From Siderastrea siderea (Eukaryota > Cnidaria > Anthozoa > Scleractinia > Rhizangiidae): DNA of 64,000 nt. Under the pieces are notes generated by a model. It saw nothing but the letters and a program-made list of their open reading frames with translations. It ran no database searches and was not told the origin of the DNA. The position numbers and the translations under genes were made by a program. Within the stretch, counting starts at the first letter, position 1, and every line of letters begins with the position of its first letter. The stretch covers positions 4,183,552 to 4,247,551 of the forward strand of contig OZ034966.1 of the NCBI GenBank assembly GCA_964030785.1. Reading direction: 5' to 3'. Below, one piece after another: positions 1 through 64,000 of the stretch.

Positions 1-358
1 TACTGATTGGAATAATTTAATCCTTTAAGCCCTGATATAAAAATGCATATTCTCCTTGCTATTCTCCATACATTTCTTATGGAAATAGTAAGGAGAATTT
101 GTCCAAATAACAAGACATCTTTTCCTTGGTGATCACTTCCTTTATTCTCATCACTTGAATGTTTAAACGAGGAGTAATAATGTAAAGAGAAATTTCATTT
201 TCGTCACTGTTAGGGCTTTAAGGGTTAAGTCAATCGCTTCAGTACAGAAAATGTCAATAATATACTTGCCTAATAAGTTCGTATTTAAATTCTGTGTTTC
301 CTTAAGCTTCTTGTTTATAGTATTATTTTTACAGTAAATTGTATATTACTTGTCCTCA
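1..358. other. Beyond the last visible exon of copy A; no exon found
   Basis: A/T-rich sequence. Neither strand shows a match to the copy B tail exon (the YALTLYHYFKEW segment), so the last exon of copy A is further left or lost. Confidence 0.5.
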
Positions 359-390
359 CTAAAAAGTACTTATAATTAATATTTTCTTAC

Positions 391-1959
391 CAACAAGTAG
401 GCTGATTACCAAAGTATTTGCTGCAAGAACAAGTATCTTGAATAAGACTGCATCTGTGTACGGGTCTGTCGTAGCTGGTAAGTTCTCTGCCGGAATCCTA
501 CTCACTGCTCCAACACCCAAGTTGAAAACTGTAACAGCAAGAGACACTGACATTAATCTGTTCTCAACACCGTCTTGTATTGGTTTCATCCAAGAGAAAA
601 GCACTCCATACATCCCAGCGATGACCCATGCCAAACCAATGTAGGACCTGCTCTCTTGCCCCACAAGAATTAGACCTGATGTAAGGATTACTTTACGAGA
701 CATCTCAACCAGTTCCCAATACCACGAGTGGTTTTTGTAGTTTTCGAAAAGAAAACGCAACCCCGAGATCATTTCCAAACCCGAGCTTGAATTCTGAGAA
801 ACCTTGGCATCTTCTGTGGCTATTTCTCGTCGTTGTTTCCAAAGGGCGATGAAAGCCGCAACAGGAAGGGAAAAGATGTACGCAGTGGAAATATATGCTC
901 CAATAAGCAACTGTTTGTACTTAATGCCTTGGCACTGTACACTGTAATCTGCTTTCAGGTACTTGTTGCACATCTCCCTTTGTTCATCAAGATCTCGGCA
1001 AAGTTTCCGGCAGGCCAGCGGCAGGACATTGGCTGTCTTCGAGCATGTGCTTAGGTATGTCACATACAAGAAGAAAAACAAATTCCTGTAGACAAACTCT
1101 TTCGTCTGGGAGACTTTTGTTGATTTCTCCTCCTTGTTGAGGCCCTGATTAGTTAAGATTATCAGTTTCCGCACCCCGTAAACGATGCCAAAAAAGGCAA
1201 TGAAAGTTGCATTTAATACCATCATTGCAAACAAGCTTTGAAAGGCATCCACGTGCAATGCTGGAACAAGGCACTCAACTGGAGCGATCTGAAGGATGTC
1301 AAGTTGAAGTAGCTGAGAATATTTGGCAACAACCTGAAGAGAATCTGGCCATTTTATGAACGAAAATGCTTGCAATAAACCATAAGTGACTTGATAAAAG
1401 CCAATGACGATCTTAAGTTTGGATAAAAACATGTCTATCATAGTCAGTCCTGCGGTCTTCTTCATATTTTTCTTACCCGTCCACACCAAGACCGCAATGA
1501 GTATTATTAAGACGACAACAATGATTGACAATTGTCCCACAATCCACTCCTTTGAAGGACATTTTTTGCATATTTGCAATTGCTTATAGTATCTAGAACT
1601 GCAAACTGCACAGAGTGGACCTTCGTACCCATTCGCACATATGGAATCTAAACCACCCTTGCAAGACTGTTCCACTGGACATTTATAAGGTGTTGGTATT
1701 TGGTATGGGTATTGTACACTGGAAGGATCTAATGCTGGTAAAGACGCCAACAGATTTTCGATAAAATCCCTGTAGCGATGTTTTCTTGTCTCATCCCGCC
1801 ATTGCCACCAATAACCAGATTTTAAAGTAGCATACTCCTCTTTGCATTCCAGTCCACTTAGTTGTTCACATTTGTGACATTCCTCGAACATATGAACCCG
1901 ATAAAATCCTTCTAAGCATTTACAAGCTCGGTAGCCAGCAAAGAAATCCGTATCTGTTC
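391..1959 (-). CDS. Copy A large exon: Cys-rich juxtamembrane region and polytopic membrane domain
   Basis: 1569 nt without a stop, against 1566 nt in copy B (one extra residue in the CEQLSG segment). Starts with a TDFFAGYRACKC stretch, then a Cys-rich EGF-like motif (CANGYEGPLCAVC ... CKKCP), followed directly by the first membrane span. About 8-9 hydrophobic segments follow, with a lumenal-looking loop holding several cysteines (CSKTANVLPLACRKLCRDL). Very similar to copy B along its whole length. I cannot assign it to a named transporter or GPCR family from sequence alone. Confidence 0.9.
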
Positions 1960-4900
1960 CTGTTGAGGTAATAAAGGTTGTTGATTTTTCAGTAGCCTAG
2001 CAGTACACAGCTGCCGGAGTTTGTTCCATTCTCTGTGGCCGCTGTGTGCCGCTAGGTTTATTATTACTTGGGCCCTTTGGTGAGATGCAGCTCCGTTGCA
2101 GGGTTCCCTTCCACACCCCAGAACTCATCACCTTCCCTAACGATTGTCTGGTACCTATTTGTTCACCTTGGTGGAAAAGGAAAATATTACGTTGCGTTTC
2201 TTGGTTAAAGGACAAGAGAACGTCAGAGATCACTCCTTCATTTTGTTAAAAGTCCGGCGTAACTGCAGTTATACTCGACCTACTTTGCACTGTTGAGGCC
2301 TGATATCATTTTCTAAATGGCAGCATTATTGACTGGGATTACAACAGAGTATTACCATATTAAACAAAGAAACTGTGTAGCTGCAACGGTGGGAAAGTGA
2401 AACACAAAAATTTGTATTTATCAATTGAGTTGATTAGGGCGTCAGTTTTTGAATTTCTTTACGTGGGCAATTTACATTATCAACTCAGTTGATAAGTCCA
2501 ATTTTTTGTTTTACCATATTAATTATGTTGTTAAGGTGGGAATGCTCATTTTACCTAGAGGACAAGACTTGCAGTCTGAAGGTTGGGTTCCAGGTGCTTT
2601 ATCAAATGGAACAAATGAACCAGTTGGACAAAGCTTACAACTTGTACCCACGTGGCCAACCTCATCAGAATAAAAACCACCTGAGAAATAAAGAACAGTC
2701 AATATCTTAAACCTGAAAGAACAAATCTGACAGTCTTTAAGACTTTTCACAGTCGTTTTTACTCGCGTAAAATTCAATTGAATATTGCCTCGCATCCGTT
2801 CGGACATTCACGTTAGAATTGAAAACCTCTATCGATAGGCCATCGATCCACGGCAGATTATAATAATATTATGAGTATGACTATGGGAGCTTTGACTTCT
2901 GTCTGTATAGATGAGAAATTCCAGTCTAGCTTCACATTTTGCAAAGAGGTTCACGTATTGGAGACTTCTCTGACCATTTTTTCTTTCTCCAAATAATGGA
3001 TTCCTTGTCTGTCAGCAGGGAGGAGTTATCTGATGGGTGGACTTGTGCTTTGATATGATGTGCTGTGGTGGGGTGAACAAGATGAAGATAGCCAAGCTGA
3101 TTCCAACAAAAATGTGAAGTTTTTGAAAGAAAAAAAGAAAACGTTTTGAAATGTTTTAGGTGTTCATGTTCCAAGAGTTAAAACAACGGCATTCAGTGTT
3201 AACCGTCCGCCACACTTCCATTCTGTGATACAGACTTAATCCTAAATAGCTGGATCCTATTTGTAATAACGGGCTGTCCACAGGTAGAGGTTGACTTAAC
3301 CATCTTTACCAAAGACACTGTCTTATTGTTCTACAAACCATCGTTATTTTCGTTTTTACCAGAACTAGCCGCAGATTCATATGAAGGTTTCTGTTTGGTT
3401 TAATTCAAGCAGCTAAATACGCAAAGAGCCAGTTAACATTTACCTGGAGGGCATTTTATGCATCCTTCGGCTCCTTTAGAGGAAATGTTAGAAAATGTTC
3501 CCAGTGGGCACGGCAGAAATCTGTAATAAAATGTGCGATTGTCTGGCAATCGTCTGAATCCAGAGGCCAGGAGAGCGGACATGTAAGGTGTGGTCGACCC
3601 TACTTCAAATTGAGTATCCACTTGAATAGCTTCTTTATCGGAACTTATAGGATTCCTGGAAAACATTGGAACATTTCGCTTATCATGCAACGTTCTCAAG
3701 CTGACTTAAACATGCGTAACTTTCTCTTAAGAAACAACCACCTGGAGACAATTTGTTTTTTTTTTTCAGGCAACTTGTTGTTGTCATGACAGCCATATTA
3801 TGATATAGGCCTTTTCTCCCCGAAATTTCGAGCTTTTTGTTTTGTTTTTCCTTCACTTTGTTACGTTTTTCGTCGTACCCTTTGTCGTCTTAATCTATAT
3901 TTTCTACATAAGTTACTTTGACAATGGCGTTATGACGACTCCGAAACGCCGGTTTTTATCGTTTGCTTTTGCGTGTCTATGTTTATTGGTTTTAATGCGT
4001 TTTGAAGCAAAGTTTAAAGGTTTGTGTCATTTTGGAGAAATCAAGAATCCGGCCAAGATGCAAAGATGAAGTCCCTTGAAGGCAGCTTTCGTAACTTGAA
4101 CTTTTCGCCTTCTACAGTATTCTTTTGAACTTTTTCTTTCCACTCATAGATATTAGGTGTTTTTCCTCAAGTTTAAAACTTCAGCACTGTCGAACAACCG
4201 TTTTGCTAAATAAGCTTCTTTTTCAAAAGCGACGATGGTCATGCGACTTCCCGCCAAGAAAAACGCCAGTTGCCGGCCCAAAAGCATGCATCGCGCGATT
4301 TTCCGCCAAGAAAATATGGCATTCTCCACCCCCCCCCCCCCGTCGGGTTGTCTTGGGACTCCCCTTTCCCTCCCCCAGAGTCTGTACTTGCGGACTTACG
4401 GGCGTACGCTGACGTCACAACCAAAATTTCTCGGATCGATAGTTTATTACCAGATTTGTTTACCCATAGTGCTCGGCGATCTCCGCTAATATGAGTACGT
4501 ACATAAGGCGGGGCATTTAACGTGTATCAGTAATTTCTTTTTAAATGAGAGCATGTAGCTCATCATAAGAAATTAGAAATGTTCACCTGGTGCAAAAACC
4601 ATTGACCCTGGATATTCTTTATAAAACAGGTTCAAAAACATATTTGCCTACTATCTAGTTAAGCCTTGCAGACTCAGTTGTTTTTCAATCTTGAATTTTC
4701 ATCAGTTTGTCAAATGACTGACCTGGGATATTGTTCGCTCACCGAAAAATAATGTCTATAGCACAACTGTTGCCTCCTTAAAGTCTGGATGATTGCTATT
4801 AGGTAAAGAAACACTAATCTATTTGCAAGGTTTTTTACGTGTTTTCCATCTTTGATCTTGAAGATGTATTGTATAAACTAAGAATGGTAAGATCTATTTG

Positions 4901-7900
4901 TTTAATGCACTAACAGATATATTTTGCAGGTGTGTCTGACGAACGAAGATTTATATTTTAACGTTCCAATGGTTCTATTTCTGATGACCCTGAAATGATA
5001 AATATATAGTATAGATTGGTTATTAAATTAGTCTCAGTATTATTATAGTAATCTTATAGTAATAGTAGTTTCTGCTCTACCCGCCTAGATTAGCCTTTGT
5101 TATTTGCGGATAGAGCAGTATGTATGTAAATTTCATTAATGTTCTTGAATAAAACTTGAAACCTGAAAACATTTTACTCATGCATATAAATCAAGGATAC
5201 ATCACAGTTTAGTTGTATCAAAATGACGCAGGCCAACGAAGGTCGACTCGAGGTTTAATGTCTTCAGCTTCGTCCGCAGCAAAAATCTACCAGAAAGGAT
5301 ACACATATATGCTTGACAAAAATCATTAAATGTAAAACTAAGTCTTGACTCCTAGATTCCGAAAATGATAAGTTACGTATTGGCTTCTACATTAGGAAAT
5401 TTAGTCTCTTAGGAGATTAAGGATGGATGTCCAAGTATTGTAAAGCAAAAACAAAACATAAACGGTATTTTAATCAAGCAACTGAAATGTCAGAGAACCA
5501 ACACATCCTCTAACAGTAGTATAACGAGGATTAAAAATGAGCTGTTTATAAAGAGTTGGGTGAGGAAAGAAACACTTATAATTAGCCTGCTGTGGCATAT
5601 CGCAATAGTACATACTTACATCCTAAAATTGGCGCGTCCTATTCGAAATGCCTCTGGTTCGATTTCTTTTATTGGGTTATCTGATAACATTCTTCAAAGT
5701 AAAATATTAATATTAACAGGATTAGCCAAAAAACACATATATACATTTCAAATAATTGCTTATTCATCGTCTTCAAAGTTATTTTCACTCCTTCTTATAA
5801 TTTAAGAGAAGAGGACGCTATGGCCATTCCTTTGAAACCAGGCGCAGGTTTTGTGGGAAGCGGATATAGTACTTTTTCTTTATGATGTCTTTTTTACTCT
5901 GATAATACGCACATTATACGCACATTATCTGGTCGCGAGATCCGAAAGTACGTGGGTCCAGATAAAAGAATGCCCGATATGGAACATACTCCAATTGATT
6001 AGCACTTAGAAATCTGCAAATTAACAATAAATAAATAAATAAATAAATAAATAAAACAAATGAGACTGACATCGTCTTTCACCCAGTGCTGACGATTACT
6101 GGAAAGGTTCACTAAATCAAAGTGATAGCGCCGAAAGAGAACGTCATAACGGAAGAAAATAGGGTGTGTCTACCCCCAAATGTTTGTGGAAACAATTAGC
6201 CACTGAACACTGCCATAAAGCAGGAAGCCGCCTTTTTAAACAGCCTCTGAGTCAGGTGTGGCCAATACTCCTCTTTATTACAGTATTCTGCATAATACGC
6301 ATAACCAGATATTTCTGTTTCTTCCTCTGTTTGAAAAAAAGTGGCAGAACAATAGCTCCTCTTTAGAGAATCGCTTCAATAAGTGCTCTAGTTATCCCAT
6401 ACGGCAACCACAAAAATTGAGAAGGGAGAGAGTGGTAGGAAAACTCTTTTTTTTACATTTCACTCTAATAGCCGGTCATTTAAAAAAAAATAGCTCAAAA
6501 TGCAACTTCATCATATATGCAGGTTTTTTTCTTAATTTAAGACTTAGAATAAGAAGTGTAACAGATATTTTGGTTCTAATATTGGCAAACGAAGACCCCG
6601 CAGAAATCAGTGTGCCAGATCATAAACACACCTATGTTTTTAGTCATTTACACACACCGACGGGGTGTATAAATATTCTTATTTTTTCTTTTTTTTTCTT
6701 TTTTATCTTTATCATTAATTTATTTAGTTATTTTTATTAAGAAGTAGAAATGTTTAAAACTGACCTAAAAATTCTTTACATGATTATTTTTATTTGTTTT
6801 TCACACAATCGTGAATTGTGAACGAAAAATTATATACTACTTACAGATACATAAGAGAGGAACTGCAAGCAAAATTCTCCCTTGATATGTTGGAAATAAT
6901 GTTATTCTGCAAAAGTCTAACCAGAAAAGTGAAGAAGTCGTAATCAGTAATGGTTAATGCTTCAATGGTTTTCGTTTTAACCGTCCTTCATCATAAGCGT
7001 CCGGTCCATAGTCATACAAACAACTTGTTTATGTAAGTTCATCTTTTAAATTATTGAGACAGCAAACAGTGCAAAAAACCAGTAACTAAAACAATTAATG
7101 TGTTAATAAATACTTCTAGCCAACTTACAAAACTTCTAAATACTTCATAAAACAGAGCACTTTGCTTGGTAAGTTTTGAATTTTGTTGTAAGAAAGATCC
7201 CTGCAAATCAAAATCGTGAATTAGACTACACTAATTATGCAAGTGAATTATATGCTCTTCTTTCTCATTTGAAAGTAATATTGAAGATATTGACTTTGAA
7301 TAGACAAGCGAATGCTATTCAGACTATGGGAACCCGTATCTTTACAGTTTTCGCGTCTGATTTTTTTGTCAAAAAAAAAAATAAGCTTCCCCTCTCTAAT
7401 TAGCGCACTCCTTTGAGCTACCAAAAGTAAATTAACGTACGGTAATCATTTTCAAACTGCTTTCCGAAAGCAGCTATGCTGAGCCTATGCTGAGCCGGCT
7501 TGTTTTTAGTCCAATTTTATTGAAACTGTTCGAAAATTAGTTCATCCAAACAACAGCGAAACACTTTCCAGGAACTTTCCTTTCAAGCCACTTGGATAGA
7601 ATTTCATCCACGCTGAATCACCAGTGAATTTACGGCATACTAAACAGCACCTTGTAGCATATCTGTGTTCCTTTCGAGATTCATGCCAATAACGCTAAGT
7701 CCAATGCTTTTGAATGGTCATGCACACTTTAGGATTATATTCATGAGCTCAAGATCTAGAGAGACCTTGAATTAACAGCAAAAAACCCGATGCATTACTA
7801 ACAGAAGTAAATTACTTTCATTTGATAGCTAGAACTACTCCAAATGCCTTCCAAATTTAATGTCTTTGGCACTAACCGTACAATCAGAGAAATCCAACCC

Positions 7901-10900
7901 ATTTCATTGCTCTGTGCGACATTAAACAATTATTGGACGAGGTTGAGCAAAATATCGTGATTTGTCAGTGGCGAGCAGATCAATTATTTGCTGATGCCGA
8001 AGGCAGAGGCAAATAATTGATCTGCGAGACGCTGACAAATCACGATATTTTGCGAAATCGTGTTCAATAATTGTTTTATCATTCAACAAGACAATATGTT
8101 TATGCATTTAACCAGCACGCTTGTTTCACAATAATTTATTCTTACACCAAGTGCGCGCTTTCATTTCGTTCAAAACTTTAATATTGTGCACAAAAAAAGG
8201 CAAAATTAGTAAATTCGGCTTTCGCCAATAATTAATTGCTTTAAAACGAATACATCGACTGATTTGTCAAAAAGTACAACGTTCAAAAGGAAGATTCACA
8301 CTTTTTTCTTCAAATTTCTTAGTCAAAAAATCGCAGAAGTTCCGCACTTTAATGGCTTACTTGCCCGTGTTTGCGTTTGAGCTCTGAACAGGTGACTCAA
8401 CTGCGCACGAGCAGAAGTATTCGCAGCAAAACAACTTCGCACAGTAATGCGCATGAGCAGACAATTATTCGTAGGCAGTTATTTGCAGTGACGTAATGGT
8501 CTCTCGTCCAACTAAAACGCCGGATAAAATAACGTGAATGATAATACGATTTAGTCCTCGTTTACCGCAAACATAGCTACAATACAAAAAAGTCAATGTT
8601 GCAAACTCGGGCAAGTCGTTCTGTTACTTACAGCGAAAATAGGTTTGAGAGTGTGGCAAACACTCGTTCAGGTAAAAATCTAATGGCGTTTGAAGACAAA
8701 TCCCTGAAAAAGGGTAAAAAAAACACACACTCACATAACAGATGCTAACTATTACGATCATGATTTCTTTCATGATATACAAATGTTGAACTTTAGTTGG
8801 TATAACACTACCGGGGTCAATTTGTGGGTGCCGAGTACCGGAAAGTTTTCCTTCCAAACATAAACAAACACAGTCCGAACATTTTGCCGTCCAAATATTT
8901 TACGGCGGTTTTCACAGACCAGTTTATTTTGCGACTGAATTTCCCACAAATTCAGATTCCGGAAGGAGCCTTGCTAACCAATCACAAGCTTTTGCAAATG
9001 ATTTGTCAGCCTGGCGTTATGCTTTGCGTTATGAATTGGGCATTTTAGAAGGAGAAAGAACGATCTATGGCCGCTGTTTTTGAAGGGATGAGGACTTATG
9101 CACTCCGAAACTTATATTCTCGGGGAAATAGTAATTGTAAACCTGTCTAAAAATAACCTGTTCTGTAAAAGAGCCGTGACATAGGCTTAGTATGAGAGTT
9201 GCACCCTCCGGGTTATGGGCCCCTGTAAGTAGTTCCTGTACGCGTGCTTTTAGAAATTATCACACAAAAAGTTTATAAAGCGAAAATGGGGGGAGGGGCA
9301 GGAGGGTTAAACTTTTCGCCCTATTTTTGATGGTTATCGCCTCTTTCAAATTTTTTGATTGCAAAATATTGCGTAATTTTGCGTAATTTCCCCCTGTTTC
9401 TCCCACTTCCCGCCACCTGTTTTCCCGCCTCCCGTCCACCTCCTGCCCCGTTTTCTCCCGGGCTCCTAGGCCTACTTGCAAGCGGTTTGAGGGTGTTTTT
9501 ATCGCGGAGAAACTCCCGGAGTTCGCGATCACCGGCGCCATCTTGGACGCACGCGAAAATCGGTCTGGGGCGAGTGACATTGTTTTCTGGGGTTTTTCCG
9601 CAATAAAAACACCCTCAAACCGCCTGCAAGCAGGCTACCGGGCTCCCGCCCCTGGTCCGCAGAACTCGTTTGCAAGTTGTGACCCAAATTCAATGAGGCA
9701 AGGAGCTTCAAGAAGTAAAAAGAGAGACTAGCATTTCGAGAACGAATTGAATTGTTTAACGGAACTGTGTTTAACAATTTTGTTTTTTACATTATTTACA
9801 TGTTGTATCGTCTTCGAGTGTTAAGTCCAAAAAATCGACCGAAAGTTTTTGCGCAGTTTGTCATCCAAAAAATCAGTCAAATAATTTTTGTGTTTTTACC
9901 TGAGACATCGAGAGAGGATACCCAGATGCAGTCATCCAATCGCGACCGATATTTTGGTCATAAGAGATATACTTGCAGCAGCAACTTACATCGATTTGCA
10001 TTCATTGACTTCATCTCCTTTATTGTTCCTATTTAAAACAGTGGACTAAAACTAAAGTTGAAAATTCTTTTGATTGTAGATTGAGGTAGACAACGATAGT
10101 CGAACAGCACCTACTGGGGCTGTTCTTGGTATTTTGTGTCAGTCACACAGGATTTGGAGAATTTCTTGCACTTCTGTAAAGATCTACACAAATCTTCACT
10201 TACAAAAGCTTCAGTCTTCTTAGGTTGGCAAACACTCCCTCGGGTAGAAATGTGATGGCGTTTGAAGACAAATATCTATAAGAAACAATAGGAGACTTTA
10301 ATCATCGCATCGTCATCGTTACAAGGGTGTGTTTTCCTGTTAAAAGATAATACTGAAGATAACCTGACCAGAAAAAACAAAACAAAATAAAACAATAAGA
10401 AAGAAAACAGCTACAGTTTACACGATGAGTGTTAAACTGGAGTGAAGGTCTACAGTTAACAGTTAATCTACAAAATGGAGACGTATATGAACTCACAACA
10501 AGCAAAGCACATAGCGTTGACTGACTGTCTGACAATGAATTCATGTTCGACGAAATTAAGTAGAATCAAGATGTTTATTATTTGTAATGTACTCATCGAC
10601 AGGATAGCAAGTGTATTACGGGAAGAAGAATAAATGGAAAATAAAACAGCAATTTATTGAAACCCCCCAAGCTTATACTTTGCAGGCCTTCCACCATTTA
10701 ATCAACATTGCAGAAAACTGGTGGGTAATAGAAAACATTCATCGTCCGATCGTCGTCCGATTTTTTCGACAAGAACACAAAGAAGAAGAAGAAGAAGAAG
10801 AAGAAGAAGAAGAAGAAGAAGAAGAAAAGGAATAATTCAACCAGAGAACGCTCTTGTTCATTTACATAGAGGATTTTGGGTAACTGGGTATATTCATTCA

Positions 10901-13900
10901 CGGTAGCTGACCACCCTTCAAACATTGCAATGAAGTAAAGAAATTATTTACATATCTTTGTCCGCCATTCAGCATTCATATCATAGTTAGCGATACTATA
11001 AATTCGTTATCTTTCTGATTCAGTTTTTCCCAAATACAAAGCTTTTGAGGGTTTTAAGTCACGAATTTATGACGATTTAGCATCCAAAAAATACGTATTC
11101 AATATCACTCGACACAGAAAAAAATACTCATTCAAACCAATTCATTTTTCACTTGCATTAATTCTCTACATACAGATAGACGAGGCCTGGTACTGACGTA
11201 AACACTTTTTCAGGTAGCAATCGGATGGCGTTTGAAGACAAATACCTTTAAACAAAGGCTCCGTTACTGATGAGGTGAAAGTATTATTTGTTTTTTATTT
11301 CTTGTTTATGATAGGAAAGATATAGTTAAATCCTCCTCGCAAGGAAACTGAAAGGATGGACTCATTTGATCGCAAAAGTCACTTACAAGTTGTGTAGGCC
11401 TGCCATATTGGCGAACACATCTTCAGGTAAAAGTGTTATTCTGTTTGAAGCCAAATTACTGTAAAAAGGGAAATGGTACAGAAAACTAGACGGAACTGAC
11501 TAGAATTTTTAAAGGGGCTTTCGCCTCATCTACGATATACATGACACATAATAAAGTTATAATATTAATGTCAGTTTATCATAACGCCTTAACGTATCAT
11601 GTGTATATCTTACACAAACTTAATCTGATTGCTGTATTTTTTTGTAGCGGCATTAATGCGCCGGAAAATCTTTCCGCAACAAATAAATAAATTCAAGCGT
11701 TTTCAGCAAAGTCCTGGATGCGATACTTTTCAATTTAAGGTATTTTAAAGTTTTCAGGTGCTTCAGTTCATAAATATCCGTTTTGCAACAGTAAAGGATT
11801 AAGATTACAGAAGTAACAAATTACCGAAAGAAAATATTAAAAGTATAGGGAAATGACAAATCACACTTTCAATTAGGTTCAGAAAATGGGTAAAAGTAGA
11901 GGGATTGAAAAGTAAAAGCTATTGAAGGAGATATCATCAACAAAGGGCAGGAAAACTGCACACATTCATGGATACACGAATACGGCCAATAAGTCTTGAC
12001 TTCAAGACCACATCGTTCACTTACAGATACCATAGTTTTCTTAGACTGGAAAACGCTCCTTGAGGTATAACCGAAATGTTGTTTAAAGAAAAATCCCTAT
12101 AAAAAGTTTCCTCCAGTAAGCAAATGATAAAAATAAGTTCGTAATGTTTATATTTAAGTACAAGTCATGTTCAGTTTCAAAATATCACATATAGAATAAA
12201 TCCCGTAACTCAGCCTTATGTGGAAAAAGTGCCAAAAGTGACGCCGCACACGGCTGGCCGCTTGATTGTGCTCTGGTCTTTGCCGAACTAGGAGTGCTAC
12301 TATTCCTCACTGGATGAAATGTTAGCCCATCGCAAGTTGTACTCAACAATTGTAGGTTTTCGCAAGTAAACGGTTTGCTCGCACCTCTATAGTTCCCTAG
12401 TTTTGCCCAATTTTCTCATGGTCTACCTGTCTATGGGGCATCTGAACCTGATCTTAATATTATCCGGAACGTTTTGGATAGATGCCATAAGCGTCGTTTT
12501 ATTTCTTATCCTATTTCTATAAAGGACCTCTTAAATAAGCAGGACTGTAAAATTTTTAAGAAAGTAATCTCGGTAGATAATTAATCACCCGCTCGGTCCA
12601 TACATCCTTTCAAAAAAGGACTGTTTATGCAATCTCCGCAAAAGGCAACATGATTATCTACATACACATGGGTGGAAAGAGACAATAGTATTGGCATCCT
12701 AAGCCTTGACGTAGAATGTCCAACGCCTACCTACCAGACCATCATGACCTTTGCATGATAAATGATAAAAGAACTCGTTGTTAAGAAACCTTACATCTTT
12801 TTAGTTGTCGTTGGAACACATTTCAAAGTATAGATGAATGAAGATAAATTCCTGCAGGCAATAGTGTTTTCAAAACCCTTTGGCCATTCGTGAAAGCAAT
12901 TAGGTCCGCAATCTAAAACACGAAAAAGTAAAAGTGAAGCAAACATAAACATTATAAAATCAAAACTGGCAGGAAGCTAGCTAGTTGGCTTTTCACAAAG
13001 CATGGCGGGGATGAAATCAAGAATACGGAAGACAAGTGCAGCTAAAAACGACACTACAAAGTGAAGTCCCGGATAGGAGGAACTCGCCCTAACCGGATGA
13101 TGGGAAAACTGCAACTAAATTTGTCACATTCAGCATAAATCTGCACCAACAACAAAAACAACATTTATATTTTCAGAACATGAAGTACATATATATTTAT
13201 TTTCTTTGGAGATAAATTTCATTTTCTTTGGCAACTATTTTTTTAAACCAGCCAATAGGCAATGAAAATCGGGATTAAAACAATCTACGTTTCCATATGT
13301 CAACTTCAAATTAAATTAAATGAAATTAATCATAAAACGTCTCACCGTTAAAAACGACTGAGAACTCTCTCACGTCAGATCCATACGAGCTATTGGCAAT
13401 GCAAGTGTAGTTCCCTTCCTCCTCTACCACAATGCTTGCAGTGTTTGTTGCATTGACTAGCACTGTAGAGTTCCACATCAATGCTATGTGTATAGGGGGA
13501 GTTCCAGAAACTAAACATGACAAGCGATATCCTGGTAACACTTGCACCACAGCAGCTTGCAAAATTATCACAGGCGGAGCTGATGAAAAGCAATTGGCAA
13601 TTAAAATCGGGATTAAAACACAATCTACGTTTCCATGTGTCAACATCCAGAAGAAATCACGATAGATAACTGTGTGCATCGATAGCTATGTGCCGCCGTT
13701 TAAGTCTGAATTTTTCATGTTGAATTCGTAGCTGCTCAGATACTCAGCTGCGAGGATTCCTTTCTTCCCATTGCATGATACAGGAGAAATATCTGATTTA
13801 GTAGCCGTACGAGTTACAACCAGATTAAGGAAGGTCGAGCTCCGTTTTACTCTACATGTACGAGCTAGGTTTGAAAGAGAAGAGCATAGTCAAAGGATAA

Positions 13901-16900
13901 GTGCTGTCTCTTAATTTTCATATGTGTAGATTCTAGTGGCTGCACACGGCAGTTTGCAGCTGATAATAGGTAGATTTTACCAAATGACGAAGTAAGGTAC
14001 CGAGAAAAGTGGGTGTGACGACGTCACGTTGCTGTTAGAAAAGTTAAAGAAAATCTCTAAGTGCTTTTAAAACAAAACTGATTGTTCATCTAAAAACGCT
14101 ATTCCCCGCCCTATCATTTTTGTTGCACTTTCCTTATCACCAACTCTTGTCTTATTTTACAGTGTCAGGATCTCATAACTGACTGTGTATCAAGTTCATT
14201 CACATTGTACTCACCAAAATAAGTGAACTTAAACGAAAATCCTTTTCTTTGCACAATCGCGTCGGAGTGGAATGATATCAGTGCATAGTGCCCAGTTACA
14301 ACAACACTCTCTCCAGTCCGCTGACCACAAAACTTACCATATGTCTGATGGTTGTCATTAGAAATCATTAAATAGTCATATCTGTAGAGATAGAGATGTA
14401 TTTAGCTCTTTCCACATTGTAAATGACGAGACTAGAAAGAGATTGATTTTAAATTTACTGCCGCAGTAGCCCCTTTTAAATATCATAAACAGTGTCAAGA
14501 AATAAAACTGAAACTCAACTGAAAGTCATGCCTGGTTATGCTTATGCGCAGCACCGGGTACCTGAATTTTCATATTTATTTAATGGCGGAACGGCTCGGT
14601 TTCATCCCCAAGAAAACAAGAATAGTGGTGAGAAAAGAAAGTAAAAGAAGTGCAACCCTTTGTTGTTTCTAAAAGCTACAGACAGCTCTTTAATTCCATC
14701 AGGTAAGCTTGAAGCTCTGCCGCTTAGTTGTCCTCGGGATGGAGAATGCTCATTAAGACCACAGTTGGTATTAGCAACAGATGAAAATGCACTTTAGCCA
14801 GCTCCTAGCTTAACCGTCCACCCTTAGTCCGCCATAAAGCAGCAGGCCAGATCCTACAGAAACCAATTTATGAAGATCTGCATGAACCTCCTGGAATGGA
14901 TGAGGTCAAGAGAGCGATCGAGCAGATGGACATTGGCAAGGTATTCGGCAAGAGAGGTGTCATCTGAGAATTTTCTAGCTTTGCAAATTTGTGAAGCAAG
15001 GCTTTGTGCTTGTTCCAGCTTCCTTCTACCCGTATTTTACCCAAGTGATACTGCAGGTTGCTAGAGGCCTAAAACTAGGCAGCTACTTCAAATACCTCCT
15101 GGACGGCTGACTTTTTGACCTGCAATTTCTTGCTCCATGCAAACAATTAGACACAAACAAACTTCTCACCGAAAAGTTTTTTCTCTCAACTTATACGCTT
15201 TGTGGCCCACCAATAGAACCGAGCACCTCCGCACAATTTAAGACAAAATTCCTGATACAATCAAGCTGTTCGGTCCTGCAACCAGCTCAATAACACAAAG
15301 GCCCTCCCACAGTACTAAATCCCCAGAAAGAATTTCTCTGTAGGGCCCGCCTGAATTGCCATCCACCAGCTGAAGAACCTACAGTCACAGTTTTGAGTAA
15401 AACACAAAAATTGGGATTGATCAACTGAGTTTGTAAGGTAAATTGCACACCGTAGAGAAATTGAAAGCTGATGTTTCGATCGTTAGCCCTATGTCAGAGC
15501 AAATCAAGGAATAGTGTGTTTTGCATAGTTTATATGGACAACGAAAGAGCTACGCTGCATGTTGGTGAAAACATGACACAGGTATATAAACAATAATAAG
15601 CTTAGTTGAATGAAAGGTGTTCGTTAATACCGTGGGCATTTAAGTGTACTAATTTAAAAAATGAATTTAGTTTGCTCTAGATCTTTACGGCTTTTTGTGT
15701 TGCCGTGATGTAGGGAAAGGCCGCGGACCGTCGTGTGTTGGCTAGAATGATCAGAGAGATTGAAGTGTAGGGGGACTGGTTTGGATGTGTCCTTGTCATT
15801 TCTTTCGACGTTTGGCATAGCATATATACAGAAATGAATAATCGATAATATTAATGTCTTAACTTACCTACACGATGATACATTTTCTACGTCGAAATGA
15901 ACAAAATTAATTTTCATCACGCTATCGTGTGGTATATGAACCCAATAATTGCAGTCCATGTTGTTTGGGTAGCCTGTGGGATATCCTGGACTTTTCAGTA
16001 TGTTTCCTACCACCGAGCCACATCCTATTAAACCAAAAACGCCCTTTTTATGTTTAGCCTTTAAGAATTACATTTGTGGGCCCGTTTCTGTAAAACTGCA
16101 GAGGATGGGAATTTTAGCTTGACCTTGATAGATTTCAATGATCTATCTCTTACCACCTTGTCTATAGGGTAATCTTTATTCCAAAGTGTGTTGGGTTTAA
16201 ACCTTTATAAGTTATTTTAATCCAGGAATTCTCAAAGTGGACCTTGCCCGGTTCATCAGCTATATCAGCTGCTTTTCTTGCATGCCACTTAGCCCCTACA
16301 TTCGACATATCTCGGCTTAGTGGAATCGTGATCATGGGTCGAGCTATACAAGGTTCCCGGGGAAGGTACTTCCTTATATACTCTATATAGGTATATGCCG
16401 CCTGATAGGGTAGGGTTTTTGAGGTGCTCAGTCCTTAAATAGGGTATCCTTTTTGGTATTTTTTTGGTATTGTGATCCTTAGATGTCCCTTAGATATAGG
16501 GTCACTAAATTGCAGTATCAACCTCAACGCGCAAAATGAAAAAGATATGGTCTGTTAAAGTTGTACTACACGCCCGAATACACGTCTAATATTCTATGCT
16601 TGATGCTAAACGTCCGTGTACAGAGGAAACGAAATAAAACGACCTATCAGTTATACAATTATGAGTTGTCCCCCCCCCCCCCCCCCCGGGACAAGGTTTC
16701 GGTAAATAATATTAAGTTTAGGCTTTAAGATCCAAATTGTCTTTCCGAAACAAAATGTCAAATGATATCAAGTTTAGGCTCATTTAGACGAAACTTCTCT
16801 TTTGGAAAAAAGGGCAAAATCTAATTAGATTTATACCACTACTGGTATCTAACACCTCGTGCTATTCTTGTTCTTGGTGTCCAAATATGACATTTGAAAA

Positions 16901-17048
16901 ATTTAATTGTGGTTCCAGTAGTAGCCGTGTAGCAGTGGTGATTCCATGCTAACTAAACAACGAAATAAACTGTCCTCTTACCTTGTCCAGCAACGGTACC
17001 ATCATCTTCATTCCCCATTAACAGGAATAGAAGCAAGATTATTTTCAT
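391..17048 (-). CDS. Receptor copy A: CUB-Ig-LRR-Cys-rich polytopic membrane protein (3' end outside window)
   Basis: Spliced minus-strand gene. Exons in transcript order: 17048-16982, 16024-15868, 14381-14215, 13579-13346, 12912-12795, 12096-12025, 11458-11387, 11245-11174, 10275-10204, 8703-8632, 7200-7129, 6916-6845, 6013-5924, 5691-5620, 5286-5206, 3655-3444, 2680-2555, 1959-391. Together 3397 nt with no internal stop, about 1132 residues, ending in phase 1 at a GTAAGA donor; the tail exon must lie left of position 1. Order: signal peptide, CUB, Ig, LRR N-cap, 10 LRR-type exons, two GCC2/GCC3-type Cys modules, a Cys-rich EGF-like stretch and a multi-pass membrane domain. Most donors are GTAAG- or GTGAG-type. 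Exon phases match the paralogue at 20122-49877. Likely a cell-surface receptor by architecture; ligand and signalling are unknown. If the last intron is retained, translation stops at 359-361. Confidence 0.85.
2399..2520. repeat. Dispersed repeat, copy 1 (TATCAACTCAGTTGATAA family)
   Basis: Carries the ATTTATCAA-TTGAGTTGAT and TTTACATTATCAACTCAGTT motifs around a GAATTTCTTTACG.GGG core, shared with 15393-15660 and 29918-30190. Confidence 0.5.
2555..3655 (-). CDS. Copy A Cys-rich GCC2/GCC3-type exons
   Basis: Two exons, 3655-3444 (212 nt) and 2680-2555 (126 nt). They carry FLPCPLGTFSN...GCIKCPPG and CKLCPTGSFVPF...CKSCPLG, the C-P-x-G-x-[YF] ... C-x-x-C-P-G pattern of ephrin-receptor-like (GCC2_GCC3) modules. 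The first exon is 15 nt longer than in copy B (5-residue insertion in its N-terminal part). Confidence 0.85.
5206..12096 (-). CDS. Copy A LRR exon array (10 exons)
   Basis: Seven 72-nt exons (12096-12025, 11458-11387, 11245-11174, 10275-10204, 8703-8632, 7200-7129, 6916-6845), then 90 nt (6013-5924), 72 nt (5691-5620) and 81 nt (5286-5206), all phase 2 to 2. Each 72-nt exon codes a 24-residue repeat of the pattern LSSNAI.FLPE.VFA.L..L..L. The later ones are more divergent and form the C-terminal part of the solenoid. The 81-nt exon ends at a weaker donor, GTGATG, whose TGA would be an in-frame stop if unspliced. One repeat fewer than copy B. Confidence 0.85.
6025..6055. repeat. (AAAT)n microsatellite
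   Basis: About seven AAAT units directly upstream, in transcript order, of the 90-nt LRR exon of copy A. Confidence 0.9.
7923..8078. repeat. Hairpin element (inverted repeat)
   Basis: Left AAACAATTATTGGACGA...AAAATATCGTGATTTGTCAG pairs with right CTGACAAATCACGATATTTT...TTCAATAATTGTTTT. Arms about 70 bp with a short GCCGAAGGCAGAGGC centre. No coding content. Confidence 0.7.
9474..9632. repeat. Hairpin element (inverted repeat)
   Basis: GCGGTTTGAGGGTGTTTTTA (9482-9501) is inverted at 9605-9624 (TAAAAACACCCTCAAACCGC); the arms extend to CTTGCA / TGCAAG. It sits in a G/C-richer island (9400-9660) unlike its surroundings. Confidence 0.65.
10781..10826. repeat. (AGA)n microsatellite
   Basis: About 15 units of AGA/GAA in a copy A intron. 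Confidence 0.95.
12396..12650 (+). pseudogene. LINE reverse-transcriptase C-terminal remnant
   Basis: The plus-strand frame reads HGLPVYGASEPDLNIIRN then LDRCHKRRFISYPISIKDLL and, after a frame change, HPLGPYILSKK. This is the typical extreme C-terminus of non-LTR retrotransposon RT ORFs (LP.YG ... RC.KRR ... LL). Broken by a stop (VDN then TAA) and a shift. Lies in a copy A intron, opposite to the gene. Confidence 0.65.
12795..12912 (-). CDS. Copy A exon 5: LRR N-terminal cap
   Basis: 118 nt, phase 1 to phase 2. Four cysteines in DCGPNC, ACRNLSSF and LKCVPTTT correspond to an LRRNT-like cap before the repeats. Copy B has the same length and cysteines. Confidence 0.82.
13346..13579 (-). CDS. 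Copy A exon 4: immunoglobulin domain
   Basis: 234 nt, phase 1 to phase 1, the classic symmetric Ig exon. Core motif: L.C.VSGTPP (first Cys) and EEGNYTCIANSSYG (Y-x-C with second Cys), an I-set or C2-like Ig fold. Several N-x-S/T sites. The same length and splice phase are kept in copy B. Confidence 0.88.
14215..14381 (-). CDS. Copy A exon 3: C-terminal half of CUB domain
   Basis: 167 nt, identical in length to copy B. Encodes YDYLMISNDN, FCGQRTGE and LISFHSDAIVQRKGF, the conserved CUB core (YD-L-I ... CG ... L-F-SD ... GF). Flanked by a TCTACAG acceptor and a GTGAGT donor. Confidence 0.88.
14857..15120 (+). pseudogene. LINE reverse-transcriptase remnant with internal deletion
   Basis: The frame reads EDLHEPPGMDEVKRAIEQMD then IGK.FGKRGVI (cf. 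PPT..EV..AI..M..GKA.G.DGI in RTE/CR1-like RTs). After a stop and a gap comes KQGFVLVPASFYPYFTQV with LDG.LFDL (cf. KQGC.L.P.LF). The catalytic middle is missing, so it is inactive. It lies in the intron splitting the copy A CUB domain. Confidence 0.6.
15393..15660. repeat. Dispersed repeat, copy 2 (TATCAACTCAGTTGATAA family)
   Basis: Contains ACCGTAGAGAAATTGAAAGC and TTTCGATCGTTAGCCC, near-identical to the copy at 29918-30190. Resembles a repeat common in cnidarian genomes, possibly the tail of a Penelope-like element (inference). Confidence 0.5.
15868..16024 (-). CDS. Copy A exon 2: N-terminal half of CUB domain
   Basis: 157 nt, the same length as the copy B exon. Encodes the CUB hallmark GCGSVVGN...SPGYPTGYPNNMDC.YW.I/VP, with the two spaced cysteines and the GYP.NYPNN-type turn. 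CUB is an extracellular beta-sandwich for protein or glycan binding. Ends in a Cys-Arg codon split across the next junction. Confidence 0.88.
16982..17048 (-). CDS. Copy A exon 1: start codon and signal peptide
   Basis: Starts MKIILLLFLLMGNED: a Lys, then a hydrophobic Leu/Ile run, typical of a secretory signal peptide. The start is chosen because the ACTGCATCATG context and the MKII start are shared with copy B. The exon ends in phase 1 before a GTAAG donor. An AATAAA-like A/T-rich motif lies a short way upstream; I cannot tell whether it works as a TATA box. Confidence 0.8.
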
Positions 17049-20000
17049 GATGCAGTTGTGTTATCAAAGACACCTTTATTGTGTGGTAACTAACATTTCT
17101 CCTGATGGCGGCCGAGAGGAAAATGGGGACCAATACTGCTGTTTCCCGGAGTTCTATTCGTGGACGTAGTTAAAGACTAAAATTATGGGCCATTTTCACT
17201 TGGGTCACACTCAAGTAAAGCCTTTTGTAAAATTATAAAGCGTTGAACGTAAGCAAGCTCATAGAGACAAAACAAAAACCGTGAGGTGAACACAATTAAA
17301 GTAGCAGTTTAGACAAAGAGGTATGATTGAACGCATCCGCATTATTACGCATACTATATAATCAATTTTGAGAAATAAACATGTTTCGACACCTGTAGTC
17401 GTTAGAATACTGCTTGCAGTGGGATGTTGCATTTAAATTAACCGTCAAACTGTGATTAGAATTTTGATAATGACAAACCGTAACTAAAAAGCAACAGAAT
17501 ACTCGATAACACTGTCGAAATATATTCCGTTTTAAGAGTATTGCCGGCTTTATCTCTCAAAATCGTGACTTGCTTTCTACTTACAAGACCGTTGGTGAAT
17601 AACCAAACGTTGTTTAAGTTAATGAACAGCGCTCCAAGCACAGGCGTTCCTCCACCCAGTTCAATCAATGACCCATTTAACCGTTGCGTTGGTCCTATTC
17701 GAGATTTGTTTATTGGAAAAGAAGGAGAAGCAGTTAAAATTATTTCAGATTTTTGCGCACTTTTTGTGCGTTCTGTCCGTTAAGGAAAAAACACGATAAG
17801 TTCCTCAAATTCAGAAATATGACCTCAACTATATGGCTCATATATGCCATATGGCCTCATTTTTCACGGTGAACTGTCGCATCCTGGGTTCACTCGGAGA
17901 AGCTTTCAAAATAAATCTATTTGATCTAGTTTTGCAAATTCTCCGACCAAATAAACGACACCAACGTTAGTTGTGAACTCTCGGAGCGGTTCTCTGAACG
18001 CTGATTGGTCAGCTCTATGCATTGGCCAAGTAATAACTCAGTCAGATTCTAATTGTCAAACAACAGGAATCAAACCAATATTGATGGGCCATGTAATCTC
18101 AAGAAAATTGACAAAGGCCTGGTCATTCTAAAAATGCAGAGCCGAGGCTTTTGTAAAACTATCCGCTCTCTGGATAAAGTACAGTCAATAACTAATATAT
18201 AAAATATGCATGATACGTTTCATTTGCAGCATAATAATCTGTACACTGGATAAAGGTGTTCAATCTGGAAAAAAAGGGGTCAAGTTCAATGATATGTTGT
18301 ATCTCAAAGTTATTTTATTGAATTCATTATACACTTCTCAGAGGTCCCACGAAGCCATTAAACGTAATCATTTCTCATTGTTTATCAAAACTGACCGACC
18401 ATATGGTAAGAAGTCGAATTCAATTTGTCTTGGAGAACTCACAGCAACTTCGAAAGATTGCTGCAATAAATTCATGAATAACAGGCCACTCTATACTGCA
18501 GTCATCTGGAAGCGGCGTCAACTTTAATACAATACGAGTTTCCAATCTGAAAGAAGGGCGCTTTTCGGGATCCATGCATAAATCCCTAGAGACGAGGGGA
18601 TAAAATGTATTTCTTTGTACACAAACTCTGGATAAAGAGATTTTTGCCCTTGATAAAACCATCCTCTCTTTGTACAACCAGAGAGTTTAAATCAATTTTT
18701 CTATATCAGAATTAGACATGCTGAAGTTGGTTTGATGCCTTTAGTTGCTTGGCAATCAGAACCCATTATTCAGGTAACTAACTTAGTAGTGACCGATCAG
18801 CACACAACCAATAAAAAACAAGTACAGTTGGTGGTAGTTTAATTGACTGGGAATCAAGAGAAAATTGTCAAACAGCGCAGCCTGAACTGAATTACTGCTG
18901 GTGAAAAGTGAAATGGAACCGACGATAATTGGATTTTTTGAACGGGAAGGCGTATACCTCCCCGGAGGGGGGGGTGGGGCTCAAATATATTAGCGACGAA
19001 AAGACCTTTTTTGGGATTGAAATTAACGACGATCTGGGACTTTTTTGGCTTAGAAATTTTCTGATGGACATATTATTGGCTCAGAAGATTTGGACAGGAC
19101 TAATTCTAGGGCTGATAAAAAGCGTGCTATCCCAGAGTTCTTAATTTTATATCAAACAATTGTATCTGTTGAGTTTCATTAACATACAGAATTCCGTTTA
19201 TCCCGCCTGTCGGGTTCATGGGACTGTCTTCGACTCTCCTGGTTTTTCTTTGTTTATGCAGATAGAAAAGGAGGGTTTTCTTTCTTATGCAGATGAAAAG
19301 GATCTTTCTAAGGTTACGTTCTGTGCCTTTGGACTTTTTTGGGTATTCATTCGCACCTTCCCGTCGCTTATATATACACCTGTGCAACCCCCTCGGGGGA
19401 TGTATGTCCTGTTTTTCTCTTGAACAGGTGAATAACACCTGATAAAAAAATACTGTAAAAAATCTCTGATTTGTGTTCTTTTAATAGGCCAAGCCAATGT
19501 TCTAAAACATTTTCACTGAAAAAATTGTTTTCAAAATTGTCTTTGAGCACAAATTGCTCCATTTAAAAAACACATGGCCTGACCTAAAACAAATATATTA
19601 TTATCAGTCTTCCTCTTGCATTCAAGACTGCATTTAAGACGTGCCACTTAGTTTATGAACTACTTTGATTCAAACCCACGTGAAGGTTAAACTATAGGTT
19701 ATCGATTGGAAAAGACGAACGTAGACCTTCGACATGTATAACAATGATACCGACTGTGAGTGTGCCTTATGGTAAGAATAAGAACAGAGTTTCTTGGTTG
19801 CATTCACCATAAATTTATAATCTACATAAGATTATATACAATGCTTAACAATTTACCGAAAAACTCTCTCTTTCAATGAAAAAAAAAACAATTTGATGTG
19901 AAATTCAGCCTTCAATCTTTTCGATTTTTTTCACTGATAACCTGAAGCTATATTAAAAGGTTATAACCACTACGGAACATGTGGCGAAGAATATTGTTTA

Positions 20001-20121
20001 GGGCTTATTTAGGTGAACTATGCAGTATTATCCTTTTCTCTCATGCTATCTGCAGGACTATGATGGTCAGACAATAACTGTGCATCCTTTGAGTGATTTA
20101 TACTGAAAATATTACTGCATC
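17049..20121. promoter_or_regulatory. Shared intergenic region between divergent receptor genes
   Basis: About 3.07 kb between the two start codons, so promoters for both genes should lie here. I recognise no coding gene. The stretch near 18930-19430 has two facing C/G-rich motifs (at about 18960 and 19390) and several short stop-free frames, and looks like an old dispersed repeat. The last few bases before each ATG (ACTGCATC) are shared by both copies, which suggests the duplicated segment reached into the 5' leader. Confidence 0.4.
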
Positions 20122-20191
20122 ATGAAAATAATCTCAGTCCTCCTTTTAGTTTTAATGTGGAATGTAAAGGACAGCGCTGTTGCTGTACAAG
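20122..20191 (+). CDS. Copy B exon 1: signal peptide
   Basis: Starts MKIISVLLLVLMWNVKDSA, a hydrophobic leader, ending in phase 1 before a GTAAGC donor. Three nt longer than in copy A. This ATG is chosen for conservation with copy A and because the CUB exon follows in frame. Confidence 0.8.
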
Positions 20192-20950
20192 GTAAGCAAA
20201 TGCACTCAGCAACAATTGCTTAGCATTAGTGTAACCATTTCTATGTGCCGTTTAAACTAATGGGAAAAGTTCAAATTCAATATTCCGGGAAGGAGAATTG
20301 CTTTGGCCAGAATGAGCAAAAAGGAAAATGTATGGAGTGAGTTTAATTCTGGGTTTGGCTGCAATAAAATTGTGGTGGTGGTGTTGTCGAAAACAAGAGA
20401 ATTGTGGTGGTGGTGAATACAATAGAATCGTGGTGGTGAAAGCAATAGAATTGTGATGTTGGTGTTGGTGGTGGTGGCGGTAAAAACAATACAATTGTCA
20501 GGTGGTGGATCAATAGAATTCTGATGATGGTGGTGGTGGCGAAAACTATAGGATTGTGGTCGTGCCGGTGCGGGTGGTGGTCTTGGAACAATAGAATTAT
20601 GGTGGAGGTGGCGATGGTGTAGGAAGAGGAGGAAGAGGAGAAGAAGGAGGAGGAGGAGGAAGGAAATAAGACTTTGATTGTGTAGGAAGAATTATCATTA
20701 ATTTAGCTGCCGAGAATCAATGAAGCTGAAAAAGCTTATCTATAATTGAATAGTAATGCCTGTCTGCAGTGGATATTGAATGCAGAAAGAATGGACGCTT
20801 GTGTAATTACGTCACGTGAATGACAATAGATTATGACGTCATTGAAGATCCCGGGAATACGCTAACGAGATTCCACAGCATTTTATTCATGAGATACAGA
20901 CAATAGCCTATGACGCCATCGATGTTGAAGTATTCCACCACAAAAAATAA

Positions 20951-20985
<35 letters not shown>

Positions 20986-23900
20986 GGATTAACTGGTCCC
21001 TCCCATACTACTCAGTATAATACTGAGAAGTGAACATAACACTAAAGGTTCTTGTTTCCTTTGAGAGGCTGTGGTAGAGTCCAAGGAAACGAACTTAAGA
21101 GTCCAGGATATCCTAAAGGCTACCCAAACAACATGGACTGTAATTACTGGATTCATATTCCCCACGGTATGGTGATGGAAATTAACTTCCGTGATTTTGA
21201 AGTGGAGAATGCGACATCTTGCAGGTGAGTTAAGTCAAATATAGTTCTTAATGCATGCTTTTCCCTGATCTGCTGTAATATTTCCGTATTACTGCTATGT
21301 ATGAGGCATGGAGTTTGATTGAATTACCCGCCTAAAAGATTTTTCCAGTTTTAGTTCAATTTTGATTCACATTGCCGGGATTGCACTTTGTGTTGTTTCT
21401 TTTGACAAGAAACCTTATTCCACATTGCCTATCTACCGCCACAAACTTTTGTGGTTAACCGCTGGGATGGACTAACATCCAGGGAGGAGAAGTGATGTTC
21501 CTAGTTGATTATAGTACAGAAGCCTGAGTTAAGTGTCGGCCCCGTAGACGACTCGCAGCGCCATGCATATGCGACTTAACTAATTAAACAATAGAGTTCT
21601 TCTGTCGAAGGCACTATCGTGTGATAGGTTGCCCGAGGAAATTTGATGTTCACAACAAATATTATCCCGAGAACGTAGTTCGAGGGCTTATATGACGTTT
21701 GAACGTCAAATTTCCGAGGGAACCTATCACACGTAGGGCCTGAGACAGAAGGACTCTATTGTTTTTATTGTACAAAGCAGAATTTTGAGCGAAAAAATGC
21801 TGACAATTGCAATGCGATTATCATGTCATGAGAAATGGAGCGGGAAAGCCCTCAAGGTGATTGACATTTTAATGCACGTTCTTCATTTCTAATAAATAAA
21901 TTTACACTGGAATGGTTAAAAAGCTAGCAATTTTTTTCACCGAAAATTGCCAAAAACGGGCACTGATACACTGACAGGCGCCCAGTGAGGAGAGACACTA
22001 TTGTGTCACTTGATCAATTTTGACCAATGGGAGCACGCCAAATTTTAGCGTTGTACTTACGTCTTTTAATTATCATTCACGAGGCGTTTTACCAGCAACC
22101 CATGAAATCCAAGATGGGCAATTTGCCTCATATGACTTACCGCTTGACAAGCCACGATCATCTACTACCGGTTCATTCGATTTCGTTTCATAGAATCGTG
22201 AAATAAAAACGCTATTACGTTATTTAGAAGAGCGAAAAACAACACAACCTTTAAAACTGCAAACACAATTTCTTTTTCCGGTGACGTAGATAATATATTT
22301 TTTCCAAATTTATGAATTAATTTCTGAGGTTTTAAAGCACGTTATTGGGGCAGTACATTTATAGCAAGTCTCCTCCAAAACTGGTGATTTAAGATCGTGG
22401 TAAGTACTCAACAATTCTTCTTCTCTGCAGGTATGACTATTTGATGATTTCTAATGACAACCACCAGACATTTGGTACGTTCTGTGGTCAGAGAACTGGG
22501 GAGAACATTGTTGTATTCGGGCACTATGCACTATTATCATTCCACTCAGACGTAATTGTGCAACGAAGAGGATTTAGGATAACGCTCACTCCTTTTGGTG
22601 AGTACAAGGTGATTGCTGGTTGATACTTCAAAATACAGTGAGGCATGGTTTAGTGAGTCACATAACGAAAGTCCACGCACCTAACTAACAAAACGAAAAA
22701 AGATTTGAGAGTGATACATCGTGGAAATATAGCGGTGTTCATTTGAGTGTCGTAAAACCAAAACCAAAGTCATTTACTCAACTAACCAATCACAACAGAT
22801 TCAAACAACGTAATGAACCAATCAAAACGCAAAACAAATCCATGCGGCTGGCGAGAAAACGCGAGCTACGTGCGTGCGGGAAAACGATTACGCTTTATTT
22901 TGGTGTTACTTCTGATTGTTTGAGAAAATGGCGCGAGATTTTTTAACCAATCACAGAGTGAGGTAAAGCAATACGTCCAATACCGAAGCAAACGCAGGTT
23001 ATTTTTGACGCTCAATTGAAAACAACTTTATAAAAGGTGGCATTTTCGCTAAATTATGGAGGCGATGCATTGACGTGTTTAAGTAGATCCTTAAGTTTGA
23101 TCACAATGATTCTGAGTTGACCTTGGTGTTTATTTTTTTAATGTGTGCGAATGTTGATTTTTCATTTGCAATGCATCAGTACATGATCAGTTTTGGAGCC
23201 TTTGCTATGCATTTCCCTACAATGACGTTTCAGTCATTAGTAAATATTTTTTTCACTTGCTATTGTCTTGACAAAATAACTTTTTGGAAGGGAAATATTT
23301 TCGAGGAAACATTTTATCCCTTATAGGGTTTCAGCTAACATTTGCATGGGAGTTTTCGTGTAATGAGATAAGTAAAAATCTGAAGATTTAGTTCTTCTGG
23401 CTATTTATTTAACCATAGCTTTATCCAACATTGAGCAACTTAATTTTGTTTATTTGCAACCAAGTTTAAATTACAGAATCGTTGAAAAAGAAGTGCATAA
23501 AGGAAAATTACGAGGAATCCCAAAGAAACCATGAGGCTCATACAGCTTGGGCTTCCTCGACTAATGTTAAATTACAATATATAGAACGACAGTGGTGAGG
23601 TAAGATAACAATTACTAATAATATACGATAACGAGAGGCGAAAAGAAAAAAAGAAATTAAAAAAATACACCCTCAATTAAAAAAACACGCCCTTTGTTTG
23701 TCCTGTTGTGGTTAACCTGCCTTAATTTTATGAACCTAACCTTTGATTTACCGAGGGGAATTGCAAATGTAATTTAAGTTCCCTGATTTTTTTTAACCCT
23801 GATTTCAATTCCTTTTTTCATCAGCTCCGCCAAGAGTAATTTCACCAGACCCTGTAGTACGAACATTATCAGGATATACTTTGTCATGTTTAACTTCTGG

Positions 23901-26900
23901 AACTCCTCCCATATACATAGCACTGATGCGGAACTCTACAGTCCTGGTGAACACAACAAAATCTGCAAGCATTCTAGTACTGAAGGAAGGAAACTATACT
24001 TGTGCTGCCACAAGCAAGCATGGATCTGACGTGAGAGAGTTCTCAGTCATTTTTAATGGTGAGAGGTTTGGTTTTTAAAAGAAAAATTGTATGATTAATT
24101 TTGAAACAAGACGAAAATAAGGCAATTGGTTGTATAGTCATCTAATTAACAATCGTTCAGCGAGGTGAATAGCAGATACTTTCTCGAGTTTGAGTAGCCA
24201 ATCAGAACGCGCGAAAAACACTGTTTTGGTACATACTATACAAAGAGTGATAAGAATTGATAACGAGCTTCGTAGTTAAAGATATCAACTTAAAGTGCCA
24301 CTGGGACGAAAATTCATAGGTTTATTTCGGCCAAATTCTGTCGCAGAATATCGCGTTGTGTCTATATTTCCCCAGAAAACTGAACAACAAACCTTCCATC
24401 CTAATATTTTTTAGCTCCAAAGTCGCGTAAAATGTGTCCGCCATTACTGAAAACGTGTTCCTTCGTGATTGCGCAATTTAATAGCTTGTGACGTCAGAGG
24501 CCCACCTCAGTCGCGTTTCCTTGTGTTTTGACTCAAGATGTCTACCGTCGACTGCGAAACCTCCAAAGAGTATTTCTACGATTTGGAACAGTCTCTAGCT
24601 TCCGAAGCATCTGAGGATTCGTTTCATTTGGCAAATGAAGAATTTTTCTTACAGTACGATGTAAGAACTGATGTGAGGTTTCAACTAATAATCTTGTCAA
24701 CAAACTGTTTAAAGTATTTTTTCTCGCCATATTATTTGAGTTATTTGGCGGGAGTTCAAAACATAAGTGAAATATGCTTATACAATGATTGTAGTCCAGG
24801 TCCCAGTTGCTCAAAAAGTGGATAACTCTTTTTCAACGGATAAGTCGCTGTCCGGCGGATAAAATTTATCGCTTGCTTCATCTCGGTTGTTCAGAGCTTC
24901 GATAGCGCTATCCAGCCAGCTGTTCAGCCGCTATCCAGTGGATAAAGTTGTCCATTCCAAGGTAGGTTGTGTAAATTTTATCCACTGAATTCCCTATTCG
25001 AAAACCCTATTCGAAGAATTGATCTTTTCAGCTGAGCAAATTTAGACAAAACACCAATAAAAACTTTAGACTTTGATGCTCGCGAATTCTCAACCATGGG
25101 TCGATGGTATTGTTGGTGTGGGAGAAAATAAAAGAAGTTATATTTTATCTGCCGTTGTTTATGATATGTGCATTATATATTATAAAAAAGCATTGAGATT
25201 TTTGGCCATTCTTGGCATAGCCTGGGGAACTTTCTTGAAAAACCGTAATTGGTGTAGTCAGCTGTCATAGCTATCATAGTACAGTGGTCACTTAACACAT
25301 TGAAACACAAGTGTTTGGCGCTGCTAAATATTTTAAACAGTTTTTATAGAATTCTCTTTCCGAGCCGAAAGAAGTGAAATAAATCAAAACCTTTTTTCAA
25401 GAACTGGAGGCCTTGTGTGACGGGAATCTAAATATTTGCAGTCAAAATTAAAAGCCACAAGGAAAATTTTCCGCTACTCAACAACAACATGCGGACCGCC
25501 GAGGAAGCGAAGCTTTCGCTTGCCTTATTCGCTGCATAATAATAACAACTTGATATTTAATCATTTTTCCTAGTAGCTCATATACTAAGATTGCTATGAC
25601 AGTTACAAAAAATAACACTGTTAAACCCTTAGGCAAATAGTGGCATGTGATATTTTTTCCCAACTTCAATTTCCACGCACCGACGATCCGATCTATTAAA
25701 GCCTTTATCTCGAACAACAACAACAACAACATTTTATTTGCATTCCCAATTACAAATGCCATTGCACATAGAAAAGATAAAGAAAAAAAGTTGCGAAATC
25801 GATTAATTTACAATTCCTGTATCTATTGATCCATTTCTTAATGCAAAAGCTTCGTAAATGATGTTCCCTAACTTTTTACAAGTGAAAGCGTCAATGCTAT
25901 TTAAGAGAAATACAATTTTGTCATGAGCATTTAAGAATCGAAATCGGAATATTTACTAATAATATAGTCCATTAAAGATTTTCTAATTGCATCATATCTA
26001 TTGCAAGATAAGAGGAAGTGTACTTCGTTTTTAACTTCATTTGAACTGCAGCATTGACAAATTCTCAGATGCTCAGGGAGTTTAGGGGTGGAATGTCTGC
26101 CATTTTCAATTCTTAGGTTGTAATTACCTAACCTAAGGCCGTGTTCTATTGGGATCAACCGTTTTTGGTTGGTCTGGTTGGTTGAGTTTTTTCGAAACCG
26201 TTTTCGGTTGGTTTGGTTGATCAACTTTTTCAACCAGCTCAGAGCTTGGTTGAAACGGTTGAAAACGATGGGTAGCGTCCGCTGACTTGTTAGCAAGCAT
26301 CAGTTTTCATGCTTTGCATCATCGTTTTTGCGTATAAACTGCTCAAGTGTGCCTGTTGTCAACAAACAACTATGGCGCTCTTTTAAACGACGATTTTCAG
26401 AACCTTGATATGAGAGAGGTTTCTCGCTTGTTACAATCACAAACATGACCCAAATATGTTGCTAAATATTCTGATTCATCGACTGATTCACAATGCAGCA
26501 GAACCAATTCTTCTAACAGTTCTTGAAAGACAACCGAAGCAACAAGTCGGCTTTTCGCCATCTTTCTAAACTTGGCAGAAGAAGTTGAGGAAGTCTGGAA
26601 ATGACTATGCCCAGTCACAACCGTGTGTCAACCAAAAACAGTTGAAAAAGTGTTCTATTCGGGAACCTTAACTGTTTCAACCAAATTCGGTTTTGGTTGA
26701 AATGGTTGATCCCAATAGAACACGACCTAAGTTTTGCTACTGCCCGAACAGTAATGTCAATTGACTTTTCACCGACAGGACATAAAGAGAGAAAAGTTTC
26801 TCCACATTCAGGATGGTATGTTATAAAATAAATGTCCATGCTTCTAAGCGATTACTGCTCTGAAATTAACAGACGCGGAATTAAAAAACGGAAAAGATAA

Positions 26901-29900
26901 GCAGTACAAACTATATCGGCTAATTAATCACGGCGGTCAGGACTGCATTCGCCGAGGATCTTCGCGCTAGCAGACGGCAGAACTAAACGGGTTTTCCACG
27001 ACGATAATAAATTTTAAATACGTTAAAAGAAAATCAGTTTTGCACAATGGTGGATGCGTTGAAAAGGAAACAAACTATCACTTCAACTGCGTTATAAGAT
27101 TAGCTACCTTTAGTCTTGTTCGCGCAGATAATGTTTTTTCCGGTTCTTTTTTCCATATAGTTGGAATGGGCAATGAAATGATCGTCCTCTGGGATCTTGC
27201 GACATGAACAGCCCTCTGAAAACCCTCGTCCGCGAAGTGATCAAAACGGCCTCTCAGGTTGAAATTCACACTTTGTGTGAGTACGAACACTGTCCTTTTT
27301 TCTACTGCGGGTCCGCTCGCAGGGCTTCGATGAAGCGAAATACCAGCTCGGTGGTTGGATTTATTATATTGTTATAGCATTGTACAACACAAGTACTACC
27401 TGTCATTACTGCTGCAGCAAGGAAGATTTCAAAATCGTGCAACAAACACTTGGGAAGAAATCGTTCCTCGAGGACAGTTTAATTTCCTGTTGCTAGGTTT
27501 GAGGTGAGCCTCTGACGTCACTTCCGCTCATTCGCAAGCCAGCTTCTGGAACAAGGGCCAGTAATGGCGGCCGCAAAATCTCGACAAAAACCGTCCGAAA
27601 AAAGCGACTTCTAGTTGTCGTATCAAGTTGAAATTTTGCATGGTGACTAAGAACCACAAACTATGTTACTACTCAGGTTGTTTGCAACTATCAGACCTGT
27701 TTTGATAACATTTGAAGAAACCAAACTATGTGGTTACTTGAGTGCAAGTTGAGGTCAGGATGACGCCAGTGGTGGCCTTCTAACGAAACACTGACAACTC
27801 TCACCGCCTCTGGACGATCACACCGGATACTACTGCATTCAAACATTTTACATGGCATGCGTCGTAGTTGTCAGTGTGCATGATGCTAATTATATATTTT
27901 TTCTTTTCTTCTCAGATTGCAGAGCTAATTGCTCTTATGGTTGGGAAGAATATTTTGGGAATACTCTTGTGTGCAGGAATTTAACGTCATTCGTCCACAC
28001 TTTCCAATGCGTTCCAACGTATACTGACAGGATGTAAGATTGTCTGACAAAGCATTCGTTTCATTATTTGTGGGCTTTTTGTGAAGAGTTTGTTGGGCCC
28101 GATGGTCTGTTCCTTAATTAATACGTTAATGTACGTGGGTGCCATTATTAGCAGGATATTTCATTACAAACGATGAAATTCTGTTATAGGGATTTTTCTT
28201 CAAACAACATCACATTTCTACCTCGGGATGTGTTTTCAAATTTGAGAAGGCTGGTTTACCTGTAAGTGAATGGGGCTATGCAGTCAGGAATTGATAACAC
28301 GCATTTGTGTACTATTTTGTGTGTATGTGTTCTTCTTTCTCTTTGTTTTCCGCTAACGAATTTTAAAACCATAGCTTTGACCTTTCCGCCTGCAAATGCA
28401 ACTTCGTTTCCAGCGTCTGTCGTCTTCTAGGGGACGAAGGTGGTCGGCTCAGTGTAAACAATTACTGACAGAAACTATTTTTAATTATAGCTATAAAATA
28501 AAGATGGTCTTGTTATTGTTGTTGTTGTTGTTGTTACAGTTGCTCTTTTTTTTGTTGTTGCCGTTGCTGCAGTTTCCATTTCTCTGTTCTGTATTCAGTT
28601 AAATATCCTATCGGCAACCAGAGATTTAAATAAAGGTGGGAAGGGAGAGGAAAAAACTTGAGAAGTACACAACACACTGGTTCAACATTTTCATCCCTAA
28701 GACAGCTCTTTTGGTTAACGCCAGTCACTTTCCTTTTCAAGGGATTTGTCTTCAAACAGGATAACATTTTTACCTGACGCAGTGTTTGCGAATCTGGCAA
28801 ATTTGGAGCTCTTGTAAGTGATGAGCGTGGTGGCTACAGTACACAAAATTCTTCAACACGAACTGGATGAAATGATCTTGGTTTCGCAGTGTGTATAAGC
28901 AAATTTTAAAAGCATTAACGTTTTTAGCATGACTATAAAAAGGCCCTCCGAGATATTGTTGCTTTGCTCTGAGCAGGTCAATTGTGGACTCTCGTATTCC
29001 GCATGTGGAATGGATAAAGTAATGAATGTATGAACTACATATTTAAGAAAAGTAATTGCTTGAATTGCTTGCACACTACGAAGACCATTCCATTCACTTT
29101 AAGCTTAAACTGCATTTCGCGTATATGTATGTCATATATTCATTATACCTCATCGTCAGTTCGATCAACACATTAATGATCGAGTTCCAGTAAGTCCAGG
29201 TACACCCAACAATTCGTTTCGGAGAATATCTGCTCGGTAGGCCTAAATCGCCTGAGATATTCGGATTATTTTCTGCGGACCTTCCTGCTTTTCATGAGCA
29301 AATGATGGTCCGAGGCCAATCAGCACGATTTACGTGTGGAAATCAGGAAGGTTTGTATCAAGTCAAGCTAAACTCTTTAAACTGAGGATCAATATTCCTC
29401 TGACTTTTATGCACGCCAGATCGACAAAAACAAACATATAATAGAAATGTCATGTCACCTCATCAGACCAACTTTTTTCAAAGGTTTTTGTCTTCAAACG
29501 CCATAACATCTCTACCTGTGAGCATTTTTACAAACTTGAAGAAACTACGTTACCTGTAAGTGAAGAATTCATATTTGGAAAAAGAAAATGTCCCATAATT
29601 TTCCCGACTTCATCTTTATCGCCTGATGGTTAACTTAAGATGAAACTGGCTTGTATGAGAGGTAATCAATGTCAAACCAGAGTCTTAATTTCCATTGCAT
29701 GGGGAGAAATTGGATTCTACAAACAAACAAAAAATAGATGATCGATAAATAGCCAGCGTGCAAGGCACCTGTATTTTGAGCGACCAAGCGCTAACATTCC
29801 TTCGGTTTTGCAAGCCGCTATTTTAGATTAGGAGAACACGGGAGGGCTGGAGACCAAGAGAATAGGGGATAGGTTTTTAAAGAAGCTGTGGTGCAGTGTC

Positions 29901-32900
29901 GGTAGGCAAATGCAAATGAAACAACAATTTGAATTTATCAATTAAGATGATAAGGTAAATTGGGCCACCGTAGAGAAATTGAAAGCTGACTTTTCGAGCG
30001 TTAGCCCTTCGTTAGATCGAGCGCTAGCTAATCAGGGAATTGTGGGTTGTGCTTTGTTCATATGGAGAACGGTGGAGCTACGCCATTGGTAAGAACATGG
30101 CAGCGTAGAAAAAAAACAAAAATAAATTAGATGAGTGAAAGGTGGCCCAATTAACCTGATCAACTCAGTTGATAAATCCAATTTTTTTTATTAAGAGAGT
30201 AGGAGTCATGCTTCTCTCTCAACCTTTCACGCGTTTTGCTAATCCAAGATGGTGTAAACACGGATTAATCCAGCCCTGGCCGGCAAAAAAAAAGCCTGCG
30301 CTGTGGACTAATAAATAGCAAATTCAGTCTGAAAAGTGCGAACTGTAACCGTTTTGCTTATTAGATGAATCTTTTTCTAGGGATTTGCAGTCAAACGCCA
30401 TTACTTTTCTACCTGAAAGAGTGTTTGCTGGCTTAACAAATCTCGGTAGCCTGTAAGTTAAGAATATAGGACAACCACTGAAACACACTGCTCCCTTTCT
30501 TGTTGGGTAATTATTATTAGTTTGTTTTGTTTGCTTTGTTTTGTATTATTGTTTTGCATTTTTTGGCTGGTTAGTTTTTTGGTGCTTTCATCTTTTATGT
30601 ACTGCCAATAATTACCCCCCCCCCCTTTTCCTCCCCTTTGTGCCAGCCAAGCAGGCTAAGGAATTAAAAGAATTCAACGTCTCGCTTAGCCACAGGGCTT
30701 AATTCCTCTAAGCCCTCTCCAAAATTATGTGATGTCATAACAGTGTAACTCTGCATGTTATTGTGCAGCCTCACACATTGGGTCCTTTATTTCACAGATA
30801 TTTGTCTTCCAACGCTATTTCATTTCTGCCCAAGAGAGTGTTTACAGGTCTCAGAAAGCTGACATTTCTGTAAGTGAATAATTGTAAACCCAAGTAGCCT
30901 ACGGCAAGAAACTCAATTCCTTTATTGTTATAATCATAAATAAGAATTCCGTGGCAGATTCAAGGGAGGGGGGGGGGAGGGGTCCAGGGCGTCTGGATAC
31001 CGCTCCCTCTCCCTCCCTCGTCCAAACCTCTACTCGTGTGTTCGATTCTGAAATATGCAAACGCGAGAATACAAAGAAAGAAAACAGCTCAGTGTACTGA
31101 GTATACCATATTTACCAGGAAATTTTACCATTTGTTTTAAATTTCCTAAGGCTAAGCTACCATTCTAATGGCTTTCGAGGTATCAAGTAGAAGTCATCAT
31201 TTTGAACCCTCTGATCGCAAATTCCTGGATTCGCCCACTGTTCGACTGCCCTTGAACCGTACGGAATTAGCGTTTAGATGATAGTAGAGAGAAAATTATT
31301 TTTGGGACGGCGTTAACAAGCGCCTCTTACCAGCTTTTCTATCGTTTCAAACAAACAATAAACAAGTTTGACCTAAATTAAGATATCACTTTACGCTAGC
31401 GTGACACATCATTAGAGGGATCTGAGGTCCAATTCTTGTGTATTATGAAGAGAAATCATGATTATACTTCACTTTTTTACCTTTTGACAGTTATTTGTCT
31501 TCAAACGCCATTAAATTTCTACCTGAAAGAGTGTTTGCCACCCTCTCAGAACTGTTTTGGCTGTAAGTGCACACCGAACCTTTGAGCTAGATTACCAAAT
31601 ACATCACAAGAAATAAGTATCATCGCTGATTTTATTGTATATCCATTTTATTAAGTGGCCAAGAGCACTGAATTCTGGAAAGGAGTTTAACTTTTGTGAT
31701 TTTAACTTTAGTGTAAAAGAAAACTTTGAGTCATGGGACGTAGTTGTTGTTTTCAACAAGTCTTTGAGTGAAATCGTACCTCCCCCCCCCCCCCCACCCC
31801 CACCCCCTACTTAAAAGAAAAAACAGATTTGAATGAAACCTACCGAACAGTGGGCCGTGTTTTAACTTGGGCACTCTTGACATTGAATAGATTAACGATT
31901 TTTCTAAGTTAAGTGACAGCACATCGCCTAACTGAGAACTCTAATCTTCAGAAGTGACCAAGGAAATGCTTATGAGGTCGTACTGATTCAATATTTTGAT
32001 TTCCAGGGATCTATCTTACAACAAAATTCAATACTTACCAAACCAAGTGTTCTGTTGTGTGGAGAGCTTATATATTTTGTGAGTTGTTCAAAAATGTTCG
32101 TTGACACCTCTGTTGTTGTAGCTACTGTTGTTGTAGCGACTGATTAATAGTCGGAATTATTAACCAATTTAAAAGTGACTTTAATTATTACCCACACACT
32201 TGATAATTATCGTTTTTCTTACTTACTCTCTCAATCACTCACGAATCTATCTATTTATATCATTCATTCATTCATTCATTCATTCATTCATTCATTCATT
32301 CTTTCATTCATTCATTCATTCATTCATTCATTCATTCATTCATTCATTCATTCATTCATTCATTCATTCATTCATTCATTCATTCATTCGTTCATTCGTT
32401 CATTCAATCATTTATTTATTATTTTTCATTTATAGACCATTTTGCACCTATAACATATTAAAATTAACGTAAGCATTTACTCGTACTCGATCATTTAATC
32501 TGGTAGGCTTTTGCAAAACAACAATATTTCCAATATATCAAACAAGACTTTTGCCAGCTCCACCCATATCATGTATCTGTAAGTATTAGATTATTACGTG
32601 AATATTTCCATACCCTTTAGACACTTCCATTATCGAAACTTGTGCTCTTTCCCTTGGAGCAATCGTGGTTCTAATATTCTACTTAACGACCCGGGGGCCG
32701 GTTTCTCGAAAGTCCTGATAACTTTTCGGGTCCGGAAAGCTATTTTATGTGCGCGATGTTTGTATTAAAGACTCAAATTTTGTTGTTTTTGAAAGCTGCG
32801 CAATAAAATTCTAAGTTGATAAAACAAATCAGACTGATATGCGGGCTAAAAACTACGCCAACGTTCTATAGATTTTGACTTTATAATATAGCTCCGGGTC

Positions 32901-35900
32901 CGAAAAGTTACCGGAACTTTCGAGAAACGGGTCCCACTATATTTTGTCGGCCCTCGGGCTTCCACTCAGCTTTGACTCAGGCCTGCGTTGGTCAAAACGC
33001 GACATACAACCACAACTCGCCTCTCTGTGCGTGAATAAGGCAATCAAACGGGCATATGGTTAAAGCTTTTAGGGAACATTAAGTCCCAGCCTGTATAGGT
33101 CTTTCGTGGGGTCACGGAGACAACTCAGAGGGAGAATAATTAATACAGTCCCTTGAAGTAATAACAAGCATAACAGGGTGTAAGTCACATTTGCTGGAAG
33201 ACTTTCACATCCTTTTTATTCTGCAGATTTTTAACCGCTAATCGACTGGAAAATGTTCCATATCGGGCATTCTTTTATCTGGATCCGCAGATTTATGGAT
33301 CTCGCGACCAGACCATGTGCGTATGAAGCAATTAAGGAAAGGAGGTCAATAAGACTGACCATATTGAGCTCTGTAGAATATTCCGTGTAGCTAGCTCTAT
33401 AGTTACTCTTATTTTCTTGAAAGATGAAGCAACTTTAAAGTAGATTTATATTGCATCCATGTCTAGAACTGAATCAGTTACTCATTTATTATTTTTTAAC
33501 CACATATTTGATGAGATACAGAGGGGGCAATATCCGGGAAAAGGCTGAGTCCTATTGAAGTCCAAACAATCCCCATTTCTGTGAAAGATGAATTTAACTC
33601 AGGAGGAAAACTGGTGTTGTTTCGAAGAACCTCTGACGTTAAGGGCGTTGCTATGGCTTCTTCCTCTAAAAAAAAATACGACGCCGAGTCTGTTAAAAAA
33701 AAACGCTATATTACACGTTGGATAAGCACATAAGTAATCTCCGTAGTAATTTGTGTTTTTTTTACGTATGGATTTAAGGAGTTGTTTGGTTGTAATCATC
33801 TAATCATATTTGTTGTTTCTTTGTTAAGAATGTTATCAGATAACCCAATAACGGCTATCGAACCGAAGGCATTTCGACTTGGCCGCTTCAATTTCAGAAT
33901 GTAAGTTTCCATCTCTAACATGCCGATGACTCATTCTGGTCGCTTGATTTTCACTTTAGTTTCGAAGTACCAGATGTCACAAATTTCAATCTTAGTTAGT
34001 TGGTCAGTTTCAGAGGTTTTCCACTGCTTTGGGTAAACGAGATACGCGGCAGGGGTCAGTTACTATTTTGTTGTTATGGTTGAGATTGTCGCTGTGTAGG
34101 TATGAGTTGTTGAAGTGGGGCTGTTTGTCCCGCCCTGGTCCCGAGTGTACCAGAATTATGATCAAGAGCCCTCCATCAAGTAAATGCTTGAAGAATAAAC
34201 CATGATAATTTTTGGCTATTTTTGGCAAAGTCACAAGAACCTACACTTTCAAGTTGCAATTTATTTCCACCTCAGCCATCAGTATCTAATGACACAATAC
34301 TTCAGTGCATTACTGATAGTAACTAGTAACGGTGAACAAAAACAAACCACTATCTATAAAAGTTCATTGATGCAAATGTGTCTTTTCTTTATAGCGTTAC
34401 TAAAAATAGCTGACCTTCAAGGAGTCAAAAGGAAGCTTTCGAATGCCTATTTTCAAATGTGCAACAGAACCTTTTTACAAAACAAACTTGCCTAGTTCAA
34501 TGTATCCATATTGAACACTGTGGGGAAGGGAATATTAGTGAATATTTTGAGGAATAGGACAATATTTTAGGACACCATTTTGTACACGTTAACGCTTAAT
34601 TCAATAATTCTTAACTTCTTTCTCGTAGACATTTGCTGAGGACGAAACTGAAAACACTGAGCCTTGAGTCTTTCTACGGGATACTTGGTTTTGATGCAAC
34701 ACTGTGATTATCATTATCGTTATCATTATCTTTATCATTATTATTATTATTATTATAGCAACATAGTAAATCAATTTTAAGCGATTTATAGTCGTCTTTT
34801 TGTAACAGCTAAGGTCATCAGTCAGGTGATCTCCATCCCACCTCTAACTGGCTATGCGTAGTTTTTGCAACTTCCTCTCACTTCAGTAATCGTGTGACAA
34901 TCGCCCACATTTTCCACGTTACTGAGTACTCTGACGGCAAATTTGTCAAAGTTACTGTCAACTCCCCTCAAACCATCCATATCTTCTCTGTTTTGAAACT
35001 TCAGGCAACCTAAATACCACAGTCTCTCTCTCTCCCCTTATCGAATCTCATGGCGTACTCTGGTCATGGGTTTTGCAGGACTCGAAACAGCTTTAACGGA
35101 ACAAAACTGAATACAAGGCTGGCACTATGGCAAAGGGCTGATTTATTTAAGGCCAATATTTCGGCTAACAAAATTACTCTTCCTCAGGGCCATAGCTGTA
35201 CAGAGCTATACATTTTTTCCTTCTGTATAGCTCTGGCCCTGAGGAAGGCTAATTTTGTTAGCCGAAATATTGTTTTGTTCAATTACACTTCCAGTGACGT
35301 CTGGCTCCAGCATCTCTACACCAGAGATCCGGCAAAAGCGAACCAGTGCGGTTCATTTACACGTCGTGTGGACCTCTGCATTCAAAGGTTTAATTGTGGG
35401 GGTGCTTCACTGATTGTAAGGAGGGGAATTTATACTTACAGAAATTAACATAGAGTAAAAATAGTATCCTGGACAAAACAGTTCAGGATAAGTTAAACGA
35501 TTTCAAATTTTAAATGATTTCCCTTAATTCTATAAAACGGCAACATAGCAGGAAAGAAAGTTGTACACATGGAAATTTCGTGAAATATAAGAGTGTTTAC
35601 CTTAAGACCAGAAATAGGGCGGGAAAACACGCGCAGCCACATCGGTTCTCGCGCCAAACATTCTGTTTTGTCCAGGGTACTAAAGTAAAAGCAAGCTGAT
35701 TTTACACCATTCTAAACCTTTCCGTTTTTAGGGTGCTACGGAGTAGAACAGTTGGAACGCTGAAATATTTTTCCAAGATCTCCAGCCAAAACTGCCTAAT
35801 ATATCTGTCAGTACATTTAGGATTAAATCAGATATGACATAGCAAATACACTGTTCTTTGGCTCGGGACCTATGTTCAATTATATATTGGAATCAACATT

Positions 35901-38900
35901 TTTAGGTTGTTGTTTTTCTGCGTTTTCTAATTATAACCAGCGATCAGGTGCTCTCCTACTTAAACCCTCAGTATTCGCACGGTCACGGATTCGAATACCG
36001 TTTAACCTCGTTTTTTCTTTCAGACTCTCTTTTGACTCTTTTTGCAACTGCTTACCGAAGTTGCGTACATGACTACGAGAGACTTCCGTGTATTAAATTT
36101 TTCATCCATAGTTATCATATACATCATGTTTCAAATATTTCACTTCTAATGTCTGTTAGAAGAGCAGAGGTCAAAGTGTAGTCGGCTAAACAAGGTCTGA
36201 TGAAGTCTGATGTTTCTACGCTCAAAAGAAAGAGCCTAGTAAATTCGAGCCAACAAATCCTGTTGCAGTTCATAACGTGCCAGAGATTATCATATTTTCT
36301 TCTAACGTGTCAACTAAACCTCAACGTAAAAAAAAATAATAATAAATTTTGCATTGCCAGTTCTTTTAACTGAAATAAACATTGCCGCATTCATTCTATA
36401 GCTACATGGCGTTTCACGCTACTTGGAGGGTCTGCATGGGGTTAACTGATAGCTAAGAATTGGCCAAAATTTTAACTGTCAGCTGAGAAAAGGTGGTTTT
36501 TTGACTGATAGCTGAGAAACGTTCAGATAACTGTCAGATGAGATGGTTGACCTTTTTGGCCTGGATAGAGGTGGATACAGCGCAACGTTTACTTAAAAAA
36601 TAATTTAAGCCACTTTCTGGACTCAAGAATAGACAGCGTTAAACCCCATGACTATCCGTTACCTGTAGGCGCTAACGCTAGCGTTACTTTTAAGTTGCGT
36701 GACCACGCAGACTATGCTCCCAAGAGGCCTTAAGGTCGCCTTACGACGCATAAAAACGGCGCGAAAAGTCGCGCTATTCGACGAGTCTTGATTCTTGATT
36801 TTTAGAACTTTTAACAATATGGCTGCTTTGTGTGGTTTTTTCAAAGTAATTTTAAGTTTCTTTCGCCATGGTGAAGAAGGTTGAAAGACATAGAAGTCGT
36901 CTAACAGTAAACTTCGATGAACAACGAAATATTTCCATTTAAAAAAAAAACATCTGTGCGATTTTCTTGGTATAAAGGAGCAGGCAGCCAAGTGCGGCTT
37001 TGGGACGTATGAGCTAAAGCGCTATCCCTTGGCGAAGAGCGGCGGTACGACTGAAAACTATGCGATCATTACACAAGGTCAATGGGAGCTGGAGTTTCCG
37101 AACCTTATTGCCGAAGAAGGAAACAGCAAACTCAACGGTACGATCTTTTATATTATTTTTTCCATGTGCTATAAAAAAAACGCAGTGGCTATTCGTACGG
37201 TAACCTTACGGCGACTTGTATTTGGTATTCGAACGGGAGTCAGAATATAATTCATTGAATTTCTATGTAATTACCGATTCTTGTCAATCCAAAATATTAT
37301 ATATACCTTTAGAAGAATAAAGCGATTCTAGGTCATTCTAGTGAGCGCTGTTTATTTATAACGCCAGAATAATTTGCGTAGTTCTTTTTTACTACACGAA
37401 CGACTCGCTTGGCGACACTCGATATATTAAAACAAAAAATGTACGGCACGGTTGAGGCCTAGAAAGGCTGCTAGTGGAACCACAATCAGCAGGCATGTGC
37501 ATTCATATGTTTTTCTGGTCCTCAAGGTGCATTACTTTCTTATAGCACATAAGAAAACAATCATATCTTATACTTGTTTTAAAATGTACAGGGAATGTAC
37601 TATAAAACAAAGTGGACGAATAAAGGCCGCCGGCGCTACCGGCAGGCAATTTCGCTGAGGCAAAGAATGCACAGTGTTGAACTTATCATGATGCACCTAC
37701 CAATTTAAAGCCGGCGGGGGGGGGGGGGGGCAGGGCATGGGGTGGGAATTTGATTGTTATTGTTGGCCTGGGGTGGGTCTTTTGACTGATCTTGTCTTCC
37801 GGGGAGGGGATATTTGAATCTGTCTTCGCCCAACGTGGGGATATTTGAACATCGACTTGGACGAAAGAGACTGAGACCAGTACAGGAGCCATGATCGATT
37901 ATGGCTCTACCTGAGATCGAAATTACTTTTCCCCAGTCACGCCTGCGCTATACGTCCTTGAATGATAATGGCTGTCCTCATACCAGAGCCTGCAATCTTA
38001 TTGGTCAGCGGTGAGATCGCAACAAGCCGCGTAGCTCTGGGGACGAGAATGACGAAATTGAGAGTTAGAGAAAGGTGCGTGAATTTGACTCTTTTATCTC
38101 CTTATTTTCGATTATTAATTAATCGAAAATATGGAGATAAACAGTCAAATTATGTTTTTGTTTATTTGAAAGTTTTTAGACATTGCATTGTAAAGAGGGA
38201 AAAAGAGAAATCAAGTTGATTTTGTGGCCATTGCAAACTATCAGTGTACTGGCCAGTCGCTGCAATGACTGTCATGTTGGTCTTTTCAGTTGTTATTCTT
38301 TCTGCAGCCTTTGCAGAAAACAAGAACTGCTTCCTAAAGTTTCTGTTGATTTTGTAAAAAAAAATTAGACATACACAGTGTATTAAACGCAGATGGAATG
38401 GTTATTAAACAAGTACCTTTGGGGATGTAGAAACGTTGAGAAGTGAAAATTATGGAATTTTATTTCGGCCTGTTTTCCTTACTTCTTTCTTGCGTCCAGC
38501 CTGGGAATCAGTTGACAGCAATATGCCGCCCGGGGTGGGGAATTTTTTGTGCATTTGACTGGAATGGTTTGCCCGTGGGTAGGGAATTTGACGCCAAAGT
38601 TTTGAAAAATGTCAAATCCCCACCCCATGCCCTGCCTCCCCCGCCCCCCCCCCCCCCGCCGGCTTTAAATTGATAGGTGCATTATAAAGTGTTCTTTTCT
38701 TCAACGATGTGTTCATTGATGAGTATTAAAAAGAGACATGATTGCTTTCATAATTGCGCATGCCTAGCTTTCAAAAAGTGACTCAAAGAACTTCCTGGTG
38801 TGTTACTTCCGGCCATTTTTATTGTTTTCAAAACCAATCAAAATCGATCCTACGGAACGGAACTTTCGAGAGTCGCTCGTTTCATCAAGCTTGCGTAGTG

Positions 38901-41900
38901 AGGAAAGAAGACTCGAGATACGAGATTGTTGAAGTTTAAGACTAAATATTTAAATATCAGGAGAGCTGCCACCTTTCACGAGGAAAAGTTTGAGATACCT
39001 CGAAGTAGCCAGTTAGTGTGAAGCTAAGTCCTAGGGGAAAGGGTTCTAAGGAAGATGGCTTAGAGCTCTTCATCGGTGATAAACTGTATGCGTTAAATCT
39101 CCAAAACAGGTCGGAGTCACTGGAAAGTGAACGGAAATCATCGAATGCTACTTGACACTCTTTAACTGATAGCTGAGAAATGACTCAAATTTTGAATGAT
39201 AGCTGAGAAATGGCCTAAATTTTAACTGATAACTGAGAATCCAGCACCCCCATGCAGACCCTCTACTTGACAATGACTGTTTTGCGGTAAGATCTCTTCC
39301 TAATTAAATATTTTTTTGGAATGTGAAACTAAATAAAATATTATAGCTATAAATAAAATATTAGCTATTATTTATTGCATTCATTTCCTTACTTCTATTT
39401 GTAAACTAACAGAAATCCTGCATGTGTTCTTTCTCCTTAAGGAGTCCTTTAAGTTCTGATGACGAAGCTATTGAAGTATCTCCCAAAGGGGATGCCCTTA
39501 TTTCTGCCCTCCTTGCCTCAGGATTCAGGCGAATACCTGACAATAGCACAGGGGATTATAGATTTCTACCATGCCCGCGAGGAACATTTGCCAACTCATC
39601 CTCAAAAGGAGCTGAAGGATGTATTAAATGCCCTCCAGGTGCCTTAAGTCTGCTTTACACGACAAGAATTAACTTAAAGTCAAATTTAAGTTAAGTTGGA
39701 GGTCACAGCATCAGTTGGCAAATACGTTTTATAAAATAACTAAGATACTACGCGCACTCTGATTGGCTGAGAGGTGTATTTGCATGAGAGTATGTAAACA
39801 GTTGTTACGTCACGATCTTTAAGAAGACTAACTTTTTTATAAAAGCAATAGAAAACTTTTTCCTCTGTTTGTATAGCCTGATATAATCCCTCGAAGGGTT
39901 TGGGAGAATTCCAGAAAGTTATGCAAACCCTTGACTTCGTATCGGGTTTGCATAACTTTCTCGAATTCTTTCAACACCTCTCGTGTTTATATCAGGCTAT
40001 GCAAACACGGAAAAAGTTTTCTAATGCTTAAAGGCTCACTGTTTGAGAGGAGTTTGCATGAGATCTTCTCTCTTTTCTTTTAAACGTTTGCAGCAATTTC
40101 ACATGGGCGTGTGGTAGTTTGTCAAGCATATAATGTTCACTTTCAATTGATCAAACTTCACCTGATTTTTACAAAAATGACACTAAAGAAAAACATTAAA
40201 CCGCTTTTTAGTTTGCAATATTATTAAGTCTACAAAAATTCTGGAATTTACCCTCTCGCTTTTAGACTGGCCATATTAAAGCGGCCACGAGTGGCCATGG
40301 TCACTCCACAATTTGTGACGTCATCACTTCGACAAAGGACGTTTTCGACAATCAAAATAATAACCGTCCCACGGACGAGATCTAGTGGTAGTTGCACAGG
40401 ACCCCCAGGGTCACGAGAAGAGCACTTTAGTGTCAAAATATACGGATTTGTATGGAACGTGATCGCTAGTTTAGTCAGGAAACTAAAAAGGACAATAACT
40501 AGCCGGTTAAGTGTACATATCAGATCATATACTGTCTTCATGTTTCTAGACCGTCTGAAAGCCTTTCAACTGCATTTTAGCCAGTTTTTAGGTTCCGAAA
40601 CCGTTAGCCTTCCATTAGCACGCTCAACAAGCGTATCTCTTGAATAGAAATCGCCAATGGACAGGAGACGCAAAAGGTGGATTGAATGTTCCAACACAGA
40701 ATTCCACTTACAGTCACGTCAGCAAAATCAAACACTGCACCATACAAGATTATTACTGATTGTTAGTTACAAAACGTTTCTCAATTATTTTGGTTGATTT
40801 TCCAGTTCCGGTCCTCGGGGACTGGGGCAGAGTGTTAAGAGCCAGTGTCTGTAAATATCGAAAACCCGGCGCCAGTTGTGAAATTTTCAATTTCTTCATA
40901 TTTTGCCTAAATAAACCCTTTAGTGAGTTATTTTCGAAAATACAATTAAAAGTTCCTAAAGCGCTTTAGTTTTTTCAAAATCGAGGCAAGTCTGAAAATC
41001 GCCATTTTGCCTTCCCGCCGCCATCAAAAAAAGGGTAAAATGGTGCATTTTCTTTTCGCTCGTACAGCTAAACGCGGTAATGTTTACCGATGTACTTTTA
41101 GCAAATTATAACACCATTCCTACTCTTTCCAAAACTGTAGTTTATTTGGGAAAAGCTTTTAAAGTTTATATCTTTCTAGCTGTTTTATCTACCCCGCTCT
41201 AAGCGCTTCAGCGGATAAGCAAATTTTAGCTAATTTCTAAACCATAGAAAGCCCACTGGTACATTGAATTTCAAGCCGAAACTACGATGGTCTTTAAGCT
41301 TATACTTCATATTATGCTGTGTGAAAATTTCTTCCGCGGCCCGACAAAAGTGTCCCGTTGAGAGACGGAAACGATGAGTCAATTTTGGCAACGCGACCAA
41401 TTTGTACTACAAACAAACGTCACTATAAATAAACCCAACATCAATCAAAAATCAGCTCAGAAAACCTTCTACAGTTCAATGTCAGACAGCATACACATTG
41501 TAACTTAAAATACTTTTTATATTGATGAAAAAACATCCTACCTTTGGGTATTCGTCGTAAAATAGATGCTAAAAGAAGAAGCTTTGATTCTAGCTTTCGT
41601 TATCCGACACCGAATAAATTACATCTCAACCCAGCTCAACCACAGGTCGAAAAGTCAATGCAATCATCTGTTCGTCACACAAGGGTCGTATTTGAGTATT
41701 CCCTCCTTGTACTGCAAAATAACATGTTTTATAGCAAGGAAATTAACTTATTAAATTGAAAAGTTAACATTCCTGGTACTTTAAGCGTTTAAAAAAAACA
41801 TCTGTTTCCACTCGCTTACATTTGCGTGACAAGAATTCGCTTGCTGCTAAAGCGGCAAACTGTATCGAAAAGATAAAATGCAGTTTTCAATAGATTAAAA

Positions 41901-44900
41901 GTGCTCATCGTAGGGAATATATTGCAGAATTTGCGTTGACTAGTTACTGGCAGCGAGGAGGACTTAAAGTCCTAAAAATAAAACAGTGACAGACTAGTGA
42001 AAGCCAGTCATTTGAAATTAATTTCCAGGCGGTCTGTCCAACTGAAATACCCTTGTTCTGAGAAAACACAACAAAGTCTAACATGGTTAAACTTACCAAA
42101 GTGGTTGAAGGATGATCAACTTGACTGTTAGTATTCTGGTAAAATAATAGGAATGTGTTTCTTGCCTAGCTAGTACTAAAAGTTTTAAGACGGCCATGTC
42201 AAAGAGCCTGTCGTGACAAAATTTGTTTTAGCGTGATTGGGGATTGGGGCGAACGCCGGGGAGAGTGGGTGGGGGTAAGGGGAAGGTAGGGCTTTCGGAG
42301 AAAAACATATGCGGGTGTTACACTAAAGGCTACATTACTGAAATGACATGAATAAAGAAAGTTACAATGCACATTGATATTTTTGTCTGTATTCACGTTG
42401 TTATTGTTATGATAACGATAATCGACAATGATCCCTTAACCAGTGATATAAACAAAATTCATATTTTAAAAAATCTATTTGTATACATATACTCTGCCAG
42501 ACTAAATGTTTTACTGTAACCTGAATCGAAAGTAAGAAATAATTTGTATAAAATTATTTCTCTTTCGTAAAACCCTTCCTGTTGCGGTAATGTTTGTTTT
42601 TCGTCGCACGGCAAGAGCTTTACAAATCAATCTTGCAGTGTTATTGTGTGGTCTTTTTAAATTTACTCCACAGAGCAACTACAACAATCTACTAATTCTT
42701 GAAGAAGAGAAATGTAGGGTACATTCCTCCGTACTGGCGGGGTTGGTGCTTGAAGTTCCAAGGCAACCCCACCTTTAGCTTTTATATTTCCTTGCTTTTA
42801 ACTAAGGCACACAGATCGTACTGATCGACAACAATAGGGTGGGTGATATGAGGGAAGGTGTCTCTGGCTGTGGAGAAGTTAACTTGCTCTTTTACCGCGA
42901 GCAAATCTTGCTTGGCAGCTGCACTTCTTGCTGACAAACGTTCGCTGCCAAACGAGAGAAGAAGGATGTAATTTGCTGGGCGGATAGAATTTCCGTTACG
43001 GCAAACAGCTTCTCACCATTTGGACCGCGAGCTCGACGCATTTCTTTGGCGCAACATCGGGGTCTACTTTCTTCCCGGTGCCAGTTAAGACTTCAGCGCG
43101 TCCCTAAATCTTTCAGCCTCAGGCCCAGTCGTCCTTGTAGCCTTGGTCGTTGTCGGCTGACACATACGAGGCTGGGACTTGTAACGAAGGCACAAGGCCT
43201 GTACCTTCCTGAAGGTGAGAGGCGTACTACTGTTTTGCAAGGTCTAAGATGCAATACTTTTCAGGGGACAGCTCGCAGGCTTCCAGGGAAAGGTGCCATT
43301 CAATAGTAGAGTCGTTGGAACACACGTACACAACCCTCTTGTGGACAAGAGAACAAATCTCCAGTACTGGGCAAAGCAGGAGTCCTACGAACTTGAGGAA
43401 CATCGGTTGTTTCTGTTCTGGATTGCCTGGGCTGCCTGACCGTGGATATCGTTTTAAAATGACCGTTTGAAAACGGAGCGGAGAACCAACTTTAGTTTAC
43501 ATCTGAGATAAAATAACAACTTTGGATTAAATTACTGTACCAATGGTAAAGAATAAGTAATTTAAATAACAGAGTGCAAAAAATTGAAATGTCATTGGAG
43601 TGCCTTCCAAGGCCCCTTCCCTTGTACACCCTAGGGTAAAACGTTGCTTGACTTTGAATTTATAAAGGCGTTTCTGTATGAAATTTCATCTCAAAATTCG
43701 TTTTCTCGTAAATAAAGCAGTTATAGAGCCCTTTAATACCAACATACTACCTTTCTAAAATCATAAAATAACAAACGTAAAGCGACTGACCTGTATTTTT
43801 GTCCACCACAAAACGCTTTCCTGAAACAATGCCATACGCTCACCATACCACATTCAGTTCCCCATCGCCAAACTCGAAATTGTGCAATTGATTATTCCAA
43901 GGAATAATAAATTCAAAGTCAGGCAACGTTTTACCTACGTCTTAACTAAAAGCCAAGTTTCACATTGGTCAAGGCACCGGGAAGAAACTAAACCCCGATG
44001 TTGTCGCCAAAGGCATGCGTCGAGCTCGAGGGCCCAAATGGTGAGAGGTTGTTTGCCCAGCAAATTTCATCCTTCTCTCGTTTGGCAGCGAAAGCGGTCA
44101 GCAAGAGGCGCAGGTGACGGAGCAAGATGTGCTTGCTTTAGAAGAGCAAGTGAACTTCTCTACAGCCAGAGACACCGTGCTTTCCTCCCCTCATATCACC
44201 CACCCTATTGTTGTCGATCAGTACGATCTGTGTGCCTTTGTTTAAAGCAGGAAATCACTCCTTATTTTCTCTTGAGGAAATATAAAAGCTAAAGGTGGGG
44301 TTGCCTTGGAACTTCAAGCACCAACCCCGCCAGTACGGAGGAATGTACCCTATATTTCTCTTCTTCAAGAATTAGTAGATTGTTGTAGTTGCTCTGTGGA
44401 GTAAATTAAAAAGACCACACAATAACACCGCAAGATTGATTTGTAAAGCTCATGCCGTGGGCCGAAAAACAAATATTACCCCAAAAGGAAGGGTTTTTGC
44501 GAAAGAGAAATGACTTTTATACAAATTATTTCTTACTTTCGATTCAGGTTACAGTAAAACAATTAGTCTGGCAGAGTATATGTATACAAATAGATTTTTT
44601 AAAATATAAATTTTGTTTATATCACTGGTTATAAGGGATCATTGTCGATTAACGTTATTATAAAAATAACAACGGGAATACAGACAAAAATATCAATGTG
44701 CATTGTAACTTTCTTTATTCATATCATTTCAGTACTGTAGCCTTTAGTGTAACACCTGCATATTTTTTTCTCCGAAAGCCCTACCTTCCCCTTACCCCCA
44801 CCCACTCTCCCCGGCGTTCGCCCCAATCCCCAATCACGCTAAAACAAATTTTGTCACGACAGGCTCTTTGACATGGCCGTCTTAAAACTTTTAGTACTAG

Positions 44901-47900
44901 CTAGGCAAGAAACACATTCCTATCATTTTACCAGAATACTAACAGTCAAGTTGATCATCCTTCAACCACCTTGGTAAGTTTAACCATGTTAGACTTTGTT
45001 GTGTTTTCTCAGAACAAGGGTATTTCAGTTGGACAGACCGCCTGGAAATTAATTTCAAATGACTGGCTTTCACTAGTCTGTCACTGTTTTATTTTTAGGA
45101 CTTTAAGTCCTCCTCGCTGCCAGTAACTAGTCAACGCAAATTCTGCAATATATTCCCTACGATGAGCACTTTTAATCTATTGAAAACTGCATTTTATCTT
45201 TTCGATACAGTTTGCCGCTTTAGCAGCAAGCGAATTCTTGTCACGCAAATGTAAGCGAGTGGAAACGAATGTTTTTTTTAAAAACGCTTAAAGCACCAGG
45301 AATGTTAACTTTTTAAGAAAATAAGTTAATTTCCTTGCTATAAAACATGTTATTTTGCAGTACAAGGAGGGAAATACTCAAATACGACCCTTGTGTGACG
45401 AACAGATGATTGCATTGACTTTTCGACCTGTGGTTGAGATGTAATTTATCCGGTGTCGGATAACGAAAGCTAGAATCAAAGCTTCTTCTTTTAGCATCTA
45501 TTTTGCGACGAATACCCAAAGGTAAGATGTTTTTTCATCAAAATAAAAAGTATTTTAAGTTACAATGTGTATGATGTCTGATATTGAACTGTAGAAGGTT
45601 TTCTGAGCTGAGTTTTGATTGATGTTGGGTTTATTTATAGTGACGCTTGTTTGCAGTACAAATTGGTCGCGTTGCCAAAATTGACTCATCGTTTCCGTCT
45701 CTCAACGGGACACTTTTGTCGGGCCGCGGAAGAAATTTTCACACAGCATAATATGAAGTATAAGCTTAAAGACCATCGTAGTTTCGGCTTGAAATTCAAT
45801 GTACCAGTGGGCTTTCTATGGTTTAGAAATTAGCTAAAATTTGCTTATCCGCTGAAGCGCTTAGAGCGGGGTAGATAAAACAGCTAGAAAGATATAAACT
45901 TTAAAAGCTTTCCCCAAATAAACTACAGTTTTGGAAAGAGTAGGAATGGTGTTATGATTTGCTAAAAGTACATCGGTAAACATTACCGCGTTTAGCTGTA
46001 CGAACGAAAAGAAAATGCACCATTTTACCCTTTTTTTGATGGCGGCGGGAAGCCAAAATGGCGATTTTCAGACTTTCCTCGATTTTGAAAAAACTAAAGC
46101 GCTTTAGGAACTTTTAATTGTATTTTCGAAAATAACTCACTAAAGGGTTTATTTAGGCAAAATATGAAGAATTGAAAATTTCACAACTGGCGCCGGGTTT
46201 TCGATATTTACAGACACTGGCTCTTAAGTATTATGGTCTGTAACATGTGCTCGGCTAGTTTACAAGTCAGCAACAAAAGTGCTCTTGGATTCTCTTGTAA
46301 ATTTTCCCTATCACGAGCTAGCAAAGCATGTAAGTATTTCATTTTCTTTTCGTAGTTTTCTATTTCCTTTCGCTTTATTTATTGTCCTTTTTTCTTTCCC
46401 GTCTAACCAAATACAGATAATCTACAAATACAGTTCGATACATTCACACTGATGTAATAACGACCGGAAATCGACTGTTACGTTCTTATCGACTGCATTT
46501 GCCGTTACAATCAACACAAGTATAATCACGATATGCTCCTGACAAAACCTATTCTAAGAACACACCGCTGTTCGCTGTGATCTAACGCTATTTCTCTTTA
46601 ATTTACCGCAACATATTGAATACTACTGAGTGTGAAATCATTGCTAAACGACTCTATTTATCACTCTGAACAGCAGGATCCCCAACCATCCAAATTATCT
46701 AATACATGAGCGCAACGAAAGTGTCCTGGCATAGCCAATAATAATAATTACTATAACACTTTGCAGCACTTCGTGTGAATACACTGATCCTGTTCCCTGT
46801 TAATTAGGAGGTTTCTACTCGGATGAGGTCGGCCACGTGGGAACAAGTTGTAAACTTTGTCCAACTGGTTCATTTGTGCCATTTGATAAAGCACCAGGAG
46901 CCCAACCTTCAGACTGCAAGTCTTGTCCCCTAGGTAAATGAGTTTTTCTATCTAAGTATAAGTTTATTCGTACTACTATGCGATGAAACCAAATCGAAAA
47001 TGCTGCCATTTAGAAATTTAATCATTTCTGAATTTCCTTTTTAAAAAAGGAACAGAGACTGATTTCTTTGCTGGATACCGTGCTTGCAAATGCTTGGAAG
47101 GATTTTATCGGACTCACATGTTCGAAGAATGTCACAAGTGTGGACAAAGCGGACTGGAATGCAAAGAGGAGTATGCTACTTTAAAATCTGGTTATTGGTG
47201 GGAATGGAGGAATGAGACGAGAAAACATCGCTACAGGGATTTTATTAAAAATATGTTGGCGTCATTACCAGCATTAGATGCTTCCAGTGTACAATACCCA
47301 TACCAAATACCAACGCCTTATAAATGTCCAGTGGAACAGTCTTGCAAGGGTGGTTTAAATTCCCTGTGTGCGAATGGGTACGAAGGTCCACTCTGTGCAG
47401 TTTGCAGTTCTGGATACTACAAGCAATTGCAAATATGCAAAAAATGTCCTTCAAAGGAGTGGATTGTGGGACAATTGTCAATCATTGTTGTCGTCTTAAT
47501 AATAATCATTGCGGTCTTGGTGTGGACGGGTAAGAAAAATGTGAAGAAGACCACCGGACTGACTATGATAGACATGTTTTTATCCAAACTTAAGATCGTC
47601 ATTGGCTTTTATCAAGTCACTGATGGTTTATTGCAAGCATTTTCGTTCATAAAGTGGCCAGATTCTCTTCAGGTTGTTGCCAAATATTCTCAGCTACTTC
47701 AACTTGACATCCTTCAGATCGCTCCAGTTGAGTGCCTTGTCCCAGCCTTGCACGTGGATGCATTTCGAAGCTTGTTTGCGATGGCGGTATTAAATGCAGC
47801 TTTCATTGCCTTTTTCGGCATCGCTTACGGGGTGCGGAAACTGATAATCTTAACTAATCAGGGCCTCAACAAGGAGGAGAAATCAACAAAAGTCTCCCAG

Positions 47901-49877
47901 ACGAAAGAATTCGTCTACAGGAATTTGTTTTTCGTCTTGTATGTGACATACCTAAGCACATGCTCGAAGACAGCCAATGTCCTGCCGCTGGCCTGCCGGA
48001 AATTCTGCCGAGATCTTGATGAACAAAGGGAGATGTGCAACAAGTACCTGAAAGCAGATTACAGTGTACAGTGCCAAGGCATTAAGTACAAACAGTTGCT
48101 TATCGGGGCATATATTTCCACTGCGTATATCTTAGCCCTTCCTTTTGCCTCATTCATCGCCCTTTGGAAACGACGACAAGAATTAGCCACAAAAGATGCT
48201 AATGTTCCTCAGAATCCAAGCTCTGGTTTGGAAATGATCTCGGGGTTGAGTTTTCTTTTCGAAAACTATAAAAACCATTCGTGGTATTGGGAACTGGTTG
48301 AGATGTCTCGTAAAGTAATACTTACATCAGGTCTAATTCTTGTGGGGCAAGAGAGCAGGTCCTACATTGGTTTCGCATGGGTCATCGCTGGGATGTATGG
48401 AGTGCTCTTCTCTTGGATGAAACCAATACAAGACGGTGTTGAGAACAGATTAATGTCAGTGTCTCTTGCTGTTACAGTTTTCAACTTGGGTGTTGGAGCA
48501 GTGAGTAGAATTCCTGCAGAAAACTTACCGGCCACGAGAGACCCGTACACAGATGCAGTCTTATTTAGGATACTGATACTTGCAGCAAATACCTTGGTGA
48601 TTGCCTTGCTTGCTGGTAAGTTAACCTTTTTACTTACAAAGCTATGGGTTATCGGTATCTTCCAGTTCAAGTGAATGCCTTCTTCGAATGGACGAGAAAG
48701 AGTGGTGTGCCATGCCTTAAGAAAGCGTAAATCTTAACGGGAAGAAATCTTAAGCTGTTTAGAATTGCACGCTGTGAGGTTGTGGGTATGAAAAGCGCGG
48801 CATATTTGAAAGCTAGAACTATTTGTAAATTCTTTGAGGTAGTACAAAAAGACACACCTTGGGAGAACACTGAAGGTCTGAAAGAACCAAAACCGTTTGC
48901 TTTGAGGCCAGCATTAAGGGATAAACATTAGCTTGATTCGTCTTCACTTAAACAAAATAATCGTTAAACAGAATTGAATTGTTCAGCGCACTCAAGTTAA
49001 AGGCGTGAGGTAAGACTTAACACTAAGTGTGAAGTGTGGGCGAAGGGACCAGAGTGCAAAACTACATATTTAATACAAGTAGAAATAAAAGCTACAATAG
49101 TCAGAATATTGACCATTATAGGCAAAGGGACCACATATTAACTAATGGTAAGTACTAAAAGTTATAATAAATAAATCAGATCGAATATCCTATCAGAATA
49201 AGAGAATAGCATTTAATTTTAGAAAACTCAAATCAAGGTCACTTGTGGTCATGGGATGGTTTTTAGAAAGCTACTCTCGAAGAAGTCGAGTGAATTTTAC
49301 TAAAAAAAAAAGTGGTGGCTCTTTAAATCTGATTTAGAATCCGTTTGTTCTAAGCATTGCTCCAAAACACAAGTAAACTGAAAGATCAAATACTTCGGAA
49401 TTTTCCTTACTGTGCTCGAGCAGTTACGTAAGTCTACTGTCTCATTTACTTTCAGTTCAGTACGCATTGACGCTATATCACTACTTTAAGGAGTGGCGCA
49501 AAAATCCGCATTGGTCCATTTCGTGCTGCCTGTCTCTACTTCTTCCTCTCAACAATTTACAAGGAGAAATCAGTGGAGTGGTCGAAACGAACGTCCTCAA
49601 CAGTCAGCTACAAACTGGAGAAATAGAAATGCCCACAGTTTATGGTGCCATGAAAGATAGCGGGGAATTTGATGTCACTCCTGATAGTGGTGAACAAAAC
49701 GTTAACGAGGTGGAGGAGCGGGATAACAGAGGTAGCCAGTACGACAACACCGAATGTCATGTCTTGTACGACAACACAAAATGTCATCAAGGAACTCAGA
49801 CGGAGCTGTTTGCATTTTCAGTCCGTGTTGTGGTGGTACATAAGAAAAACGAGGTCAAACAGGATGAACATCTGTAA
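20122..49877 (+). CDS. Receptor copy B: CUB-Ig-LRR-Cys-rich polytopic membrane protein
   Basis: Complete spliced gene. Exons: 20122-20191, 21068-21224, 22431-22597, 23825-24058, 27916-28033, 28190-28261, 28742-28813, 29484-29555, 30381-30452, 30798-30869, 31491-31562, 32007-32078, 32507-32578, 33227-33316, 33829-33900, 34629-34703, 39442-39638, 46808-46933, 47050-48615, 49456-49877. The sum is 3870 nt: 1289 codons plus stop, in frame throughout. Approximate layout: residues 1-23 signal peptide, 24-131 CUB, 132-209 Ig, 210-249 LRR N-cap, 249-520 LRRs, 520-627 two GCC2/GCC3-type modules, 628-765 Cys-rich juxtamembrane part, about 766-1150 membrane domain, then a hydrophilic tail. Introns between LRR and Cys-rich exons carry kilobase-size mobile elements. 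Probably a surface receptor; its ligand is unknown. Confidence 0.87.
20361..20668. repeat. Degenerate GGT/GGA-rich satellite
   Basis: Imperfect units built on GTGGTGGTG and ACAATAGAATTGTGGTG, ending in an AGGAGGA-rich purine run. In copy B intron 1, 870 bp long. Confidence 0.8.
20950..20986. repeat. (AAAT)n microsatellite
   Basis: Nine tandem AAAT units in copy B intron 1. Confidence 0.9.
21068..21224 (+). CDS. Copy B exon 2: N-terminal half of CUB domain
   Basis: 157 nt between a TTGAGAG acceptor and a GTGAGT donor. Encodes GCGRVQGNELKSPGYPKGYP and NNMDCNYWIHIP, the standard first half of a CUB fold. The acceptor is set by the phase from exon 1 and by the first CUB cysteine. Confidence 0.88.
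21587..21764. repeat. Hairpin element (inverted repeat)
   Basis: AACAATAGAGTTCTTCTGTC inverted as a diverged GACAGAAGGACTCTATTGTT, and TGTGATAGGTT.CC.GAGGAAATTTGA inverted at 21698-21740. Total 178 bp, in the copy B intron dividing the CUB domain. Confidence 0.65.
22431..22597 (+). CDS. Copy B exon 3: C-terminal half of CUB domain
   Basis: 167 nt after a TTCTCTGCAG acceptor, ending at GTGAGT. Encodes YDYLMISNDNHQTFGTFCGQ and LLSFHSDVIVQRRGF. Its length equals that of the copy A exon. Confidence 0.88.
23825..24058 (+). CDS. Copy B exon 4: immunoglobulin domain
   Basis: 234 nt, phase 1-1, between a CATCAG acceptor and a GTGAGA donor. Ig pattern: LSCLTSGTPPIY and LKEGNYTCAATSKHG, with two core cysteines and Y-x-C. 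Same splice frame as copy A; the substitutions keep the core residues. Confidence 0.88.
25931..26850 (-). pseudogene. LINE remnant interrupted by a younger inverted-repeat element
   Basis: The minus frame has RLGNYNLRIENGRHSTPKLP followed by a C-x2-C-x8-H-x4-C zinc-knuckle-like stretch (ICQCCSSNEVKNEVHFLLSC), the usual C-terminus of many metazoan LINE ORF2 proteins. The upstream part (FLSLCPVGEKSIDITVRAVA) lies at 26729-26830, on the far side of the insertion 26138-26724; the frame rejoins at KLR/LGN once that insert is ignored. Confidence 0.6.
26138..26724. mobile_element. Short inverted-repeat DNA element inside the LINE remnant
   Basis: Ends CGTGTTCTATTGGGATCAAC and, inverted, the same sequence (GTTGATCCCAATAGAACACG). 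Flanked by a direct ACCTAAG duplication (26131-26137 and 26725-26731). 587 bp with no recognisable transposase; repeated GGTTG/CAACC motifs near both ends. A non-autonomous DNA transposon (MITE) with a 6-7 bp target duplication. Confidence 0.75.
27916..28033 (+). CDS. Copy B exon 5: LRR N-terminal cap
   Basis: 118 nt, phase 1 to 2. Cysteines in DCRANC, VCRNLTSF and FQCVPTYT align one for one with copy A, consistent with an LRRNT-like cap. The 3.9-kb intron before it holds a LINE remnant and other repeats. Confidence 0.82.
28190..34703 (+). CDS. Copy B LRR exon array (11 exons)
   Basis: Eight 72-nt exons (28190-28261, 28742-28813, 29484-29555, 30381-30452, 30798-30869, 31491-31562, 32007-32078, 32507-32578), then 33227-33316 (90 nt), 33829-33900 (72 nt) and 34629-34703 (75 nt), all phase 2-2. 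Repeat pattern: DLSSNRITFLPDAVFANL and similar, 24 residues each. Nearly all donors are GTAAGT; the last is GTGATT, whose TGA would stop translation if the intron were kept. Each phase-neutral exon can be gained or lost without a frame change. Confidence 0.87.
29918..30190. repeat. Dispersed repeat, copy 3 (TATCAACTCAGTTGATAA family)
   Basis: Longest copy, with ACCGTAGAGAAATTGAAAGC, GAGCGTTAGCCCTTCG and a terminal ATCAACTCAGTTGATAAAT. Within a copy B intron. Confidence 0.5.
32261..32406. repeat. (CATT)n microsatellite
   Basis: About 36 tandem CATT units with rare interruptions (one CTTT, a few CGTT). Located in a copy B LRR intron. Confidence 0.95.
32691..32934. repeat. Hairpin element (inverted repeat)
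   Basis: GGTTTCTCGAAAGTCCTGAT AACTTTTCGG(G/A)(T/C)CCGG is inverted at 32895-32931 (CCGGGTCCGAAAAGTTACCG ... CTTTCGAGAAACGGG). About 240 bp, in a copy B LRR intron. Confidence 0.65.
35154..35272. repeat. Short near-perfect palindrome
   Basis: AATATTTCGGCTAACAAAAT and CCTCAGGGCCATAGCT on the left are inverted at 35222-35272. The stop-free frame across it (35050-35448) is considered a by-product. Confidence 0.6.
36426..39263. mobile_element. 2.84-kb terminal-inverted-repeat element with 6-bp target duplication
   Basis: Left end GAGGGTCTGCATGGGG, right end CCCCATGCAGACCCTC, exact inverted repeats. Flanked by TACTTG on both sides (36420-36425 and 39264-39269). Inside each end sit 3-4 copies of an AACTGATAGCTGAGAA-like motif in the same orientation (36443-36545 and 39160-39238). 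No transposase recognised. A second inverted-repeat element (37690-38686) is nested within it. Inserted in the copy B intron between 34703 and 39442. Confidence 0.75.
37690..38686. mobile_element. Nested inverted-repeat element with G/C homopolymer ends
   Basis: Left TGCACCTACCAATTTAAAGC followed by CGGC and a G run. Right has a C run, then GCCGGCTTTAAATTGATAGG and TGCA. Arms about 70 bp, including a shared CAGGGCATGGGGTGGG stretch. About 1 kb, no coding capacity recognised. Confidence 0.65.
39442..39638 (+). CDS. Copy B first Cys-rich GCC2/GCC3-type exon
   Basis: 197 nt. Encodes ALLASGFRRIPDNSTGDYRF and CPRGTFANSSSKGAEGC, ending in CPPG, the GCC2_GCC3 pattern. Starts with 1 nt completing a split codon after the last LRR exon and ends in phase 1. 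Confidence 0.87.
39842..40030. repeat. Hairpin element (inverted repeat)
   Basis: GAAAACTTTTTCC inverted as GGAAAAAGTTTTC, TATAGCCTGATATAA as TTATATCAGGCTAT, and GAAAGTTATGCAAACCC as GGGTTTGCATAACTTTC. Total 189 bp, just after the first Cys-rich exon of copy B. Confidence 0.7.
40835..46227. mobile_element. 5.4-kb fold-back element bounded by TTAA
   Basis: Two arms of about 2.3 kb (left 40839 to about 43093, right about 43939 to 46223) are inverted copies at high identity, seen throughout (e.g. 42240-42330 against 44745-44830, 41544-41760 against 45313-45519). Both outer ends are TTAA followed by GAGCCAGTGTCTGTAAATAT. A short extra homology (about 43630 against 43925) suggests the left inner arm carries about 540 bp of additional DNA. 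No transposase recognised. TTAA duplication is known for piggyBac, Kolobok and Sola3 superfamilies; I cannot choose among them. Inserted in the copy B intron before 46808. Confidence 0.8.
46808..46933 (+). CDS. Copy B second Cys-rich GCC2/GCC3-type exon
   Basis: 126 nt. GGFYSDEVGHVGTSCKLCPT then CKSCPLG, the same spacing as the copy A exon at 2555-2680. It lies just right of the 5.4-kb fold-back element in the preceding 7.2-kb intron. Confidence 0.88.
   Translation, partial: EVSTRMRSATWEQVVNFVQLVHLCHLIKHQEPNLQTASLVP
47050..48615 (+). CDS. Copy B large exon: Cys-rich juxtamembrane region and polytopic membrane domain
   Basis: 1566 nt open throughout. A TDFFAGYRACKCLEG start is followed by CANGYEGPLCAVC ... 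CKKCP just before the first span (about residues 766-787, IIVVVLIIIIAVLVW). Further hydrophobic stretches lie near residues 869-888, 915-937, 976-999, 1046-1060, 1065-1084, 1095-1115 and 1128-1149; 805-829 may be another. A loop near 932-970 has several cysteines and is probably extracellular. Ends in phase 1 at GTAAGT. Confidence 0.92.
49456..49877 (+). CDS. Copy B last exon: hydrophilic C-terminal tail with YDNT motifs
   Basis: Begins after TTTACTTTCAG in the required phase and runs to TAA at 49875-49877. It starts with YALTLYHYFKEWRKNPHW, then an acidic tail with QYDNTECHVLYDNTKCH, two YDNT motifs nine residues apart. The stop overlaps a perfect donor consensus (CT|GTAAGT at 49874). Splicing there to an acceptor before 49980 stays in frame and would replace the last two residues by about 24 others, ending at TAG 50050-50052. 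Which form is used cannot be told here. Confidence 0.75.
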
Positions 49878-50497
49878 GTTCAACTATCGAATCAGTAGCA
49901 ACATTTTGCACCGCCATAGATAATATATCACTTTATTTTAGTGTGACTATCTAGGATGATTGCCATGTTATCATTTCAGAAACGGACGGAGGAGTTCAAC
50001 GTGGGGCCTTGAAGTAGGACATTCAAACTTGGTACCATGTCACGATTGCTAGGAAAGCTTATTAAAATGCCGGGGGTATACACCACCTAAGATGTTCCCA
50101 TCGGGAGGCTTGGGGGTGGGGGTAGTATAAATGTTCCCAGAGCTTCATGCTACAAAAACGGCAGCTTAAAACAGCAGCAACCGATGAGCCTTGCTTGTTC
50201 ATGCCTGTCCGATTGGACCGATTGGATACGATCGGGCTTATTTAATTTGTGTTTTGACAAAATATCATCCTTTTAAACAGGGGATGCTGTGTACCAGTAA
50301 AGGAAAAGGCAGCAACAGACAAGATGGATACTGCAGTTTAGCGTGTTCGGAGGTGCAAAAGGAGTGCATAGAAGCTGCACTTTAAGTTAGACTACGTACA
50401 AACTAAGGCGGCTTATAATTGATTACTAGTTTCTTTTTAGTTAAAGCGAAAAATGTTAAGTGATATCTACATGTAAAGACTGCAAGTTTGTTGGCTG

Positions 50498-50503
50498 AAT
50501 AAA
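50498..50503 (+). terminator. Possible polyadenylation signal of copy B
   Basis: AATAAA about 620 nt after the 49877 stop and 446 nt after the alternative stop, a plausible 3' end for copy B. Motif only. Confidence 0.35.
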
Positions 50504-51741
50504 TCATCAGTGACGTTCTTTAATAGAGATAAAAGCCTTTGTTTTTAGATTCGGCCTCACTCTGATTACCAGCGCTAGCATATGAAGCAGAAGAAATATA
50601 GGCTTAACTTAGATTTCTGGATCTTTTTGCTAGTTTAGATGGAATTTTGTTGCTGTTGTACACTCTGTTGAACAGTTTGCGATCACCAAATTACGAGAAA
50701 TAAGATTAAACAGACCAAATTAATAGCCACGCTAGAACGTAACAGCAAAGCATAGAAATCCTGACGTCATGACCGGATCCGGAAGTTTTTTTACCGTAAG
50801 TTATCTGGACTATTTGTTGGCCGAGCGAAAACCAGACGGTTGGGGTAAATAACCTACGACGAATACGGTAAAAAAGATGGGTATTACTAGACCCTTTCGT
50901 CGCCATATTGGCGACGGCCGGCTAATAATGACAACAACCATTACCTTGTGGTACTGTTAACTTCGCGGACTTAGAATTTGCGAAAATTGTGCAAAATTGG
51001 CCCGCCGGAATGACCTTTGCCATATGCAACGACTACCTCGCAGAAACTGAGTAATGCATGTGCAAGGTACCAGTCCAAAATATAGTTTAGATAAATCTCG
51101 GGGTAAAATCTTCACAAAGCCCCCGAAAGCCCGGATCGATAAGACACATGCTAAAATAAAAGGGATTAGGAGTTGCGGTTCAAATTTGCTGTAGGGTTGT
51201 TTTTATTTTCCTGTGTTTCACATTCATTATCATAAACATCATAAACCGTCATAACCTAAAGTAAAGGACACAGGAGAATCAAACCTAAAACAAAATTTAA
51301 ATCCATAACAGAGTCATGTGCAGAATTTCATAAAAAACTGAATGTCATTTGGCTTTTTCCACAGTTTTTATTCAGGGAACATGACCAATTTGTACAACTG
51401 TCATAACTCTTTACCTCACAGAAGATATAACAGTCAATATCATAAACCACAACTTCCAAGGAACACTCCCATGGCATCTTGAAAAGTGTCCCCTCAGAAT
51501 CCCCCTTCCCCTCTAGGTATAACAGCTAAGTGGAAATTTATTGAACTACCAATGCCGCAAACATCAGGTGCACATTTTAATGACACAACAGCTATAAATA
51601 GAAATATTTGTGGTCACGCTGATGGTTTATTGTTGTAGAGACTGCAAGTCTACTGGTGTTATGCCTACAGTAAAAACCTGTTTGTTATATATTTAACGTA
51701 TACTGAGAAATTAGGCTTCTTCAGAAACAGGTTCGTAACTT
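50504..51741. other. No recognised gene
   Basis: A/T-rich spacer right of copy B. A short CG-richer patch at 50760-50930 looks like an old repeat. I see no exon. Confidence 0.4.
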
Positions 51742-52082
51742 TTAAAGGGAATCTCCACTGTTACAACAAATTGATGTAAATTGTTTGACTTAAAAAGTCT
51801 GAATTTCAATTCTTAAGTTAACAAGTGGAAAGAAAGTTTTAGTGTGCCAAAAAGTTAGAGACGATTGTTATACCTCCCAACTCAAACGCCTTTTTTGATT
51901 GGACAAGAACGTGTCACGTGGCATGGGTCAAAACAGTCTAACTCCCTAGGGCGAAAAAAACTTACCAACTCCCTTGGGAAACAACAACTTGAACTTTCGA
52001 CTCGCACGTGATCAGGTCGTGCGCCTTGAATCCGCGGCAAATTTGTGTCCAGCCGCGTCAAGAATATAATTTTTTCTCCGTC

Positions 52083-52276
52083 ATGGCCGCGAAACGCTTT
52101 CAAGTCCGAACAGAAGAAGAAATTAAACAATTGATATGGGATGAAAGTTCGAAATCCACAAACGAGGCATCACAGAATGCTGTTAAAACCTTATAAGAGT
52201 TCTGTAAGGAACAAAACTTACCACAAAGCTTTGAAGAACTAAACAAGACGGATCTCAACTCCTTGCTCACGTATGT
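52083..52276 (+). pseudogene. Crypton/DUF3504-like N-terminal fragment
   Basis: The frame starts MAAKRFQVRTEEEIKQLI, then SKSTNEASQNAVKTL, a TAA at 52194-52196, and continues EFCKEQNLPQSFEELNKTDL. This resembles the N-terminal helical region of DUF3504 proteins (Crypton-derived tyrosine-recombinase family; KCTD1/QRICH-like). An apparent GTAAGC donor follows. The in-frame stop makes it broken. Family assignment is from memory of the pattern. Confidence 0.45.
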
Positions 52277-52319
52277 AAGCTTAATTTGTTCTATTTTTGA
52301 GTTGGGAGGTATAACAAAA

Positions 52320-52460
52320 CACTTAATGACTGGCCCCACGGGAAACAGTGAGCTTTGTTTCCCCTCGACCCTCAATGTTCCCCTCGGCTTTGCCTCGGGG
52401 AACATTGAGGGTCACGGGGAAACAAAACTCACTGTTTCCCTTGGGGCCAGTCATTAAGTG
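52320..52460. repeat. Long near-perfect hairpin
   Basis: Arms of about 66 bp (CACTTAATGACTGGCCCCAC ... GAACATTGAGGGTC...) around a GGCTTTGCC centre, with few mismatches. Part of the composite at 51742-54073. Confidence 0.75.
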
Positions 52461-53386
52461 CTTATTATCACCTGTTTTTGCTTTTGAATTTCCCGGGCGC
52501 TGCCATTTTGAATTTTTATGACTTTAAATGGTTGCCACTATTGCTGCACACAAATGAAAGTTGTTTTTATACCTAATCGTACCTTTTTGGTACGCTTCGG
52601 CGGCATATCAGGCGAGTTTGGTCGAGCCGTGGTTCGTATTTTGGCGAGACGTAGTCGAGCCAAAATACCCATGGTGAAACCAAACGAGCTTGATATGCTG
52701 CCGAAGCGTACTAAAAAAGGTGCGATTAGGTATTTACCGTACCCAAATTGCTGGGTTGCACTGTCACGCCATACAAAAATAAATTCGAAACCATTCAATA
52801 AAAGAAGCCAAGAATTTCAAATGTTATCAAAGATTAATAAATAAACAACTTCTCCAAGTCTCAGGTCTGTGCGGTACACCGTTCTTGAGTTATTTGCCAA
52901 AACGTTCCGCGGAAATTTATAGAGCTCAGTATGCAGACGCCATATTGGTGTACCACCGTGGTACACCAATATGGCGGCCGGATATCAAAGAAAACACCTG
53001 GAATTCACTTTTGCTATGAAAGCGATTACTTTTCGCTCGTGAGTTAGTATACTTTCACGTTAACACCTCACCTAATACTTGAAATGTTCAAACTGCTAAA
53101 AATCCTAAGGAGAGGCCTTTTTTTCAAACAAGACAGCTTTGTCACGGCGCCATCTTGATGTCACGTACGGCGGAGAACTCGAAAATTCAAAATGCTCTAG
53201 TTTAAAAACGAAAGACGCTACCGAGCTGGAAACTTGTAAAAAGATATATTTTTATGTCAACTTACACCTGCTGACGATAAAAATTCAGCAGGCCTGGTGA
53301 GTTTTGATTTTAGAATTTTATGACGTCACATGCAAACCAGCAATTCGTCCTAAAACCCGCCTTTTTTTTTTTAGTTACCGTGATCA

Positions 53387-53461
53387 GTCAGGCGTTGTAG
53401 AGCGACACGTATTTACACTTTTCTGGTCGTCAATACTCTTCTCGAACTCCTCATCTGCCAT
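53387..53461 (-). pseudogene. Second Crypton/DUF3504-like N-terminal fragment, opposite strand
   Basis: Begins MADEEFEKSIDDQKSVNTCR, a short start resembling the first exon of DUF3504/Crypton-type genes in cnidarians. It ends after about 25 residues. Opposite orientation to the fragment at 52083. Too short to be certain. Confidence 0.35.
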
Positions 53462-55267
53462 TTTATTTAATTCTTTTGTTTGGAGTTTCATTTTCTGAAT
53501 CTTGGAAGTCCAAGTTAAGAAAGAAATTTGGAAAATCCGGCTCCATTTTGAAACCAAAAAAGTTTCAGCGCTGTCCGTAAAGTTCACTCGAGCGCCCGCC
53601 AGTGTAGCCGCTTCCAATTTTGGCGCGAAATTGTATTTTTTTTTCTCTCTTAACGTTAAACAAATTACTTTCTCGTTTAACAAATGTAATAGTTTTACGT
53701 TTCGTTGTATTTCTGTTGTAATTTTCGCCTCTAAAGTCTGCAAAAAAATGCAAGTTTCACAAACTGTCCATGATATCGTAGGATATTAGGTCAGTGACTT
53801 GATATCGTAGAAAATCATGACAGTAAACAAGGCTTCTGATTGGCTAATTCACAATTTGGGTACGGTAAATAACAATAGCGGCAACCATTTGACGTCATAA
53901 AAATTCAAAATGGCAGTGCGGGGGATATTCAAAAGCGAAAATAGATGATATTCCTATCTAACTAATTGGTACACTAAAACTTCTTTTCACATGTCAACTT
54001 AAAGAATTGAAATTTAGACTTTATTTTCAACAATTTAACGTCCATCTGTTGTAACAGTGGAGGTTCCCTTTAAAGATTAAAACTGCTTGTTACTGTCAGA
54101 CAGATAACTAATTCAATATGACTGTGGTTCCATGCATTTGTGTATGAAAAGTACGATATGCCTATTATGACTACATTCTAAAAATACACAGACCCGGCTC
54201 TAGGTCCCTGTTTTATCGAAACCCACGAAAGGTCCTTTAGTTTCCAATTAAGAACCTGTTTCACTTTGTAGGCTACAACAGATTCTTGTATGTCAGGAGT
54301 TTAAATGACAATTTCTCTTAAAATCTACCATGTTCTTTAACAAAGGAAGGAATTTTAATGTAGTTTAAAACTGGTTAACACTAAAGGTTTCTTAAACCTT
54401 GACTAAACAACGTTCAAATAACTCAAATAACAAATAAGGCAACAAATTCGTTCATAGCTGTTTAAACAGTTGCAGACATGCATATTGTAACTACACCATG
54501 CTAGAGCTATACCTAATATAGCCATATAACAAGCTAAATTATATCTAATTTGTGATTTAAAACGCTAATACCTACATGAATATTGAAAGGCGTGGTGCAA
54601 ACAGCATAAGTTTGGGGTCAAAAAAGAAAAAAATGAAATAAAATGTAGAAAAATGCTGGCAAATTGCCCACATTTTATAATTATGTAGCAATGACTGCTA
54701 AACTTTGGCCTTTTTTTATACTGGAGGCTAAAATTTCTGGAGGATATTGCTACAGCAAACAGCGAGTACAGCACGTTCAGTATACAAAAACCACAGTGGA
54801 AGACTTGATGAATAATTCACGTAGTTCTAAGGTCGATGTCAAGACTATCTTACCTAACTAGCCAACCAATGACAACCAATAAGCTAATACACTGTAGTTG
54901 GCTTTTTTAAATGTTTGCATTCAATTTGATGTTATGTGATAAATTCAATATAGTGTGACAATGTAAAGTTACATTTTTTTTCTGGGCTACAACATCACTT
55001 AAAGGGGTAATATCATAGAACTTTTCAAAGTTTATGGTCAAAAATTGGGTAAATTCATAAATTACGTAAGCAACCTGCTCATTCATGAATTGCCTCTTGA
55101 TCACCGTGAGGATGACTATGAAGAAGATCTTCACAGAAAGAATGAGCTACAATCAAGCCAAGGGAAGAACTTTAAGACCTCAGCCTGCCTTTTCAATTTT
55201 TATAGTACCCATCGAAGACCAAAAACACTAATTATTTCCATGCACTGAAATAACCATTTTAAGTACA

Positions 55268-55423
55268 TACCAAACCAGTGAATAGTGTTTTCGCATGCTC
55301 TGATTGGCTACTCATACTCACGATTGTATCTGTTATTTACCTCCTGCCATCTCTCCAGATTTCGTGCACGAGTTTCGCAGAAAAAAAGGAACACTTTGGT
55401 ACTGGCTATCCAGTGGTTTGGTA
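55268..55423. repeat. Small inverted-repeat element
   Basis: TACCAAACCAGTGAATAG inverted as a diverged CTATCCAGTGGTTTGGTA, about 155 bp apart. No other features between 54074 and 55714 were recognised. Confidence 0.45.
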
Positions 55424-55714
55424 TTATACTTAAACAATAATTATTATTCACCTCAGGGGCCGTGAAGAGCAGTAGATATTTCCCTCACTGCTTCGTGGCT
55501 CAGCAAAATAATATCTCCATCACCCTTCACCTCCACTTTGGTGAGTAATAATATTGTTAATTATCAAAACTGGACCACTATTTTTAGGCTTCCATCAATT
55601 AGAATGCAAACTGTTTCTTCCGCTTCTCAAAGTGACACTAAAAAACTATATAGATGACAATGTCCCTTACTTAACCTCCTGCACTAAGCCCTTCAAACAA
55701 CAAGATTTGCTGAG

Positions 55715-58700
55715 CTATTCCTGGACAGGTGCTGATGGTACCACAGATACTGGAATACAGGAGTGATGCAGAGTGTAATCACTAACGCTGCCCAGTATCG
55801 TTCGTCGCACTGTCCCTAATCCACGACTTCCCATCACAATGTGATCTGCTTTTTCTTTATTTGCTGTCTGACAAATAACCTCTCCAGCATTTCCAACCTC
55901 TGTCACTAGTTTGAAGTTGTACTAGACACAGTAGCAATCAGAACAACAACAGGCCATGTTAATAAATATATTCACATCACAGGACAATCACATGGAAGGT
56001 CATCGGAAATTCCTACGGGAAGGGGGATCTTAAAAGTCAAAATTTTAGAAGCAAAGTATGAAGCTTAATTGGAATTTCTTGGGGGGAGGGGTGCAAAACA
56101 AAAAACCTTCTGTGGGGGGAGTATAGATATTTTTGGGAACTACACAATGCTGGAAGAGAAAGCTATTCAGTACAGACAGTACAAAAACCTGTTGATCTGT
56201 GCCAGATCCAATCAGGGAGCCATATTTCAAACAAATAATGAGCTTTTGGTGTTTTATTCTGATGTCCAGCTATCTGATTGGTCCATTTTAGACATGTTCA
56301 TATTATGCTTCTGACTTACTAATTTCCAGATCAATGGTCTTCACTACTAAAGAGTGAAAATAAACTTGTTCACACTGGAGGGGTTAAGGTTCTGCGTTAC
56401 AGCAAAATTAACAACTCTGTATGGTTTGCTGACTAGAATCCCTGTTCATACTACATTTTAAAGTGAGACAAAAACCTATCCAGAGCAAAGTGTGCCACTA
56501 TAATAAAAAAATAGCACATGCTGTAATGAGTTGAAAAGTAACTACTATAAATGCTAAATACATTAAGTCCCCTGTCCCCTTACGATGACAGAATTTGTTA
56601 ATATAAGTGCATTTCTATGTTTAAATTCCCTCACCCCTCATCAAGTGGTAAGTATTGAATGCTGGTCATAAAAATGCATAATGCAAATGCAAATACAGTC
56701 TTTTCTGTAGAAAAATGTGTTCTTTAATGTGAGGTGTTGTTAAGTATTTGCATGGCATTGTATTAACTTTGTGAGAAGCATCATGTTAAGCATTCTTCAG
56801 TCTGTGGTAGAATTCTGGGAAAATTAATGCAAGTTTTGTTGAAAATTTATGCTTTGAATAAGCCATCCCTCTTTATTAAAACAACATACCTTGAACTGCT
56901 TGAGACCTGAAATTAGATATGAAGTCTTGGCTAGGCCTGGGGCTTAATAGAGCTTTCACAGTATGTGTGCATGAACAAAAGGCACACGTGAAATGAAGAT
57001 GTTACTATTGCAGTTGTAATCGAAATTTCAGCAATTGCGAATTAAGCCTTAAAAAAAGATTTACGGGGCTCCAAAAGTCACACGCACAGCTTACATTTTT
57101 GTTTTGCATTTTGTTTAGAAGTATTTTAGTAATAATATTCCTACAAGGAATTTTTAAACAAATGACACTCCATGAAAGAAGAGCTGGATATGTTTTATAC
57201 TGCTTTCTTTATCACTCTTAACCCCAATCCCTCAGAAAAAAAGCTTCCCTTGGTTATAAACACCCCAAATTAAGAAGTTTACAATCCTAAGGCTAAGGAA
57301 TTTTTGGTATTGTAATAATACTTACCTTGTTATTTCTGCAAGTGTTAGCAAATGACTCCAGCATCTGTTTTTCCTCACTTTTACTTTTATCAAACCAATT
57401 CATGAAACTTTCACGGTATGCCATCCCATCTACAAGAAATGTAAGATGTTATTGTACAAGGGAAGACATGTTTCCTCAGTTTCACAGATTTTTGTTTTGC
57501 TTTTTTCAAACCTACACGTACGGGGATGCATAACAATTGGCCTCCTCTCCAGATCAATGGCATGTACAAAGACAATCTGATCACTAGACTTGTGCAAGTT
57601 GTCACAGTACCCTAAAAACAGACAACATTATTTTGGTTAGCTGATTTGTTTACAGTGTTTTTACTTATAACCTGCGAAGCAGACTGCAAAAGGATGAAAG
57701 GAAACAAAAGACTTCAAAGCAGGGTTGTGGAGATGTAACTCCTTACTGATATGAGACTATTTACTGCCTTCGCTGTGTGGTTTTCAGGTGTGGAGAGGAA
57801 GGGGGGAAACTTTGGGGGAATTTCTGCCTGGACTGTGCTTAGTGTAACTGCCGACATTCCGATTTTGGTTTATCAATTCTTGTTTTAGTCAATTATATAA
57901 TATAAATCAATTACAATCAAAGTGCTTCATTGTGACCACTCTTGTAAGCGACCAGTTCTAGTTACGACCAGCATTGTAAACCCCCGTTTGAATTGTCACT
58001 TAAACTCTGTCATTAAAAACTGTTGTAAGCCACTGCTCAATAAACTAATTAATATTATTGCTTCAATACTATTAGTAACCATTAAAGTGGTACTGTGATC
58101 AAAAAATCACTTTTGTTTTTTTCTTCAGATTTCGATACTATGTTTACTTAACACTCCCCAAGCGAAATATTTATGCCTTAATTTTGAGAAGAAGGCTATT
58201 TGTTTAAACTGCAATTTTCTGATTTAATGGTCTGCCATAATTACACCAGAAAGGATACAATGACATCATTCACTTACAAGCTTTGGAATGCAGTGTGTGT
58301 GAAAGTGGCCTATTTAGTAAGCAGCACGGGAGTTTTGAGCTTTCCAACTCTCAAACTCATGTTTTGCATAATTAATAAGCTGCGTTCACACACTGGATTC
58401 TAAAGCTCTTGAATGAGTGACATCATTGTATCCTTTCTGGTGTAATGATGGCGGACCATTAAATTGGAAAATTGCAGTTCAAATAAACAGTTCTTCTCAA
58501 AAATAAGGCTTAAGATTTCACTTGGGGAGTGTTTAGTACACATACTTTCAAAATCTGAAGAAAAAAACAAAAGTATTTTTTGATCGTAGTACCACTTTAA
58601 CATATCCCAAGCTTCATGCTTAATAGCTCTGGTAAGTGACCAACCGCTATTCTTTTATCACGTGGTGGCTTACAAGAGCACATTCTGGTAAGCAACCAGA

Positions 58701-59553
58701 TCTAGTTGCAACCACTTTTTTGAATTCCCGAGGTAGTTGCTTAGGAGACCTTTGATTGTAGTCAACTTATGTAACATAAGTATTATTTTAAGTTCCATCA
58801 GATTTGCAAATACTCAAATTTGGTCCCTGCATCTTGTCCCACAAACATGTTGCAGGGATTTGTCTGTTTAAATTGTGCTTGTCCCCCCTTGTGTGTACTT
58901 TTTGCGACTCCATTCCCATGACCAAATACCAAATAAAAAAATAAACATACGCTTCTGGGTAATCAAAGTGGGGATGTCCTCACAACGAGTCCAATACAGG
59001 GGACTGGACTTCGTGGACAGTCCCCATTTTGTGTGTCATGTGTGTACCTTGTTACAGGGAGACACAAAAAGTCCCTACATTCGGTCCCCTTGTGTGTGCC
59101 AGCCTAATACATCGAAATGCACAATAAAAGCATTGACTACAGGCTTTGAGTTGCACTGTGGAAAACGTGGCGAGGGAACTAATTTATAAGGAGGGAGAGG
59201 GCTTCAATCAAAGTTATTAAATATAGAATATTTCTTCTCATCAAATGCCCCAATCTTTTCATCCAAAAAATTACAGACATAGTTCTGGTAGCCGTTGTTG
59301 GATACAATTTTGTTGAGTGCATGGCCAGCCAATATTTTTTTCGTGCCAACTGGCACGTTGCAGAACAACCTATAATTTTTAACACCTCACTAAGTCTGAA
59401 TGATAAACTTACAATTCTGATGCTGGCATTGTTGCCGAATTCAGCCAGGCGGTTTCAATAGACCAATGAAGGTTTTCGATACTTACATTCAAAAGCTTTT
59501 TTGCTGTGTTCGCTCCCATCCACGGCAACGACTACTTTCTTCAGATCCGCCAT
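55715..59553 (-). CDS. Universal stress protein (UspA family), four exons
   Basis: Exons 59553-59487, 57611-57522, 57429-57326, 55921-55715; total 468 nt, 155 residues plus TAG. The phases (1, 1, 0) join exactly. Starts MADLKKVVVAVDGSEHSKKA (beta1 with the V-D-G-S start of the Usp fold), then YCDNLHKSSDQIVFVHAIDL, and ends with HIVMGSRGLGTVRRTILGSV followed by SDYTLHHSCIPVSVV. That holds the G-x2-G-x9-G-S/T ATP-binding motif of the ATP-binding Usp class. Length is typical of a single-domain Usp. Cytosolic small nucleotide-binding protein linked to stress in bacteria, plants and invertebrates; the exact role here is unknown. No shared regulation with neighbours is visible. Confidence 0.92.
58082..58600. 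mobile_element. TTAA-bounded hairpin element in Usp-gene intron
   Basis: TTAAAGTGGTACTGTGATCA is inverted as TGATCGTAGTACCACTTTAA; the arms run about 200 bp (e.g. ACACCAGAAAGGATACAATG inverted at 58424-58444). No coding capacity. A MITE-like, TTAA-terminated element. Confidence 0.75.
59208..59372 (-). other. Unrecognised short open frame in Usp intron 1
   Basis: The minus frame runs FCNVPVGTKKILAGHALNKI then VSNNGYQNYVCNFLDEKIGA and ends with TGA at 59208-59210. It has protein-like composition but no start, no clear splice acceptor and an upstream stop. Probably a fragment of a mobile element or processed gene; I do not recognise the family. Confidence 0.25.
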
Positions 59554-62495
59554 GTTTGCGTGCGAGCCGGTGCAATATGGAGGCTACTCCTGATACCGAG
59601 CAGTCCTGGAGCGAATTTAGATTTCCCGCGCAATATTCGCGTGAATATTGTGTGGATGACTATGGCTAGGCTTGGATAAATTCTGCTCGTAAAATGGCTT
59701 TTTCTGCCTGCCCGCAGTGTTCGTAAAAATTGCGTATTCTGCTCGAAGTTCTGCTCGGATACCCTTATACTGCTCGAATTCTGCTCGGTACCCGAAAAAT
59801 TTTCGGCCCTTCGGACCTTATGCATTTGCGCAAATATGGAAGGGAGCCTGGGCCTAACCCCTAAATACTAGTTAGATTCATTATGCATAGCAAAATCATA
59901 ATTCATCTTATATGAGAGCATAGACTATGCCGTGGGCACTTTTATGCAATGCCACTGACTTCAAAGCAGGTGATGGAATCATGTGAGTGCGTTTTAGCTA
60001 ATAATCACATTAATCACAAGTTATTTTCCATTTATTTTGTATTTAGTTTTCAATTTTTCTTACAACTGTTATGCATATCATTAGTGTCACTGATTTTCCT
60101 TTATTTTGCTCAAATTCTGTTCGAAAATGCCTTATTCTGCCGGCAGAATGCTCGCCTCAAAAGCCTAATAATCGCCTATCGCCTTTCGCCGTCCCCATCG
60201 CCGGGAAAGCGCACGCTTGCTTGTTTTCCTCTTCAGGAGCCCATACTAACCCCGAATTCTCCCAAACAGGAAGACTTACTACTCTCATCGATGTATTTCC
60301 ATAAGGTGCACCAAAGCTGCACACACCTGACAGGCACCCAAAGGTTCGTTTAGGTGGGATATCTGTTCGCAAGAACTTAAGATGTAAAACTAGAGTTTTC
60401 TTTGGCAGAATCTCACCTCACTACTTGGCAAAATTAATCCCTTTTTGTTCTCGGAGCGGACAAATGTAAAGTTGAAAGTGCGAAAGAGACCAGCTAGCGT
60501 TTTCGAAAACCCAACAGCAGCTCGGAAATTCGGAATATGAGATTCTTTTCCAGTAGAGTTTTCCGAGTCTTAAATTCTCAGCTAACGCCAGAATCCGAAC
60601 ATATCAACTTGTTTTAGGTAGCTTAGAAAAATATTTCTTCAAAAGGCCTTGAAGCAAACTGAGAAAACAAGAAACAAAGTTTGAAGAATTTTTTTCCTCG
60701 TGACAAGCGAAACATGATCGTCCATCGGCCCCAGAGACTGAAAACGGCTCAAAAATGATTGTAGTATTTTAAACGCCTTTAGGTCAATTTAGTTTTTCTA
60801 TCGTTTTGTTTTTTCTTGTCAGCTACACAGTTTAGCACCTTTGGTAACTGCGTTGGAATGTATCGTAATTATTCATAAAATTTACCTCGCATGCGACAGT
60901 ATATAGATTCTAGTTTTTCAACGCCAGCGGGTTATCTTTTTTCTTGAAGCGCATCGAGCGCAGGCTAAGTTGTTTCTTCGCATGTGCCTAGCCGCAGGAA
61001 ATTTTCTAAATTTTCTTTCCCGCTTTGGTTCAGGACCGCAGTGTTTTTGCCATTGTTTTGGGATCTAGCTTTTTGCGTTGCTTCGGCTCTGGTTTTCTGT
61101 TGTAACTTTATCTGTTTCTTTTCAGTTTTAACCGCTACAATTTGCCGATCTTCTTCGTTTGCTGTGTACAATAAAGTTTTTCTTTGACGCGTTTTTAAAT
61201 CTTACGGTATTCTCCCTGACTCCGCCAATGGCAGTTACAATGATACGGTACATAGGTTATATAGGGGGGGGGGGGGGGGGAGAGACTATTAATCTTTGGA
61301 TAGGCGACAGGTAAAGCAAACCAACAAATAGCATACGAACAGTGATTTCAGCTTTCAACAAGGTTTTTCACACTGTTTCATACTAGTTTTGACTGCAGTC
61401 TAACTTGTGGAACCGTGCGTGTCATCGGCAGAGATAGAGCAGTTTTAATAATCTGAATGCCATGCTTGCCAGTATTAGAAGTCTGATACATCATAGTGTC
61501 CAGAACGTTGCATAAGAATTTTATACTGATATTCACCAAAGAGATGGGTAAACAGTAATGCATATGTTTACAATTGTTTTATTCTATAAACTGCAGTGAA
61601 TTACAATTAAAAAGGTGTCTGAACGCACTGTCAAGATACAATTATATTTATTAATTACAATTATGTTTATTATTACAAATAGGACATCGCGTTATATACA
61701 TATGACATAACGTTATATACTTGACAGAGAGTTTGCTGCTATGTGTTTGTCCATCGTTGGCGTAATTGAACAGTGGACGCCTACGGAACCATTAAAAATG
61801 TTCTAATAATGGCAGAGGAAATATTACAAATACAATAATTTATGGCTGCCTGAAGACACAGAATTTATCTTCTTGTGATGAGGTCTCCGTGCGCCAATAC
61901 CCTCGATATCGTAAAAAAGTGAATTTTGAAAGTGCCGCACGAGAGAATTTACTATTGCAATGTTCTTTACATATAAATATGAGTATATTACAGCAACCGA
62001 GGCATAACATTATATACCCGGGCTTTTAATAAAAACAAAAATAAATACTGCCAGCATTCTGCAAAATTTTTTCATTCTTGCATTACATTATTCATGTTAA
62101 GCTAGAACGCTAACTAGAGATGAATTAATCTTGATAACTCGAAAGGCCAGAGTACCACAAAACCGTTCGAATGAATTATCTCGATTAGTGAAGGCAGCCT
62201 GCGTGACAGACTCCAGAAGGAAGATTCAGTCCAGAGCGCTAAACGTGAGCGCAGAGAGTAGCGGAGTTCACATTTTCGAATGAAGAGGAGTTCGAGTTAT
62301 CGAGATTCTCCTGCAGCAATAAACGGATTAAAAATCTTTATTGGGTAAGATTTAACCCTTTCATTGCCACAGTCTTGGTTCACAATGGTGAAAAAGAAAA
62401 AACCGCGACACACGTTATTTAAACCTAGGCCGTCATGTTGTTCGGAATTCAAAAATTTTTCCTAAATCCATTCTGTAGAAATTGTGTAGACAGGA
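59554..62495. other. Repeat-rich spacer upstream of Usp
   Basis: Contains diffuse TTCTGCTCG-type repeats (59690-59780, with a related TTCTGTTCG/TTCTGCC patch near 60110-60150), a G homopolymer at 61265-61280 and the small frame at 60965-61171. No recognised exon. The Usp promoter should lie in its first part. Confidence 0.4.
60965..61171 (-). other. Unrecognised small open frame (68 codons), coding status uncertain
   Basis: Basic, Lys/Gln-rich: KTEKKQIKLQQKTRAEATQK followed by SGKENLENFLRLGTCEE. Could be an exon of an unknown gene or part of a repeat. No partner exons were found on the minus strand between the Usp start and the carrier gene. Confidence 0.2.
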
Positions 62496-62670
62496 TCATC
62501 CTCTGAGGCCCCACTGGGACACTTTTCTTTGGGCCCAGCTCATAGCTATCATGGATGTTCCATTTGACATGAAGCTTCTGATTGATCCTGGAACAATTCC
62601 GCGGTAAAGTCCAAAGAAACCGCCCCTCTCCTTAATTACTAGCCGCATGCGCGCCACTACTGGAAGGTCC
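62496..62670 (-). CDS. SLC25-type carrier last exon
   Basis: 175 nt. Begins with 1 nt completing a Lys codon, ends TGA. Contains FFGLYRGIVPGSIRSF. A TTTATT (AATAAA on the minus strand) at about 62336 is a possible polyadenylation signal about 160 nt downstream. Confidence 0.72.
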
Positions 62671-63489
62671 CTTCAAACAGAAATTAGACATGTTAAGAAC
62701 TAAGTTACACGTAACTGGTTGAGTTTTCATCTTCGAATTCTGACTGCGTCGATGTGTTATGTCTGTTGAAATTAGTGATTAATTTTGTTTTTTGCTTTTA
62801 GTTTTTGTTTGTGTTACAATAAACTTGTATTGTATTGCGTTTTTGTCCACAGTCACTGCAAAACAGCTCCATCACTACGCATAATACTTAAAGTGCACCT
62901 AACCCCAAAATATTTTTTTCGCTAAAATAACTCTTTGCACCCGTTCGAAAAGCATTGCGCCTTTTCTTATGAGCCCCCCCCCCCCCCCCCTTAAGTCTTG
63001 ACTTTTTATAGGCTGTAAAAAGTTTAGAAATCTAGCCATCACCTGTTACACGATCGAGCTAGTGAGGGGCTTGGGTCTATTCCTGATTTGACATCACAAA
63101 CTGATTTGCGTTTCCTTAAGTCTTTGTAAACATGCATGCAAAGCAGTTCGTGACGTCAAATCAGGAATAGACCCATGCCCCTTCTGACTCGGTCGTGCGA
63201 CAAATGATGCTTAGTTCTTTGTAAGATTTGAAGCCCGTAAAAAAGTCAAAAACTGCAAATAATGGTGAAATGTTTTTAAAATAGGTGCAAAGTTTTATGT
63301 CAGCGTAAAAAATATTTTGAGGTTAGGTACACTTTAATAAGTGTTTTTGGAAAGAAAAATGAAAGCGATGTACATACTTGCCGTAATTTCCTTGTACTTG
63401 TGACTTCATGTTTTCTAATGGCCACACAACCCACCAAGCAAAACGAGAAAACGTCAAGGAGAAATACCACAAAAGAACAATAACGCACA
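62496..63489 (-). CDS. SLC25-type mitochondrial carrier, last two exons (5' end outside or unresolved)
   Basis: Penultimate exon low end 63378 (GTATGT donor), high end uncertain (about 63489). It encodes SRFAWWVVWPLENMKSQVQG, containing the mitochondrial carrier signature P-x-[DE]-x-x-[KR]-x-[KRQ] as PLENMKSQ. Last exon 62670-62496: DLPVVARMRLVIKERGGFFG, LYRGIVPGSIRSFMSNG and a C-terminal RKVSQWGLRG, stop at 62498-62496. The exons join in phase 2. GLYRG-x2-P-x2-R is the usual carrier motif after the matrix helix. An inner-membrane solute carrier by family; substrate not assignable. The intron (62671-63377) contains a TTAA-bounded hairpin element. Confidence 0.72.
62888..63337. mobile_element. 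TTAA-bounded hairpin element in carrier-gene intron
   Basis: TTAAAGTGCACCTAACC is inverted as GGTTAGGTACACTTTAA; an inner pair GGGTCTATTCCTGATTTGAC / GTCAAATCAGGAATAGACCC is also present. Ends resemble the element at 58082-58600. A C homopolymer sits at about 62976-62991. Confidence 0.75.
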
Positions 63490-63649
63490 CTGCTCCAATG
63501 ACACATGTACACTCGTCGCACGTACCTCCAGGGTGGTAATGAGGTATGTTTCTTCAGCGCTGATCCCATTTTTGTACCCAAATTTCTGTTCCTTGATTCC
63601 AAAGCGTGACCAATTTTTGTCCCTGATCCCACAAATGTGGTACAGCCTG

Positions 63650-63858
63650 ATCCCTGATCCCTCCAAAAACTGCTGATCCCGATCCCATGGTCTGTAATCC
63701 CCAATCCCAGGGCTGTGATCCCCGATCCCAGGGCTGTGATCCCCGATCCCAGGGCTGTGATCCCCGATCCCATGGTCTGTGATCCCCGATCTCAGGGCTG
63801 TGATCCTAGATCCCACCATTCTGATCCCCGATCCCACCCCTTTGATCCCTGATCCCAC
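63650..63858. repeat. Minisatellite, ~21-bp unit
   Basis: About ten tandem copies of GATCCCAGGGCTGTGATCCC-type units with small variations. Reading it on the minus strand gives the low-complexity GSGITAL frame, not a gene. Confidence 0.85.
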
Positions 63859-64000
63859 AAACCTCGTTACGACCCTGTACCTCGTTCAACTTGCGAGCAG
63901 GCGTTTCTTGATTACAAGCCGGCTGGTGAGAGAACCCTCTTTGAAAAACGAAAAATGGTTCACAAAAAAGGACGAGAAAAGTATTGAATCTTGGCGTGAA

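Follow-up and report, generated by a model that had tools for sequence, protein, structure and literature searches.

Head-to-head genes for predicted CUB-Ig-LRR receptors in the coral Siderastrea siderea: a candidate recognition repertoire over a nine-span membrane unit

How corals recognize their symbionts, microbes, and neighbors is an open question. A stretch of the Siderastrea siderea genome of 64,000 nucleotides (contig OZ034966.1; the window) bears on it, since it contains two head-to-head genes, predicted from sequence, that would place CUB, Ig, and leucine-rich repeat (LRR) domains over a membrane unit of many spans. They are called A (minus strand) and B (plus strand) here. Do the outer domains and the membrane part belong to one gene? 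How old is the pair? And what could such a protein do?

Gene models and domains of the pair

When one half of the window was compared with the other, at the DNA level and in translation, matching exon pairs emerged; settling their splice sites and phases gave the gene models. On the plus strand, gene B (20122-49877) comprises 21 exons for a protein of 1,314 residues, not the 1289 residues given by an earlier interpretation of the letters without searches (the sequence-only reading). Gene A has 19 exons and 1,157 residues inside the window (17048-391, minus strand); its tail exon would lie beyond the window, and its sequence here ends at the membrane exon. Completeness, which had been claimed for both series, is seen inside the window for B and not for A. 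Internal junctions of both genes are AG...GT throughout, and the phases of B are unbroken. Exon lengths are equal in 15 of 19 cases and differ by 3, 6, 15, and 3 bases in the remaining four; junctions and lengths together bear out the claim of two opposite exon series with matching order, phases, and near-equal lengths. At the protein level, A and B are 78% identical over 1,182 aligned columns. Exon 1 of B was picked from two candidates upstream of the CUB exon for its hydrophobic run, its phase-1 donor, and its counterpart in A. The features are as follows.

17049-20121, no strand: 3,073 bases separating the A and B start codons, the common 5' region of the two divergent genes
20122-20191, plus: B exon 1, signal peptide (MKIISVLLLVLMWNVKDSAVAVQ), assigned by hydropathy
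21068-21224 and 22431-22597, plus: B exons 2-3, CUB (Pfam CUB 1.3e-22, residues 31-127)
23825-24058, plus: B exon 4, Ig (Ig_2 E 0.002, 18.8 bits, under the cut-off of 27)
27916-28033, plus: B exon 5, cap that contains Cys and precedes the LRRs, placed like an LRRNT; A counterpart equally long
28190-35806, plus: B exons 6-17, LRR run (LRR_8 3.1e-47), all entering in phase 2
28190-28261, 28742-28813, 29484-29555, 30381-30452, 30798-30869, 31491-31562, plus: B exons 6-11, LRR
32007-32078, 32507-32578, 33227-33316, 33829-33900, 34629-34703, 35732-35806, plus: B exons 12-17, LRR
39442-39638, plus: B exon 18, Cys-rich module 1 (Ephrin_rec_like 19.2 bits, under the cut-off of 23.1)
46808-46933, plus: B exon 19, Cys-rich module 2, 91% nucleotide identity to A 2680-2555
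47050-48615, plus: B exon 20, DUF7630 Cys module and nine-span membrane unit, a single exon of 1,566 bases
49456-49877, plus: B exon 21, C-terminal tail and stop; tail conserved in relatives
16982-17048, minus: A exon 1, signal peptide (this and all following lines from the gene model)
16024-15868 and 14381-14215, minus: A exons 2-3, CUB
13346-13579, minus: A exon 4, Ig
12795-12912, minus: A exon 5, LRRNT-like cap
12096-12025, 11458-11387, 11245-11174, 10275-10204, 8703-8632, 7200-7129, minus: A exons 6-11, LRR
6916-6845, 6013-5924, 5691-5620, 5286-5206, 4989-4915, minus: A exons 12-16, LRR
3655-3444 and 2680-2555, minus: A exons 17-18, Cys-rich modules
391-1959, minus: A exon 19, DUF7630 module and membrane unit, 1,569 bases, 94.0% nucleotide identity to B exon 20

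The chain that had been proposed, running from signal peptide through CUB, Ig, LRR, and Cys-rich modules to the membrane part, is present in both genes. Phase-2 exons, most of them 72 bases long and each holding one repeat, make up the LRR run. In one run, A has seven of these 72-base exons and B has eight, and several of the middle repeats have no clear one-to-one partner in the other gene. Pfam matches to CUB, LRR_8, and DUF7630 (28.7 bits, cut-off 27) exceed their cut-offs in B, and those to Ig_2 and Ephrin_rec_like, the domain earlier named GCC2/GCC3, fall below theirs. Both of the latter are clearer in relatives: the coral protein P0075 has an I-set Ig domain at 4.8e-13, far over the cut-off, and Ephrin_rec_like exceeds its cut-off in P0083 (29.5) and in the Nematostella relative P0087 (24.6) and appears at E up to 0.1 in 29 of 37 family members. 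Pfam gave no LRRNT match in the B protein, and EGF was not among the Pfam matches listed for it.

Toll-like receptors and LGR receptors also carry LRR ectodomains, and in LGR receptors, too, the LRRs are mostly encoded one repeat per exon. The TIR domain of the former and the 7TM domain of the latter find no match in gene B, which has nine predicted spans. A Toll-like receptor does not fit, since the complete B protein gave no match to TIR even with the limit set at E 1. The B tail gave no known signaling domain in Pfam; a tail of the same type was detected in the 1.5-kb flanks of 23 of 30 family loci (L009-L038, B itself counted).

The introns of B have features of their own. Between exons 18 and 19 lies a long inverted repeat (40835-43082 and 43973-46227) with arms of about 2 kb that are 96.8% identical, apart from an inner stretch at 80%. 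It is possibly a pair of mobile elements; three open reading frames in or near it had no Pfam match. A Pro-rich minus-strand frame (20257-20691) falls within intron 1, and positions 20001-22000 have a marked local GC skew (0.20).

One chain in a large coral family

How many such genes are there? The membrane exon has at least 84 match rows in the S. siderea genome, on 14 contigs, some of them fragments. This is a lower bound, because 83 of the 183 candidates from the genome search were scored, and it upholds the earlier claim of an expanded family. No stop interrupts 77 of the 84 rows, and 74 of these also extend over 485 or more of the 522 residues; the remaining 7 rows contain stops. The membrane units of A and B are 93% identical to each other, and all other rows listed are at 70% or less. 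A FastTree phylogeny was built from 112 rows, namely, the best 30 of the 84 genome rows and the 82 of the proteins P0001-P0088 with enough coverage. It groups A and B with full support, adjoining the Oculina protein P0011. S. siderea rows are intermixed with those of Oculina, Stylophora, and Pocillopora, which we take to be robust corals, and there are separate expansions in S. siderea, Oculina, Acropora, and Montipora. Support is weak at 31 of 106 inner branches.

Do the ectodomain exons and the membrane exon make up a single gene? B was divided into six parts (CUB, Ig, LRR, Cys, membrane, and tail), and each was compared with ten proteins predicted in corals. In four of these (P0007, P0008, P0013, and P0046), every part is matched at E < 0.001; in a further three, every part is matched but one of them weakly: P0051 (CUB, E 0.37), P0075 (Ig, E 0.073), and P0047 (LRR, E 0.005). 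Among the same ten, P0031 and P0044 have no Ig match and P0068 has no CUB match. The recurrence of the same chain in the predicted proteins of other corals supports a single gene, as the sequence-only reading had supposed. Two genes merged into one is an account that was rejected on these grounds and on the continuous phases. The best homologue matches across the whole query stretch at E 2.7e-291, which rules out chance.

The ectodomain may not be carried by every relative. Upstream of two paralogues among the 84 rows, LRR exons are followed by two Cys exons and then the membrane exon; CUB and Ig exons were not found within 20 kb and 10 kb upstream, respectively, of these two. Among the 96 homologues listed, 38 have an LRR family and 11 have CUB, one of the 11 being without most of the membrane part. 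Either the ectodomain is thus not universal or the models are incomplete. Relatives in Oculina, Stylophora, Pocillopora, Acropora, Montipora, and Nematostella (among P0001-P0087) share the membrane unit at 32-71% identity. Several of them have an ectodomain chain like that of B; unlike B, many have no CUB, Ig, or LRR listed. Automatic names such as "Tolloid-like protein 2" and "Carboxypeptidase N subunit 2" reflect the ectodomain only.

Age of the pair and probable conversion of the membrane exon

The sequence-only reading took the pair for a recent inverted duplication. Inverted it is, and the membrane exon does look recent, but the ectodomains are older than that and the introns of A and B align in fragments only. 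Over 413 ectodomain codons, a count that excludes the LRR exons lacking a clear partner (three in A, four in B), dN is 0.213 and dS is 0.637. Over 521 codons of the membrane exon, dN is 0.036 and dS is 0.160. In synonymous changes, this is 49.5 in 343 sites for the membrane exon versus 118 in 275 for the ectodomain (Fisher p 4e-15). Recent duplication of the entire locus was rejected on this contrast. Could the membrane exon simply be constrained at synonymous sites? That was rejected as well, since B and three other paralogues differ in this exon by dS of 1.22-1.46. The dN/dS ratio is 0.22 for the membrane exon and 0.33 overall for the ectodomain, so the latter gives no support for positive selection; one LRR exon stands at 1.39, a value resting on two synonymous changes only. 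Other corals give a similar picture, in that ectodomains diverge faster than the membrane unit: identity between B and P0008 is 49% for CUB, 41% for LRR, and 67% for the membrane part, and that between B and P0013 is 49%, 37%, and 66%.

Where does the similarity begin and end? Taken in 50-codon windows, the middle of the membrane exon has dS values of 0.03-0.22, and its two ends have 0.43 and 0.75. Pooled, dS is 0.12 for the core and 0.52 for the edges, the split having been set after these windows were viewed. At both ends, DNA identity between A and B stops about 5 bases past the exon borders. The intron upstream of the membrane exon is fully visible and cannot be aligned between the two genes; downstream, only about 390 bases of the A flank are visible, and non-alignment there is weaker evidence than upstream. 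The two Cys exons jointly have a dS of 0.62. Exon 18 (0.81) is as old as the ectodomain by this measure, and exon 19 (0.40; 9 synonymous changes in 29 sites) is of intermediate divergence.

Eleven other paralogue pairs were compared for alignment beyond the membrane exon. All six with a main block of at least 90% identity align past the exon on at least one side (L024/L033, L024/L031, L035/L037, L019/L029, L025/L020, and L025/L026), and two pairs at 87-89% likewise do so. In L011/L015, L030/L034, and L016/L032 (80-86%), little is aligned except the exon. An exon-only match alone is therefore not peculiar to A and B.

The simplest reading of the membrane-exon pattern would be gene conversion limited by homology, and the numbers suggest a membrane unit under conversion while the ectodomains diverge. 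The same gap between a dS of 0.64 and one of 0.16 would arise if the ectodomains had been swapped for those of older paralogues and the membrane exon had never been converted. We consider such a swap improbable, given that the intron upstream of the exon cannot be aligned, that dS climbs inside both ends of the exon, and that exon 19 is intermediate next to an exon 18 of ectodomain age.

The membrane unit, its kin, and a proposed role

What is the membrane unit? An AlphaFold2 model of the membrane part alone (pLDDT 86.6, pTM 0.83) has nine helices of at least 19 residues, in keeping with the eight or nine spans that had been claimed. The model of the whole membrane exon (pLDDT 80.8, pTM 0.80) has the same long helices plus shorter ones. 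We infer an N-terminus outside and a tail inside, an orientation that would also put all five cysteines of the inter-span loops outside; the charges of the loops did not favor either orientation clearly, as helices in the model extend into them. No solved structure matches the models at E <= 0.001, and VIA alignments lie within the range of common helical arrangements, with a best Z of 5.9 for the membrane-only model. The sequence-only reading had pointed to TRP and G protein-coupled receptor (GPCR) folds for comparison. The seven-span GPCR bundle does not fit, there being nine predicted helices and no 7tm Pfam match in B. Signs leaning toward GPCRs are a Frizzled match in 1 of 37 relatives (E 1.3e-4) and the many GPCR chains among the VIA alignments of the whole-exon model. 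The Pfam TRP family PF06011, presumably of the fungal Flc/Pkd2-like kind, matches 8 of 37 members, with a best score of 25.9 bits against a gathering cut-off of 28.5, and does not match the membrane exon of the window itself. Among predicted viral structures (BFVD), two Megaviridae environmental proteins stand out, A0A5J6VI06 and A0A5J6VHI1 (probability 1.00, E 1.7e-3 and 2.5e-3; TM-score to the query, 0.36 and 0.35). One of them is named a TRP channel, and the fold predicted for the coral unit seems to be shared in part by both.

A coral profile matches three protist-like sequences (P0202-P0204) over the whole membrane unit with 100% probability (E 1.4e-39) and, over the same extent and with the same probability, a set of nine sequences around P0092 (E 2e-84). 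The metagenomic proteins of the P0092 set have a homologous Cys module and membrane unit, like the coral proteins, and long Ephrin_rec_like (GCC2-type) arrays where the coral proteins have CUB-Ig-LRR. Nearly all of P0092 and 92 other metagenomic proteins have such arrays and a similar membrane unit. One of the metagenomic proteins, P0165, has the UniRef label "viral metagenome"; two scans of viral contigs found no relatives of the P0092 set, the source of which would be a giant virus or a protist. Some unnamed eukaryotic relatives have CAP-Gly (P0088, P0098, P0099, and P0101) or EF-hand (P0102-P0104) domains, which suggests that the membrane module may be coupled to other outputs. The Cys-rich part of the family profile also matches the mastigoneme protein Mst1 (PDB 8tx1) at 5.4e-28, best at profile positions 181-272.

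The membrane unit is part of a wider eukaryotic kind, probably the one to which the cysteine repeat modular proteins (CRMPs) belong. Five Oculina members (P0003, P0011, P0015, P0027, and P0035) bear the NCBI name "cysteine repeat modular protein A-like." The putative kinship is drawn from such names, from published descriptions, and, indirectly, from the profile match to unnamed protist-like proteins; no Toxoplasma, Plasmodium, or Tetrahymena protein was among the matches listed in the protein searches. In one published account, the apicomplexan CRMP core consists of two EGF-like modules followed by nine spans, and some CRMPs add Ephrin-receptor-like, C-type lectin, kringle, or beta-helix domains (PMC9815656). 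Another gives an N-terminus outside, a C-terminus inside, and, for the Tetrahymena CRMPs, five predicted spans (PMC9670195). Like the CRMPs, B has Cys-rich modules just before the membrane domain (exons 18-20) and, in the model, the nine spans of the apicomplexan core, as against the five of Tetrahymena. Unlike them, the coral proteins have CUB, Ig, and LRR ectodomains and tens of copies. According to the same sources, Toxoplasma requires CRMPs to discharge its rhoptries and Tetrahymena requires them for exocytosis (PMC9670195), and they are proposed to be contact sensors for exocytosis (PMC9815656, PMC9670195). Neighboring CRMP copies with an identical central stretch, described for Theileria and Babesia (PMC9815656), are a parallel to the coral pair.

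What might A and B do? They are likely contact or non-self receptors, variable outside and constant inside, to judge from their domains and divergence. We put a probability of roughly 0.6 on the reading that they encode cell-surface receptors belonging to a recognition repertoire over one converted signaling unit. The ectodomain would bind a ligand on another cell or microbe, the Cys-rich stalk would relay binding to the membrane unit, and the membrane unit would signal inside. Gene conversion would keep one signaling unit while the binding domains above it change, a pattern that would suit a recognition repertoire. The output, by resemblance to CRMPs, might be contact-triggered secretion, which is speculative. 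In its fullest form, the idea is of an ancient CRMP-type contact sensor fused to animal recognition domains in a large coral repertoire, with conversion keeping the signaling unit uniform while the outside diversifies, and with contact with non-self (a symbiont, a microbe, or a neighboring colony) triggering secretion, such as the discharge of nematocysts or mucus. As a whole, this is a long shot.

Other roles have been weighed against that of a signaling receptor. CUB, Ig, and LRR domains are common in adhesion proteins, and the fast divergence of the ectodomains and the size of the repertoire would also suit an adhesion or self-recognition (allorecognition) protein in which the membrane unit mainly anchors a variable ectodomain. 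A nine-span unit with polar residues that are invariant or nearly so in corals and protist-like relatives alike exceeds the needs of an anchor, however, and we hold this account to be unlikely. Could the unit instead be a TRP-type ion channel (PF06011), opened by ligand or contact? This is possible, though not probable: the best PF06011 score stays under the cut-off, covers part of the profile only, and comes from relatives and not from the exon in the window, the viral matches have E of 1.7e-3 and 2.5e-3, solved structures give nothing at E <= 0.001, and the VIA Z of 5.9 is within what helical bundles reach by chance. That A and B are decaying copies of little function is very improbable. The stop-bearing genome rows and the absence of the A tail exon from the window would fit decay, but the 19 exons of A and the 21 of B contain no stop or frame break, and the membrane exon has a dN/dS of 0.22.

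Has the family been described before? No description of a coral CUB-Ig-LRR nine-span family was found in the open-licence full-text literature searched, within which the claim of an uncharacterized family holds. Four papers on coral and cnidarian receptors, in the parts available, do not mention it. In such parts, the cnidarian receptor literature deals with Toll-like receptors, NLRs, lectins, and scavenger receptors, and a Hydra-Chlorella paper mentions GCC2 once (PMC6019070). A large coral repertoire that pairs an animal recognition ectodomain with a CRMP-like membrane unit beneath it appears not to have been described. With tens of apparently intact genes, many of which set variable LRR and CUB-Ig domains over a constant nine-span unit, the family is a direct candidate for recognition. 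If the kinship with CRMPs is true, what ciliates and apicomplexans have taught about contact-triggered secretion can be turned into hypotheses to be tested in animals.

Two further observations concern the window downstream of gene B. The segment 59916-60350 (plus strand) matches innexin weakly (20.8 bits, the cut-off being 25; E 2.4e-4) and is perhaps an exon of a gap-junction gene. At 63670-63858, there are short tandem repeats that are 82-85% alike.
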